From a virus, in IMG/VR virus record IMGVR_UViG_3300021233_000037, positions 1-46,018 of that record: a stretch of 46,018 bases of DNA. One strand, 5' to 3'. The notes under the pieces were generated by a model. That model saw only the letters and a program-made list of their open reading frames with translations. It searched no databases and was not told the DNA's origin. The position numbers were made by a program, and so were the translations under genes. This document shows positions 1 through 46,018 of this stretch, piece after piece. Numbering within the stretch: position 1 is the first letter of the stretch; every line of letters begins with the position of its first letter.

Positions 1-150
1 TGCATACCTAGATGCTAAGCACGAGGTAGCCATCATTACTAGTAAGAGTAACATTGCCAAAGATGTTGCAACTAAGATGGTTCGTGTTGCAGGTCTTGTG
101 CGTAATGCGTATGACACAGGTAAGATTGGTCTTACTATGTCACCACGTAC
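1..150. repeat. terminal redundancy, left copy
   Basis: Bases 1-150 correspond to 45869-46018. The first 125 bases are identical. The copies differ at left-copy positions 126, 146, 148 and 150, all within the last 25 bases of the right copy. The repeat joins the two halves of one intact gene in frame. This fits a circular or circularly permuted assembly with noisy read ends. A true 150-bp direct terminal repeat is possible but less likely, because the repeat lies inside a gene. Confidence 0.9.
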
Positions 151-283
151 CCTGATTAACTGGGGTCGTAAGTGTCAACGTTACGATACTAAGTATGCAT
201 TGCAGGTTGCATTCACTGAGAAGCTTACCCCTGATGATGTAAAATCTGTGCAAGAATTCTACGTCAAAGTATTTGGTGAGTAA
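2..283 (+). CDS. CobS-like AAA+ ATPase, C-terminal part (continues from right end)
   Basis: This is the 3' end of the ATPase that begins at 45102. The reading frame at base 2 continues exactly across the terminal overlap, giving a joined protein of about 349 aa. This portion is the helical lid and C-terminal region of a MoxR/CobS-type AAA+ protein, with no motif of its own. An internal ATG at 77 is not the start. A palindrome TTACTAGTAA (36-45) is read here as Ile-Thr-Ser-Lys. The stop TAA is followed by a GNRA-loop hairpin at 289-308. Confidence 0.9.
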   Translation, partial: AYLDAKHEVAIITSKSNIAKDVATKMVRVAGLVRNAYDTGKIGLTMSPRTLINWGRKCQRYDTKYALQVAFTEKLTPDDVKSVQEFYVKVFGE

Positions 284-288
284 TGCAC

Positions 289-308
289 GGCAGACCGCAA
301 GGTCTGTC
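289..308 (+). terminator. GCAA-tetraloop hairpin after the CobS-like gene
   Basis: GGCAGACC (289-296) pairs with GGTCTGTC (301-308) through one G-U pair, closing a GCAA loop. No U-tract follows, so it is a weak terminator at best and may instead be an RNA processing or stability element. Its right arm starts the dispersed repeat GGTCTGTCATCA. Confidence 0.5.
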
Positions 309-329
309 ATCATTAATTAAGGAGTAGTT

Positions 330-512
330 ATGGCTGATATTACAATGTGTGCAGGTGCAGATGAGAAACGTAATTTAATCTGCCCTATGCGTGATAAATG
401 TTATAGGTTTACAGCAAAAGTAAATGAATATAGACAAGCATACTTTACTGTAGTACCATACGAAGACCCTGAGTGTGCAGAGTTTTGGGATAATAAAGGG
501 AGAAATGAATGA
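330..512 (+). CDS. small cysteine-containing phage protein, unknown function
   Basis: The product is 60 aa with a good ribosome site (AAGGAG) upstream of ATG 330. Cysteines at residues 7, 18, 23 and 49 and the motif CPMRDKCYRF could form a small metal site. I have a general memory of similar short proteins next to phage primases, but no function is known to me. It overlaps the primase start by ATGA, so the two are probably translationally coupled. Confidence 0.75.
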   Translation: MADITMCAGADEKRNLICPMRDKCYRFTAKVNEYRQAYFTVVPYEDPECAEFWDNKGRNE

Positions 513-1336
513 CAACACTGTATGGACATGCAGCATTGAATGAGCTTACTAGTAATGCACCTGATTATGAAGAACTTGAAGAAGGACATTCTGCTAAATA
601 CAATCATGCCACTTGTCCTATGGGTGAGGACACACGTAAACGATTCGGAGTTAAACATGTAGATGACGCATATCTGTGGCATTGTTTTAATTGTGGTGAT
701 AGCGGTTATTATCGACACAGAGAAACTACATCACGCATGAAGTTAATGGGTGCAAAAGCAATTCTTGTACCTGCTGATGTAAAAAATTTTTCTGAGATAT
801 ATGAAGATGCGAAAACAAATTACAATGACTTTGATATACGTGGGCAATTGTGGTTAGCTCAGTATGGTTTTACAGAGGAAGAATGTTCTAGTTTTGGAAT
901 TAGAGAATATAAAGATGGTATTATATTACCTATATGGAATTGTGGTGTGCATGTTGGTTATCAAGTACGTAGGTATGATAAACAACCAAAATATTTAACC
1001 TATAACAAGGATAATAGTATACAATGGTTGCTTACTAATACAGGTAATAAAACATTAGTTATTGTTGAAGATTTACTCAGTAGTTATAAATTATATATGG
1101 CAGGGTATGCATCATTGTGTTTGTTAGGCACTAAGTTAAATAAATCACAAATAACACAAACAATGCTTGACAACTATGATAGAGTTGTGATATGGTTAGA
1201 CGATGATGCAGCGGGTCATGCTGGTGCTATGACATTGTTCAGAGAACTTAGTCCGACATTCAAAGTTGTTACTAGTATGAACTTTGTACAAGCAAAAGAG
1301 ATTAACATTGAAAGCTTAAAAGAAATGGAACTGTAA
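509..1336 (+). CDS. DNA primase (zinc finger plus TOPRIM)
   Basis: This 275-aa protein should make RNA primers for phage DNA synthesis. The N-terminus has a zinc-ribbon-like set HATC (H33, C36) and CFNC (C59, C62), as in T7-type and CHC2 primases. The TOPRIM core shows the catalytic Glu in VIVED (E187) and the acidic motif LDDDAAG (D231-D233). It lacks a helicase domain, which is encoded separately just downstream. It overlaps the preceding gene by ATGA and the helicase by TAATG. It carries one TTACTAGTAA copy (546-555), read as Leu-Thr-Ser-Asn. Confidence 0.9.
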   Translation: MTTLYGHAALNELTSNAPDYEELEEGHSAKYNHATCPMGEDTRKRFGVKHVDDAYLWHCFNCGDSGYYRHRETTSRMKLMGAKAILVPADVKNFSEIYEDAKTNYNDFDIRGQLWLAQYGFTEEECSSFGIREYKDGIILPIWNCGVHVGYQVRRYDKQPKYLTYNKDNSIQWLLTNTGNKTLVIVEDLLSSYKLYMAGYASLCLLGTKLNKSQITQTMLDNYDRVVIWLDDDAAGHAGAMTLFRELSPTFKVVTSMNFVQAKEINIESLKEMEL

Positions 1337-2601
1337 TGTCATACGATATAGATTTACTAACAGTAGTTAGTGAAAAAGATACGTATAATAGATTTAAAGA
1401 ACATGTAAAGAAACACAATGTATCAACTATTACATTAGATATATTTAATGTATTGGGTGAATACTGGGACAATTACCCTACTAGAACTAAGGTAGATGTA
1501 GATGAGTTTCATACATTCTTTAACATTGTACGTGGTAAGAAGATAAAAGACCCTGCGCTATACGAAGCAGCATTCGATTGGTGGAAGGAATGTTTAGCAG
1601 ATGAACCTCCCATCGTAAAAGATATATTGGCTAAGTTGATTGAGGTTGACTATGCCACACGTATCTACGATGTGTGCATGAAGATTGGCACAGGTGCAGG
1701 AGGTGAGCTTACATCAATTGAACCATTGCTCAACGAATACAAGAAAGAGATTGGCTCAAGTGTTGAAAAAGAAGATGTGTTCGTTAGCCCTAGCCTATCT
1801 TATCTATCTAAGGTTGTGGCTACAGGTGGATTGGATTGGCGACTTAAAGAGTTAAACATAGCACTAGGCCCATTACGTAAGGGTGACTTCATCATTGTTG
1901 CGGCTCGACCTGAGAGTGGTAAGACTACGTTTGTAGCTAGTGAAGCAAGTTATATGATGAGTCAATTAAAACCTGATGAGCATGTCATATGGATTAACAA
2001 TGAGGAATCAAGTACAAAGGTTATGATGCGTGTAATACAGGCATTCAATGGCGTTACTACTGGTGACTTGTTAGCTAGTCCTAGTGTATTTGAGACAGAG
2101 TTTACTAGTAATGGTGGTGAACGATTCTTAGTGTTGGATGATGATAGCGGTATCAAGAGTGTGAATAAAATCAGCACGTTGTTTGCAGAGTTTAAGCCCG
2201 GTCTTATTATCTTCGATCAACTAGATAAGGTGCATGGGTTTAGTAACGAGACACGTGATGACTTACGCATTGGTAAACTGTATGAGTGGGCTAGAGACTT
2301 GGCTAAAGAGTATTGCCCAGTGATAGCCATATCGCAGGTAGATGGTACAGGTGAGGGTGAGAAGTGGATTCAAATGAATCAACTACGTGGTAGTAAGACA
2401 GATAAAATTGGAGAAGCAGATGCAATCATTACCATCGGTAAGAGTAACGAACCCGCAATGGATTTACAACGTTTTATTCACGTGCCTAAGAACAAATTGT
2501 TCGGAGGTAAAGAAACGTTAGAAGCACATAGACACGGGTGTTTTGAGGTAGAGATTGAACCATCAAAAGCGAGGTACAAATCAAAATGGACGACAAAGTA
2601 A
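1336..2601 (+). CDS. replicative DNA helicase, DnaB/RecA-fold
   Basis: This 421-aa protein is a ring helicase of the DnaB/T7 gp4 class. The Walker A motif is RPESGKTT (residues 191-198) and Walker B is LIIFDQLD (D294). A downstream segment AISQVDGTG resembles the helicase H3 region. The 150-residue N-terminus is probably the primase-interacting domain. It begins inside the primase stop (TAATG), which suggests a separate primase and helicase acting as a pair. Motif TTACTAGTAA lies at 2102-2111. Confidence 0.9.
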   Translation: MSYDIDLLTVVSEKDTYNRFKEHVKKHNVSTITLDIFNVLGEYWDNYPTRTKVDVDEFHTFFNIVRGKKIKDPALYEAAFDWWKECLADEPPIVKDILAKLIEVDYATRIYDVCMKIGTGAGGELTSIEPLLNEYKKEIGSSVEKEDVFVSPSLSYLSKVVATGGLDWRLKELNIALGPLRKGDFIIVAARPESGKTTFVASEASYMMSQLKPDEHVIWINNEESSTKVMMRVIQAFNGVTTGDLLASPSVFETEFTSNGGERFLVLDDDSGIKSVNKISTLFAEFKPGLIIFDQLDKVHGFSNETRDDLRIGKLYEWARDLAKEYCPVIAISQVDGTGEGEKWIQMNQLRGSKTDKIGEADAIITIGKSNEPAMDLQRFIHVPKNKLFGGKETLEAHRHGCFEVEIEPSKARYKSKWTTK

Positions 2602-2846
2602 AACATAAGTTGCGAGTAGGTGATGTGTTTTTAGAGGAAGATGGTTGGGGTAGAGTAGTAATGAAGGCAGCTTTATCTTCTAATATTTATAAATGGTCAT
2701 ATATAAAACCACACACAATGTGCCCTACAGATGACTATAGAACATTAGAAGAAATGGAAATTAACCCTAGATGGAAATTCATGTATAACCTATGTGATAT
2801 GTTTGCTGACGCTAAAAAGGCATTAGATGACGACACTAGTACTTGA
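2586..2846 (+). CDS. hypothetical protein
   Basis: The product is 86 aa. It overlaps the helicase 3' end by 16 nt and the polymerase start by 20 nt, so it sits tightly inside the replication operon. It is rich in Lys, Asp and Trp, with no motif that I recognise. The start ATG 2586 follows GAGGT at a rather long spacing. A small replication accessory role is only a guess from position. Confidence 0.7.
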   Translation: MDDKVKHKLRVGDVFLEEDGWGRVVMKAALSSNIYKWSYIKPHTMCPTDDYRTLEEMEINPRWKFMYNLCDMFADAKKALDDDTST

Positions 2847-4734
2847 TTTAGAAACCACTATGGATTGTCCAGTTGGTAACAACAAGGCTAACCCTATGTG
2901 GATAGGTAATAGAATTATTGCCGCTGGTCTTTTGCGTGTAGGTGCATCAGGTGTAACTACCCATTATTCTAAAACAGGTGTAGGTACAGTTATTTTATTA
3001 GAAGAAATAGAGAAAGCATCATTAGTAGTTGGTCATAATATTAAGTTTGACTTACTATATATCTATCGTCTTACTAGTAACATTCTGCCACGCATATGGG
3101 ATACACAACTTGCAGCATACATTCTATCAGGACAGAGACATTTATATGCAAGTCTTGATGAGTTAACTGCTGAGTATATTGGCAAACATGCACTGAAGGA
3201 TGACAAGATTAAGGAGTATTGGAAAGCAGGTGTACGTACAGAAGACATACCAAAGACAGAACTTGAGAGCTATCTCCGTAGTGATGTGTACAACACCGAA
3301 GCTATCTTCAAGAAGCAGTGGTTAGAAGCAGAGGAACTAGGATTAATACCCTTAATGATGGTGCAGATGGATGCATTACGTGCCACCATTGAGATGAATC
3401 GTAATGGCATGTATGTAGATTGGGATTATGTAAGTAAGGCATGTGTTAAGTATGGTGACATAATCAGAGGTACAGCAGAGACAATTAGGCTTCTTGTAGG
3501 TGATGTTGACTACATGAGTCCTAAGCAATTGTCGTTATACTTTTTTGGAGGACAAGAGAAATATGTAGAACGTGAACTAGTAGGTGAGTATAAGAATGGC
3601 AAGCCTAAGTATAAGAACGTAGACAAGGTACGAACTGTTAAAGGTAAGTACATACCTAGCATTGAGGTAGGTAAGAGTGGCTATTACAGCGTTGATGATG
3701 CGGTGCTTAAAGGTCTGTCATCATCAGGTGATTTGTTTGCTGCTCAGTTATTAGTAATGCGTGATGCAAAGAAGATTAAAGAAACCTATTATGAGGGTCT
3801 TAAAGACTTGAGATTCCCTGATAATAATATCTATCCTAATCTTAATCATTGTTCTACAAAGACAGGTAGATTGTCTGCTACTAATCCTAACCTACAGAAT
3901 CAAACTGATGCAGGTGACGTTAAACGTGCATACATCAGTAGGTTTCCTAATGGTAAGATATTAGAGCTTGACTATTCACAACTAGAGATGGTGGCTCTAG
4001 CATATCTAGCTAACGATAAACAACTCATTGAGGATATTAACAATGGCAGAGATATGCACAGAGAACTGTACAACGGGATGTACGGACGCTATCCTACAGA
4101 TGCTGAACGTAAGCCATTCAAGCGGTTTAGTTTCTTGTTAGTGTATGGTGGTGGTGTGACAACTCTTATGGCGCAGAGTGGCTGTGATAGAGCAACAGCT
4201 AAGAAGTTTATTAGTACGTTCTACACTAGGTACAAAGGAGTGAAGCAATACCATGAATCAATTGTAAAGGAAGCAAATGACAAAGCAGTAATCAGTTACG
4301 AAGAAGGTGTTAGTGGGCCGCAATATACCTACTATCACCCTAGTCCAACAGGTAGACACTATGTGTTCAAGAAATACGCTAGTGACTACAAAGCAGGGGA
4401 ACTAACATTTAGTCCTACAGAACTTAAGAACTGGCCTATTCAGGGCTTTGCAACAGGTGATGTAGTGCCTATGATGGTAGGTATCTTGCTACGTAAGCTA
4501 GAAGAAGCTGGCCTATCACACAAAGCATTATTAGTAATGACTGTGCATGACAGCGTACTACTTGACACAGAAGATGAAGTGTGTTACGATGCAGCTTGTA
4601 TAGCTAAAGATACCTTGGAAAAAGCACCATTGTATCTTAAACAATACTTCAACATCGACTTTCCATGTCAACTAAAGGTTGGCGTAGACGTTGGTACAAC
4701 TTGGCAAGACAAAACAGCATTGGAGATTAAATGA
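2827..4734 (+). CDS. polA: DNA polymerase I family (PolA) with 3'-5' exonuclease
   Basis: This 635-aa replicative polymerase has an N-terminal proofreading domain: DLETT (D7, E9), GHNIKFDLL and the YLRSD..N motif. The polymerase palm shows motif A LDYSQLE (D382), motif B with K432, F436 and YGGG, and motif C VHDSV (D575). The residue matching E. coli F762 is Phe (F436), the form that discriminates against dideoxynucleotides. The start is ATG 2827, preceded by AAAAGG. Sites TTACTAGTAA (3071) and single-mismatch TTATTAGTAA (3748, 4528) lie inside, and so does a copy of the 12-mer GGTCTGTCATCA (3712). Confidence 0.95.
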   Translation: MTTLVLDLETTMDCPVGNNKANPMWIGNRIIAAGLLRVGASGVTTHYSKTGVGTVILLEEIEKASLVVGHNIKFDLLYIYRLTSNILPRIWDTQLAAYILSGQRHLYASLDELTAEYIGKHALKDDKIKEYWKAGVRTEDIPKTELESYLRSDVYNTEAIFKKQWLEAEELGLIPLMMVQMDALRATIEMNRNGMYVDWDYVSKACVKYGDIIRGTAETIRLLVGDVDYMSPKQLSLYFFGGQEKYVERELVGEYKNGKPKYKNVDKVRTVKGKYIPSIEVGKSGYYSVDDAVLKGLSSSGDLFAAQLLVMRDAKKIKETYYEGLKDLRFPDNNIYPNLNHCSTKTGRLSATNPNLQNQTDAGDVKRAYISRFPNGKILELDYSQLEMVALAYLANDKQLIEDINNGRDMHRELYNGMYGRYPTDAERKPFKRFSFLLVYGGGVTTLMAQSGCDRATAKKFISTFYTRYKGVKQYHESIVKEANDKAVISYEEGVSGPQYTYYHPSPTGRHYVFKKYASDYKAGELTFSPTELKNWPIQGFATGDVVPMMVGILLRKLEEAGLSHKALLVMTVHDSVLLDTEDEVCYDAACIAKDTLEKAPLYLKQYFNIDFPCQLKVGVDVGTTWQDKTALEIK

Positions 4735-5237
4735 GTTACGTTATTGAGAACATCACTGAGAAAGAAGTTAATACAAAGTTTGGCCCTAAGAAAGCCTATT
4801 CGGTATCCGCAAATGGCGAACGCTTTAGCTATGGGTTCAAGAAGCCTACGTTCTCCATTGGGGATGAGGTTGACTTCCAATTCACAGAAAACACCTATGG
4901 TAAGAACGTGGATTTAGCCTCTGTACGGCTCTTGGTTAAGGGTAGTGGTACTCCCACCCCTAGCGCACCTTCTACAGCATCTGCTAAGCCCTCCTATGGC
5001 TCTCCTAAGGTGTTCCCTATCCCTGCCCTACATGGTGATCGTGCCATTGTTCGACAGAACTCCATCAGCAATGCAACTAAACTCATTGTAGATAGCGTTA
5101 AGCCCACTGATAAAGCTAACTGGGAATCATTAGCAATTGAGGTGATTCAGGTAGCACGTATGTTTGAAGCCTACTCATGTGGTGACTTGGATATGGCACA
5201 AGCTATCGCTATGGCTGAGACTAAGGCTGATGAATGA
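4731..5237 (+). CDS. probable single-stranded DNA-binding protein
   Basis: The product is 168 aa and starts in an ATGA overlap with polA. The first 70 residues alternate beta-strand-like segments (VNTKFGPKKAYSV, GDEVDFQF) as expected for an OB fold. A Pro/Ser/Ala linker follows (about residues 73-92), then a helical C-terminus ending in acidic residues (ETKADE). An acidic tail after a flexible linker is typical of phage SSB proteins that recruit polymerase. I assign it from fold style and position, not from a diagnostic motif. Confidence 0.6.
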   Translation: MSYVIENITEKEVNTKFGPKKAYSVSANGERFSYGFKKPTFSIGDEVDFQFTENTYGKNVDLASVRLLVKGSGTPTPSAPSTASAKPSYGSPKVFPIPALHGDRAIVRQNSISNATKLIVDSVKPTDKANWESLAIEVIQVARMFEAYSCGDLDMAQAIAMAETKADE

Positions 5238-6058
5238 AAACAATTGACACGCTAGTACCTGACATTTACTCTGTGGTTAGCGGTAGCATACAAAATGCTA
5301 TTAGTAACACTGAAGTAAAAGTCAGTTACGACAAGTGGTTTACACCACGGGATAGTAAGCGTGAGGAGGGTGTGTTATATTTTAGTGAGGTAGGCACACC
5401 ATGCCCACGTCAACTATGGTACAAATATAATGCACCTGAGATTGCAACTAAACCTGATGGTAATTTGTTGCTAAAATTCTTTTATGGTGATATACTTGAG
5501 GAACTGGTACTTAATGTGTCAGAGAATGCAGGTCACATTGTAGAGAAGAAACAGGAACGTGTTATCTATGACATAGGCAACAATTGGTATGTAAGAGGAC
5601 GCATTGATGCCATCATTGATGGAGTTGTGGTAGACGTTAAGAGTGTTACTAAATACTCCGAAGAAAAATTCAAGGGAGGTTTAGTAGATGACCCATTCGG
5701 CTATTATCAACAATTAAACGGCTATGCTAGTGCTCTTAATATTAATGCTGCTGGTTTTCTTACTATACAAAAAGAGTTAGGGCATGTTAACTACTACCCT
5801 ATTCAAGTAGACAGAGGTTTGTTTGCACAACAAGCAGACTTTGCAGTTGAGACAGTTACTAGTAATATTGGTGAGATTCCTAGACTCCCACCAGTAGCAC
5901 AAAGTAAGACCAGTAAGAACAAGAAACTATGTACAGCATGTAGCTATTGTTCTTTTAAAGGTGAGTGCTGGCCTGAGATGCGTACATTCTTGTATAGTCA
6001 TGGGCCGGAGTTTTTGGTAGAAGTTGTGGATGTTCCACGTGTAATGGAGGTAGTATAA
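5234..6058 (+). CDS. PD-(D/E)XK exonuclease with Fe-S-type cysteine set (Cas4/RecB-like)
   Basis: This 274-aa nuclease has the core RGRIDAIIDG then VVDVKS, giving D125, D134 and K136 as catalytic metal ligands. One cysteine near the start (C57 in TPCPRQLW) and a C-terminal cluster (C233, C236, C239, C245) match the arrangement that binds a 4Fe-4S cluster in Cas4 and AddB proteins. It probably degrades or resects DNA during phage recombination. No Cas1 or Cas2 is nearby, so it is not part of a CRISPR locus. It overlaps the upstream gene by ATGA. Motif copy at 5866. Confidence 0.85.
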   Translation: MKTIDTLVPDIYSVVSGSIQNAISNTEVKVSYDKWFTPRDSKREEGVLYFSEVGTPCPRQLWYKYNAPEIATKPDGNLLLKFFYGDILEELVLNVSENAGHIVEKKQERVIYDIGNNWYVRGRIDAIIDGVVVDVKSVTKYSEEKFKGGLVDDPFGYYQQLNGYASALNINAAGFLTIQKELGHVNYYPIQVDRGLFAQQADFAVETVTSNIGEIPRLPPVAQSKTSKNKKLCTACSYCSFKGECWPEMRTFLYSHGPEFLVEVVDVPRVMEVV

Positions 6059-6321
6059 TGTTTGGTACTCTTGGTAAAAAATCTAAAGTTGTGTCTGCAC
6101 GTAAGTTTTTAGGTACAGATGATAATGGATACATTCAATGGCAAGTAGATACAGATGGTGATGCTCGACTTACTATCCATGATGGTAGACAAACTACCAC
6201 ATTTAGTGATTGGTTTTCAAATGCCAATGACAAAGATGCCATTGCGTTTGATAAACGTATGGGTGTGTTAGTTGACGAAATTAATGCATTGCGTAAAGCA
6301 GCGAAAAGTATCAAGAAATGA
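6058..6321 (+). CDS. hypothetical protein
   Basis: The product is 87 aa. It begins in a TAATG overlap with the nuclease and ends in an ATGA overlap with the phosphoesterase. The middle part (WQVDTDGDARLTIHDG) looks beta-rich and the end is helical and basic. I do not recognise it. Confidence 0.7.
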   Translation: MFGTLGKKSKVVSARKFLGTDDNGYIQWQVDTDGDARLTIHDGRQTTTFSDWFSNANDKDAIAFDKRMGVLVDEINALRKAAKSIKK

Positions 6322-7085
6322 AAATACTAGTAATACCTGATTGTCAAATTAAGGAAGGTGTTCCTACTGACCATCTGGTATGGGCAGGAAAGGCTATCTG
6401 TGATTATAAACCTGATGTTGTGATTAACTTAGGTGACTTCGCAGATATGCCTAGCCTATCTACACATGATAAAGTTGGTAGCAAATACTTTGAGGGGTTG
6501 AGATATAAGAAAGACATTGACGTAGCTAAAGAAGCTATGGCTAAGCTTCTTGCACCAATCAAAGAGATGCAGAACAAGCAGAAGAAGAACAAGGAGAAGG
6601 TTTATAAGCCACGTATGGTGATGCTTATGGGCAACCATGAGAACCGCATAGATAGGGCTGTAAACAACAATCCTACACTAGAGGGGCTTATATCAACTAA
6701 AGACTTGTGTTATGAAGACGATTGGGAAGTGCATGAGTTTCTACATCCTGTGTTCATTAATGGTGTTGGCTTTAATCATTATTGGCCTGTTGGGGCGATG
6801 GGACGACCTGCGAGTAGTGCGGCTACTATTATTAATAAGCTACATATGTCTTGTGTTGCTGGTCACCAACAAGGTAAGCAGGTTGCCTACAGTAAACGAG
6901 CAGATGGTAAACCAGTATGTGCTATAATTGCAGGTAGCTATTATCTACATGATGAAAGTTATATGGACAAGCTAAGCAATAGGCACTGGCGAGGTTTGGT
7001 TGTGTTGAATGAGGTTGAGGATGGTCATTTCGATGAGATGTTCTTGAGCATTGAATATCTTGGGAGAAAATATGAACTACTCTGA
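6318..7085 (+). CDS. calcineurin-like metallophosphoesterase
   Basis: The product is 255 aa. Metal-binding motifs are PDCQ (D8, Q10, where the usual form is DxH), LGDFAD (D40, D43), GNHEN (N106, H107) and AGHQQG further on. Many phages place such an enzyme beside the polymerase. The substrate is unknown: DNA ends, nucleotides or protein phosphate are all possible. The Gln in place of the first-motif His may change metal binding. A Lys-rich stretch (about residues 84-98) interrupts the core. A near-copy of the palindrome (ATACTAGTAA, 6324) encodes the first strand Ile-Leu-Val-Ile. Confidence 0.85.
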   Translation: MKILVIPDCQIKEGVPTDHLVWAGKAICDYKPDVVINLGDFADMPSLSTHDKVGSKYFEGLRYKKDIDVAKEAMAKLLAPIKEMQNKQKKNKEKVYKPRMVMLMGNHENRIDRAVNNNPTLEGLISTKDLCYEDDWEVHEFLHPVFINGVGFNHYWPVGAMGRPASSAATIINKLHMSCVAGHQQGKQVAYSKRADGKPVCAIIAGSYYLHDESYMDKLSNRHWRGLVVLNEVEDGHFDEMFLSIEYLGRKYELL

Positions 7086-7305
7086 TAAACTTCTTGCAGT
7101 GACTAGATTTGTGGAGGATAATTTTGATGACCCAGTTGAATTGATAATTGCGTTAGGTATATCAGTTGAAGACATAATCAAACTATTACCTGATGTACTT
7201 GTTGCAAACTACACTAACTTTTATCCTACACATGACTACACAGAAGAAGACACAATTGAAGAAGACGAAGCAGACCTTGGAACTGGAGAAGATTGGGAAG
7301 ACTAG
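7072..7305 (+). CDS. small acidic protein, unknown
   Basis: The product is 77 aa. I choose ATG 7072 because GGGAGA lies 4-9 nt upstream. An in-frame TTG at 7051 lacks such a site. It overlaps the end of the phosphoesterase by 14 nt. The last 21 residues are nearly all acidic, a feature of DNA mimics and of disordered tails. No motif recognised. Confidence 0.6.
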   Translation: MNYSDKLLAVTRFVEDNFDDPVELIIALGISVEDIIKLLPDVLVANYTNFYPTHDYTEEDTIEEDEADLGTGEDWED

Positions 7306-7393
7306 GAAGCGAGTCGTTATTAATAACGCACAGACTAAAGAGTGGAACAAACAGTTGCAAGATTTTAAACAAAGGGAACAAAATGAAATTTAA
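7232..7393 (+). CDS. possible basic overlapping protein in alternative frame
   Basis: This 53-aa frame begins inside the acidic gene and fills the gap before the next gene. Its C-terminal half (INNAQTKEWNKQLQDFKQRE) reads like a genuine helix and lies where no other frame is convincing. The start is uncertain: ATG 7232 has no clear ribosome site, and a TTG at about 7277 is an alternative. It may be a short gene or a frameshifted extension of the acidic protein. Confidence 0.35.
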   Translation: MTTQKKTQLKKTKQTLELEKIGKTRKRVVINNAQTKEWNKQLQDFKQREQNEI

Positions 7394-7637
7394 ATTTGAA
7401 CTTGAAGAATATGGTGTTACTCACACAGTGCAAGGTGATCTTGGTGAATGGACACAATACGCTGACGTAGCACAGCAATTTGCTAACATGCTTAGTGGTG
7501 TATATGGATATACAATTCACCTTGACCCACACACAGATGCAGGTAAGCCACTTACAGAAGATGAGTTGTGGGAAAAGTATTCTGAAGAAGAAGAAGAACC
7601 TGTTAAGAAAAAGAAGTGCAAAGCTAAATGCGAGTAA
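7383..7637 (+). CDS. small hypothetical protein
   Basis: The product is 84 aa. ATG 7383 follows AAAGGGA, a better start than the upstream ATG at 7293. The N-terminus looks like beta strands, followed by an acidic run and a Lys/Cys-rich tail (KKKKCKAKCE). It overlaps thyX by 10 nt. I do not recognise it. Confidence 0.65.
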   Translation: MKFKFELEEYGVTHTVQGDLGEWTQYADVAQQFANMLSGVYGYTIHLDPHTDAGKPLTEDELWEKYSEEEEEPVKKKKCKAKCE

Positions 7638-8248
7638 GCCTTGTATGGGCTACCCCTAGCGGTGATGAGCTTATTGCTTACATGGCTAGGGTTAGCAACC
7701 CTGACAATCAGAACAACACTGAGACAGCACCTAAGCTAATTAAATATCTCAAAGATAACAATCATTGGAGTCCGTTTGAGATGGTTAATATGTGTGTAGA
7801 AATCAACACTACACGAGACATAGCTAGGCAAATATTGCGTCATCGTAGTTTTAGTTTTCAAGAGTTTAGTCAACGTTATGCAGAAGTAGACACACCTGAG
7901 GAATGGAGTGAAGCACGTATGCAAGATGTAACTAACAGACAGAACAGCATTGAAACTACAGATGAACAACTTAAGTCTTGGTGGCGAGCAATGCAGATAC
8001 GTGTTGCTGATGATGCAGAGTATGTCTATCGTACAGCGTTGAGTAAGGGTATAGCTAAAGAGGTTGCACGTAAAGTATTGCCCGAAGGGTTAACTCCTAC
8101 TCGCATGTACATGAATGGCAACTTGCGTAGCTGGTTACATTATGTAGATATACGATGTGACAAGGCTACACAGAAAGAACACAGAGAGATAGCTGAACAA
8201 TGCAAGGCGTTATTAGTAACACACTTTCCATCCACGTTTAAGGAATGA
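7628..8248 (+). CDS. thyX: flavin-dependent thymidylate synthase ThyX
   Basis: This 206-aa enzyme makes dTMP from dUMP using FAD, NADPH and methylene-tetrahydrofolate. The ThyX signature RHR-x-x-S-x-x-x-x-S-x-R-Y is present as RHRSFSFQEFSQRY (residues 71-84). The upstream HWSPFE (46-51) is also conserved in the family. The length is normal for phage ThyX. With the RNR at 9896 it gives the phage its own dNTP supply. A near-palindrome TTATTAGTAA lies at 8210. Confidence 0.95.
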   Translation: MRVSLVWATPSGDELIAYMARVSNPDNQNNTETAPKLIKYLKDNNHWSPFEMVNMCVEINTTRDIARQILRHRSFSFQEFSQRYAEVDTPEEWSEARMQDVTNRQNSIETTDEQLKSWWRAMQIRVADDAEYVYRTALSKGIAKEVARKVLPEGLTPTRMYMNGNLRSWLHYVDIRCDKATQKEHREIAEQCKALLVTHFPSTFKE

Positions 8249-8249
8249 T

Positions 8250-8345
8250 ATGACTTGGCCTTTTCCTACACAACCATTGCCCACACCTAAGAATGACAAG
8301 CCACCTAAATTTAATCCTGATAACTTTGAGGATGCACCTGTATGA
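8250..8345 (+). CDS. short proline-rich peptide
   Basis: The product is 31 aa with seven prolines. It has a good ribosome site (AAGGAATG) overlapping the thyX stop and ends in an ATGA overlap with the next gene. The exact packing between two genes supports translation. No function can be assigned. Confidence 0.5.
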   Translation: MTWPFPTQPLPTPKNDKPPKFNPDNFEDAPV

Positions 8346-8527
8346 CAAAAGATGAAGCATTGCAAATGTGTCTAGAATACATTGAAACAGATGCACATGA
8401 ACGTAGACATGTCAGATGGGCAATCAAAGAAGCCTTGGCACAGCCAGAGCAGGATGGAAAGTGCAAATACTGCACTCATGGTTGCCCCGCTTGTGACGCT
8501 AGGAGACAATCAAATGTTTTACCTTGA
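8342..8527 (+). CDS. small zinc-ribbon-like protein
   Basis: The product is 61 aa. An N-terminal helix ends in EALAQPEQ, a phrase I associate with short proteins of proteobacterial phages. The C-terminus has CKYCTHGCPACD, four cysteines spaced as in a zinc ribbon. It overlaps both neighbours. Function unknown. Confidence 0.7.
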   Translation: MTKDEALQMCLEYIETDAHERRHVRWAIKEALAQPEQDGKCKYCTHGCPACDARRQSNVLP

Positions 8528-8684
8528 AACAAACCAACCACATTACCTTGTGTGGCCTGCGCTTGCAGTAGGTATTGACGAAGAATTTTGGATTGGGATT
8601 GGCTGGTTAAATTTTGAAATTGGCTGGCGAAATGGTGATGGCGGTTGGGGAGATGAAGCCAAACTCAAGGAGAAGAACACATGA
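8514..8684 (+). CDS. small Trp/Gly-rich protein
   Basis: The product is 56 aa from ATG 8514, which has AGGAGA 8 nt upstream. A longer frame from ATG 8382 has no ribosome site and would lie inside the previous gene. It is rich in Trp, Gly and Phe, with no recognised motif. It ends in an ATGA overlap with the next gene. Confidence 0.6.
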   Translation: MFYLETNQPHYLVWPALAVGIDEEFWIGIGWLNFEIGWRNGDGGWGDEAKLKEKNT

Positions 8685-8890
8685 AACCCACAGTGTATTT
8701 CATAGGTGATGCACGTTATGACACTACCTTATTCCCCGGATATGAAGTAGCTTGGGTAATGGGTTTAGATCACCCTATATTAGGTACAGATAGAATACGT
8801 ACTAGTGCCATTGTAGAGAAGTTTGATGATGGTAGTTTTGAAACCATGAACACAATATATGTTCCATACACGGAGAATACTAATGGCTAG
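8681..8890 (+). CDS. hypothetical protein
   Basis: The product is 69 aa, likely a small beta-rich domain (VYFIGDARYD, YEVAWVMGLDH). It has a strong ribosome site (AAGGAG) and an ATGA overlap with the preceding gene. Not recognised. Confidence 0.65.
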   Translation: MKPTVYFIGDARYDTTLFPGYEVAWVMGLDHPILGTDRIRTSAIVEKFDDGSFETMNTIYVPYTENTNG

Positions 8891-9029
8891 TTGGCTTATT
8901 GCAATGATAGGTGTTGTGTACACAATAGTAGCTGCTCAGTTACTAGTAACAGGTAAGACAGGATTAGGTATAGCATTCATTGGTTATGCCTTAGGTAATG
9001 TAGGCTTGTACATGGAAGCTAGGTTGTAA
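8883..9029 (+). CDS. small two-helix membrane protein
   Basis: The product is 48 aa with hydrophobic segments at about residues 4-22 and 28-44, so it probably spans the membrane twice. It overlaps the previous gene by 8 nt and the next by TAATG. The palindrome TTACTAGTAA (8940-8949) is read here as Leu-Leu-Val within the first helix. Confidence 0.6.
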   Translation: MASWLIAMIGVVYTIVAAQLLVTGKTGLGIAFIGYALGNVGLYMEARL

Positions 9030-9247
9030 TGAAAACAATCATACATGTTAATCAGCATGTCATTAAATCTAATCGTAAGAATAATGAAACTAACCCAGTA
9101 TTGACTGTTAAAACTTATAAAAGCAATACATATGGCACTAACGTGCATATTGATGGGCCTTGCAAGATAGTGTATAATCCTGATAAACCATTATCATGTG
9201 GCGCACATGTATGGATTGAAACAGAAGCAGAGGTTACAGTTACATGA
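9029..9247 (+). CDS. conserved phage protein, unknown function
   Basis: The product is 72 aa. Phrases such as HVNQHVIKSN and PDKPLSCGAHVWIETEAEV resemble a short protein I have seen in several aquatic podoviruses and myoviruses, without known function. It is probably an all-beta fold. Coupled at both ends (TAATG, ATGA). Confidence 0.7.
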   Translation: MKTIIHVNQHVIKSNRKNNETNPVLTVKTYKSNTYGTNVHIDGPCKIVYNPDKPLSCGAHVWIETEAEVTVT

Positions 9248-9645
9248 GAAATGGTGGTGAGTGGACAGAGGGACGCTATCGTAGCTTCATCACTTCTACA
9301 TTACGTGGTGGTATGCGGAGATGGCCTCCTAAATGGGCTACATTGAAAGAAGCATTCGTAGGTAAGAAACTCAATAAGAAGACAGGCAAACAAGCAATGC
9401 ATTACAAGTGCGCTAGTTGTAAGAAGCACCATGTAGCTAAAGATGTTCAAGTAGATCACATACATCCAGTAGTTGACCCCACTACTGGTTTTGTATCTTG
9501 GGACGTATACATTGACAGATTGTTCTGTGAGAGTTATAATCTACAAGTGTTATGTTCAACGTGTCATAAAAAGAAAACAGCAGGAGAGAAAGTAGATGCA
9601 AAACGAGGAAGAAGCGTGGCTACACCACACGATAAAAGCATTTGA
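9244..9645 (+). CDS. HNH endonuclease
   Basis: The product is 133 aa. The HNH core has CASC (C56, C59), VDHIHP (D71, H72), N99 and LCSTCHKKK (C104, C107, H108). The paired cysteines bind structural zinc, and H72 should be the general base. It sits in line with replication genes and is not inserted in another gene, so it may be a free-standing homing enzyme or a recombination nuclease. Confidence 0.9.
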   Translation: MRNGGEWTEGRYRSFITSTLRGGMRRWPPKWATLKEAFVGKKLNKKTGKQAMHYKCASCKKHHVAKDVQVDHIHPVVDPTTGFVSWDVYIDRLFCESYNLQVLCSTCHKKKTAGEKVDAKRGRSVATPHDKSI

Positions 9646-9778
9646 TGAGATTGTGTGTTCAGGCAAATATGGCCCTCTGTTCTATAAGATGTTAAGTAAT
9701 GATGCTAAACTCATCTTAAACAATATGAGGATATTGGAAGAAAACAACATGGAGATAGAACATGTCATTAGCGTTTAG
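9596..9778 (+). CDS. small helical protein
   Basis: The product is 60 aa. AGGAGA lies 8 nt before the start. It overlaps the HNH gene by 50 nt in another frame and the next gene by 17 nt. Amphipathic helices are predicted by eye. Not recognised. Confidence 0.55.
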   Translation: MQNEEEAWLHHTIKAFDEIVCSGKYGPLFYKMLSNDAKLILNNMRILEENNMEIEHVISV

Positions 9779-9896
9779 ATGGATGGGTGGATTAGCTTTT
9801 GGATTTGAGATTAATGCGGGGCCGGGTGTATACTTATGTATATATCTAGGTATTGTTGAAGTAGCAATTTTTGATGAAGATAAGGTGGAAGATTAA
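9762..9896 (+). CDS. short hydrophobic phage protein
   Basis: The product is 44 aa, beginning MSLAFRWMGGLAFG. The ribosome site GGAG is 8 nt upstream, and the stop overlaps the RNR start (TAATG). The Gly- and aromatic-rich pattern with a hydrophobic centre (VYLCIYLGIVEVAIF) suggests a peripheral or integral membrane peptide. I recall similar small proteins from other phages but no function. Confidence 0.6.
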   Translation: MSLAFRWMGGLAFGFEINAGPGVYLCIYLGIVEVAIFDEDKVED

Positions 9897-11788
9897 TGGA
9901 TAGTTACCAAACGTTTATTGCAAAGAGTAGATACTCACGTTACATTGATACTAGTAACAGACGTGAGCATTGGCCTGAAACTGTAGATCGCTACATGGGA
10001 TTCATGTACACACATCTTAAGAAGAAGATGGGTTATACAATGCCACCTGAATTGCGTGAAGAACTGCACAGTGCCATTCTTAACCATGAAGTGATGCCTT
10101 CTATGCGAGCCATGATGACTGCTGGTGAAGCATTGGAACGTGACAACACTGCTGGTTATAATTGTTCCTATCTGCCTGTGGATGATGTTAAAAGCTTTGA
10201 CGAAGCTATGTACATTCTGTTGTGCGGAACGGGTGTTGGATTCTCTGTAGAAAGTAAGTATGTTCAAAAATTACCTGATGTACCTGCACTTATGTTTAAC
10301 AGTGACACTACAATTGTTGTGTCAGACAGTAAGGCAGGTTGGGCAAAAGCTTTACGACAAATTCTTGCGTTGTTGTACAGCGGTGAAATCCCTAAGTGGG
10401 ACGTAAGTAAAGTACGCCCTGCTGGTACTCGACTTAAAACATTCGGTGGTAGAGCATCAGGCCCTGAGCCATTGGTTGACTTGTTTAAGTTTGTTACTAG
10501 TAAGTTTCAAGGTGCTGCTGGACGTAAGCTGACTAGCTTAGAGTGCCACGACATTATGTGTAAGATTGGTGAAGTAGTTGTAGTAGGTGGTGTACGTAGA
10601 TCAGCTATGATTAGCTTGTCTGATTTGTCTGATGATAGGATGCGTCATGCGAAAAGCGGCAATTGGTGGGAACGTGAGGGACAAAGAGCTTTGGCAAACA
10701 ACAGTGCATCTTATAATGACAAGCCCACAGTTGGGGAATTTATGTCAGAATGGTTGGCATTGTACCAATCTCACAGTGGAGAACGTGGGATTTTCTCAAG
10801 ACAAGCTGCTAAGCATACAGTTGAAAAGAATGGAAGACGAGATAGTAATTATGACTTTGGAACTAACCCATGTTCCGAGATCATATTGCGTCCATATCAG
10901 TTTTGTAACCTTACAGAAGTGGTTGCACGAGCTACAGACAACGGAGACACTCTTAAACGAAAAGTGCGACTTGCAACTATCTTGGGAACTTTCCAATCAA
11001 CTCTTACAGAATTTCCATATCTTAGAAAAATCTGGCAGAACAACACTGAGGCTGAGCGGCTTCTTGGAGTCTCCATCACGGGAATCCTCGACTGCCCTGT
11101 GTTGAACGATGTGAATGATGTAGGTCTGTCATCAAGATTAGAGATGCTACGTGATGTGGCTATTACTAGTAATAAGGAGTTTGCTGATGTACTTGGAATA
11201 CCGCAGTCTGCTGCGATCACTTGCGTTAAGCCTTCCGGTACTGTTTCTCAGCTTGTGGATAGTGCTTCAGGCATTCACGCTCGCCATAGTCAGTACTATA
11301 TCCGTCGTGTTCGTAATGATAACAAAGACCCTATCACTCAATTTCTTACAAACCAAGGCATACCTGCTGAAGCTGATGTGATGAAACCTTTGGATACTAC
11401 TGTCTTTAGCTTCCCTATGAAAGCACCTGATGGTTGTATTACACGTGATGAGTTGGATAGTTTTACTCACCTTAAGTTGTGGCTTGCTTATCAACGTCAC
11501 TGGTGTGAACATAAGCCTTCTGTAACTGTGTATGTCAAAGAAGAAGATTGGCCTTCAGTTGGTGCATGGGTGTGGGAACACTTTGATGAGATCAGTGGTA
11601 TTTCATTCCTACCTTGGGATGGTGGTACATACAAACAAGCACCCTATGAAGAAATCACACATCTTGAATATGAGAATATGAAAGATCAGATGCCTAAGAC
11701 AATTGATTGGGATTCATTCATTGAAACCACAGACAACGTAGAAGGTGCTCAGCAACTAGCTTGCGTAGCGGGGGTATGTGAAATCTGA
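9896..11788 (+). CDS. adenosylcobalamin-dependent (class II) ribonucleotide reductase
   Basis: This 630-aa enzyme reduces ribonucleotides to deoxyribonucleotides. Key residues match the monomeric Lactobacillus RTPR type: C90, NPCSE (C326, E328) and C337. The 326/337 spacing equals RTPR C408/C419. A C-terminal thiol pair C623/C628 has the same 5-residue spacing as C731/C736. No class I small subunit or class III activase is nearby, so B12 coenzyme must come from the host or the environment. Palindrome copies at 10494 and 11163, near-copy at 9948, and the 12-mer repeat at 11123. Confidence 0.9.
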   Translation: MDSYQTFIAKSRYSRYIDTSNRREHWPETVDRYMGFMYTHLKKKMGYTMPPELREELHSAILNHEVMPSMRAMMTAGEALERDNTAGYNCSYLPVDDVKSFDEAMYILLCGTGVGFSVESKYVQKLPDVPALMFNSDTTIVVSDSKAGWAKALRQILALLYSGEIPKWDVSKVRPAGTRLKTFGGRASGPEPLVDLFKFVTSKFQGAAGRKLTSLECHDIMCKIGEVVVVGGVRRSAMISLSDLSDDRMRHAKSGNWWEREGQRALANNSASYNDKPTVGEFMSEWLALYQSHSGERGIFSRQAAKHTVEKNGRRDSNYDFGTNPCSEIILRPYQFCNLTEVVARATDNGDTLKRKVRLATILGTFQSTLTEFPYLRKIWQNNTEAERLLGVSITGILDCPVLNDVNDVGLSSRLEMLRDVAITSNKEFADVLGIPQSAAITCVKPSGTVSQLVDSASGIHARHSQYYIRRVRNDNKDPITQFLTNQGIPAEADVMKPLDTTVFSFPMKAPDGCITRDELDSFTHLKLWLAYQRHWCEHKPSVTVYVKEEDWPSVGAWVWEHFDEISGISFLPWDGGTYKQAPYEEITHLEYENMKDQMPKTIDWDSFIETTDNVEGAQQLACVAGVCEI

Positions 11789-12290
11789 TAAGATTCTTAT
11801 CGCAGAGGCGTTAGGGGGTAGTGAGAAAGCTTACGCCACCCTAACGTCAATGTATAGACAGCGTATATACAGATTCATACGTAGGCGGGTGAATGATGAT
11901 GCACAAGCAGAGGAAGTTACTCAAGATGTATTCTTAGATGCATTCAGGTCTTTAGGGGCGTTTAAAGGGGATAGTCAGCTATATACATGGTTATGTACCA
12001 TAGCTAACAGAAAGTGTCTCAGACAGCCTTTAAATAGCCTTAAAACGGATGTAGAAATGATAGATGTAGTCACCCCTGAATCCCTGTTGGCAGTTAAGCA
12101 AAGGATAAAGAATGTGACTGATGTTTGTGATGAGTTGCCTAACAAACAGCGTAGAGCACTGTTGTTAAAAGAATACGAGGGGTTGTCCTATTTGGAAATC
12201 TCTGCTATATTGAGTTGTACACCAAGTTATGCAAAGAAACTGGTATGGCAAGCTAAGAGAACAATCAGGAGGAAGATGAATGACAAATGA
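11778..12290 (+). CDS. ECF-type RNA polymerase sigma factor
   Basis: The product is 170 aa, starting at GTG 11778 (the neighbouring ATG is followed at once by a stop) and overlapping the RNR by 11 nt. Sigma region 2 covers about residues 15-75 (AEEVTQDVFLDAFRSLGAF, LYTWLCTIANRKC). Region 4 covers about 115-165 (LPNKQRRALLL, GLSYLEISAIL, KKLVWQAKRTIRRK) with a helix-turn-helix. Regions 1 and 3 are missing, as in ECF sigma factors. It sits at the end of the early arm, and no phage RNA polymerase is present. I infer that it redirects host polymerase to middle or late promoters. Confidence 0.9.
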   Translation: MKSDKILIAEALGGSEKAYATLTSMYRQRIYRFIRRRVNDDAQAEEVTQDVFLDAFRSLGAFKGDSQLYTWLCTIANRKCLRQPLNSLKTDVEMIDVVTPESLLAVKQRIKNVTDVCDELPNKQRRALLLKEYEGLSYLEISAILSCTPSYAKKLVWQAKRTIRRKMNDK

Positions 12291-12465
12291 CGATAGCTAT
12301 AAGATGATGGATGCAATGCGTAGACATATGGGTCTGAATGTTTACGAGACAGACAAGACTCTAGAGATTGTCTTGACATTCAAAACAACCGACGGTAAAG
12401 TGCATCAAATATGCAATAGTTTCAAGGAGAAGAAAAATGATTATCAAAGTAATCAAAGAAAATGA
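12280..12465 (+). CDS. small hypothetical protein
   Basis: The product is 61 aa with a strong site (AGGAGG) inside the sigma gene end, 11-nt overlap. The middle segment LEIVLTFKTTDGKVHQI looks like two beta strands, and the C-terminus is basic. Not recognised. Confidence 0.6.
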   Translation: MTNDDSYKMMDAMRRHMGLNVYETDKTLEIVLTFKTTDGKVHQICNSFKEKKNDYQSNQRK

Positions 12466-12616
12466 AGATGGTAGTGCGGATGTTCAGTTGGACGACATTA
12501 GCCCTGAGATGATGCAACTAATCGTACAAACTGGCTTTATTAAACTTCTTAGTGATGCATTAGAACAAGCTAAGGAAGACAATAAGATTCCAGCACTATT
12601 TAAGAAAGCTGAATGA
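12437..12616 (+). CDS. small hypothetical protein
   Basis: The product is 59 aa. AAGGAG lies upstream at good spacing, and the gene overlaps both neighbours. It has a beta N-terminus (MIIKVIKENEDGSADVQL) and a helical acidic rest. Not recognised. Confidence 0.6.
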   Translation: MIIKVIKENEDGSADVQLDDISPEMMQLIVQTGFIKLLSDALEQAKEDNKIPALFKKAE

Positions 12617-13008
12617 TGGATAGTTATGAACAAGTAATGAGCAAACAATATGGCGGTAGTCATTACAAGGGTCATAAGATTCAGCCGTGGGAGATATGGG
12701 AAGCCTATGATATGAATGGTTGGGAAGCAAGTGCATTGAAATACTTGCTACGCCATAAGTATAAAGGTGATTCTATAGGAGACTTGATGAAGGCTAAGCA
12801 CAACATTGAGTATTTAATTGCAAGAGAAGAAAGGAAACAACGTGTACAAAATCAAGCGAGTGAAGGGCAGTCTGCCAAAGTCATTGAAAACATCGTTCAA
12901 AAGCTACGACCAAGCGAGATCAGCATTGCGAAAGCACCTGCGGAATCAAGCAGAACTGCGTGGCGGGGAGCATCTGACCATGACGATGATGCGCCTCTTG
13001 GGATTTGA
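12613..13008 (+). CDS. DUF3310-like protein (T7 gp1.7-like nucleotide kinase family)
   Basis: The product is 131 aa from ATG 12613. The segments GGSHYKGHKIQPWEIWEA, ALKYLLRHKYKG and DLMKAKHNIEYLI follow the DUF3310 pattern, whose T7 member gp1.7 acts on nucleotides. The family domain ends near residue 75. The remaining 55 residues overprint a second convincing gene (12842-13027) and may be a readthrough extension after loss of an original stop. Confidence 0.75.
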   Translation: MMDSYEQVMSKQYGGSHYKGHKIQPWEIWEAYDMNGWEASALKYLLRHKYKGDSIGDLMKAKHNIEYLIAREERKQRVQNQASEGQSAKVIENIVQKLRPSEISIAKAPAESSRTAWRGASDHDDDAPLGI

Positions 13009-13027
13009 TGTGACTAAGGTAGCGTAA
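12842..13027 (+). CDS. small basic protein overlapping the DUF3310 gene
   Basis: The product is 61 aa from GTG 12842, with AAAGGA upstream. An alternative ATG at 12818 lacks a ribosome site. The segment FKSYDQARSALRKHLR resembles short phage proteins with a SYDxARxxxRK pattern. Third codon positions are richer in G and C than in most neighbours. It shares 167 nt with the DUF3310 reading frame. One of the two frames is probably not under selection there, and this one looks the more natural. Confidence 0.55.
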   Translation: MYKIKRVKGSLPKSLKTSFKSYDQARSALRKHLRNQAELRGGEHLTMTMMRLLGFDVTKVA

Positions 13028-13037
13028 TACTAATAAC

Positions 13038-13063
13038 AAAAAGGGGCTAATTGCCCCTTTTTT
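13038..13063. terminator. bidirectional rho-independent terminator between convergent arms
   Basis: AAAAAGGGGC (13038-13047) pairs with GCCCCTTTTT (13053-13062) around a TAATT loop, with a T-run on each strand. It stands exactly where the rightward early arm meets the leftward structural arm and overlaps the stop of the transglycosylase gene. Confidence 0.95.
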
Positions 13064-13511
13064 ATTTACTATATTTATTATCTAGATATGATCGTATCCT
13101 ACTTATATAACTTCTAGTTTCTTCAGCAGGTGGTTCTTTACCTGCTAACACTGCTTTAGCAGCAGCATTCCCACCATTATACGCTGCAATGGCTGCTATT
13201 GGATTTTTATATTGTTTAACTAAGTCAGACATATATCTGCCAGCAGCATCAATACTATCAAATGGGTCAGCCACATCATGTGGATATGCTTTACGTGTTG
13301 CATCAATAAATTGCATAACACCCTTAGCACCTTTAGGACTAACTTGTCCTACGTTAGTGCGCTCACCAGCATTCTTCAAAGCAACAATCATACCAGTAGG
13401 TAAGTTGTAACGCTTCTCAACATCCATAGCAAACGCATCTAAACGTGGGTCATCATACTTAACTGTAGCCCACTCACTAGGATTCTTAACTAGATCAGCA
13501 TATTCACTCAT
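13062..13511 (-). CDS. SLT-type lytic transglycosylase, virion-associated
   Basis: The product is 149 aa from ATG 13511, which has GGAGAT 8 nt upstream. A longer frame from 13595 lies inside the neighbouring gene. The lysozyme-like fold is shown by GMIVALKNAGERTN (probable catalytic E50), then SPKGAKGVMQF and AAYNGGNAA. This is the pattern of soluble lytic transglycosylases that cleave peptidoglycan. Its place after the internal virion proteins suggests it helps the injected core complex cross the cell wall. Confidence 0.85.
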   Translation of the reverse strand: MSEYADLVKNPSEWATVKYDDPRLDAFAMDVEKRYNLPTGMIVALKNAGERTNVGQVSPKGAKGVMQFIDATRKAYPHDVADPFDSIDAAGRYMSDLVKQYKNPIAAIAAYNGGNAAAKAVLAGKEPPAEETRSYISRIRSYLDNKYSK

Positions 13512-13512
13512 T

Positions 13513-15876
13513 TTATCTCCACCATTTCTCAGTAGTGGATGAACGAGGAGTAGCGTTACTAGTAGCAGGTTTCTTAGTTTGTTTACTCTCATCAATTAGT
13601 TTTCCTGTTGCCTCACGTTTAGACGTAGGTGCTGCGGGTGCAGGTTGAACATTAGCTTTTTCTTCAGCAAGTCTCATTGCTTCTTGATTAGCTAATGCGC
13701 CAGCAGGTATTGGTGCAGCACCAGTGAAGTCAGTGGTAGGAGAAGGTGCAACAGGTGCATTACTATAGAAACCATTATATGATTGTCTGTTATTAATAAT
13801 GTTAGCAAACTCATTAGCTACAGCTACAGGGTTTTCTTCTGTAAGCATTACTCTACCAAACACTAAGTTAGATAGCATAGCCTTACTTTGTTTATTAAAT
13901 TCTTTAACTGCTGCTTCTTCTTTCGCAGCAAGTTGTCTACGTTGTTCACTGAGAGGTACACCATTTCTTAATGCAGACATTTCTTTCTCTGTAAGAGGTG
14001 TTTGCATAGCAACAATTTGACCACTAGGTGTTACTCCTAATTTAATCGTTGTACCATGCTTCATCTCTAAGCCATCTCTCAAAGATGACATAGCCATCAC
14101 ATTATTACGTGCAGCTTTACTGACATTATCTTTAATGATCGCTTGGTTCTCTGTTGGCAACAATTTAATTTTATCACCAAGTTTCTTATAGTCATTAGCA
14201 AGTATCTGTGAGTTAGCACCTGACTCTACGTTAGTAGACAAAGAAGAACTAATAACATTAGCTTCTAAGGCTGACAACACTTGTCCTTTAGTTGCTTTAT
14301 CTAGCGCAACATTAGCATTAGATTGGATAACGGAATGAGCAGCTTTAACTTCTTCAGGTTTAATATCAGGAGACACTGCTACAGGTGCAGGGTCTTTACT
14401 GGCAGCATCAATAACAGTTGTAACATTACGTAACGCATCAGTACCAGCAGAATTACTAGTAATGCCGTTAGTGTTGTCCAACAATATTTTCTCTTGCTTA
14501 ACCATAAAGTTATAGAAGTCTTTATTAGTCAACTCAAGATTTTTACGTTGTTCACCACCTGCCCAGTATGCCATAACCAAACTATTATTCTGCATAGCAG
14601 CTTGTTGTTGAATAGCAAGGTTAATCAAGTCACGTTGTTCTTTGATACTCTTATCACGATAGTTAGACATGATGGTTGACATAGCAGCTAGACCAACACC
14701 CTTATCATCAGCATACATTCTAAGCTGTAAATCAGCAGCACTATTAATGTCTGCTTTTAACTGGTCACGCTTGCTACTAGTAACGTTAGGGTTATTTGCT
14801 AAGTATTTATCAATCTCAGTAATGGACGCTATACGTGCTTGTTCAATGTTAGTCTTCATCTGTGCATTGTGCATTTTAATTTGTGTATCAAATGCGGCAG
14901 GGTTAACATTAATATTTTCGCCTTTAGCCATCAATGCTAATACGGGCTTATATACATTCTCTAAACTAGACACAGAAGCAGAAGTTACATTGACACCTAA
15001 ATTACCTTGGAACATAGCAACAAAACTACCACGCAGTTGATCTGCTTCTAAATCACTCTGTGCATGTAAGCCACTGATCTGAGTAGTAACAGCATCTACA
15101 CCTGTCTTCATAGCAATGTTCTGGTTGAATGCTCTAATTCTGCTGTCGTACTCTGGCCTGTTTGATTTATACAAATTGAACAATTCTTCTTGACTACCAA
15201 ATGTACCTGCTTTAGATGCTGCTTCAATATCCTTAAGCACTATCTTCATTGGGTCAAATTCAGTGTCTTTCTTTTCTTTAGTGAAACGTTCTTTAACATA
15301 CTGCATCTCAGCCCATCTATCAGCATAAGGCAAGCCAGTAATAGAACCAACTTTTTCACGGATACTATCAGCAAGTCCGGGATATTTAGCAATTGCTTTA
15401 CGTGTCAAAGCACTTACACGTGTAACATATTCTTCATTAGACATACCACCCATAGCAGCATCACGTAAACGTTTAATCTCTTGGTCATATGTACCTACAA
15501 TTGCAAGTTTCTGTTCACCAAAATTACGTTGTGCATCAGCTTGTGATGCAGGAAGTCTATCAGTAGTACTGAAAGGCGCACCAGCAGCCTTCTCACGTTC
15601 TGCCATAATTGTAGGTAAATCTTGTGCAGCTTTCTCTGCTTGCATTCCCCTCTCTAAAAACTCAGAGGTAGTCTGTTCAGCACTAGCTAATGTTTTACCT
15701 ACATCATACGCAACATATTGTTCTGCTATTACACCAGCAGCTTTTAACAACGTACTAGTAGCATTAGCAGCCATCCTAGCACCCTCTGCTCTAGCTTCAA
15801 CACCTTTGGCTAACGTGCCTACATTAGCTTGTGCAGGTTCTATGCTTTGTGTTATATCTTTTCCGTATAATGCCAT
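13513..15876 (-). CDS. internal virion (core/ejection) protein
   Basis: The product is 787 aa, Ala-, Lys- and Gln-rich, almost wholly helical by eye, with a low-complexity Pro/Thr/Lys tail ending in EKWWR. By size, composition and order between the giant internal protein and the transglycosylase it corresponds to T7 gp15-like ejection proteins. No sequence motif proves this. Palindrome at 14453, near-copies at 13556 and 14774. Confidence 0.65.
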   Translation of the reverse strand: MALYGKDITQSIEPAQANVGTLAKGVEARAEGARMAANATSTLLKAAGVIAEQYVAYDVGKTLASAEQTTSEFLERGMQAEKAAQDLPTIMAEREKAAGAPFSTTDRLPASQADAQRNFGEQKLAIVGTYDQEIKRLRDAAMGGMSNEEYVTRVSALTRKAIAKYPGLADSIREKVGSITGLPYADRWAEMQYVKERFTKEKKDTEFDPMKIVLKDIEAASKAGTFGSQEELFNLYKSNRPEYDSRIRAFNQNIAMKTGVDAVTTQISGLHAQSDLEADQLRGSFVAMFQGNLGVNVTSASVSSLENVYKPVLALMAKGENINVNPAAFDTQIKMHNAQMKTNIEQARIASITEIDKYLANNPNVTSSKRDQLKADINSAADLQLRMYADDKGVGLAAMSTIMSNYRDKSIKEQRDLINLAIQQQAAMQNNSLVMAYWAGGEQRKNLELTNKDFYNFMVKQEKILLDNTNGITSNSAGTDALRNVTTVIDAASKDPAPVAVSPDIKPEEVKAAHSVIQSNANVALDKATKGQVLSALEANVISSSLSTNVESGANSQILANDYKKLGDKIKLLPTENQAIIKDNVSKAARNNVMAMSSLRDGLEMKHGTTIKLGVTPSGQIVAMQTPLTEKEMSALRNGVPLSEQRRQLAAKEEAAVKEFNKQSKAMLSNLVFGRVMLTEENPVAVANEFANIINNRQSYNGFYSNAPVAPSPTTDFTGAAPIPAGALANQEAMRLAEEKANVQPAPAAPTSKREATGKLIDESKQTKKPATSNATPRSSTTEKWWR

Positions 15877-15877
15877 G

Positions 15878-18800
15878 TTATTGTCCTTGCGTCGTTAGAT
15901 CAGTAATTTGAAACTGTTTAACCATTTGTTCAACCACCATTTTTTCATACTGAGTAAATGCTTCAACTTTGTATGCTTCCTTCATAAGGAGTTTTAAATC
16001 CTCACCAGTATAAGCATTTAAGTATGCTTGCACTACAGCAGCATGTACTTTATGAGATTCTGTGTCGTTGTTACGTAATGCAGTTATAGCAAGCATTGCA
16101 TGTCTACTAACATCTTTAGCCGCAGCTTTTAGTTCATCACCATGTGCTTTTCTACTTGAGAACATAATTGACAAATCTTCTTGAGCAGCAGGAGGAATAC
16201 CAAAACCAATGAGCCATGCTTCTGTATCTGTAACACGATACATTGCTCTACCACTACCACTCATCACTTGATTATAGTTAGCCATAGCTATACGTGCTTT
16301 AGTGACATTATTAATTGCAGAGAAACTAGTTCTACCTATTTCAGTTAATGCAATCTGTAACGTGCTCATAGACATTGGTGCTTTAACTACAATGCCTATA
16401 GCGTCACCAAATCCACCTAGAATACGTAAGCCAGCAAAACCTGATGGGCCAGCTAATATATCTAAGAAGTTCTTTTGTGGGTCTAACAAACCTTTAACCA
16501 AATCCTCATAGTAACGGAATGTGTTAAATCTACTACCTAAAGCAAGCTTAGCTTCACCATCAGTAATAGCTGCAATCATCCCTGACACAACACCTTGTTG
16601 TACAGTTAGGCGTTCTGTTTCTGTCATGTTTTCAGGAAGCATGTCAGTCAACATATCACGGAAAGGCCATAAGAATGCACCTGCTGTACCCATAACAGCA
16701 GTGTGTGTTACTAGTAACTGTAGTGCTTCTTTACGTGTAAACACACGACTATTACCAAGCAAACTTTGGATAACGTTCATCATAAGTTTAACTTGATACT
16801 GCACAAACTGTGCAGGAATAGATTTCCATCCTTGCTGCCATGATGCTACGTTAGCCTTAGTCATATTCTGTGTCAAATCATCTTGACGCTTCATAATTTC
16901 AGTTAACGCATCATCTGTCCACCAAGCTACCCCGGGATTAGCTGCTTTAAATTCTCTACGTGCAATGTCATAACTTACAATGCGACTCAACCCTTCACCA
17001 GCATTAAATGGAGAAGCAGAGATGTTTCCTAACTTACGTGTAAGTCCGTTAAACAAACCAAACTTACCTGTCTCAGCACCATACAAACTAGTGCTATTAA
17101 TACCATCCAACAAACCTGAGCGACGAATAGATCGTACTACTTCTACGAATTCATCTGCATCCATTCCTAAACCTAAGTTGCTAATTTTATTAACATTAGC
17201 AAATGTTCTCCAAACAGACTCTTGGTCACTCATCAATGCCATAGCATACATGCTAGAAGACTTAGCCGATGCTAAGCCATGCAAAGGAGAAATAGCCACC
17301 GCATTAAATGCATTCATACCTTGCATAAAGAACTGCACAGGATTGAAAGCAAAGAAGCTATGGAAAGCAATTGTACGTGCCCATTGTGGATAATCTTTGG
17401 TAGCACGTAGTGCCATACCAACCTTAGCCATTGCTTTATTGTTACTAGTAGCACCTTCAATGGACTCACTCACAACACGCATGAATCCTAAGAATTCTTT
17501 TTCTTCTTTAGTAGGAATATTCATTTGTGCCATAATGTAGTCTTGTACACGTTGAGCAAACACTAAACGTTTACTTTGACCAATGTAAGCACCCTTATTA
17601 TTTAACATGTATCTGAAAGCATCTTCAGGAGACATGCTACGAACATTGACGGGCAAGTCATCTACAAATGTATTAAACCAACGTTGTATGTGGGACTCTC
17701 TCCACTCAGTGATGGATGCAACATATGCAGTGTTTCCAATCTCAGCAGCTACGCTATCTAATGGACTAACAGTGTTAACTGCACTCTCACCATGCACAGA
17801 TAATACTTTGTCTCCACGTTTACTGGTAAAGTTACTAGACAAACCAATTGACTCACCAATGTAGTCATCATCTGTTCTATTGTAACGGAGTTCAATTTTA
17901 TAATTATCACCAAGTTTACCACTGTTAAACATCTCTAACAGTTCTTCAGGTTTCCAACCATAAGGCTGCATCAATCTAGCAGCATCTTGTAGTGTTAACT
18001 TACCTTGTTTAAATAGAGATGATGCTTCATTAAAAGATTTAATGTATGTGTTAGCATCACTGGCAGTTGCAGCAGTGCGGTGAGTATGTGTGATGGTCTT
18101 CATTGCACCATCTATCTCATAATCAGAAACAATCTTTACAAAATACTCATCACTGTACAAACGTCTGTATTCACCAGCACGATAAGGAATAGCTTGGTCA
18201 ATCTTGTTAATGTTAAAGTTACCATCTTTGAATGCAAACGTTTGACGATGTTTACCATCAATAAGTACAGGGTCAGTTGATTCAAAGAAACGTAATCCTT
18301 TTAGTTTGGCTTCTTCAATAAACTTCTCACTAACTCTAGTGGCTACACCTTCATCACCAACATACACTGTCTTGCCTATTGTTGGTGCTACTTCTTTAAC
18401 AAACATATCGAAGCCACCATCATCTAGTTTCATAGCACTAGACAACTTAACATAACCTCTACGAGTTAAACTCTTAGCTGCAACATCATTACGCATCTGA
18501 TGCATTACATCACGCAGTGCTCTAACTTTGTAATAGGCTATACGAGCATTACTAGTAGCACCCATACCTGAAAGTTCTACGTCGTTAAATACTTTACCTT
18601 CTTTATCGCCTAACACCAGTGCGTCATTCAACATGACCATCTCAGCACGAGATAGTTTCTCAACTGATGGACGAACAAAGTTAGTCAACAACTTGACATA
18701 TCGACTTTGTTGATTGATACCAGTTACACGTTGTTCATACAATTCTTTAGATGTTGACAAAGCCCAATCACCTAGTGCAAATCTGCTCACACTGTTAATA

Positions 18801-21796
18801 TCTTCATCAGAATACTTACCGATGATAGAGTAATCTAACTTTCTATTAACAGGTTGTTCCAACAACCAACCTGTTTTAAGTCCTGTTTCAGCAGCACTAA
18901 TAGCATTGATTTCTTCATTGACTGCTTGTAAGTCTTTCTGAATGGCTTCTAAAGAACGACCCATTGACTTAGTTTCACTAGCCAACATTGACAAACTAGC
19001 TTTAGTATCTGGCACTGCTTTTTGAATCTGCTTAACATGCGTATTAAGCATCTTAGCAATGTTCTTCTCAGCAGTTAATACATTAACACCTTCTATACCC
19101 TTTGACATTAATAGGTCTTGAAGTGCTGTAGCAATTTGTTTAAAACTATTTACAAGTTTAGTAAAGTACTCACCTAAAATAGTGGTAGGTACTTTGTCTG
19201 TAAATGCCCATTTAGTAAATTGTTCAGCAAAGAATTCTGAGTAGCTTGTAAGCCACTTATGCATGTATTCTTCTGCTTGATCATAAGCTTGCTTATCACC
19301 ACCCAACCAATTATCAATCCATTTTGAAGCTTGTTCAGCATTAGTAGTTGATCGGTATTCCATAAGTGCATCTAATGGAAGTGCATCCATCTTCTTATTA
19401 ATGCCGTGACCACGCCACTTCACACCCTTAGCATCTAGCCAAGCATTGAAAGCATTGTTAATAGATTGAAAATGTTTAGTAGCAAAGTGTGCTTCAAATG
19501 CATGCCCAAACTCATGTACATATGTTTCCATAAAGTTAACATAGTTGGTAGCACGTTGCATAACAATGACACTGGTTTTACCATAATCAAAGTGAACAGC
19601 ATTAGCACCCAAATGTTTTTTCACCATGTATTTGTAAAGATTTTGGTGCAGTGCATTGTTACTAGTACGCATTGATTCCATGTTCAATACAACAATAGAC
19701 CTATCTTCCATACCTAATGCTTTTTGCATACGAGTAGTAAACTGCATAATGTCATTAACAACATTGTACGCAAGAATCATACCTGTCTTGCTTGCACCAT
19801 TTTGTATGTGTACATTACCCACCACAGTCATGTTGTCTATGTCAGCAAGCTGTGCTTCTACAACATTACCAAATTGAGAAATGGATGGTTTACCTTCAGG
19901 TACTTGAGTTGCAACCATAATTGCATTATTCTCATCCCTAGCTAAATCACCATTAACTTTAATGTAGTCTCTTACTTTAGCTGCATGGGCAGTAATTTGC
20001 TTGTCATCCCAACCAGTAGCTTTAACCAACCATGCTTTAATTTCTTTGTCAGACTTACTAGTGGCAGTCTTGCTACCTATCTGATAAGCAGCCTTATCTA
20101 TGTCATCTTCAAAGACAAGTTCATCAGTCTTATAACGGGGTTTAGAGGTCACCAAACTCTTAGGAGGTACATCCCTATCCACCTTACTAGTAACAGGGCT
20201 TACAGGGCCTTTGGTGACTTCCTTGAGGGCTGTAGTAGCTTCCTCTGCTGCCTTTAACAATTCGGCTTCTAACTCTTGTTTACGTTTAGCTAAATCAACC
20301 TTGACACTTTGTTCTACAAGGAAACCTGTATTGGTAGTATCAGGAACAACCTTCATACCAAGCTTGCCATCAGCATCAAATGTTTTTAAAGCTGTCTCAG
20401 CAGCTTCTTTAGTAAGATAGGCAGTGGCATTCTCAGGTTTTAAATAAACCTTACCAGTAATAAGTGTGCCATCATCAGACAAAGTGAATGGGTCTACTGA
20501 GTGAATACGTGGATTATTAGCAGAAGAATAAATAGACTTTAATTCTGCAAGTTGTACAGCAGCTTCTTCTGCACGAATTCCTTTAGCAGCAATTGTATTC
20601 TGCAACTCATCAATAAGTTTTTGTACAGGTTCACGAATAATCTTTTGTAAATCGTGTGCTGATGTAGTGATAGAATCAGGCAACACTTTAACAGCATTCA
20701 TGCTGACAAGTTTAGTTAAATCTAATGCTGTATTAATACCAGTAAGTTCTCCAGCAACTACACCTACAGCTTGTAAACGCTGTTTATTAGCTACGTTAGT
20801 TAATATCTTAGTTGCTTCAGCAGTTACAATGTTGCTCTTAGCACCTGCTGCTGCCATTGTGCGTTCAACATTCATAACCTTATTGGCATTCTTAAATAGT
20901 CCAACACTCTTAAAGCCAGCACCAAGCAGTCCTACAAGAGAACCTACAACACCTGCTCTATCAAGCCAATCAGACCATCCACCCCATGTCTTGTCTTCAC
21001 CTGATGCAACTTCTTGAACAACACCAGCAGCTTGCCAATTTGAAATCAACATGCCATCTTGTAAGTCACGATGCAAACCAGTTAACCAAGCACTCTTTTG
21101 GTCTTCAGGTAAACTTTGAAATACAGCTTGTAGATATGTAATGGTTTGACTACGACCAGTAGTGCGTGATATTGCATCTGCGGGAACACCATACTTAACT
21201 GCAACTCTATCAATAGCTGCACCTTGTTCAGCAGCAAATGGAGTTAGTTCATAACCAATACCTTTGACAATGTTCCAAATACTAGTACCATCTTTAATTG
21301 ATTTTTCTAGTGATGCTTGTGCTGCAACTTGAGTAGTAAGTTTATCTGTACTAGTTCTAATTTCTTCTTTTGTATTGTTAAACAACACAGCAGGGTTTTT
21401 AATTGCACTTGTTTCAATAGCTGTTTCAGTAAGTTCACGCATCTTAGCACGAACAATATCTGCATTCTGTGCAGACTGTGCGCCATATAATGTATTACGT
21501 GCTTTGAGTGTATCTAGTGCTTCCTGAACTACAGTTACTTGACCATTAGTAGCAGCATTAATAGCTGTCATACGATCTATCTCATTATTTTCAGGAACAG
21601 TTTTACGCCAACTTTGATCTACTAGTTGGTCATAATTAACTTTATCAGGAATGTTAGGGTCGCCTGTAGCTAATACTGAAACACCTTTTAAAATGGAATA
21701 ATCTTCCATCCCATTTATTTGTGCAGGTTTTGTATCCTCTGCCGTGTATAGAGGAGGTGTTACAGTAGTTTTCTCATCAGTCGAATACAGGTTCAT
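15878..21796 (-). CDS. giant internal virion protein with zinc-protease motif
   Basis: The product is 1972 aa. Its size and place fit the largest T7-like core protein (gp16 position), which is ejected into the host and forms a trans-envelope channel. Residues about 758-772 read ETYVHEFGHAFEAH, an HExxH metalloprotease motif with a further His, so it may carry its own peptidase. A hydrophobic Phe-rich stretch (FHSFFAFNPVQFFM, about residue 1490) is a candidate membrane segment. T7 gp16 instead has a transglycosylase domain, which here is a separate protein. The ribosome site AAGGTT precedes ATG. Palindromes at 16708 and 20184, near-copies at 17452, 18549 and 19659. Confidence 0.75.
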   Translation of the reverse strand: MNLYSTDEKTTVTPPLYTAEDTKPAQINGMEDYSILKGVSVLATGDPNIPDKVNYDQLVDQSWRKTVPENNEIDRMTAINAATNGQVTVVQEALDTLKARNTLYGAQSAQNADIVRAKMRELTETAIETSAIKNPAVLFNNTKEEIRTSTDKLTTQVAAQASLEKSIKDGTSIWNIVKGIGYELTPFAAEQGAAIDRVAVKYGVPADAISRTTGRSQTITYLQAVFQSLPEDQKSAWLTGLHRDLQDGMLISNWQAAGVVQEVASGEDKTWGGWSDWLDRAGVVGSLVGLLGAGFKSVGLFKNANKVMNVERTMAAAGAKSNIVTAEATKILTNVANKQRLQAVGVVAGELTGINTALDLTKLVSMNAVKVLPDSITTSAHDLQKIIREPVQKLIDELQNTIAAKGIRAEEAAVQLAELKSIYSSANNPRIHSVDPFTLSDDGTLITGKVYLKPENATAYLTKEAAETALKTFDADGKLGMKVVPDTTNTGFLVEQSVKVDLAKRKQELEAELLKAAEEATTALKEVTKGPVSPVTSKVDRDVPPKSLVTSKPRYKTDELVFEDDIDKAAYQIGSKTATSKSDKEIKAWLVKATGWDDKQITAHAAKVRDYIKVNGDLARDENNAIMVATQVPEGKPSISQFGNVVEAQLADIDNMTVVGNVHIQNGASKTGMILAYNVVNDIMQFTTRMQKALGMEDRSIVVLNMESMRTSNNALHQNLYKYMVKKHLGANAVHFDYGKTSVIVMQRATNYVNFMETYVHEFGHAFEAHFATKHFQSINNAFNAWLDAKGVKWRGHGINKKMDALPLDALMEYRSTTNAEQASKWIDNWLGGDKQAYDQAEEYMHKWLTSYSEFFAEQFTKWAFTDKVPTTILGEYFTKLVNSFKQIATALQDLLMSKGIEGVNVLTAEKNIAKMLNTHVKQIQKAVPDTKASLSMLASETKSMGRSLEAIQKDLQAVNEEINAISAAETGLKTGWLLEQPVNRKLDYSIIGKYSDEDINSVSRFALGDWALSTSKELYEQRVTGINQQSRYVKLLTNFVRPSVEKLSRAEMVMLNDALVLGDKEGKVFNDVELSGMGATSNARIAYYKVRALRDVMHQMRNDVAAKSLTRRGYVKLSSAMKLDDGGFDMFVKEVAPTIGKTVYVGDEGVATRVSEKFIEEAKLKGLRFFESTDPVLIDGKHRQTFAFKDGNFNINKIDQAIPYRAGEYRRLYSDEYFVKIVSDYEIDGAMKTITHTHRTAATASDANTYIKSFNEASSLFKQGKLTLQDAARLMQPYGWKPEELLEMFNSGKLGDNYKIELRYNRTDDDYIGESIGLSSNFTSKRGDKVLSVHGESAVNTVSPLDSVAAEIGNTAYVASITEWRESHIQRWFNTFVDDLPVNVRSMSPEDAFRYMLNNKGAYIGQSKRLVFAQRVQDYIMAQMNIPTKEEKEFLGFMRVVSESIEGATSNNKAMAKVGMALRATKDYPQWARTIAFHSFFAFNPVQFFMQGMNAFNAVAISPLHGLASAKSSSMYAMALMSDQESVWRTFANVNKISNLGLGMDADEFVEVVRSIRRSGLLDGINSTSLYGAETGKFGLFNGLTRKLGNISASPFNAGEGLSRIVSYDIARREFKAANPGVAWWTDDALTEIMKRQDDLTQNMTKANVASWQQGWKSIPAQFVQYQVKLMMNVIQSLLGNSRVFTRKEALQLLVTHTAVMGTAGAFLWPFRDMLTDMLPENMTETERLTVQQGVVSGMIAAITDGEAKLALGSRFNTFRYYEDLVKGLLDPQKNFLDILAGPSGFAGLRILGGFGDAIGIVVKAPMSMSTLQIALTEIGRTSFSAINNVTKARIAMANYNQVMSGSGRAMYRVTDTEAWLIGFGIPPAAQEDLSIMFSSRKAHGDELKAAAKDVSRHAMLAITALRNNDTESHKVHAAVVQAYLNAYTGEDLKLLMKEAYKVEAFTQYEKMVVEQMVKQFQITDLTTQGQ

Positions 21797-21798
21797 AA

Positions 21799-22278
21799 TT
21801 AACCTTGGATAGTTTTAATGCCACCAACTGCTTGAAATACAGTACCACCTAATCCTGCTATAGCACCATATTGACTTGCACGTGAACCAGCAATAGATGC
21901 TTCACCCATTGCTGTAGAATAATTTAATGCTGCTGTTCCAATAGCTGTATTAGCAGCAGCTATTTCAGACATATACCCTAAATTACTACCCAATTGACTA
22001 CCAATACTAGCCATACCACCAGCCATTGCACTACTACCAACACCACCTGCTTGAGCACCAATGTTTTGCATAGTACTTTGTGCTATACGTGCGCCTCTAA
22101 TTTGTTGTCTTACAGAACGAAGATTTTGAATTTCTGCTTTCTTTGTTTCTGCTGCATATTGTTGTTGTGATGCTTGTTGAGCACGTTCAGTTGCTTTTTG
22201 TCCTTCTTTTTGTGCTTCAATACTTTTATAAGTTCCTACTGCATACGTTGTTATTGCTGCCGCTGCTGTAAACGCCAT
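21799..22278 (-). CDS. internal virion protein (gp14-like)
   Basis: The product is 159 aa. A hydrophobic N-terminus, a Gln/Lys-rich helix (about residues 18-65) and a Gly/Ala/Ser-rich second half with small-residue repeats are typical of T7 gp14-like proteins. In T7 this protein enters the outer membrane during ejection. It has a strong ribosome site (AGGAG). Order after the tail tubular genes agrees. Confidence 0.75.
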   Translation of the reverse strand: MAFTAAAAITTYAVGTYKSIEAQKEGQKATERAQQASQQQYAAETKKAEIQNLRSVRQQIRGARIAQSTMQNIGAQAGGVGSSAMAGGMASIGSQLGSNLGYMSEIAAANTAIGTAALNYSTAMGEASIAGSRASQYGAIAGLGGTVFQAVGGIKTIQG

Positions 22279-22279
22279 G

Positions 22280-22741
22280 TTATTCTCCTATATACTTTCC
22301 ATAAATCAATTCGTACAACTGATAATTAAGTTTTTCAAGTGGTTTAATTATCATTGGTACGTATGGTTTTGCATGATGTACAATAACACTTGCACCATTG
22401 TCTTTAGCAAGTTGTTCTGTTGCTACTAGTAATCTAGCGCCAATCGTAGAGTGTCTATAGTCTGGATGTACATACACAACATCTACATTAGCATATTTAT
22501 GATCTTGATAATGAATATGACTTGACATTAATATAATACTATATCCTACAATAACATCATCTTTATATACAACAATGTTGTACAAAGAGTCTGTTTGTTG
22601 CAAAGATACATATTTATTTACATCAGGTTTTAAATAAATTTTATCTTTATTTAATGCCAATTCACTCCAATGCATATACAAAATGTCTTTGGCTTGTTCT
22701 AAGAACACAGCCATATCAACATTGTATTCATACTTATACAT
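22280..22741 (-). CDS. GNAT-family N-acetyltransferase
   Basis: The product is 153 aa from ATG 22741. The core strand VDVVYVHPDYRHSTIGARLL matches GNAT motif A, with RHSTIG at the acetyl-CoA pyrophosphate loop. The usual Q/RxxGxG/A form is weakened. It lies between tail tubular B and internal core genes. GNAT genes occur at this spot in some podoviruses, but their substrate is unknown. It overlaps tail tubular B by 8 nt and has no clear ribosome site, so coupling is likely. Near-palindrome at 22433. Confidence 0.75.
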   Translation of the reverse strand: MYKYEYNVDMAVFLEQAKDILYMHWSELALNKDKIYLKPDVNKYVSLQQTDSLYNIVVYKDDVIVGYSIILMSSHIHYQDHKYANVDVVYVHPDYRHSTIGARLLVATEQLAKDNGASVIVHHAKPYVPMIIKPLEKLNYQLYELIYGKYIGE

Positions 22742-24938
22742 TTTGATTACCCAAGAATGTTGTTGTCCAACCAACCATCTGCATATCTTTACCTGTTACA
22801 CTTGAGAACTTAAGTTGTAAAGCTTTACCTCTACCTCTTACTTTATTCTTGTTAATGACTAGTGGATAACCATCATCAAATGTAGTTAGTGGTTCAGCAA
22901 AGTAAGGTCTAAGTTGTCTATATATTTCTACTTCAGCTTGCCACTTACCAGCATAACTATTGTCTGTAAAGTCCCATCTAGTTTGCATCATACAACCACT
23001 AGGATTAACTGGATTAGTATTAGCATCAAACGTAGTCTCTGTGCGCTTCATAAACGTAGTGATGTATTGAGCACTTTTAGCACGTGCAGGGCCTACAGTT
23101 CCCATGTCATAACCAGTAATAAAATACGCTGTCTGTTCTACACCAGCAGAGTTATAACTATACCAATCTTTAAACTTAGTTGTAGTTGTACGTTGATTCT
23201 CTAAATCAGCAAACGTAAATGAATAGTTGTTACTAGTAACAGGATGCAACACTAAGAACTTGAACTGTTGTACAGTTCCGTTAACTACAGACAAAGTGGC
23301 AACAACACTATCCGTACTTACAAGTACACTATCTGCGCCTACAAGCACATCATATGTATTACTACTTAATGTTGTTTCTTTAGTAATCTCTAATGACACA
23401 GGTACTACACCTAATGATGTATCAAAATCAAACCAATACCAACTACCAAGTTTAATGTCTAGTGCCAATACAGAAGTTTTATTATAACGACCACTACTAG
23501 TAGAACCAGCATCTACTTTAGAATAGAGCCAATAAACAAGTTTATTACTAACGTTATAACTACCTTCAGCATACACTTTATTCAACACAGGTATGTTTTG
23601 ATAGAATGTTTTAATGTTCTTGTCACTAATATTTTGTGAACTAAACTCAGCAGCACTGTTGCCGGGGGCAATGGTATAGATACCTGTATTACTCCAATAG
23701 AGCAAACTATCTTCAACTGCTACAATAGACTTGGCTGATGTACAGCCCACATTACTAATACGAGTTACTGAGTAATTAGACGCAGTGAATGCAGTATCAA
23801 TACCACTGATAAACCACACACCATTACTTGCTAACACTGTAATACCACGACCAAGTGGTTGCAAGCCTATAATTTCACCTGCTTCAGGAATCTGAATTAC
23901 ACCACCATCACTATCTAACAAATCACTAAACACTTCTGATGTAGGGTCATTCTGTTGGTAGCATTTGCCAACGTTAGCAATTACATCAAGCACTTGACTA
24001 AAATACACAGTGCCTAGTTCTTTAGCACTACCTACACCAGCATACCATGCACGACCAGCAAAGAAGGCACATACCTTAGGTCTATATGCAGTGGATGTAA
24101 TGATGCCGCTTCTATCCTTATAGAAAGCATTTAATATGGTACGACCCTTAGGTGCAGGTGATGTACCAAAGTCTTGTTTGTTTAATAGTGCAGCATCAAA
24201 GTCGTCTGTTGTATTTTTACCTGAAATCCAGTTCTTACTGTTAGCAGGAAGTTTATTAGCATTAGCTGCTTTATATGTAGCAATTAATGTATCTGTCCAA
24301 CCTTGATTATATAAATTATATTTAGCTTGTGTAAGGAATGACGCAGTAGTCCATTCAGCTTCTGTCTTCTCAGCATCAACAGCAAAAGGACTTTCAAAGC
24401 CCTCAAAGTCACGCACATTAATTGTAATTGTAGATACAGTAATTGTATCAATAGCTGTATTATATTCAACCAATATAGGATTAGTACTAGAGGTAGTTAC
24501 AATGAGTCTACCATAAGTGGATGCAAAACTAGCCACATCTGTACCATCGGTAGCAGTAGTGCCTGTGGCTTTATAAGAACGTAAATCAATTGTAAATGAC
24601 TTTCTAGTTGAACTAACGCTTCCTGATAAGGAATCATAGAACGACAGAATGTAGCCAGTTTGCACCACAAAGAAATTCAAATTACCATTACCCCCAACAG
24701 TAGACCAATTACCTACAGTAAATGCCCATAGATTCTTTTGGTCAGCAGTAATGGCACTAGCGTAGAGTTGATAAAGACTTTCATAGTCAATACCATTTCT
24801 ACGCTGTAATACACCATCTATATTTGGATAGACATTAACACCATCTTTCCAACTATTCTCAGGCGTGATGAAGTAGCCCCCTTCTGTGTTGAGGCCACCT
24901 ACAAAAGTAAAACTGCCCTTAACACTAGGTGCTACCAT
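22734..24938 (-). CDS. tail tubular protein B (T7 gp12-like)
   Basis: The product is 734 aa, mainly beta. The start region FVGGLNTEGGYFI and NVYPNIDGVLQRRNGIDYE is characteristic of the nozzle protein of short-tailed phages. Later segments with repeated beta strands and aromatic residues fit a propeller. It forms the tail end and contacts fibres. Palindrome at 23230 is read as Val-Thr-Ser-Asn. Confidence 0.85.
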   Translation of the reverse strand: MVAPSVKGSFTFVGGLNTEGGYFITPENSWKDGVNVYPNIDGVLQRRNGIDYESLYQLYASAITADQKNLWAFTVGNWSTVGGNGNLNFFVVQTGYILSFYDSLSGSVSSTRKSFTIDLRSYKATGTTATDGTDVASFASTYGRLIVTTSSTNPILVEYNTAIDTITVSTITINVRDFEGFESPFAVDAEKTEAEWTTASFLTQAKYNLYNQGWTDTLIATYKAANANKLPANSKNWISGKNTTDDFDAALLNKQDFGTSPAPKGRTILNAFYKDRSGIITSTAYRPKVCAFFAGRAWYAGVGSAKELGTVYFSQVLDVIANVGKCYQQNDPTSEVFSDLLDSDGGVIQIPEAGEIIGLQPLGRGITVLASNGVWFISGIDTAFTASNYSVTRISNVGCTSAKSIVAVEDSLLYWSNTGIYTIAPGNSAAEFSSQNISDKNIKTFYQNIPVLNKVYAEGSYNVSNKLVYWLYSKVDAGSTSSGRYNKTSVLALDIKLGSWYWFDFDTSLGVVPVSLEITKETTLSSNTYDVLVGADSVLVSTDSVVATLSVVNGTVQQFKFLVLHPVTSNNYSFTFADLENQRTTTTKFKDWYSYNSAGVEQTAYFITGYDMGTVGPARAKSAQYITTFMKRTETTFDANTNPVNPSGCMMQTRWDFTDNSYAGKWQAEVEIYRQLRPYFAEPLTTFDDGYPLVINKNKVRGRGKALQLKFSSVTGKDMQMVGWTTTFLGNQNV

Positions 24939-24939
24939 A

Positions 24940-25194
24940 TTATACTAATCCCTCAATAGGAATATTTCTACGTTGTGCAATTGCAATGATGCGATCACGA
25001 CGAGTGAACAAGCCTTTCAACTCATCAGGTACTGGGCCTGACAAAGAATAACGCACACTGTACAGTCCACTAGGTGTAGCTTCAATAACAAGTTTATTGA
25101 TTTCACCAGACAACTCACGCATCTCTTTACGTTCTTTAGCTATCTGTTTTTGCTTAGCAGCTTTCTCCATTACTTTGTCAAATGCTTCACTCAT
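24940..25194 (-). CDS. small tail-region protein
   Basis: The product is 84 aa. ATG 25194 overlaps the preceding stop (ATGA) and has AAGG upstream. An ATG at 25212 is less well placed. The first half is a charged helix (AAKQKQIAKERKEMREL), the second is beta-like. Unknown. Its place between tubular A and B suggests an assembly role. Confidence 0.6.
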   Translation of the reverse strand: MSEAFDKVMEKAAKQKQIAKERKEMRELSGEINKLVIEATPSGLYSVRYSLSGPVPDELKGLFTRRDRIIAIAQRRNIPIEGLV

Positions 25195-25373
25195 TTCATT
25201 GTACCTTTCCACTTGTGACCATTTACATCTTTAATTTCTTTAGAATGCTGATATGCACGTTGTTCAATTTCAACAGCTTTATCTAGAAACATATTACGAG
25301 CATCTTGTGGAATAGACTTGTCATTAGCCATCTCACGATATTTCTCAGGTGTCAATTCTTTTTTAGTTGCCAT
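25191..25373 (-). CDS. small helical protein
   Basis: The product is 60 aa, charged, ending HKWKGTMK. It starts at the last base of the tubular A stop region. Not recognised. Confidence 0.6.
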   Translation of the reverse strand: MATKKELTPEKYREMANDKSIPQDARNMFLDKAVEIEQRAYQHSKEIKDVNGHKWKGTMK

Positions 25374-26080
25374 TACCTTCTCCCATAATTAACTTTACCA
25401 TTGTATTTAGCTTCGCCATTCTCATTACGCCAAGCTTCATTACGCATTATATTCCTACCACGTTGTGCTCTACGTTCTTCTCTACCATTTGCTTGTTGTT
25501 TCAAGTTAACAAATGCTTGAGCTTTGGCTTCTGCTAAAAGGGTAGGAAAGAACTTCTCAGGGAGGTTAGGAATGAAGGTGTCTACATGAGTCCAACTAGC
25601 TTGTACAACAGCGTATACACTTGTTTTAGCCCCTACAAGGGTGCTTTCTACAGTGGAGTCATACCCATCAAATGTAATGTACTTATCATCATAGCTTGTC
25701 CAATATTGTGGGTCTGCATTAATTACATAACCATTGGCATCAATGACGTTTGCTTGAGCAACTCTATTATCTATTAAGTCTTTAAATTCATCAGGAGGAA
25801 CATAGTCTACAGTTTTCTTATTATATTTAATCCATTTAACTTTATTCCACGTATCACTCATCACCATCTTGGTAGGATTACTAGTATCACCTAAACCAGT
25901 GAGTTGTACAAGTTGAAACAAAAAAGGCCAGTCTCGCTGGCTAATAATTTCAAAGAAAGCTTCTTTAATTAAATCTGATACCTGTACTGATTCTACTGTC
26001 TCATCAATAGAACTCACAGGGTCACTGTCCATTGCAGAAAGAATATTCTGCGTCATATCTAATAGCGTTAATTTCGCCAT
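25373..26080 (-). CDS. tail tubular protein A (T7 gp11-like adaptor)
   Basis: The product is 235 aa. Segments EAFFEIISQRDWPFLFQ, VDYVPPDEF and LPEKFFPTLLAEAKAQAF match the helical and beta pattern of gp11-type head-to-tail adaptors, ending in a basic tail. The adaptor joins portal and nozzle. Near-palindrome TTACTAGTAT at 25878. Confidence 0.85.
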   Translation of the reverse strand: MAKLTLLDMTQNILSAMDSDPVSSIDETVESVQVSDLIKEAFFEIISQRDWPFLFQLVQLTGLGDTSNPTKMVMSDTWNKVKWIKYNKKTVDYVPPDEFKDLIDNRVAQANVIDANGYVINADPQYWTSYDDKYITFDGYDSTVESTLVGAKTSVYAVVQASWTHVDTFIPNLPEKFFPTLLAEAKAQAFVNLKQQANGREERRAQRGRNIMRNEAWRNENGEAKYNGKVNYGRR

Positions 26081-26081
26081 A

Positions 26082-26729
26082 TTATGCTCCTGCGAAAATA
26101 GCGTCTAACTGCATAGCATATAGACGTATATTACCACTTCCACCATTATTTAAAATATATAGTTCTACATAATCACCAGTAGCCATACTTACTGTGTGTA
26201 CGCCAGACATGTTATGTTTTTGTCCTGTACTTGTAGTTGCAATAGAGTGACCATTAGACACACTACCATTTTTATACACAGCTACAATCAAATCTCTATC
26301 TGCACCAGATGTTTGATCTAATGATACAGAATAACTAATAGAAACAGGTACAGTGTCTGCACCAGTATATGTTAGACGTGCAGTTGTTGATTCAGTAAAG
26401 TTAGAAGGAACACCACCTGCTGTAGTTGTAGGAGCAAGTTTAGTAAATGCAGATGGATAAGTAAGAGTGTATGGAGAGGCTAGATTGTAAAAGTGTACTT
26501 GTCCATGTGGTGTACCTGTAAGTACAAAGTTACCGCTACCATCAACAGTAACTGTATCACCAGCTTGACCATTACTAGTAACGCCAGAAAATTGTGGAGG
26601 ACTAATCTTTTGCCATGTTCCACTACCTGTGCCATTAGAAACATAAACCTTATTAACTGTAGCCGCAGCTACACCTTTAGGTTCATGGATGTTAGGGTCA
26701 GTGATAGCAGAATGTTGTACTGTTGCCAT
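26082..26729 (-). CDS. putative head fibre or decoration protein
   Basis: The product is 215 aa. It begins MATVQHSAITDPNIHEPKG, then Gly/Thr/Ser-rich beta segments, and ends in a compact beta domain (VELYILNNGGSGNIRLYAMQ) like a jelly roll. This N-terminal style is common in phage head-fibre proteins. It lies between the decoration and tail adaptor genes. Good ribosome site (GGAG). Palindrome at 26572. Confidence 0.55.
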   Translation of the reverse strand: MATVQHSAITDPNIHEPKGVAAATVNKVYVSNGTGSGTWQKISPPQFSGVTSNGQAGDTVTVDGSGNFVLTGTPHGQVHFYNLASPYTLTYPSAFTKLAPTTTAGGVPSNFTESTTARLTYTGADTVPVSISYSVSLDQTSGADRDLIVAVYKNGSVSNGHSIATTSTGQKHNMSGVHTVSMATGDYVELYILNNGGSGNIRLYAMQLDAIFAGA

Positions 26730-26740
26730 TATTTCTCCAA

Positions 26741-26772
26741 AAGAAAAGGAGGGAGCATTGCACTCCCCCCTT
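26741..26772 (-). terminator. rho-independent terminator or attenuator after the capsid genes
   Basis: On the minus strand a GC-rich hairpin forms between 26763-26772 and 26746-26755 (one mismatch inside a roughly 10-bp stem), followed by a T-rich stretch (26741-26747 region). It lies 3' of the decoration gene. It would lower transcription from the abundant capsid genes into the tail genes. Confidence 0.75.
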
Positions 26773-26776
26773 CACA

Positions 26777-27244
26777 TTACACGTATTCTACGTAAATTGT
26801 AGCTGTACCAGCAGTGTAAGTACCACTGATAGTGATGTACAAGTCAGTAGCGGCAGCATATGCTTTAGGAGGCAATTGACCTTCTGTAGCAGTGTATGCG
26901 TAAGCACCTTGAGCTTGAATAGCAGCATTAGCTGTCAAGTTAGCAGTAGCACCTTGAGTGGCTGTAATCCAGCCAGCAGGTGTAGTTGCATCACCGAATG
27001 CCAATGAAGTGCCGCCAACCCAAGCAGTACCAACCTTCATATATACGTTTTTAACAATAGAGCCAGCAGGAAGACTGACTTTAGCACCACTTGCACCAGA
27101 GGTGCTTTGATAAGTGATGTTCAACTGAGCACTTTTGTCGTTGCCATCAACTTCGTTGACACCAGCGTCATTGCGCTCAGGGAAGTTATTACCAAAACCG
27201 ACAATCAAACCATCGGCATTAGTCCATGTATTAGCACGAGTCAT
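26777..27244 (-). CDS. capsid decoration-like structural protein
   Basis: The product is 155 aa, Thr/Ala/Gly-rich and all-beta by eye (SLPAGSIVKNVYMKVG, ATDLYITISGTYTAG). It directly follows the major capsid gene and precedes a terminator, as expected for a highly expressed virion protein. Ribosome site AAAGGA. The decoration role is inference. Confidence 0.55.
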   Translation of the reverse strand: MTRANTWTNADGLIVGFGNNFPERNDAGVNEVDGNDKSAQLNITYQSTSGASGAKVSLPAGSIVKNVYMKVGTAWVGGTSLAFGDATTPAGWITATQGATANLTANAAIQAQGAYAYTATEGQLPPKAYAAATDLYITISGTYTAGTATIYVEYV

Positions 27245-27262
27245 TTTATAATCCTTTCAATG

Positions 27263-28228
27263 TTAGATGGTGTTCTTGGTGATAACAGAAACCAAACACT
27301 CAGGACGATAGAGCTTCAGACCAAAACGTGCATTCATAACATATTCGTCACGACGCAAGTCTTTATTACGCTCATACTCAACACGAGGCATTTGGCGATA
27401 TGCACCAACAAACGGAGTCAAATCACCACCAACAGACATGAACAAGTTCACAGTTGGAGTTGCAGGAACAGTGACACCACCCAAAGTAGATGATGCAGCT
27501 TCTGTAGCAGCAGGGAGGAAGTTAGACACGTAAACATCGAAACCAAAGATGTTACGAATGAAACGCATACCTGTCACTTCGTTAACAAAACCACCTTGAA
27601 CAATACCTTCAAATGCAGGGTTGTTAGTGAAAGCCTGAGCACCTACGAGAGTGTTAAACACATACTCTTGCGATGGGTCGATAATAGCAACACGAGCACC
27701 ACCAGCTTGTGCTTTGTCCAAAGCATATTTAGCTTTAGCAAAGTCAGCAAGTGCCAACACAGTGTTAGTATTACCTGAAGCCACAAAGCGGTGGTCAGCA
27801 CCATTGATGGAGTTTACGTTACCAGATGTTTGTTGGTTAGCCAAAGAGAAAACAGAAGATTCCAAGTTTTCATCCAAAGCACGACGCATCTTGGTAGGGA
27901 ACATACCAATCAATTGTTGAGCGTAGTAGCTGTCCTGCTTAGCCTTATCAGTGATGTAAGTAGCAGATTCAACATAACGATCAATTGTGAAAGTGAACTC
28001 ACCAGTATCCATTGCGTCATACACAACAGGACTGAGTTCAGAAGTCTCACGCATTGGCAACTCGCCAACAGAGGGGATGGTAAATTGGTTACCATCAGGG
28101 AAACCATTGAGCATACGAACATATTTCGTACCCATCAATTGTTCTTGCAGCACATCTTTCAATTCGGCAGACCAGAGTTCTGTACGAACTAAGTGGTCAT
28201 TAACCTTTGCATAATCTACACCAGCCAT
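27263..28228 (-). CDS. major capsid protein
   Basis: The product is 321 aa. Order after portal and scaffold, strong ribosome site (AAGGAG), high Ala/Gly/Asn content and segments such as VVYDAMDTGEFTFTIDRY, DKAQAGGARVAIIDPSQ and NIFGFDVYVSNFLP fit an HK97-fold coat protein. It shares no palindrome copies, unlike most large genes here. Codons look more uniform than in the neighbours, as for a highly expressed gene. Confidence 0.85.
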   Translation of the reverse strand: MAGVDYAKVNDHLVRTELWSAELKDVLQEQLMGTKYVRMLNGFPDGNQFTIPSVGELPMRETSELSPVVYDAMDTGEFTFTIDRYVESATYITDKAKQDSYYAQQLIGMFPTKMRRALDENLESSVFSLANQQTSGNVNSINGADHRFVASGNTNTVLALADFAKAKYALDKAQAGGARVAIIDPSQEYVFNTLVGAQAFTNNPAFEGIVQGGFVNEVTGMRFIRNIFGFDVYVSNFLPAATEAASSTLGGVTVPATPTVNLFMSVGGDLTPFVGAYRQMPRVEYERNKDLRRDEYVMNARFGLKLYRPECLVSVITKNTI

Positions 28229-28238
28229 TTAATTCTCC

Positions 28239-28973
28239 TTATTGCCCAAAATATAGGGACGGGTTTTTAGTAACAGTTTGTTGTAACTTATACTGGAAAT
28301 CTTGTGACCAATACAGAGAAGGATTCTCTTTACGAATCTTTGCGGCCCATTGTTTTGTGCCCTCAATATTAGTTCTATCACCACCAGTAGAAGGTACTGA
28401 AGTTGTATTCATAGAACCAGTATCCATAGCGTTAGAGTTATTTGGAACTACTCCAACAAATAAAGATACGAACTCTTGCGGGTCAGTAGCTGCCAATTCC
28501 ATTAAGATACGTCCTTTAGCTTGTGTTGATGCACGTTGCCTAAAGACTTCTTCTGCTTTCTCACCAAACTTTTCTTTCATCAGTTTGTCAGCCAACATCA
28601 GATTATCTTGTTTTACTTTAGCTGCCTCTCGACCTACTAACGTCTTCTCTACAAGCTGTTGCACATCTTCAGGGGTATAACCCTGAGCAGGAGGATTGTC
28701 GTTCTCTGGTGCATTGCTATGTTTCGACATACGTTCCAAAACATCATCAATGGTTTTAGCTGCCATAGTTTGCTCACGTAGTTTACGATTTTCCTCTTTC
28801 AAGGTTTCAATAAACTGGTCAGCATTTGTGTAAGCTTTAGCCAATTCTTCTGGTGTTTTGTATTTTTGCGTTTCACCAACAAGTGCGGTAAAAAGCTGTC
28901 CCTCAGTTGTCGCTGCGGGTGTATTGGTGTTCTGGTTGTCTTCAGAGCCACCGAAAATTGTTGCATTGGTCAT
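28239..28973 (-). CDS. capsid assembly scaffolding protein
   Basis: The product is 244 aa, acidic, with a coiled-coil stretch (ADQFIETLKEENRKLREQ) and flexible Asn/Thr/Pro-rich ends. This is usual for scaffolds that direct procapsid assembly and then leave. It lies between portal and capsid genes. Ribosome site AGGAGAT. Confidence 0.8.
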   Translation of the reverse strand: MTNATIFGGSEDNQNTNTPAATTEGQLFTALVGETQKYKTPEELAKAYTNADQFIETLKEENRKLREQTMAAKTIDDVLERMSKHSNAPENDNPPAQGYTPEDVQQLVEKTLVGREAAKVKQDNLMLADKLMKEKFGEKAEEVFRQRASTQAKGRILMELAATDPQEFVSLFVGVVPNNSNAMDTGSMNTTSVPSTGGDRTNIEGTKQWAAKIRKENPSLYWSQDFQYKLQQTVTKNPSLYFGQ

Positions 28974-29012
28974 GCGGAATATCTCCTAAAAAGTTGACTG
29001 CCTTAGTGTCAT

Positions 29013-29025
29013 GTTTTTGAAAAAC
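29013..29025. promoter_or_regulatory. short inverted repeat upstream of the scaffold gene
   Basis: GTTTTTGAAAAAC is a perfect 6-1-6 inverted repeat in the 53-bp gap between two genes. It could be an operator or a weak hairpin. No promoter boxes could be set with confidence. Confidence 0.3.
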
Positions 29026-29026
29026 G

Positions 29027-29278
29027 TTACCCTTTGGCAGAATCAGGTAACAAAGATAGTACAAAATCAATCATTTTTGTCTGTCCCATCTGATAACTAA
29101 GCTTAGCATAGTGATTAGGACAGTCAAAGTCATCTTTCTTTACATTGTTAATATCTTCAGACATAGCAGTTAATGTCTTATATAAAGCTTCAAATACATA
29201 ACTACTATTATTCCAAGCTTTAATAAATTCTTCATTAGTACTATCTATAGGTTTATTATTAAGTAATAGTTTATTCAT
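29027..29278 (-). CDS. small hypothetical protein near portal
   Basis: The product is 83 aa. ATG 29278 has AAGGA upstream; the frame could extend to 29305 inside the portal gene. Helical with several Asn and Lys. Not recognised. It sits between portal and scaffold genes. Confidence 0.6.
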   Translation of the reverse strand: MNKLLLNNKPIDSTNEEFIKAWNNSSYVFEALYKTLTAMSEDINNVKKDDFDCPNHYAKLSYQMGQTKMIDFVLSLLPDSAKG

Positions 29279-29282
29279 TATA

Positions 29283-31046
29283 TTACATTCCTTGTCCCAT
29301 GTCAACTGGTGCGCCCATTGGGTCTACAGCAGCTTCAGTTTGTACGTCTTCAGAAGCTTGGTTCATCAATCGTTGTGTCTCTGCTGCTTCAAACACAGAA
29401 GCATTATCCTGTACAATCTTGTAGTTCTGCCATCCCAAGTTCTCCTCTAGAGCCTTAGCAATAGCCTTGCCTGACATGTGTGCAGCCACACCGGGAATAC
29501 TTTGTACAGCAGCAATGGTTTGTGTCAACTCTTGTACAAACCTAGCTTGGTCAGCAAAGTGACGTGCTCCAACAGGATAAATCTTACCTTCTGCCATCAA
29601 GTCTGCTTTAGTAATTTCTACGAAACTTTCTGTGTTATACTGCTCATCAATGGCACGAATACGTTCTACACCTTCAAAGTTACGAATAGCCTCAGCCAAC
29701 ATACCATTCAACAGAGGTTCTAGAATGTTACGTTCAAACCAACTAACCTTGCTTTGGAAGATACGACCAGCAGCATTCTCCAAGGTTTGCACTTCATACT
29801 TGGTCTTTTCACCGGGAGTACGGATACCCATAGCTTGCTTAGGAGCACCTGCCAGTTCCTCCATACGACCCATCAGTTCAGCGATCTGCATATCTGCTTG
29901 CAATGCTGTAGCATCAGGACGAAGGAAGTCTACTTTACCCTCATCTCCAACAAAGATTGTAGCACCGGGTTCGTATTCAAATTCCTCCACAGTGTTGCCA
30001 TAGATCACCATGACAGGATAAGCAATAAGGTCAAATACGTCTGCCTTCAAGTTCTCCAAATGGTCAATACGATATTGCATACCTACTAACTGGTCTAATG
30101 GGCCTTGTGCCCACAAGTTATCTGTACGCAATCTCCAACCACAATGATGCATAGGTTTGTTGCCTGTCCACAACGGATTAGGTTGTTTACGTAAAATCCA
30201 TTTACGATCAATTACTGTAATGAGTTGGTTACGTAGCAATGTCTTGGTGTCTGGGTCATAAATATCACCCCAGAATTCCAATAACTCAACCATGTCACTT
30301 TCTAAATATTCATCAGCACTACCAAAACCATCAATAGCCATATTAACTTCTTTCTTAAACTCAGGGTCATCCCTATAGTTTTGACGGAAAGAAATAGCCT
30401 TATCTACAACTGCTTTGCTGTAGTTAAGATTGGGTTTTGTTTCTAGGTCTGTCATCAAATCGCCAATTGATTTTAGCATTCTCCGTACCACAGGAGTCTT
30501 ACTAAAATCTTCAGCTAATGGATTAAATACAATATCATTAGGATTAATACGATAGGCTTTAGGGCCAATATATCTATTAACTACATTACCTTCTTTATCA
30601 CTAATAATATCTCGTACATAATCATAAGTAACAATTACATTACCAAAATCAATATAGTCATATACAAGTTGTGATACCAACAATTGAAAGTTAGATGCTT
30701 TTAGTTTCTGTTTAAGATAGTTTACAATGGCCTGTCTCTTAGCTGCCAAGTCTTTATTCTTATCAGTTGCCTCAAAGAAAAACCAATTCTCAGATGGAAA
30801 TAATGCAGCCATGTAATTAGCATGTAGATTATCTCTAATCTGAGTCAACTTAGGTGTTACAGTGGAGTTCTTCCAAGGCAACTTACTATTAGATGTTTTA
30901 CGTGTATCAGTTGCAAAGATATAATTACGTAACTCTTGTTGGTCAGATTTCCATACGCTACGGGCAGTATCCCACCTTGTCCACATGTCAGCAATCTTAT
31001 TAGCTAAGCTGTCATCATTATAACTTACTTGTATATTCTCGTTCAT
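29283..31046 (-). CDS. portal (head-tail connector) protein
   Basis: The product is 587 aa. Segments LHANYMAALFPSENWFFFE, YDYIDFGNVIVTYDYV and AGAPKQAMGIRTPGEKT are of the kind found in podovirus portals. It forms the dodecameric DNA gate and docks the terminase. Its place next to the large terminase supports this. It contains a copy of the 12-mer repeat at 30446-30457, but no TTACTAGTAA. Confidence 0.9.
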   Translation of the reverse strand: MNENIQVSYNDDSLANKIADMWTRWDTARSVWKSDQQELRNYIFATDTRKTSNSKLPWKNSTVTPKLTQIRDNLHANYMAALFPSENWFFFEATDKNKDLAAKRQAIVNYLKQKLKASNFQLLVSQLVYDYIDFGNVIVTYDYVRDIISDKEGNVVNRYIGPKAYRINPNDIVFNPLAEDFSKTPVVRRMLKSIGDLMTDLETKPNLNYSKAVVDKAISFRQNYRDDPEFKKEVNMAIDGFGSADEYLESDMVELLEFWGDIYDPDTKTLLRNQLITVIDRKWILRKQPNPLWTGNKPMHHCGWRLRTDNLWAQGPLDQLVGMQYRIDHLENLKADVFDLIAYPVMVIYGNTVEEFEYEPGATIFVGDEGKVDFLRPDATALQADMQIAELMGRMEELAGAPKQAMGIRTPGEKTKYEVQTLENAAGRIFQSKVSWFERNILEPLLNGMLAEAIRNFEGVERIRAIDEQYNTESFVEITKADLMAEGKIYPVGARHFADQARFVQELTQTIAAVQSIPGVAAHMSGKAIAKALEENLGWQNYKIVQDNASVFEAAETQRLMNQASEDVQTEAAVDPMGAPVDMGQGM

Positions 31047-31058
31047 TTATTATATCCT

Positions 31059-32585
31059 TTAATAAGAAACGCCACCATATTTTGAATTAAAAGCGACTAC
31101 ATTAGTGCGCTTTCCCCATGTCCGATTAGACATAGGTGCTTTACAAATTTCAATGCAAGAAGCTAATGCATCCTTAATATCATCATGCTCAGGATTATTC
31201 ATCATTAGTTCTTCTTCTAGTGTTTGACAATTACCACCTTTATAATGCCATATCTGGTTATTATTATAACGTGGTTCTAAGATTGTAGCAATGCGCTCTG
31301 CTTTACGCATATTCTTAGGAGGATTATATTCGTCAATTGTAAATACAATATTTTGACTACGCATATAATCTTTAAACTGTCCAACAATAAGACGCTGTGC
31401 AGCTACTACTTCACAACGCATTTTCTTAAACTTCCATTTACGATATATAAGTTCTGCCTTATCATACATAACAGATATTTTATTAGTTTTAAATCTGTCA
31501 ATATCTAAGACATAAAAATTATTATCTTCATCTACTCCAACCACCATAATAACAGTGTAGTCAGAGTTTGTGCCAATAGAATAAGCAAAATCCATAGCAG
31601 CATAAATGTGTAAAAGTTTGTCTCCAAAATACCACGCTCCACTAAAGTTTTCAATCTTATCACGTTCATAATAGTTAAATCTACTACGATCAATAAGTTG
31701 TGTTTCTACAGCATTAGGATTGTTATAATATTGAGCATAAAACTGTGTTACATCTAAGTATTTAGCCTTCTTACGTGCAAGTTCTTTTGCATCAAAGCCA
31801 AATGTTTTACCATCTGCCCTACGTTGTTTAGGCCAAAGGAACTCACCACCTGTCTCTACTACACGCTCAAATACTTCATACACTTCATTCTCAATCTCTG
31901 TTTCATCGTCATCAGACATGTACACTTCAGTCATTTCCATCATGTCTTTATACAAGTCTCCGGGATGGTAGCGAGTACCTACAGCCCACTCTTTAGCACC
32001 TGTAGATTCAATTGAAGATAGTTGTGAGTAGAATGCTCTAACCTGATCTCTACCAAGCTGTGTATAGGCATTATCAGGCACTACAACGTCATCTAGCACA
32101 GCTACATTACAATGTAACCCTGTGACGTTAGCTGTAATACCTGCTGCCTTAATTGTAGCATCACGAACACCTTCTGCTTTACGCTTAGGATGATCTACAG
32201 AAATTTCATCCATAGACCAACGCTCTCGTTTACCTTCCATATCATTGACCATCTCAGGCCAATAGAATCTATATATGTCTGATAAGAATATATCTTTGAC
32301 AGCTTTAAGTTGTTTCTCAGCTAAGTTAGCTGTAGCTGAAACATACAGAATAGTTGTCTCAGGATGCTTAGTAACCCACCAAGCAACCCTATAAGCAATC
32401 ATTGCACTCTTTTGATGGTCACGTGGCAACAGGACAAGTTGATTGTCCTTAGCGTCTTCTCTGCTCCACCATGAGCATAATTCCTCATGCACTGCACCCA
32501 ACATACGATGAGGTGCAATAAGTTTAATGAACGTCAGAAGGTCAGCTTCTGCTGCCTGTTTAACCAGTTCTTTTTCAGTCACCAC
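31059..32585 (-). CDS. terminase large subunit
   Basis: This 508-aa DNA-packaging motor starts at GTG 32585, with AAGG upstream. The Walker A-like motif is LLPRDHQKSAM (R55, K59, S60), Walker B is VAVLDD (D165, D166). The C-terminal nuclease shows AMDFAYS and DDIKDALAS acidic groups. The ATPase translocates and the nuclease cuts the concatemer. Overlaps the upstream small gene by 7 nt. Confidence 0.95.
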   Translation of the reverse strand: MVTEKELVKQAAEADLLTFIKLIAPHRMLGAVHEELCSWWSREDAKDNQLVLLPRDHQKSAMIAYRVAWWVTKHPETTILYVSATANLAEKQLKAVKDIFLSDIYRFYWPEMVNDMEGKRERWSMDEISVDHPKRKAEGVRDATIKAAGITANVTGLHCNVAVLDDVVVPDNAYTQLGRDQVRAFYSQLSSIESTGAKEWAVGTRYHPGDLYKDMMEMTEVYMSDDDETEIENEVYEVFERVVETGGEFLWPKQRRADGKTFGFDAKELARKKAKYLDVTQFYAQYYNNPNAVETQLIDRSRFNYYERDKIENFSGAWYFGDKLLHIYAAMDFAYSIGTNSDYTVIMVVGVDEDNNFYVLDIDRFKTNKISVMYDKAELIYRKWKFKKMRCEVVAAQRLIVGQFKDYMRSQNIVFTIDEYNPPKNMRKAERIATILEPRYNNNQIWHYKGGNCQTLEEELMMNNPEHDDIKDALASCIEICKAPMSNRTWGKRTNVVAFNSKYGGVSY

Positions 32586-32851
32586 TTAACCTTATCTGCC
32601 CAATATGCAGCACTCATCTTACCTTTGGCAATGTTGCTTGCATGTCGAGCTTTAAAACTTTCTCTACGTTTACGATAGGATTCAGACTCACCTTCTTTTT
32701 TAGGACTGCCTGATACACCTTGTTGACCAAATCGAATAAGCTTTTCTTTATCACCTACTTTAGCTAATACAGCATGGCTTTTAGTAGGATGACTTGGTGT
32801 GCGTTTAGGTTTGTTATATCCAGAAAATGTTTCTGAACCCTTCTTAATCAT
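32579..32851 (-). CDS. small basic phage protein
   Basis: The product is 90 aa, strongly basic. Phrases KRTPSHPTKSHAVLAKVG, IRFGQQGVSGSPKKEGES and FKARHASNIAKGKMSAAYWADKVKW are conserved-looking and resemble small proteins found near terminase genes in aquatic phages. Function unknown; DNA or packaging-complex binding is plausible. Confidence 0.75.
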   Translation of the reverse strand: MIKKGSETFSGYNKPKRTPSHPTKSHAVLAKVGDKEKLIRFGQQGVSGSPKKEGESESYRKRRESFKARHASNIAKGKMSAAYWADKVKW

Positions 32852-33054
32852 ACATCATCTCCAATTTGTTCTGGCTTACATTGATAACTAACTGTTAAGT
32901 TAGGTCGTTCATTCATCATGTATAGTTCTAATGCTTTGTAATAGGCAACTTGCATACATGCTTCGTATGTCTCGTGTTTACTACGGGGTTTGTCCACAAT
33001 AGGTGATATACACTCAGTCAATGTCAAGCATAATGCAAATTCAATTACAAACAT
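32848..33054 (-). CDS. small protein with hydrophobic N-terminus
   Basis: The product is 68 aa. Residues 1-20 are hydrophobic and could be a signal or anchor; three cysteines are present in the rest. Overlaps the next gene by ATGA. Not recognised. Confidence 0.55.
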   Translation of the reverse strand: MFVIEFALCLTLTECISPIVDKPRSKHETYEACMQVAYYKALELYMMNERPNLTVSYQCKPEQIGDDV

Positions 33055-33066
33055 AATGTGCCTTTA

Positions 33067-33297
33067 CTAACGATGTCTAGCTGTTTTCTTAGCTATATTT
33101 TTAGGTTGTGCAACAAATTGTTTACCTTGAGCATTACCTTTAGCTTTAGCTCTATTTGTTGCTGCTTTTTCTGCTGGAGACAATGCCTTCCAAGCGGAAT
33201 CTGGTAAATAACGTTTCTTACCTTTAGATGGTTTGCCATCTGAGGTACGCCATTTCTGAGCAGTCCAATCTTTAAGTGATTGTTGTGGGTTCTTCAT
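33067..33297 (-). CDS. small Lys-rich phage protein
   Basis: The product is 76 aa. The N-terminal pattern SLKDWTAQKWRTSDGKPSKG followed by KRYLPDSAWKALSPAEKAAT is one I associate with a conserved phage family of unknown function. Very basic, ending KKTARHR. One of a run of basic small proteins here. Confidence 0.7.
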   Translation of the reverse strand: MKNPQQSLKDWTAQKWRTSDGKPSKGKKRYLPDSAWKALSPAEKAATNRAKAKGNAQGKQFVAQPKNIAKKTARHR

Positions 33298-33479
33298 TTT
33301 TTATATCCACCACCTTTAGCTTTATATTCTCTAGCTAAAAGTTGTGCCTTACGAGCACTCCATTCACCGGGGTCGCCACCCTTGCTACCTGCTTTAATAC
33401 GCTCAAACAACGCTTTACGCATTGTAGGTTTGGTGTACACACCAGCAGCATTAACTTTAGATTTAGTAGCTTTCTTCAC
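33294..33479 (-). CDS. small Lys/Gly-rich phage protein
   Basis: The product is 61 aa. The block KGGDPGEWSARKAQLLAREY with KGGGYKK at the end looks like a conserved small domain seen in phage and some bacterial proteins, function unknown. Overlaps neighbours at both ends by ATGA-type junctions. Confidence 0.7.
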   Translation of the reverse strand: MKKATKSKVNAAGVYTKPTMRKALFERIKAGSKGGDPGEWSARKAQLLAREYKAKGGGYKK

Positions 33480-33742
33480 TTCATCTTCCCTGTTTTAGTG
33501 CGTGAAAAACTTCTATTGTTACTCTTACTAGTAACACGCAAATTACTACGCTTGTTGCCACCACCTTTACTAAGCGGTTTCTTATGGTCTACATCCTTAC
33601 CATCACCCTTGCTAACTTTACCTTCTTCCATAAGTTTACGTCTAGCACCATTACGTTTAGCCCTATCTTTAACAACAGATGGTTTACCATCATAGGCTTG
33701 TTGTTTTTTATAGTCTCTTTTACCATTCGTCATATAAGGCAT
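33476..33742 (-). CDS. small basic protein with HNH-like remnant
   Basis: The product is 88 aa. GKDVDHKKPLSKGGGNKRSNLRV resembles the D-H...N part of an HNH finger, but the usual second zinc cysteines and final His are absent, so nuclease activity is doubtful. The C-terminus SNNRSFSRTKTGK is basic. It may now be a structural or DNA-binding protein. Palindrome at 33525 encodes Val-Thr-Ser-Lys. Confidence 0.65.
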   Translation of the reverse strand: MPYMTNGKRDYKKQQAYDGKPSVVKDRAKRNGARRKLMEEGKVSKGDGKDVDHKKPLSKGGGNKRSNLRVTSKSNNRSFSRTKTGKMK

Positions 33743-34230
33743 TATTTCTTTCCTCCTACAACAATACCAAGTCTAGCCATATCACCTGCTATACGGCCTG
33801 TAGAGGGTGCTACAACCTCTTTAACCTCTTTAGGGCGGCCTACAGGCTTCTTAACACCACCATCTACATAACCCTTCTCAGCAAGCCATTTAGCGGCTGC
33901 TGTACCACCGGGAAGACGTGCATGTTGTTTCATTTGTGCAATGGCTTCAGACTGTAGCTTCACTGCCAACTCTGCTTGCCATTTGTCTACGTGTGGTTTA
34001 ATGAGAGTATGATTACGTACTTCTAACCAGTGTTCCCAATCTCCTAGTAGTGCCATAGCAACAGAATATTCAGAGGGGTCACGACACTCTAGGAATACAT
34101 CTTTACAGTGTTGTAGCGTGTATACAGGTTTAAACTTTACATCTACACGAGCAAACTCCTTGAACAAGCCAAGGATAACACGTTTACCACTACCATCTAA
34201 AAACTGTGTTCTATCAATCATGGTCATCAA
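33742..34230 (-). CDS. probable terminase small subunit
   Basis: The product is 162 aa. Helical middle part, a GRP-containing basic segment (KKPVGRPKEVKE) like an AT-hook, and place upstream of the large terminase suggest DNA recognition in packaging. The start could be ATG 34230, 34227-region or 34221; none has a ribosome site, and it overlaps the previous gene. Call is from context and composition. Confidence 0.5.
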   Translation of the reverse strand: MMTMIDRTQFLDGSGKRVILGLFKEFARVDVKFKPVYTLQHCKDVFLECRDPSEYSVAMALLGDWEHWLEVRNHTLIKPHVDKWQAELAVKLQSEAIAQMKQHARLPGGTAAAKWLAEKGYVDGGVKKPVGRPKEVKEVVAPSTGRIAGDMARLGIVVGGKK

Positions 34231-34456
34231 TTATAGTTACATTACGAATCATACCTCTAGGTATTTGTGAACGACAACCATATGTTCCATCACCAATATA
34301 AGAGGCTGTTAACACCATACCTTCAGGCCCATCATACAAAACAAATCCTACTTGATGTGCAATTACAGGTTGATATATAAAACTGTCGTCATGGAAGCCC
34401 CAAGGAGTATCGTCCAAGTCGGCAGCATCTTCCCATTCAACATATGCCAGTTTCAT
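34214..34456 (-). CDS. small acidic protein
   Basis: The product is 80 aa, acidic, apparently beta-rich, with no motif I recognise. It starts in an ATGA overlap with the preceding 55-aa gene and overlaps the terminase small subunit candidate by 17 nt. Confidence 0.6.
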
Positions 34457-34620
34457 TTTTTAGCTTTGTTTTTAGCTGTACGTTGACCACGTTTAGGTAG
34501 GGACTTACCAGCAGCACTTAGTGCCATAGCAATTGCTTGCTTTTGTGGATGACCCTTTTTCATTTCTGCTTTAATGTTAGCAGAGATTGTTTTTTGACTA
34601 CTTCCTTTTTTCAATGGCAT
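34453..34620 (-). CDS. short basic phage protein (MPLKKGSS type)
   Basis: The product is 55 aa. AAGGAG lies 7 nt before ATG 34620. The start [16 protein letters not shown] and the core [17 protein letters not shown] follow a small family found in many phages and some bacteria, of unknown function. The tail is Lys/Arg-rich. Ends in ATGA overlap with the next gene. Confidence 0.75.
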
Positions 34621-34629
34621 GATTTCTCC

Positions 34630-35097
34630 TTAAGCAATTAAACCGGGCAAATAAACAGTCTTACCATTTTGTTTGGTAGCTGTAAGACACTGATTTTTAA
34701 GATTAGATTGGTCATACGATACGTGTACCCAACCGGAATCTGGGATACCGGGAGTATAAAACTCAAGAATAAGTTGGGTAAACTTGTGGTTAGCTTTAAT
34801 ATATTCTGCCAATTCAGCATTAGGTACACCGGGAATTTCTATATCGGCTGCCATCCCCTTACAATGGTCTGAGGTTTTTGAACCACCCACTGCTGCATTA
34901 CTTTCAGGACTACGATAGGCACTATTCACCTTAACACCCTTACCATAATGATCTCTAATGGGTTGCAGAACATGTTCACACAATGCTTTTAAATTTGCTT
35001 CTGCTTCAGGTGTTGGAGTGTTATCAAAACCCATACGTAGGGCTGTTTCACTCTTGCTGAGTTCGTGTAGTGAGAAGTTAGCGGTTAGTTGCGTCAT
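34630..35097 (-). CDS. peptidase M15-type endolysin
   Basis: The product is 155 aa. Zinc ligands H78, D85 (SDHCKGMAADIE) and H125 (GWVHVS) give the H-x6-D...H set of M15 peptidases, which cut peptidoglycan peptide bridges. VNSAYRSPESN is also typical of the family. No signal peptide, so it needs a holin. It overlaps the Rz gene by 20 nt, forming a lysis cassette. Confidence 0.85.
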   Translation of the reverse strand: MTQLTANFSLHELSKSETALRMGFDNTPTPEAEANLKALCEHVLQPIRDHYGKGVKVNSAYRSPESNAAVGGSKTSDHCKGMAADIEIPGVPNAELAEYIKANHKFTQLILEFYTPGIPDSGWVHVSYDQSNLKNQCLTATKQNGKTVYLPGLIA

Positions 35098-35557
35098 TTA
35101 ATTTTTCCTTAATTTCATTGTATTGGCTAATACAAACATTTAGTTTACGTATTGCAGTATCTCCCTCTGCTGTCAAGGCGATAAGAGATTCAGCAACCTT
35201 TCTGTCAAGTTCGGCTCGTGTTTCTCTTGTGTCACTTCCACTGGTAGGGATGGCATCTGTGGTGGTTTGTACACTACAGTTGGGGGTTTGGGTGGGGACA
35301 GGAATGAACAGCTTGCGTTCACCAGAGCTAACAGCAGTACGGAGATCAGTAATTTTCTTTTGTGCATTTTGTTCATTCTTTCTTAATACACTTGCATATG
35401 TTGTAGCTACAGTAGTTAGTTGTGTTTCAGTGTCACGTGCTTTATCATTAGCGGCAACTACTTCTAGTGCTATCTCTACACCTTTGTCGTAACTGCCTTT
35501 CCAATAACCTCCACCGAATACAATCAGAGCAACAACACATCCAATTAATATTTTCAT
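35078..35557 (-). CDS. Rz-like i-spanin
   Basis: The product is 159 aa. An N-terminal membrane anchor (residues 3-18) is followed by a long periplasmic helical region with Gln/Lys/Asp repeats. With the nested lipoprotein below it forms a spanin pair that fuses inner and outer membranes at lysis. This implies a Gram-negative host. Confidence 0.85.
   Translation of the reverse strand: MKILIGCVVALIVFGGGYWKGSYDKGVEIALEVVAANDKARDTETQLTTVATTYASVLRKNEQNAQKKITDLRTAVSSGERKLFIPVPTQTPNCSVQTTTDAIPTSGSDTRETRAELDRKVAESLIALTAEGDTAIRKLNVCISQYNEIKEKLNDATNR
35173..35376 (-). CDS. Rz1-like o-spanin lipoprotein, nested in Rz
   Basis: The product is 67 aa, wholly inside the Rz gene in another frame, as in lambda. 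A basic then hydrophobic signal (residues 5-19) leads to a lipobox-like VNASC (C23; Asn at -3 is unusual). The mature part is Pro-rich (SPPKPPTVVYKPPQMP), the mark of Rz1. Confidence 0.85.
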   Translation of the reverse strand: MNKMHKRKLLISVLLLALVNASCSFLSPPKPPTVVYKPPQMPSLPVEVTQEKHEPNLTERLLNLLSP

Positions 35558-35880
35558 TCATGCATCTTTCCACGTGCATAGGCTTGTGCAGCCATAAATG
35601 CTACCACAATAGTAGACATACCAGCAGAGAATGTAGTGGCTAGTCCCATAATGGCTGTTACTTTATCCAAAGCAACAAAGGGTGTAGCAAAATAACACAT
35701 AAGAACAAATGGAAGACCTAAAGCAAACCAAGCCATAATACGCTGTTGGTCAGCCATTTTATCCATATTCTCAATCATCATCATTCGTTCTGAACGAGAC
35801 AATTCCTCATCAGTAATAGTACCATCACCATTAGAGTCAAATTGATTGTATGCTGAGTTTTGTTCTAGAGTTTTTGTCAT
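35554..35880 (-). CDS. EF-hand membrane protein, holin candidate
   Basis: The product is 108 aa. Residues 15-26 form a full EF-hand loop (D15, N17, D19, T21, E26). Two membrane segments follow (about 48-68 and 73-98). It lies next to the spanins and endolysin, so it may be a holin whose action responds to calcium. That role is inference. Overlaps Rz by ATGA. Confidence 0.6.
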   Translation of the reverse strand: MTKTLEQNSAYNQFDSNGDGTITDEELSRSERMMMIENMDKMADQQRIMAWFALGLPFVLMCYFATPFVALDKVTAIMGLATTFSAGMSTIVVAFMAAQAYARGKMHE

Positions 35881-36172
35881 TTAGTTCCTTTCTAAGTTTC
35901 TCAATATCTTGTTTAAGTCTATCCATATTCTTAATACTTTGGTCTATATCTATTTTAGTTTCATATAGTTTAGAATAAAGCAATCCTGTTATTGGTAAAA
36001 GTATTACTAGTAACACACATGCTGCTAACCAACCTAAGTATTTAAATCCTAAATCTCGTTCTACTTGTGGAGATACAGAAACCATAGGTGGAGGTATCCA
36101 GCTAGAATTAACACTGCCACTGTTATTGTTATTAGTATTTCTATTTCTTGCTCCGTTTGCCTTTGTTGCCAT
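35837..36172 (-). CDS. single-span membrane protein with coiled coil
   Basis: The product is 111 aa. The N-terminus is Asn/Ser-rich, one membrane segment covers about residues 45-66, and a charged coiled coil follows (72-100). It begins 112 nt inside the previous gene, an unusually long overlap. Palindrome at 36004 is read as Leu-Leu-Val in the membrane segment. A role in lysis or membrane is suggested by context only. Confidence 0.6.
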   Translation of the reverse strand: MATKANGARNRNTNNNNSGSVNSSWIPPPMVSVSPQVERDLGFKYLGWLAACVLLVILLPITGLLYSKLYETKIDIDQSIKNMDRLKQDIEKLRKELNDKNSRTKLSIQSI

Positions 36173-36744
36173 TTTGAATATCTTTCTTTAGCTTCTTGGG
36201 CTAACCTAGCCTTTTCTTGTTCTATTCTAATAGTGTCTCGCATTTCAAATACTTTAGAATAGAGAGCACCCATTTCAGGAGGTGCTTGATATACCATTGT
36301 CTCTCTAATTGTAACTTCTAAAGCAGCCATCTGATCTAATGCCATTACCCTATTTAAAGCTGCCTCCATGACATTCTGATTAGGGTCGTAAACATTTTTA
36401 CTTTGGGCTTCTTCTTTCCTTATCTTAGCAGCTAGTTCTTCTTGGAGTCTAAAGAATTCCGTAAGGTGCTTAACCACATCAGCCATGACTTGTGTTTCGT
36501 CAATATGATGTTTAACAGCCTTTCGTTTAACTGGCTTTGTGTTTTGTACAGTTGGCTTAGGTTTTGGTTTAAATAAGTTAAACAAAGGTGCAAGGAAACC
36601 ACCAACCTCTTTAGTGATTGATGCAACTTCATCATAGGTGTCTTTAGCTTCAACAAAAGATTCTTTGACTGTTTTGTAAAGCTCACAACCTTCTTTAATG
36701 GCTGCAACACAAGCGTTTGCAGCAAGGAGTATGCTGAGTGGTAT
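36061..36744 (-). CDS. membrane-anchored phage protein with apparent AUA start
   Basis: The product is about 227 aa if translation starts at ATA 36744. The frame directly follows the in-frame TGA of the previous gene and has no ATG, GTG or TTG until TTG 36585. Yet the 53 codons before that TTG read as a natural protein (LLAANACVAAIKEGCELYK). AGGAGG (36752-36757) lies 7 nt before ATA, ideal spacing. The middle is a charged helix, and a membrane segment covers about residues 203-225. Similar proteins with a LLAANxxV N-terminus are in my memory of aquatic phages, function unknown. Alternatives are TGA readthrough or a base error. Confidence 0.6.
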   Translation of the reverse strand: MPLSILLAANACVAAIKEGCELYKTVKESFVEAKDTYDEVASITKEVGGFLAPLFNLFKPKPKPTVQNTKPVKRKAVKHHIDETQVMADVVKHLTEFFRLQEELAAKIRKEEAQSKNVYDPNQNVMEAALNRVMALDQMAALEVTIRETMVYQAPPEMGALYSKVFEMRDTIRIEQEKARLAQEAKERYSKWQQRQTEQEIEILITITVAVLILAGYLHLWFLYLHK

Positions 36745-36747
36745 ATG

Positions 36748-36957
36748 TCAACCTCCTATTAAATGTTTTACAAATTCTGCTGCTGTACCCGGCCCAAGTA
36801 ATACACATAACATTACGCCATATAACAAATATTCAATCTTAGTCATTCTATTACTTCCATCTTGTAAACTACGTTCAATGGCAGCATAACGTTCAGCACA
36901 CACTTGTTCATGGCTATTTAGTCGTGCTTCTGTTTTAGTAATTAACTCGTCACTCAT
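36748..36957 (-). CDS. small single-span membrane protein, holin-like
   Basis: The product is 69 aa. An N-terminal charged helix (residues 3-35) and one membrane segment (about 41-60, IEYLLYGVMLCVLLGPG) resemble XhlA-like haemolysin/holin accessory proteins. It starts 8 nt inside the previous gene and ends one codon before the AUA-start frame, in the same reading frame. Confidence 0.6.
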   Translation of the reverse strand: MSDELITKTEARLNSHEQVCAERYAAIERSLQDGSNRMTKIEYLLYGVMLCVLLGPGTAAEFVKHLIGG

Positions 36958-37384
36958 TTACAGGCCAATCTTGTGTAGTTACAACAGTAATGAGGGAAGG
37001 TACATCAATACAAGCAGTGATGGCAGTTACTAATGTAGAACACTTAGTTACTACTGCCAAGCGATATGTTGTAATGTTTATTGGTACATCTACATTACGT
37101 TCTGTTTTACGAATTATCATCCAATCAGATGTAGCAAGTAGTTTATTAGCTGTATCTTTAACTTGTGTAATCCACTGCGTTTTAAGTTGATCTAAATCTT
37201 TAGGATTATCTACACCCCAATAAAAACGATCGTCATATGTAATTGTTACATCAGGTACTTCTGTAATTCCTACAGCGTTCTTTTCTTCAATGGAAGTAAG
37301 ACGTAGCCAGTTGGCTGGATAGTGTGTACCATCTATTGTAAATGGTGTATCAAGAGGCAACGTGTTGCCATTAAGTAAAAACAT
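36950..37384 (-). CDS. tail fibre-associated protein
   Basis: The product is 144 aa. The N-terminus MFLLNGNTLPLDTPF with YPANWLRL is of a type found beside fibre genes, often annotated as assembly chaperones. A helical region and a second helical segment follow. Directly after the adhesin gene. Role is inferred from position. Confidence 0.55.
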   Translation of the reverse strand: MFLLNGNTLPLDTPFTIDGTHYPANWLRLTSIEEKNAVGITEVPDVTITYDDRFYWGVDNPKDLDQLKTQWITQVKDTANKLLATSDWMIIRKTERNVDVPINITTYRLAVVTKCSTLVTAITACIDVPSLITVVTTQDWPVNE

Positions 37385-37387
37385 GTA

Positions 37388-39895
37388 TTACCTCGCTAAA
37401 GAGTTTTTAAAGGGATTTTCGGCAAAGGCGGCATAGAGCATTGATGTGCCATTTAATTCAATATTTGCTGACCTGATTTTGAAACCATTTGATAAGAAAT
37501 CAACAACAGTTGTCGTAGCTTCAGCATTGCTTAAATTTGGCGACAAATAGTTACCTGTTACATTTGCCAAATCTCTTGCGCTGTCAACAATATACCAACT
37601 TCCCGTTGAATCAAAACGCTTGACCATCAGCCATCGAGGTCTAAACCCAAGGAACACAAAAGGCCCGTCAGTGCTTGCATTGCCTGTGTAACTACCAAAT
37701 GCAGAGTAGCCAGCTACTGCGGCAAAGCAGTAGGCGACATAGGTGTTTGAGCTTGAATTATTTACACCACCAGCAATACCAATACTAAACACGCTTGATG
37801 TTGGGCTAGTATTATTCCAATAGTTAATGCTTGTTGATGTTGCATTTGTCAAATCAAGAAACACCGCACCAGTGTTTCCTATACTTGCATGATAAACAAC
37901 CCAATCACTCGCAAGGTTTCGAGCTTTAATAATTATCATTCTTGGCGCAACACCCAGCCCATGACCCACAGTAGCGTTTGCGCCTGTGCCTGTATAAGTC
38001 ACCACGCTAAAGCCAGCAGTGGGGTTTGCTCTTACTTGTGATGAGATTGTTCCGCTGGTATTGGTTACTGTGTTGCCACCAGCGTTCCATGCCCATCCAA
38101 CATAAGTCCGTGGAGTTGAAACACTGCCGTTATTAAAGTACACCTCACCAGACGCAGAGTTTGTGTCAACAATATCAAAACCTGTTGAATTAAAAACATA
38201 CGAGGCAGTAGTGCTTCCTAAAGCATCAGCACCTTCTGCTGCTGTTGCATTTGAGCGAAGCCATTTATTACCTGCATTGTCACCCCTAACTGAGTCCATC
38301 CAGTAATGACTTTCTGCATTGTCTCGGTTTTTACTCCAAACCAAATCTGGTTGAAAACCAAGTGCAATACTTTTTTGCCCTATAGTTGGATTAACAATAT
38401 CAGAAGACCAAGTTGCAGTATTAAAAAATAAGTTGCCCTTACTAATCGTAGGCGTAGGCAGGTTCTGCGTGTTCAGTGCTTTGAATCCTGTGGGTGGTGT
38501 ATAAGTGAATGGGCGTTGACCAAAGTTGGCCGTCCAGCTAGAGTTATAGCCAAAGTACGGAATCCATTGCTTAGTTGTTGCAACAGACGCATCGACAGCG
38601 CCAGTGCCAGCGGCAGGGTCGCCACTGTTCATCCATGTGCCATTCTTTCCAAACCAGATTTTTCCGTTCTTGTAGGCAACCATTACCACATCGTTGGCCG
38701 CATAAGATGTAAAAGTTCCTGCGCTACCTCCGGCGGTTCCGCTTGCTGTGTTGTAATAAACTCCAGTATTAGAAAGAACTGCTTTGTCTACAAACGCATA
38801 AGAAGCGCCGGGAGACGCACCAGTAGTAGTGGGGTCAACCATGCCAATATATGTCCGCACCGCATCCATTGATGTGCAGATACCTTCCCAATACCAACCA
38901 TCGGTGCTTCCAACTGGAAGCGCAATCGTGCTCCAAAAGTGCGTAGGGTTTGCAGAAGCGGCGGCAGATAGGTTGCCGTTGGACATAGTCGGAGTGTTGC
39001 CGCCGTTACTCTTGTCCAACGGATTGATAACCGCATAATTCCCCCGCCCATTACCACCATCGGCATAAGGCGTAGGCGAATCCAGCATGGAGTCATAGGT
39101 CACACCAGCAGTCACGCTGATGTTGTTAGGTGTCCAGTTGTTGCCGTTGCCTGAGTTGTCCTTGCCTATAGTGGTAGCAGTGTTGTTACTGTTGTCAGAA
39201 AAGTTTAGGTAGAAGCCGTTTGTGCCGTATGTACCAGTATAACGTTTAGGTTGCCATACGCCTGTTTGCGAATTGGTTTCACCAAATGATGAGGGTGTTA
39301 ATTGTTGACCATCAATCCAATACATTTCAGTAATGTATGTATCGCTGTAAACAGGGCCACCACCTTCATTATTTTTACCAATAAGGTGTTCTACAGCAGT
39401 ATTTAACCAAGTAATACTTACATTTTGATTTGGGTCAACGCCTGTGTATGAGGTAATCTCAACACCATTGATATATCCACGATACCTATTTGCCGCAGTT
39501 GCTTGTGTTGTATCAGCCGCTAAAATAATGTGATACCACGCAGAATTATCTCGAAAGTATGGCGCAAAAGTTCTATACCCACCTACAGTAGCCGCACCAC
39601 CACCATTGCACAAAATTTGTAATTTCAATGCAGTGCCATCAGAGCGAAGTTGAATAAATGAGTTGGAGGCATTTACTTGAGTGCCATTACCGCCATTCAA
39701 AAGTGTCAATTGTCCTGCTGTTTGTGATGTTGAGCCTATTTTTACCCAACAAGATAAAGTCATTTTTTGATTACTTGTTGGCGTAGCAAAAGTTCTGTTG
39801 AAATAAGCAGACGCACTTGAACGCAGACGCACACTGCGGCTGATTTGATAACCACCACCAGAGGGAGTAAAGAGTTCTTTTTTAGCTGATAACAT
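37388..39895 (-). CDS. tail fibre/adhesin with lectin-like and SPRY-like domains
   Basis: The product is 835 aa from ATG 39895, which overlaps the upstream stop (TAATG). An N-terminal concanavalin-like sandwich (MTLSCWVKIGS, YHIILAAD, about residues 35-190) is followed by GKDNSGNGNNWTPNN and a SPRY-like part (WYWEGICTSMDAVRTYIGMV). The C-terminal half is of Gly/Ser/Thr-rich beta repeats. It should bind host surface sugars. DNA around 38440-39230 is clearly more GC-rich than the flanks, and no palindrome copies occur, so recent exchange is likely. Confidence 0.8.
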   Translation of the reverse strand: MLSAKKELFTPSGGGYQISRSVRLRSSASAYFNRTFATPTSNQKMTLSCWVKIGSTSQTAGQLTLLNGGNGTQVNASNSFIQLRSDGTALKLQILCNGGGAATVGGYRTFAPYFRDNSAWYHIILAADTTQATAANRYRGYINGVEITSYTGVDPNQNVSITWLNTAVEHLIGKNNEGGGPVYSDTYITEMYWIDGQQLTPSSFGETNSQTGVWQPKRYTGTYGTNGFYLNFSDNSNNTATTIGKDNSGNGNNWTPNNISVTAGVTYDSMLDSPTPYADGGNGRGNYAVINPLDKSNGGNTPTMSNGNLSAAASANPTHFWSTIALPVGSTDGWYWEGICTSMDAVRTYIGMVDPTTTGASPGASYAFVDKAVLSNTGVYYNTASGTAGGSAGTFTSYAANDVVMVAYKNGKIWFGKNGTWMNSGDPAAGTGAVDASVATTKQWIPYFGYNSSWTANFGQRPFTYTPPTGFKALNTQNLPTPTISKGNLFFNTATWSSDIVNPTIGQKSIALGFQPDLVWSKNRDNAESHYWMDSVRGDNAGNKWLRSNATAAEGADALGSTTASYVFNSTGFDIVDTNSASGEVYFNNGSVSTPRTYVGWAWNAGGNTVTNTSGTISSQVRANPTAGFSVVTYTGTGANATVGHGLGVAPRMIIIKARNLASDWVVYHASIGNTGAVFLDLTNATSTSINYWNNTSPTSSVFSIGIAGGVNNSSSNTYVAYCFAAVAGYSAFGSYTGNASTDGPFVFLGFRPRWLMVKRFDSTGSWYIVDSARDLANVTGNYLSPNLSNAEATTTVVDFLSNGFKIRSANIELNGTSMLYAAFAENPFKNSLAR

Positions 39896-40749
39896 TATGC
39901 GAATGCCTGTGCTGCTGTGCCATACCAATTTGTACCATCAGAGAAGAATGTCAAAATATCCCATCTACTAGCTGTGGTTGTGAGGGTAGGTGCTGTGCCA
40001 TTAATGTATTTAACCCCTGTAAATGTACCTGTAAAGCTACCAGCACCAGTGGATACAATGAGGATGAAACTTTTACCAGCCGTAGCTGTAGGCATTGTGA
40101 AAGTACAATTGCCTGTCATTGTCACTGTCTGCACTGTACCATTGGTTAGGTCTAGGGTCTTACTTGTACCCGAGTTGCCTATGGCTACAACAGATTCCAG
40201 ATAGTTGGTAACTGTAGGGTTTGTGAGTGTTTTGTTGGTTAGGGCTTGAGAGTCTGATGTTCCAACCACTGTGCCAGCAGGGGCAGTCTTGGTAGCCCAT
40301 GTGTCTAGGTCAGCATCCCATCCTTGTACGTTAACACCAATGGCTAGACCTAAATTGGTACGTGCTGTAACTACAGATTGTAGGTCAGATAGGTTAGCAG
40401 ACTTCTGAGCATAAGCAGCAGGGTTAACTGATGCCACTGCTGCGGCTGCATCCACTGCACTTTGCTCAGCCAGAGAAGCTGACAAGGCTGCTGCATCTGC
40501 ACTAGCCGCTGCATTCCCTTCTTGCTCTAGCAACCAACCTTTAGTGACTGCATCCCCGTTATTCAAGGGGTCTGCAAGGTTGATGATTTTGTGACTATTC
40601 ATGTCTAGATCAACTTCCATGCCATTAGGCACTGTGCCATCTAGAGAGAGGGTATTTTCTAATGCAGCTTCAATTGCGTCAAAATTGGCATTTAGCGCAT
40701 CTATTGAGCCATATCTACTACCTATTGTCGATAATGTAAGTTTAGCCAT
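39895..40749 (-). CDS. tail fibre protein, virion-proximal
   Basis: The product is 284 aa. N-terminal helix, then IINLADPLNNGDAVTKGWL, a sequence common in phage fibres, an Ala-rich helical stalk (about residues 78-115) and repeated strands (TNKTLTNPTVTN) before a beta C-terminal domain. First gene of the leftward arm with ribosome site AAAGGA. Probably links the tail to the adhesin. Confidence 0.8.
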   Translation of the reverse strand: MAKLTLSTIGSRYGSIDALNANFDAIEAALENTLSLDGTVPNGMEVDLDMNSHKIINLADPLNNGDAVTKGWLLEQEGNAAASADAAALSASLAEQSAVDAAAAVASVNPAAYAQKSANLSDLQSVVTARTNLGLAIGVNVQGWDADLDTWATKTAPAGTVVGTSDSQALTNKTLTNPTVTNYLESVVAIGNSGTSKTLDLTNGTVQTVTMTGNCTFTMPTATAGKSFILIVSTGAGSFTGTFTGVKYINGTAPTLTTTASRWDILTFFSDGTNWYGTAAQAFA

Positions 40750-40935
40750 ATAATTCCTTTGTGTTACGAGCCGCTAGGCTTATTTGTTGAGTGGCTTAGT
40801 GGGGAATAATGGATAGACGTTACCCTAAGCAGGTAAAATAGCCCTTTTAAGAGGCCTAACGGCCCGTCTAGCTACCTACCCCTTACCCAAATGTTTTCCT
40901 AGCCTTCTACCCCCCTTAAAATCGTTTTAAACAAT

Positions 40936-40952
40936 GGTGGAGGGTGGGTGGG
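40936..40952 (+). other. G-rich tract, possible quadruplex
   Basis: GGTGGAGGGTGGGTGGG has several G-runs that could fold as a two-layer G-quadruplex. Another G-rich run lies on the minus strand at about 41030-41046. Function unknown. Confidence 0.3.
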
Positions 40953-41061
40953 TACAACCCATTTTAATAAAATATCTGAGGTAGTTAATTTTATGGAGAT
41001 AGTTTTAAGGTGTATTGCAAACTAAAACCAACCCCCCTACCCCCCTTAGTAGGGTCAACCA

Positions 41062-41077
41062 TAGAACTAAAGTTCTA
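41062..41077. promoter_or_regulatory. 16-bp palindrome, operator-like
   Basis: TAGAACT-AA-AGTTCTA is a perfect 7-2-7 inverted repeat on the edge of the AT-rich block. It could bind a dimeric regulator of leftward transcription. Confidence 0.4.
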
Positions 41078-41099
41078 AAAATTGAAGAAGAAGTACTGA

Positions 41100-41250
41100 A
41101 ATAGTACTACATTATACATATATATATAATATATAGTAATAGTATATATAGTTATAGTATATATAAGTATATTATACTTTACTATATAATATAACCCCGC
41201 TATATATATAGTTATATAATATATATTTATATAATATTACTAGTAACATC
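41100..41250. other. AT-rich block, candidate DNA unwinding element
   Basis: The block is nearly all A and T with many TATATA runs. ATATAGTTAT occurs three times, starting at 41146, 41206 and just after the block at 41251. It lies about 45 bp before the DnaA boxes, the arrangement of many bacterial origins. Confidence 0.6.
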
Positions 41251-41260
41251 ATATAGTTAT

Positions 41261-41275
41261 TGAGAATCATTCTCA
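41261..41275. promoter_or_regulatory. Fur-box-like palindrome
   Basis: TGAGAATCATTCTCA is a perfect 7-1-7 inverted repeat. It matches the Fur 7-1-7 consensus TGATAATNATTATCA except at one symmetric pair. It might let host iron status affect the phage, or be a site for another regulator. Confidence 0.45.
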
Positions 41276-41294
41276 TTTAGGTTAGCATTTATAC

Positions 41295-41314
41295 TTATCC
41301 ACAGGTTATCCACA
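41295..41314 (+). other. pair of DnaA boxes, putative origin
   Basis: Perfect TTATCCACA boxes begin at 41295 and 41306, in the same direction and 11 bp apart (one helical turn). They stand next to the AT-rich block. A replication origin using host DnaA is the simplest reading. Confidence 0.65.
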
Positions 41315-41436
41315 GCTGTATATCCATACAGTAGTACGTAGATATACAATTTACTCTAATATTATATACATGCACGTGCACGCACGTAGCAAATATTGTG
41401 CCATAATATCCCTTAAATCTACTAGGTTATTTTAGT

Positions 41437-41617
41437 TGTAAGGTTGGTGTAAGGTTGATCGTTTACATTTCAGTCATCGGTTAGCGCAGTGGTTCATTAC
41501 TAGTAACTAGCAGGGTTAATAGCCCTACAGTTGACAAGGTTTTAAATCACTGTTAATATCGGTGCTTAGGTTGATCGATCGGGGTTGACCTAGAGATTGT
41601 AAGTTTCATGTAAGGTT
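41437..41617 (+). repeat. TGTAAGGTT direct repeats (iteron-like)
   Basis: TGTAAGGTT starts at 41437, 41448 (11-bp step) and 41609. GGTTGATCG occurs at 41454 and 41569. The set flanks the promoter and could be iterons for a replication protein or operator sites. Confidence 0.5.
41531..41559 (+). promoter_or_regulatory. sigma70-like promoter for the rightward arm
   Basis: TTGACA (41531-41536), 17-bp spacer, TAATAT (41554-41559; four of six matches). The first box is perfect. A TTACTAGTAA copy ends 14 bp upstream of it (41507-41516). It would start the early transcript, with a leader of more than 400 nt. Confidence 0.65.
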
Positions 41618-41678
41618 TACGTGATACTATCAAGGCTCTAAACAAGTGTATGTTACCGCTACACTATAAAGAAAAGTA

Positions 41679-41890
41679 ACTCGCAAGCTTTGACCCTAGA
41701 TGGCGCGAATTCTAGGCGAGTGCGATAGGCGCAAATGAACCATAATAGGTAGAGAATCCATGCATATGTGACAGCTTGTAATATGCATGCCGGTGCGGTA
41801 GAGACGCTATCGGGCAGGGTATCCAACTGCGAGCATGCTATCTTCCCTTATGGTAGAGCTTGAATCCCGATGGCAAGGGAGATATGCAAG
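41679..41890 (+). ncRNA. structured leader RNA or ncRNA, unknown
   Basis: Several stems can form in the rightward transcript. Two nested stems pair 41679-41684 with 41716-41721 and 41696-41700 with 41711-41715. A perfect 9-bp stem pairs 41759-41767 with 41781-41789. Short stems lie at 41795-41814. A long interrupted stem joins 41833-41849 to 41875-41887. No open frame with a ribosome site covers it. It is not a clear tRNA. It may be a riboregulator, a packaging signal or a replication primer. Confidence 0.45.
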
Positions 41891-41983
41891 CACGAAAACT
41901 CTAGGGTTTTCTACAGTGTGTTACTAGTAGCATACTGTAATCAAGCCTTAGTAAATCAAATCAAACTGTCAAAGGAAATCATC

Positions 41984-42499
41984 ATGTCATACGCAAATGA
42001 ATTACGCACTGCATTGTCTACATCCAAGGATGCCAAGGACGCTAGCAGGAATGCAGGGGAAGGCATATGGGCAAATTATGTGCGGTCTATGTGCTATCCA
42101 ATAACACCACGTAATGCGGAGGAAGTAGATAGTCAACACAAATCACTGGTAGATAACCTGAATAATATCAGGGAATTATCCAAGGATGAGAAGAATAGTC
42201 TGCGGTCTGCTAAATGCGTGGTAAGCAAAGCCATTACTAATAACGTTGACGTGTGGCAACGCACGGATGATGGTGCGGTTAAGAATGACGACAATGGGCA
42301 TCCATTGCCTAAGGGTAAATCAGAATTGAACGAAGCTAAGTCTGACTTTGACCGCATGATGGCATTCATCGAACAAGCGGGTAAGAAGTATGACAGCGAC
42401 ACACGGGAACAATTCACCCGTGAGCAAATGTCTGCCATCGCTGATGCATATGCAGCACTGGCTCATCGCATGGTGGAAGACTACACTGCAACTAACTGA
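41984..42499 (+). CDS. hypothetical protein, first gene of the rightward arm
   Basis: The product is 171 aa from ATG 41984 with AAAGGA upstream. Upstream codons in frame overlap the structured leader and are not likely translated. Helical, charged, with no motif I know. As the first early gene it may act on the host. Confidence 0.7.
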   Translation: MSYANELRTALSTSKDAKDASRNAGEGIWANYVRSMCYPITPRNAEEVDSQHKSLVDNLNNIRELSKDEKNSLRSAKCVVSKAITNNVDVWQRTDDGAVKNDDNGHPLPKGKSELNEAKSDFDRMMAFIEQAGKKYDSDTREQFTREQMSAIADAYAALAHRMVEDYTATN

Positions 42500-42507
42500 G
42501 AGTGACT

Positions 42508-42525
42508 GCCCCTAGAAATAGGGGC
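42508..42525 (+). terminator. GAAA-tetraloop hairpin
   Basis: GCCCCTA pairs with TAGGGGC around a GAAA loop. No U-tract follows; a TTACTAGTAA copy begins 2 nt later (42528). It may stabilise or process the mRNA or partly terminate. Confidence 0.5.
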
Positions 42526-42555
42526 TGTTACTAGTAACACAATCAAGGGGATGTT

Positions 42556-42696
42556 ATGTACGTTATCTACTGGGAAGAAAACGATGAATTGCAAGCTGTA
42601 GAATTGACTACACTTGAAGCGGCACAATGGGTATGGGATGACTTGTACATGTCATGCAAAGCACTGCTATGTTTTAGACCACAAGGGGACAAATGA
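42556..42696 (+). CDS. short hypothetical protein
   Basis: The product is 46 aa with AAGGGG at good spacing before ATG 42556. Acidic with several Trp. Ends in ATGA overlap with the next gene. Not recognised. Confidence 0.55.
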   Translation: MYVIYWEENDELQAVELTTLEAAQWVWDDLYMSCKALLCFRPQGDK

Positions 42697-42857
42697 TGTA
42701 TACGTTATCTAACATGGTGTTATCTGTCGCTATCTCGCTGGTAATTGCCTATTGCATTAGTGTAGTGGGTGGCATGTATATTGCCCTTATGTTACTAGTA
42801 ATAGGTGGTTTTCTACTGGGTATGCAAGTATCAGAAGTTTTATCAAGGGGTAAATGA
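42693..42857 (+). CDS. small two-span membrane protein
   Basis: The product is 54 aa, with hydrophobic segments at about residues 8-27 and 29-45. AAGGGG upstream. Palindrome 42792-42801 is read Leu-Leu-Val within the second segment, as in the similar membrane peptide at 8883. Confidence 0.6.
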   Translation: MMYTLSNMVLSVAISLVIAYCISVVGGMYIALMLLVIGGFLLGMQVSEVLSRGK

Positions 42858-42858
42858 C

Positions 42859-43140
42859 ATGAGCATTCAACGTGTAGCACAGGCATTCATGCAGGGTAAA
42901 CCTGCTACATCACACAATAGCAAAACTGATGGACAAAGCTATTGGTTACATGGCAATAAGATTGCAGAGAAGGGTCACGGAGGGTCTGTCATCATTAATT
43001 GGTGCGGCTGGTATACCCGAACAACCGCTAATCACCTGAATCATATTGCAAAAACCTATGATGTATCCTATAGATTCAGTGCGAAGATAGCTAGAGATGA
43101 GAGCAAATCAACGGAGATAGTGTATGTTAGACACAATTGA
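42859..43140 (+). CDS. hypothetical protein
   Basis: The product is 93 aa from ATG 42859 with AAGGGG upstream; the frame is open further but lies in the previous gene. Segments SVIINWCGWYTRTTANHLNH look like a small globular domain. Contains the dispersed 18-mer found also at 301-318. Not recognised. Confidence 0.65.
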   Translation: MSIQRVAQAFMQGKPATSHNSKTDGQSYWLHGNKIAEKGHGGSVIINWCGWYTRTTANHLNHIAKTYDVSYRFSAKIARDESKSTEIVYVRHN

Positions 43141-43213
43141 TACTGTGGTAATATTCCTAGCCATAACATATGTGGGGTGGTTCTTTTGGGAGGTGTGGAA
43201 TGACAACGAATAG
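43124..43213 (+). CDS. 29-aa single-span membrane peptide
   Basis: GGAG precedes ATG 43124. Residues 7-23 are hydrophobic, followed by an acidic tail. It overlaps both neighbours. Small size makes it uncertain. Confidence 0.45.
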   Translation: MLDTIDTVVIFLAITYVGWFFWEVWNDNE

Positions 43214-43379
43214 AGTGAGGGAATTCAAAACAAATGAGGAAGCTGATGCAATTATGCATGAGATAGAAGAATTCTTTCAACGTACACCTAATGATGAGGT
43301 AGTAGAAAACTGGCTAGATAGCGAGTATCATCGTATATTCGTTACCTATATGTATCCTGACGTTACAAAGGTGAATTAA
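43200..43379 (+). CDS. small acidic protein
   Basis: The product is 59 aa from ATG 43200 with a strong GGGAGG site. The frame is open from 43170 but that ATG is inside the peptide gene. Charged helices. It overlaps the vWA gene by TAATG. Not recognised. Confidence 0.6.
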   Translation: MTTNRVREFKTNEEADAIMHEIEEFFQRTPNDEVVENWLDSEYHRIFVTYMYPDVTKVN

Positions 43380-45100
43380 TGAATTATCTAGATGTAGTCA
43401 ACTTTGAGACATATGTCGCAGGTTGTGCTAGGAATAGTGGCATCAAAGTTGTGTGGGACAAACCCGAAGGTACGCCACGTACCGATGGACGCACAATGTG
43501 GTTGCCATCCATTACTAGTAGCACTCCCGCTGAATGGCTGACACGTATGCGTTACTATGTAAAGCATGAGACAAGCCACATTAGCTATACCGACTTTGAG
43601 ATGCTTAACAAGCACCGACCTACAGGGTTATTGGCTCTGATTAATAACCTTATTGAAGACCATCGTATTGACTTCATTAACGATAGTCAGTATGCAGGTG
43701 ATGCCATTACTAGTAACAACTACTGGGTGTTGTATGCAGATGACATAGTTAAGCGTATGAAATCTACAGATAAAGACTTATCAGATCAACAACGCACTGT
43801 GTTACCCTTGTTTGTGTGGGATGCAGCACTACGTACATGGATTGGTAATGCTGCTGAGACACGTGATGTTATGGGTAGTATGCTAGATGATGATGGTATT
43901 GACAAGCTTCATAAGCTTGAGAAATATACCGATGAGTTACTAGTATTGCGCTGTGACACAGGTCTAGATGTAGGTGAACGTGTGTTTGATTTAGCTAAGC
44001 GTATCCTAGCTGACTTGTTTGATGCTAACCCTGAGGACTACACTGAGGAAGCTAAGCCTAAGGGTGATGGTGGTGAGGGCAAAGGTAAGGGTAAGGGTGA
44101 TGGTGAGTCAGATGGTGGTGAGGAAGCAGGTGCAGGTGGTGATGATGAGGATAGACTTGTAGACGTAGAGAAGCTTATCAAAGCCATTGGGCATGAGCAT
44201 AAGCCTAGTCGTACAGGTATTCACCTTAAGCTAGACAAAGCCGATACCAAGGGTTCATACACCATACCACACAAGGATGAGTACATTATCGTGCGATTCC
44301 CTGAGTTACATCGTGCAGTTAAGGGTCGTGGTGAGGGCTATTTCAAATCAGATAGTGTATCCAAATATATTACTAGTAATGCTAAGCCACTGGCTAATCA
44401 ATTGCGTATGCGATTGCAGACACGTAGCAGAGATAGGTATGAGTACGGATTGAAGCGTGGTAAGTTACACACAGGTAGTTTGCATAAACTATTGTCAGGT
44501 AACACTGAAGCTAGTACCCGTGTGTTCCGTAAACGTATCGTATCTGATACACTTGACACGGCTGTTACATTGCTTGTAGATTGTAGCGGTAGTATGTCAG
44601 GTAAGAAGTATGAGATGGCATGTGCTGGTGCTGGTGCTATGGCAGAAGCATTAAAGCCCCTTAACATACCATTCAATGTGTTAGGTTTCACTAACTCAGA
44701 AGGTAATGACGACCCTTTGATATGGGTATTCAATGACTTCGGTGAACGTGTATCTACACCCGATCTAGTTAAACGTTTTGCTGTAGCTAGTGGTTGTTTG
44801 TGGGAGAATACAGATGGTGATGCGTTAGCGTATGCATCGTATGTATTGGGTATGCGCCCTGAACATCGTAAGGTGTTACTAGTATTGTCTGATGGTAGTC
44901 CCGCAGGACGTGATTCACATGGTGACATTACAGCGTATACAGCACGTGTAGTTAAAGACATTGAAGCTAGTGGGGTAGACATATATGGTATTGGTATTTG
45001 TGATGATAATGTTCGTATGTTTTATAAGAAGTATGAAGTAGTTACAGACATTGCTAAACTTTCAGGGACAATTCTTTCAACTTTAGATCGGAGTATTTAA
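43379..45100 (+). CDS. von Willebrand A-domain protein, CobT-like
   Basis: The product is 573 aa. The N-terminus has YVKHETSHISY (HExxH-like, H63, E64, H67) and NLIEDHRIDF, both typical of CobT-type vWA proteins. A Gly/Lys/Glu-rich linker covers about residues 218-262. The C-terminal vWA domain has the metal site DCSGSMS (D401, S403, S405). It is one base away from the AAA+ gene, its likely partner. No CobN is encoded, so cobalt insertion as such is unlikely. Palindromes at 43707 and 44370, near-copies at 43512, 43937 and 44876. Confidence 0.85.
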   Translation: MNYLDVVNFETYVAGCARNSGIKVVWDKPEGTPRTDGRTMWLPSITSSTPAEWLTRMRYYVKHETSHISYTDFEMLNKHRPTGLLALINNLIEDHRIDFINDSQYAGDAITSNNYWVLYADDIVKRMKSTDKDLSDQQRTVLPLFVWDAALRTWIGNAAETRDVMGSMLDDDGIDKLHKLEKYTDELLVLRCDTGLDVGERVFDLAKRILADLFDANPEDYTEEAKPKGDGGEGKGKGKGDGESDGGEEAGAGGDDEDRLVDVEKLIKAIGHEHKPSRTGIHLKLDKADTKGSYTIPHKDEYIIVRFPELHRAVKGRGEGYFKSDSVSKYITSNAKPLANQLRMRLQTRSRDRYEYGLKRGKLHTGSLHKLLSGNTEASTRVFRKRIVSDTLDTAVTLLVDCSGSMSGKKYEMACAGAGAMAEALKPLNIPFNVLGFTNSEGNDDPLIWVFNDFGERVSTPDLVKRFAVASGCLWENTDGDALAYASYVLGMRPEHRKVLLVLSDGSPAGRDSHGDITAYTARVVKDIEASGVDIYGIGICDDNVRMFYKKYEVVTDIAKLSGTILSTLDRSI

Positions 45101-45101
45101 C

Positions 45102-46018
45102 ATGGCAGTAGAAATCAACGACAAAGTAGCTAAGGCTATCGCAGCACACTTGGGTAAAGTACCTGCTACACCCGATGTTACACTTACCCCTACTGATAAG
45201 GTAGAGAAGACAATTACATTGTCAGATGGTCAGAAGCTATTCAGTAAGGTGTTTGGCTACGTGCCTAGCTTCGGTGACTTTGCTGTCACTGTATTGGCTG
45301 ATAGCAGTGATGCAGAGGTAGCACGCCTTGTACCTAAGGCAGACCCTGACTATGTGGTGCAACGTAATGAAGCAGCATTACTAGTAGCAGGTATCGAAGA
45401 CAACGATAAGAGCTTACTTACAGGCCCTACAGGTAGTGGTAAATCATCACTGGTTAAGTATGTGTGTGCTAAGCTTAATCGTCCGTTCATTCGTATCAAT
45501 ATGTCAGGTGACATTGAGAGTGCGTCATTGTTCGGTATGCTTACTGCTAGTGTGGGTGTAGGTACTGAGTGGAAAGATGGTGCTATCACTGAAGCATGTA
45601 AGTATGGTGCTGTGTGCCTTGTAGATGAGTGGGAACTGATGCCACCTGAGATTGCTATGGGTATGCAGAACTTGTTAGAAGATGGTGGTTATCTCTATCT
45701 CAAAGAGAAGCCCGGTACGTCTACTGATCGTACCATTGTGCCAGATGCACACTTCCGTCTGGTGTTTGCAGGTAACACTGTTGGACAAGGTGACACTACT
45801 GGTGCATTCTCAGGTGTTGGTATTCAGAACAGTGCGACTATCGACCGATTCACTAACACTATCCGTCTTGCATACCTAGATGCTAAGCACGAGGTAGCCA
45901 TCATTACTAGTAAGAGTAACATTGCCAAAGATGTTGCAACTAAGATGGTTCGTGTTGCAGGTCTTGTGCGTAATGCGTATGACACAGGTAAGAATGGTCT
46001 TACTATGTCACCAAGGAA
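45102..46018 (+). CDS. MoxR/CobS-like AAA+ ATPase, N-terminal part (continues at base 2)
   Basis: The joined protein is about 349 aa. Walker A GPTGSGKSS (108-116), Walker B CLVDEWE (D174, E175) and a sensor-1 FAGNT segment are clear. Such ATPases act with vWA proteins to remodel or load cofactors into large complexes; CobS with CobT drives cobalt chelation in bacteria. The frame at the extreme right end has base differences from the left copy, probably end errors. Near-palindrome at 45378 and a full copy at 45904 (same as 36). Confidence 0.9.
   Translation, partial: MAVEINDKVAKAIAAHLGKVPATPDVTLTPTDKVEKTITLSDGQKLFSKVFGYVPSFGDFAVTVLADSSDAEVARLVPKADPDYVVQRNEAALLVAGIEDNDKSLLTGPTGSGKSSLVKYVCAKLNRPFIRINMSGDIESASLFGMLTASVGVGTEWKDGAITEACKYGAVCLVDEWELMPPEIAMGMQNLLEDGGYLYLKEKPGTSTDRTIVPDAHFRLVFAGNTVGQGDTTGAFSGVGIQNSATIDRFTNTIRLAYLDAKHEVAIITSKSNIAKDVATKMVRVAGLVRNAYDTGKNGLTMSPR
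45869..46018. repeat. terminal redundancy, right copy
   Basis: Same sequence as 1-150 with four differences clustered in the last 25 bases (45994, 46014, 46016, 46018). The left copy gives the better protein (Met-Ser-Pro-Arg-Thr continues), so the right end is likely error-prone. Confidence 0.9.

Follow-up and report, generated by a model that had tools for sequence, protein, structure and literature searches.

Sites of SlmA, Noc, MatP and ParB are short palindromes that are dispersed on the chromosome and bound by dimers. In cyanobacteria, HIP1 (GCGATCGC) is described in part of one report as a highly iterated short palindrome in large genomic excess (PMC4390886). According to sections of two reports on cluster A mycobacteriophages such as L5 and Bxb1, up to 30 sites of the immunity repressor are distributed over the genome; each of these stoperators is an asymmetric 13-mer to which a monomer binds, and they follow the direction of transcription and lie in promoters and in small gaps between genes of temperate phages (PMC6550527, PMC9283540). 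The same sections describe the stoperator motifs of related phages as alike without being identical, the motif shifting as genetic distance grows, and report a conserved site upstream of the repressor's own gene (PMC6550527, PMC9283540). The phage genome analysed here resembles these systems in carrying many sites of one motif.

Excess, conservation and symmetry of the palindrome

The window, i.e. the whole stretch of 46,018 nucleotides analysed, represents an uncultured Zobellviridae-like phage of 45,868 bp. Formal taxonomic criteria aside, its terminase (57% to MEP401/402) and its capsid (at most 51%, to phages of the genus Siovirus) are homologous to those of Zobellviridae members. The initial 146 nt of the window are repeated at its end with one mismatch. 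A near-identity DNA search of a phage collection returned no close relative: bases 1-25000 had no match and bases 20001-45000 had two matches of less than 100 bases. The window had no Rfam match at E values up to 1. A PF00589 integrase above the cut-off was found in 0 of 14 genomes, in a search limited to this family, and the record G025 had a sub-threshold PF00589 match (E 5e-4). The motif-bearing group is probably lytic.

The earlier note had claimed 21 perfect copies of TTACTAGTAA and at least 19 with a single mismatch. The same 21 unique sites were recovered at the same coordinates (22 copies in the window, because the end repeat makes the first and last one site), along with 21 single-mismatch copies. 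The core TACTAGTA occurs 39 times, versus 1.35 expected from base composition, and every other 8-bp palindrome has at most six copies. The tetramer CTAG, whose usual rarity in bacterial DNA was said to add to the surprise, is not rare in the window (184 versus 165 expected). Scores of over-representation from Markov models told nothing, as sub-words of the motif are enriched too. String and topic searches of titles and abstract starts found no literature on the motif among the matches listed. The sites, to which no strand is assigned, and the features around the candidate binder EP are as follows.

36..45 = 45904..45913 (one site, end repeat), TTACTAGTAA site, core of the 45904 copy kept in 6/6 alignable clade-A relatives
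546..555, TTACTAGTAA site, core kept in 6/7 clade-A relatives
2102..2111, TTACTAGTAA site
3071..3080, TTACTAGTAA site
5856..5865, TTACTAGTAA site
8940..8949, TTACTAGTAA site
10494..10503, TTACTAGTAA site
11163..11172, TTACTAGTAA site
14453..14462, TTACTAGTAA site
16708..16717, TTACTAGTAA site
20184..20193, TTACTAGTAA site
23230..23239, TTACTAGTAA site
26572..26581, TTACTAGTAA site
33525..33534, TTACTAGTAA site, within conserved ORF 33476-33742 (-)
36004..36013, TTACTAGTAA site, within weakly conserved ORF 35837-36172 (-), or intergenic
41237..41246, TTACTAGTAA site, intergenic
41497..41506, TTACTAGTAA site, intergenic
42528..42537, TTACTAGTAA site, intergenic
42792..42801, TTACTAGTAA site, within small ORF 42693-42857 (+), or intergenic
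43707..43716, TTACTAGTAA site
44370..44379, TTACTAGTAA site
1270..1277, TACTAGTA core site
6325..6332, TACTAGTA core site
9949..9956, TACTAGTA core site
13557..13564, TACTAGTA core site
14775..14782, TACTAGTA core site
15753..15760, TACTAGTA core site
17443..17450, TACTAGTA core site
18550..18557, TACTAGTA core site
19660..19667, TACTAGTA core site
21280..21287, TACTAGTA core site
22424..22431, TACTAGTA core site
23495..23502, TACTAGTA core site
25879..25886, TACTAGTA core site
41922..41929, TACTAGTA site, possibly autoregulatory, begins 62 bp upstream of the EP start, top of leader hairpin
43513..43520, TACTAGTA core site, kept in 6/6 alignable clade-A relatives
43938..43945, TACTAGTA core site
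44877..44884, TACTAGTA core site
45379..45386, TACTAGTA core site, kept in 6/6 alignable clade-A relatives
41912..41939 (+), leader hairpin, 12 pairs around the site, compensatory changes among relatives
41984..42499 (+), EP (171 aa), first early gene, DNA-binding candidate (putative function)

Between 33 and 36 of the 39 sites lie in genes, on both strands, and 3 to 6 are intergenic, depending on the small ORFs accepted. Genic sites use two reading frames (24-25 and 9-11 sites); the third is unused because the word would create a stop there. The distribution over both strands, two frames and intergenic DNA had been described before and was confirmed in the window. Gene calls were longest ORFs, and the shuffle and occupancy counts were redone with ORF 33476-33742 and two weaker ORFs. 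In 500 within-gene synonymous-codon shuffles, genic TACTAGTA averaged 4.4 with a maximum of 10, versus 34 in the window, a count that includes one site twice owing to overlapping ORFs; genic 10-mers numbered 15 versus 1.5. Addition of the conserved ORF gave 35 versus 4.3 (100 shuffles). A codon-aware shuffle had been set beforehand as a refuting test; with about four genic sites versus 34-35 observed, the excess stands.

The sites are both conserved and subject to turnover. Three relatives at 86-89% nucleotide identity kept 20/22, 26/30 and 19/26 alignable sites versus 47-52% of control 8-mers, and four at about 68% identity kept 4/16, 9/21, 6/17 and 4/21 versus 9-10%. Conservation above control words, the second test named as able to refute the claim, was significant in five of seven relatives, the exceptions being G011 (P 0.06) and G013 (P 0.15); here, as in the spacing and leader-site tests, related genomes were counted as independent, and the data are dependent because such genomes share sites by descent. 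Many sites of the distant relatives occupy other positions: the four genomes at about 68% identity hold 57 sites in alignable genes, 34 of them absent from the window. Seven clade-A records (37.6-45.4 kb) contain 13-36 TACTAGTA each. The record G004 was analysed over 40,000 of its 40,846 bases. Sister clades carry the shifted words GTTACTAGTAAC, GTTCCTAGGAAC and GTTCTTAAGAAC as well as mixed sites. The motif-less relatives MEP402 and MW202697 each contain one TTACTAGTAA and two TACTAGTA, the expectation for the latter being 1.5-1.6. Motif types cluster on a CobS tree, needing 5 changes where 4 is the minimum and shuffling gives 10.3 on average; the tree has two very long outgroup branches and an uncertain root.

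The consensus of the sites, TRTTACTAGTAAYA, is a partly degenerate dyad of 12-14 bp. Among the 39 window sites, the outer positions -2 and -1 are the same on both sides in 13 and 22 cases (15.5 and 22.0 expected). The half-sites are equal and vary independently of each other. Mixed half-sites occur in clades B and C, and G025 carries 13 GTTCCTAGGAAC, 5 GTTCTTAAGAAC and 13 mixed sites. The independence of the half-sites therefore points to a DNA target recognised by a dimer and not to an RNA stem. The proposal of the earlier note that selection acts on DNA and not on protein is supported by the codon shuffles, the two frames, the intergenic sites and the site conservation, and its suggestion of a dimeric DNA-binding protein is supported by the dyad and the independent half-sites.

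EP as the candidate binder

The EP family occurred in 16/16 chosen motif-bearing genomes and in 0/6 motif-less relatives, and was the only family so distributed. It was also detected in 21 of 23 motif-bearing records, a count for which the profile E-values are circular after iteration; the remaining two lack the early region. Less circular E-values were 1.4e-9 (G026), 1e-3 (G025) and 1.7e-7 (L479). Profiles from the two EP copies of G025 alone reached all four clades and those from the EP of the window, G026 and G037 failed to do so; hence the distant homology depends on iterated profiles. In clade A, 22 of 30 distinct contigs (24 of 32 rows) have a site that begins 54-65 bp upstream of EP; EP ORFs had first been omitted if they repeated an earlier sequence, were shorter than 100 aa, lacked a suitable Met or had less than 200 nt upstream. 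This leader site is absent before EP in G028, G029, 4/4 clade-D rows and 2/3 clade-B rows.

Comparisons of EP gave only sub-threshold matches in Pfam (best E 0.012; BsuBI/PstI HTH model 0.027), nothing below 0.027 in PHROG and no convincing match in the PDB. The predicted structures of the window EP and of a clade-B EP (L202) are mainly helical models, for which Foldseek against the PDB, and VIA re-ranking for the window model, returned nothing beyond common helical arrangements; a viral library yielded unnamed proteins only. The absent structural match does not by itself show a new fold. Three queries found no homologue below E 0.6 in 50,697 phage records, a clade-A alignment confirmed none in the genome_contigs collection, and no EP residue was linked to the motif change. 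Among other candidates, CobT, CobS, primase, helicase, polymerase and an SSB-like protein were rejected as present in motif-less relatives. A sigma factor (11778-12290) was considered since a first comparison found it in clades A and B alone; clades C and D and four clade-A records lack it.

Our leading explanation, held tentatively and at slightly less than even confidence, is that a phage-encoded homodimer, probably EP, binds the palindromes genome-wide and silences or road-blocks transcription in a stoperator-like manner. EP, which co-occurs with the motif, is the best candidate; the phage origin of the binder is inferred, and silencing is its most likely effect. EP would be made early in infection and limit its own synthesis via the site in its leader. 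On accumulating, it would occupy 30-40 spaced sites throughout the early and middle regions and the distal late one, most likely road-blocking or silencing transcription there, and would leave almost free the proximal late operon, which encodes head, portal, terminase and tail fibre. The sites avoid each other, the distance between them being rarely below 200 bp (intervals below 150 bp: 6/212 versus 26.5 expected in eight clade-A genomes; in three clade-B genomes, intervals below 300 bp: 0/56 versus 8.8). The 14.6 kb of proximal late genes hold 2 of the 39 sites (P 6e-5), with the same trend in G002, G003, G004, G006 and G011. The contrast in occupancy weakens from P 0.003 to 0.015 or 0.048 when missed ORFs are added. 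In G010 the proximal late region is not depleted relative to the distal late region, and in the window the distal late region is as rich in sites as the early region; neither would follow from a plain early-off road-block.

Other explanations of the sites

The same phage dimer and sites could instead serve an architectural role, spaced anchors folding, segregating or shielding the replicating chromosome. We regard this as unlikely, though as the strongest of the alternatives. The mutual avoidance of the sites would suit it, as would the occupancy of roughly one in two positions that synonymous codons allow in early (18/35) and distal late genes (16/29). Location inside genes on both strands and a palindrome without direction would also suit anchors. 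However, such a protein should need sites everywhere, whereas the proximal late third is poor in them, and the EP-leader site of many clade-A contigs looks regulatory.

It is improbable that the binder is a host protein recruited or titrated by the phage, with clade differences mirroring hosts. In its favour, EP has no known DNA-binding domain, and five viral contigs without a window homologue (L412, L419, L429, L461 and L485) hold 4-5 sites. EP was not seen in these contigs, which are all fragmentary; L412, L419, L429 and L461 have proteins in common with one another or with clade D. On the other hand, one word is retained across phages of 35-50% GC, which suggests several hosts, and its changes track phage lineage on the CobS tree, the root of which is unsure. 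When genomes of 84,980 prokaryote species were scanned for TGTTACTAGTAACA, at least 119 stretches were obtained, which among the matches listed came from scattered organisms and looked chance-like: 105 of 119 had the seed site alone, and the 119 contained 137 TACTAGTA, with 28.9 expected besides the seeds. A palindrome shared with the host genome, as once proposed, thus found no support among the matches listed.

Very unlikely is an element acting in RNA, as a hairpin GUUA-CUAG-UAAC or as UACUAGUA bound in transcripts. A site does top the 12-pair hairpin in the EP leader, with compensatory changes at 7/12 pairs in 14 sequences, every one selected for holding the site, but the outer positions of the 39 window sites do not pair and clades B and C mix half-sites. 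Still less credence is given to a mark of modification or self-recognition that a methyltransferase or nuclease would read. Such enzymes typically target short palindromes; the dyad exceeds their usual length and site avoidance would be unexpected. This idea of the earlier note gained nothing from the 36 of 59 window CDS compared with PHROGs or Pfam, among which no methyltransferase was found. A mere side effect of biased codon or amino-acid use, for which 24/33 genic sites encoding Thr-Ser might speak, has a negligible chance given the shuffled counts, the two frames, the intergenic sites and the replacement of the word by other palindromes clade by clade.

Comparison with known systems

Returning to EP as the binder, it is possible, if somewhat doubtful, that EP is the first member of an undescribed phage protein family that binds DNA at spaced dyad sites over most of a lytic phage genome, in a silencing or chromosome-organising layer. 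The specificity of the family would drift together with its sites (GTTACTAGTAAC, GTTCCTAGGAAC, GTTCTTAAGAAC), dozens of them being rewritten as the protein changed. The clades would then record how the specificity of DNA recognition changes in nature along with some 20-40 genomic sites, and G025 is one genome that keeps both half-site forms plus mixtures. One uncharacterised protein is thereby named as candidate, and lytic phages, beyond temperate mycobacteriophages, may have genome-wide binding-site networks.

Like HIP1, the word is a short palindrome greatly over-represented in a genome. HIP1 belongs to cellular genomes and has a proposed methyltransferase link, whereas the window word is longer, spaced and found in phages; no bacterial genome with an excess of it appeared among the matches listed. 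The dispersed short palindromes, here with a putative dimeric binder, also recall the sites of SlmA, Noc, MatP and ParB, from which the phage word differs in sequence.

The likeness to stoperators raised by the earlier note holds in part. No EP homology to a repressor was seen in the general homology searches. Stoperators are asymmetric, oriented, placed between genes and tied to temperate life; the window sites are dyad-symmetric with equal, independent half-sites, mostly genic and without orientation, in a group without a PF00589 integrase above the cut-off. The likeness remains in the many sites of one motif and in a motif that shifts between related phage groups. It would extend to the conserved site before the repressor gene if EP is the binder, since most clade-A contigs have a site upstream of EP.

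The phage and its palindromic sites

The window, a single virus record, is 46,018 bases long. Its first 146 nt are repeated at the end with one mismatch, so that the unique genome measures 45,868 bp. The closest named phages by terminase are the Methylophilales phages MEP401 and MEP402 of the Zobellviridae (57%). PHROGs and Pfam profiles identified a primase, DnaB-like helicase, polymerase, Cas4-like exonuclease, thymidylate synthase and ribonucleotide reductase along with an ECF-like sigma factor, CobT, the C-terminus of a CbbQ/CobS-type ATPase, a major head protein, a head-tail adaptor and a terminase. Phage_integrase was found above the cut-off in none of 14 genomes and hence a lytic life is likely. 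The genes are arranged in two blocks:

~41.9 kb through the join to 13.0 kb, + strand, early genes
40.7 to 13.1 kb, - strand, late genes

AT-rich TATATATA tracts lie between the late and early operons (41110-41240), and the same words are common in relatives including the genomes G006 and G024 and the locus L018. Related phages fall into clades A to D, the window belonging to A. The ECF-like sigma factor (11778-12290) is encoded by 9 of the 13 clade-A records and by all three of clade B; it was not found in clades C and D or in six motif-less relatives.

The 10-mer TTACTAGTAA has 22 copies in the window, 21 of them unique, and 21 single-mismatch copies, in agreement with the excess that the earlier note had claimed. 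Its 8-bp core TACTAGTA was seen 39 times (1.35 expected), the next 8-bp palindromes reaching at most 6, and the consensus around the core is T-R-T-TACTAGTA-A-Y-A. Genic sites lie on both strands and use both possible frames; between 3 and 6 of the 39 are intergenic, depending on the small ORFs accepted. The codon-aware shuffle proposed in that note left the excess standing: synonymous codons shuffled within each gene (n=500) gave a mean of 4.4 and a maximum of 10 cores, against 34 seen in genes, a count that takes one site twice because two ORFs overlap. With the ORF 33476-33742 included, 35 were seen against 4.3.

The two halves of the 39 window sites vary independently of each other at their outer positions (position -2 equal in 13 vs 15.5 expected, position -1 in 22 vs 22.0), which argues against base-paired RNA, where coupling would be expected. 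Free combination is also seen in G025 of clade C, between the halves GTTCCT and GTTCTT (13 and 5 pure, 13 mixed sites). A homodimer bound to double-stranded DNA would produce such freely combining halves, and a network of dimer-binding sites under selection is the best-supported part of the proposed mechanism.

Site density per kb is 1.24 in the early, 1.11 in the distal late and 0.14 in the proximal late region (26.6-41.2 kb; P 6e-5). Genic positions able to form the core by synonymous codons are occupied in 18 of 35 early, 16 of 29 distal late and 0 of 9 proximal late cases (P 0.003), the last becoming 1/10 (P 0.015) or 2/11 (P 0.048) with missed ORFs added. Proximal late density is 0.07-0.15 per kb in five clade-A relatives (G002, G003, G004, G006 and G011), 0.23 in G013 and 0.45 in G010, where it exceeds that genome's own distal late value. 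In the clade-B genome G024, 12 of 16 sites fall inside ~18 kb of early genes (P 0.005). Moreover, the sites avoid one another. Intervals below 150 bp number 0 of 38 in the window (5.2 expected) and 6 of 212 in eight clade-A genomes (26.5 expected), four clade-A intervals being shorter than 100 bp; intervals below 300 bp number 0 of 56 in three clade-B genomes (8.8 expected) and 1 of 30 in G025 (4.7 expected).

Turnover of sites and shifted words among relatives

Across 79 terminase loci (L005-L083), TACTAGTA occurs 233 times (24.2 expected), with 15 loci at zero, and 39 loci around the first early gene hold 514 copies (12.4 expected). The conservation in relatives that the earlier note had named as a check was significant above controls in five of seven comparisons. 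Genomes with 86-89% nucleotide identity to the window in alignable genes kept 20/22 (G002), 26/30 (G003) and 19/26 (G004) of the alignable window sites, against 52, 51 and 47% of control 8-mers. At ~68% identity, 9/21 (G006), 6/17 (G010), 4/16 (G011; not significant, P 0.06) and 4/21 (G013; not significant, P 0.15) were kept, against 9-10% of controls; alignable genes of these four relatives contain 57 sites, 34 of them not shared with the window. Retention in close relatives together with unshared sites in distant ones means that a given site persists over short times and is exchanged in the long run, the network staying site-rich.

In sister clades the word itself is shifted. G024 (73% terminase identity) contains no TACTAGTA and 16 TCTTAAGA, with 11 GTTCTTAAGAAC. 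Its six nearest terminase loci (L112-L117) hold 1-3 TCTTAAGA each and nine CobS loci (L196-L204) hold 2-13 each; L113 of the former and L197 of the latter also have a single stray TACTAGTA. Loci L118-L155 have no TCTTAAGA. G025 carries GTTCCTAGGAAC 13 times in 46.8 kb. In a more distant group (G035, G036, G037, G045 and G048), which shares the primase, helicase, polymerase, CobT and CobS genes, GTTACTAGTAAC appears again in 2-5 copies each, the terminase identity of G037 being only ~22%. From clade to clade the word changes in steps at two positions of GTTMYTARKAAC, its outer GTT/AAC and central TA remaining constant, and motif types cluster on the CobS tree (5 changes; least possible 4, shuffled mean 10.3). 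In G035, G037 and G048 (L514-L522), the early/replication module is joined to another structural module, a mosaic between phage groups; profile searches found no capsid or portal homologue there.

Among 118 viral loci brought in by a 14-mer, five lacking a window homologue (L412, L419, L429, L461 and L485) hold 4-5 sites. Four of them have proteins in common, and L429 shares two with the clade-D locus L506, so they may be structural parts of clade-D-like genomes. All are fragments, and EP, the product of the window's first early gene (41984-42499, +), was not seen in them. Six contigs carry a 306-aa ORF, and in four of these its stop is followed within a few bases by a site (L412 2693, L461 1965, L457 5804 and L429 2919), as if marking a transcript end; the other two, L434 and L459, have no such site.

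The candidate binder EP

Profiles seeded from genes (≤1,200 aa) of G037, G025, G026 and the window were scored in 22 genomes, comprising 16 chosen motif-bearing genomes (6 A, 2 high-GC A, 3 B, 1 C and 4 D) and six motif-less relatives. Alone among the families reaching clades A, B, C and D, EP was present in 16/16 and 0/6, respectively; in that run it spanned all clades from the two copies of G025 and not from the EP of the window, G026 or G037. When the search was iterated separately, beginning with clade A and G024, EP appeared in 21 of 23 motif-bearing records. CobT, and with it the early region, is likewise missing from the other two (G013 and G044), and the phages ICP2 and PQ867845 possess CobT and CobS and lack both motif and EP. 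A CobT-like VWA protein (43379-45100) and the CobS/CbbQ-type ATPase (45102 through the join to 283) occur in 21 of 23 motif-bearing records. EP adjoins CobT directly upstream, or overlaps it, in five clade-D records, and G024 (L101, L102) and G025 (L259) each encode two diverged copies, one first in the early operon and one directly upstream of CobT.

Most members share the core R-S-A-K-S-V ... G ... G-K. EP had no useful match in Pfam or PHROG, no homologues were found in phage records, and a search with the clade-A alignment confirmed none in genomes of 84,980 prokaryote species. AlphaFold2 models of the window EP (pLDDT 81) and one clade-B EP (85) are mainly helical, neither with a convincing match in the PDB.

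Among the 32 clade-A rows, 24 have a site that begins 54-65 bp upstream of the EP start, equal to 22 of 30 distinct contigs since L030, L152 and L177 are one contig; G031 and L166 have a one-mismatch version in the same place. This leader site tops a 12-pair hairpin, in which 7 pairs show compensatory changes among 14 such loci aligned, a count made for the last hairpin of the stretch 41640-41983 alone. By eye, that whole stretch resembles a structured RNA common to clade-A relatives, with stems changing on both sides between genomes; no Rfam family matches it. A promoter-like sequence (perfect TTGACA, 16 nt, TATAAT) lies upstream of EP in G026 (L261) and G027 (L266). Co-occurrence, position and leader site make EP a candidate for the binder.

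Possible function and comparison with known systems

By regional bias and the parallel with stoperators, the dispersed repressor sites of cluster A mycobacteriophages, the binder is predicted to silence or road-block transcription. A chromosome-organising role of the site network, which the site-rich distal late region and the site spacing fit, would explain the data about as well as silencing. A host protein as binder is less likely, as the word follows phage lineage across 35-50% GC and a bacterial scan was chance-like among the matches listed.

For stoperators, PMC6550527 and PMC9283540 describe a site upstream of the repressor gene as well and a motif that drifts among relatives. The likeness drawn in the earlier note holds for motif drift and would extend to a site upstream of the binder's own gene if EP is the binder; in contrast, the asymmetry, orientation, intergenic placement and temperate life of the cluster A system are not found in the window network, which stands outside that system and may still work in a like manner. 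A likeness to HIP1, the iterated cyanobacterial palindrome, is without support because the window word shows no excess in cellular genomes among the bacterial matches listed. The network is best counted with a known kind of feature, protein-binding sites dispersed over a phage genome, and its binder may be new.

Follow-up and report, generated by a model that had tools for sequence, protein, structure and literature searches.

Our analysis shows that positions 41679 to 41891 of the DNA studied here, the whole of a 46,018-nt IMG/VR virus record ("the window"), form a structured RNA that consists of three folded modules (A, B, and C) and lies in the 5' leader of the rightward operon. The decisive evidence for this leader RNA is covariation, not fold energy. 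Single-sequence folding was rejected as proof because it is uninformative: the span 41679-41890, which a sequence-only reading of the window had marked as highly structured, does not fold more stably than background (z -0.07 versus shuffled sequences). The leader RNA represents a new family without an Rfam entry, of a known kind, the structured phage leader RNAs.

Covariation in module A

The first relatives, 14 in number, were collected by a search with the 171-aa protein encoded downstream of the leader, and a structure-based pattern scan of IMG/VR yielded 21 contigs; all compared sequences are metagenomic DNA. Upstream of the gene, the relatives share a conserved pattern, AAGCTTwGAC...CGAGTnC, around a stem of changing letters. 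Alignment A1 and its covariance delimit module A (41679-41739, plus strand) as a pseudoknotted element of about 60 nt. It comprises helix P1 (41681-41684/41722-41725), the invariant GCUU/GAGU segments (41687-41690/41718-41721), helix P2 with a bulged U at 41711 (41695-41701/41709-41716), and a pseudoknot of 3 to 4 bp in which the P2 loop pairs with the strand 3' of P1 (41703-41706/41729-41732). The unpaired nucleotides AAGCUU.GAC and CGAGU are invariant, and about 20 positions do not vary at all.

Covarying base pairs in relatives, which the sequence-only reading had put forward as a check, are present in modules A and B alike. In module A, compensatory double changes occur in 12 of the 15 tested pairs, 95.3% of the cells are paired, and none of 500 shuffles equals the alignment. 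The covariation score is 0.636, versus 0.186 +/- 0.027 after shuffling and at most 0.106 when the partner strand is slid by one to three columns. In relatives L002 and L012, the strand that forms the pseudoknot lies 2 nt off its usual place, and the alignment counts it as unpaired. Covariance model CM R1 scores module A of the window at 71 bits, the covariance models used here being built on few, related sequences. From compensatory changes beyond those of column-shuffled and slid controls, it is near certain that module A is a real conserved structured RNA.

The pattern matches point the same way. The flanking 5-bp helix (P1) and the inner 5-bp helix (P2) are present in all 21 IMG/VR contigs, while the same pattern gave 14 matches in GTDB genomes, none of which has P1; these 14 were discarded as chance matches for lack of that helix. 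The view that the leader holds only chance intergenic stems and no functional RNA can appeal to the background-level energy of the named span, but it is refuted by the alignment, in which no shuffle reaches the observed covariation and the slid controls clearly fail, as well as by the contrast of 21/21 with 0/14; we regard it as hardly credible.

Modules B and C and the downstream hairpins

Module B (41739-41854, plus strand) is a multibranched domain of 116 nt, defined by RNAalifold and covariance model CM R2. It is made up of helices B0 (41739-41745/41848-41854), B1 (41747-41752/41838-41843), B2 (41759-41767/41781-41789), B3 (41790-41797/41805-41813), and B4 (41814-41817/41827-41830). RNAalifold finds 29 pairs over six sequences, with double changes in 20 of them. 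CM R2 scores module B of the window at 122.7 bits and recovers two relatives outside its training set, L203 and L186, with E values of 3e-7 and 5e-7, respectively. Other contigs matched by a module B pattern scan were rejected as chance, since they gave no CM R2 match.

Module C (41858-41891, plus strand) is a small hairpin of two helices, P5 (41858-41862/41887-41891) and P6 (41866-41868/41877-41879), with a 3' internal loop ending in GATATG. In P5, 90 of 90 cells are paired over 18 sequences by several pair types, a count that is somewhat biased because the helix arms were set by hand, as they were for P4 (see below) and for the arm checks of module B. The perfect 9-bp stem with a 13-nt loop (41759-41789) of the sequence-only reading is exact and corresponds to B2. 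Its long closing stem (41833-41887) is not borne out: 41838-41843 pairs instead with 41747-41752 and 41887-41891 with 41858-41862, and both of these helices covary.

Two hairpins follow the modules on the plus strand. The 3' arm of hairpin 1 (41894-41911; GAAAAC...GTTTTC) can alternatively pair with a downstream AAGCC, a pairing that is not kept in every relative, and hairpin 2 (41912-41939) is a palindrome centered on TTACTAGTAGC. It is this region that carries most of the fold energy: 41892-41960 has a z value of -5.5 and module C one of -3.5, and the value of -2.28 for 41679-41985 is mostly due to them, whereas modules A, B, and C folded together reach only -0.29. No intrinsic terminator (stable hairpin plus U tract) was found at 41640-41983, hairpins 1 and 2 having no U tract in the window. 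None of the conserved helices sequesters the Shine-Dalgarno (SD) sequence, which lies about 85 nt 3' of module C. In the window and in L007, GCUUUGAC was predicted to pair over a long range with GUCAAAG at the SD; this pairing was rejected because other relatives break it.

As the sequence-only reading had held, no usual coding signal covers the leader: its open reading frames reach at most 62 codons from stop to stop, the sole longer frame being an upstream extension of the gene at 41984. Nor was any match to a protein-coding gene found, which that reading had named as grounds for refutation along with absent covariation and a fold no more stable than background; of the three, only the fold energy of the named span comes out that way.

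Distribution and module exchange

An independent, gene-based scan of IMG/VR identified 39 contigs with the downstream gene. By covariance model, module A stands directly ahead of the 171-aa gene in 26 of these, and four contigs (L167, L183, L184, and L189) bear module B but lack A. The contig end interrupts L182, and two further contigs are truncated. L186 has module B together with a divergent A-like element, recognized by eye, which scores best at the right place but with an E value of 1.4. No module A match was obtained in five gene-bearing relatives (L188, L198, L201, L202, and L204), and those of the five that were read have a promoter-like site near the gene; the operon can therefore do without module A. 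Every copy found belongs to the leader of this operon and none lies elsewhere in the genomes searched, and a second copy of module A was never found in a genome.

Close relatives swap the middle of the leader, where module B, a GNRA-type hairpin, or a different pseudoknot may stand, and modules A plus C can be missing. The window and L007 share an open reading frame that is 98% identical at the protein level and flanks that are about 91% identical at the DNA level, yet the middle of the RNA differs, L007 having a short GNRA-type hairpin in place of B. The same kind of swap separates L176 from L178. Near-identical flanks around different middles indicate that modules have been exchanged on short evolutionary time scales. 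In the short-form relatives, the GNRA-type hairpin that replaces B (P4) covaries, and in L016, L050, and L144 there is a different middle hairpin whose loop is able to pair downstream.

boxA-like sequences in leaders lacking module A

The complete leaders that bear B and lack A contain sequences resembling rrn boxA. Scored against the 18-letter Escherichia coli rrn boxA consensus, they agree at 17 of 18 letters in L167 (TGTTCTTTAACAATTTAT), 15 in L189, and 14 in L183/L184. These sites lie at -278 to -287 relative to the start codon, in the place of module A, and are followed by a hairpin (shuffle P <= 0.007). No A-bearing leader scores above shuffled sequences, the leader of the window being at chance level (11/18). 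The mutual exclusion of module A and boxA has a Fisher P value of 0.0004, which overstates the support because the leaders, only three of them distinct, come from related phages. It seems that phages of this lineage have one of two elements at this leader position, module A or a boxA followed by a hairpin.

Genomic setting and promoters

The ends of the record overlap by about 145 bp (1-145 matching 45869-46013; the first 40 bases are found again at 45869), and relative L002 continues across the junction; therefore, the window is probably a complete genome of about 45.9 kb, circular in the assembly. Its proteins include a terminase, a portal, a DNA polymerase, a helicase, a ribonucleotide reductase, and a CobT-like protein. 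The terminase is 57% identical to that of the Methylophilales phages MEP401/402, which are classified as Zobellviridae, and gene content together with this identity places the phage near that family. A CobT-type VWA protein (43379-45100) and a CbbQ/NorQ C-terminal-type fragment (77-283) resemble the CobS/CobT-like pair of cobaviruses. Leftward genes are structural and rightward genes belong to replication and early functions. The rightward operon, roughly 17 kb, ends at a strong bidirectional terminator (13038-13062) where two convergent operons meet. The protein scan revealed no phage RNA polymerase. The phage encodes a sigma-70-like protein with regions 2 and 4 (11778-12290), possibly for a switch to late transcription.

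The structured leader is situated in the divergent intergenic region, directly 5' of the first gene of the rightward operon (41984-42499, plus strand). The predicted all-helical 171-aa product of this gene has no match in Pfam, PHROGs, or cultured phages by protein search, and its AlphaFold model (pLDDT, 85.5) returns from Foldseek only an uncharacterized phage orthologue; hence, there is no hint of an N-like protein. Upstream, two perfect DnaA boxes (TTATCCACA, 41295-41303 and 41306-41314) lie beside AT-rich inverted repeats (about 41100-41246), which together mark a probable replication origin. The palindrome TACTAGTA occurs 40 times in the window, versus 1.4 expected and 6 for the next palindromic octamer. 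Its copies (e.g., at 41238, 41498, 41922, 42529, and 42793) are mostly TTACTAGTAAC-like and lie on both arms, also within genes. All relatives checked show a similar enrichment, those lacking the RNA included, whereas cultured Zobellviridae have few copies or none; the palindrome resembles a protein-binding site of the stoperator or parS type that is used across the genome.

The promoter that the sequence-only reading had placed at 41531 is recognizable as a sigma70-type promoter-like site (41531-41559, plus strand; TTGACA, 17 nt, TAATAT, with TG ahead of the second hexamer), which has a counterpart in close relatives. It would give a leader of about 420 nt, close to the 400 nt first estimated, but a second, nearer promoter-like element would shorten this to about 345 nt. 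This proximal element (41598-41632, plus strand) consists of 11-bp direct repeats, TGTAAGTTTCATGTAAGGTT (41598-41617), followed by TGATACTAT, with TACTAT as the -10 hexamer, and would set the probable transcription start near 41639; its spacing to the RNA agrees with that in relatives. The 11-bp direct repeat TGTAAGKTTNNTGTAAGKTT is present in two copies, at 41437-41456 and 41598-41617, and in relatives stands just 5' of a TATAAT-like box; its OmpR/PhoB-type spacing suggests an activator-dependent early promoter. Near the 5' end, hairpin 0 (41646-41664, plus strand; GTGTA/TACAC) is followed by TATAAAG, and GGGAATACGTTCCC-type hairpins occupy the equivalent place in relatives.

The promoter type varies among A-bearing leaders, being either TTGACA-17-TAATAT-like or an 11-bp direct-repeat element (TGTAAGTTTCRTGTAAGGTT). 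In each of the 18 distinct A-bearing leaders that were checked, a -10-like hexamer nevertheless precedes the AGCTT of module A by 40 to 55 nt; this spacing is suggestive rather than proof because the hexamers were picked from a list. Since it is held across promoter types, the RNA element probably stands near the 5' end of the transcript.

Comparison with known families and systems

In Rfam 15, no family reached the gathering threshold, and the only hits were chance snoRNA matches (E > 3); an Rfam search had been one of the checks proposed beforehand. BLASTN against cultured phages gave no match. CM R1 found nothing in HK022 even at E <= 10, and no module A in four relatives that are cultured or complete, the Zobellviridae MEP401, MEP402, and ICBM2 and the Manatee Spring phage ctOsX528. 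Among Burkholderiales, CM R1 had no match in 200 genomes and CM R2 none in 150, a search that had no positive control among bacteria. We found no described RNA of this phage family in the open-licence literature. MEP401 (L162) has about 1.1 kb of unannotated DNA at the same divergent position (41896-42987), without module A, which may carry an RNA of its own.

Antitermination by put is RNA-mediated and factor-independent and goes through the beta' zinc-binding domain. The put RNAs of HK022 are located downstream of early promoters (putL just downstream and putR about 270 nt away) and act without a phage protein (PMC9378689). A put site is about 70 nt long and has two stem-loops, with no mention of a pseudoknot (PMC9378689). 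Like put, which acts in cis, the leader RNA is a structured RNA downstream of a phage early promoter; unlike put, with its two copies per genome and two stem-loops, it has one copy, a pseudoknot, and variable modules, and neither CM R1 against HK022 nor comparison with the published anatomy disclosed a relationship in sequence or fold. The rrn boxA and lambda nut sites resemble the B-bearing relatives without A (14 to 17 of 18 letters, then a hairpin, at the same leader position) and differ from A-bearing leaders, including that of the window (11/18), and no N-like protein was identified. EAR and other RNA-based processive antiterminators are structured leader RNAs ahead of long operons; the position is alike, but the leader RNA has no Rfam match. 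The leader pseudoknot of T4 gene 32 governs translation of the adjacent gene. The RNA of the window is likewise a leader pseudoknot of a phage mRNA, but it is several times larger and is separated from the SD by about 85 nt or more.

Possible functions of the leader RNA

The reading that we favor, tentatively and by analogy, is that the leader RNA modifies host RNA polymerase in cis, bringing about antitermination as do HK022 put and lambda nut; it is drawn from where the RNA lies, from its exchange with boxA, and from the precedent of put. The RNA would act while emerging from the polymerase, module A and its partners would modify the elongating enzyme directly or via Nus factors, and the modified polymerase would then read through the long untranslated leader and the early operon, neither pausing nor terminating. 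A role in cis would be consistent with a single copy in each genome, invariably in this operon's leader and within 40 to 55 nt of the -10 hexamer, and with an SD far from module C and free of conserved helices. A need for antitermination is suggested by the apparent lack of a phage polymerase and by an operon that runs to the terminator at 13038-13062. The link of module A to Nus factors is an analogy only, because the A-bearing leaders have no boxA. Against antitermination stand the five relatives whose operon lives without module A and the different size and anatomy of put. A bolder version, in which the leader is a new RNA-only class of processive antiterminator unrelated to put, replacing a boxA/nut-type site in this lineage and carrying exchangeable auxiliary RNA domains tuned to different hosts, is possible but doubtful.

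The main rival is a stable, trans-acting phage noncoding RNA, which would arise by transcription from the early promoter, undergo processing close to hairpins 1 and 2, and be diffusible, its modules being exchanged under diversifying selection; it might, for instance, be a decoy of a host or defense RNA-binding protein. It accounts equally well for modularity (the swaps of window/L007 and L176/L178) and for dispensability in the five relatives, and strong hairpins directly 3' of the modules suit it. boxA, too, fits, as it is typical of operons of stable untranslated RNA. However, the RNA is invariably linked to one and the same gene and no clear terminator separates the two, it never occurs elsewhere in the genomes searched, and it has no known target, so that we consider this reading rather unlikely, if serious. 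The sequence-only reading had proposed a new phage ncRNA or a riboregulator of the early arm; conserved covarying RNA without an Rfam match ahead of the same first early gene agrees with either proposal.

Other readings are less likely, in descending order. A leader responsive to a ligand or protein (a riboswitch or autoregulation by an early protein), with A, B, and C as sensor and the alternative pairing of hairpin 1 with the hairpin 2 arms as expression platform for the first gene, would explain the invariant, aptamer-like unpaired nucleotides and the overlap of the 3' arm of hairpin 1 with the arm pairing with AAGCC. We judge it improbable, given that the alternative stem is inconsistently conserved, the SD is accessible, the platform has no clear U-tract terminator, no particular ligand suggests itself, and the RNA, unlike metabolite riboswitches, is absent from the bacterial genomes searched. 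Still less probable is that module A is a new self-cleaving ribozyme trimming the early transcript. Its size and layout (two stacked stems, a conserved internal loop with conserved nucleotides, and a pseudoknot of 3 to 4 bp) are comparable to those of small ribozymes, for example pistol (PMC4604425), but no Rfam ribozyme model matches the leader RNA and the alignment suggests no cleavage site. The primer or other replication RNA for the neighboring origin, also raised by the sequence-only reading, has the DnaA boxes and AT-rich repeats within 600 bp in its favor; it is very improbable because transcription begins downstream of these elements and leads away from the likely origin, and the lineage can dispense with the RNA.

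Only a small number of known phage RNAs act on the host's machinery for transcription or RNA unaided by a phage protein, and the antitermination reading, if true, would add a new RNA-only class. Within one covarying, pseudoknotted family, close relatives offer natural module swaps, natural knockouts, and an apparent exchange with boxA. The family offers a concrete lead, open to testing, either to a second case of RNA-only antitermination or to a modular phage noncoding RNA that possibly counters host functions.
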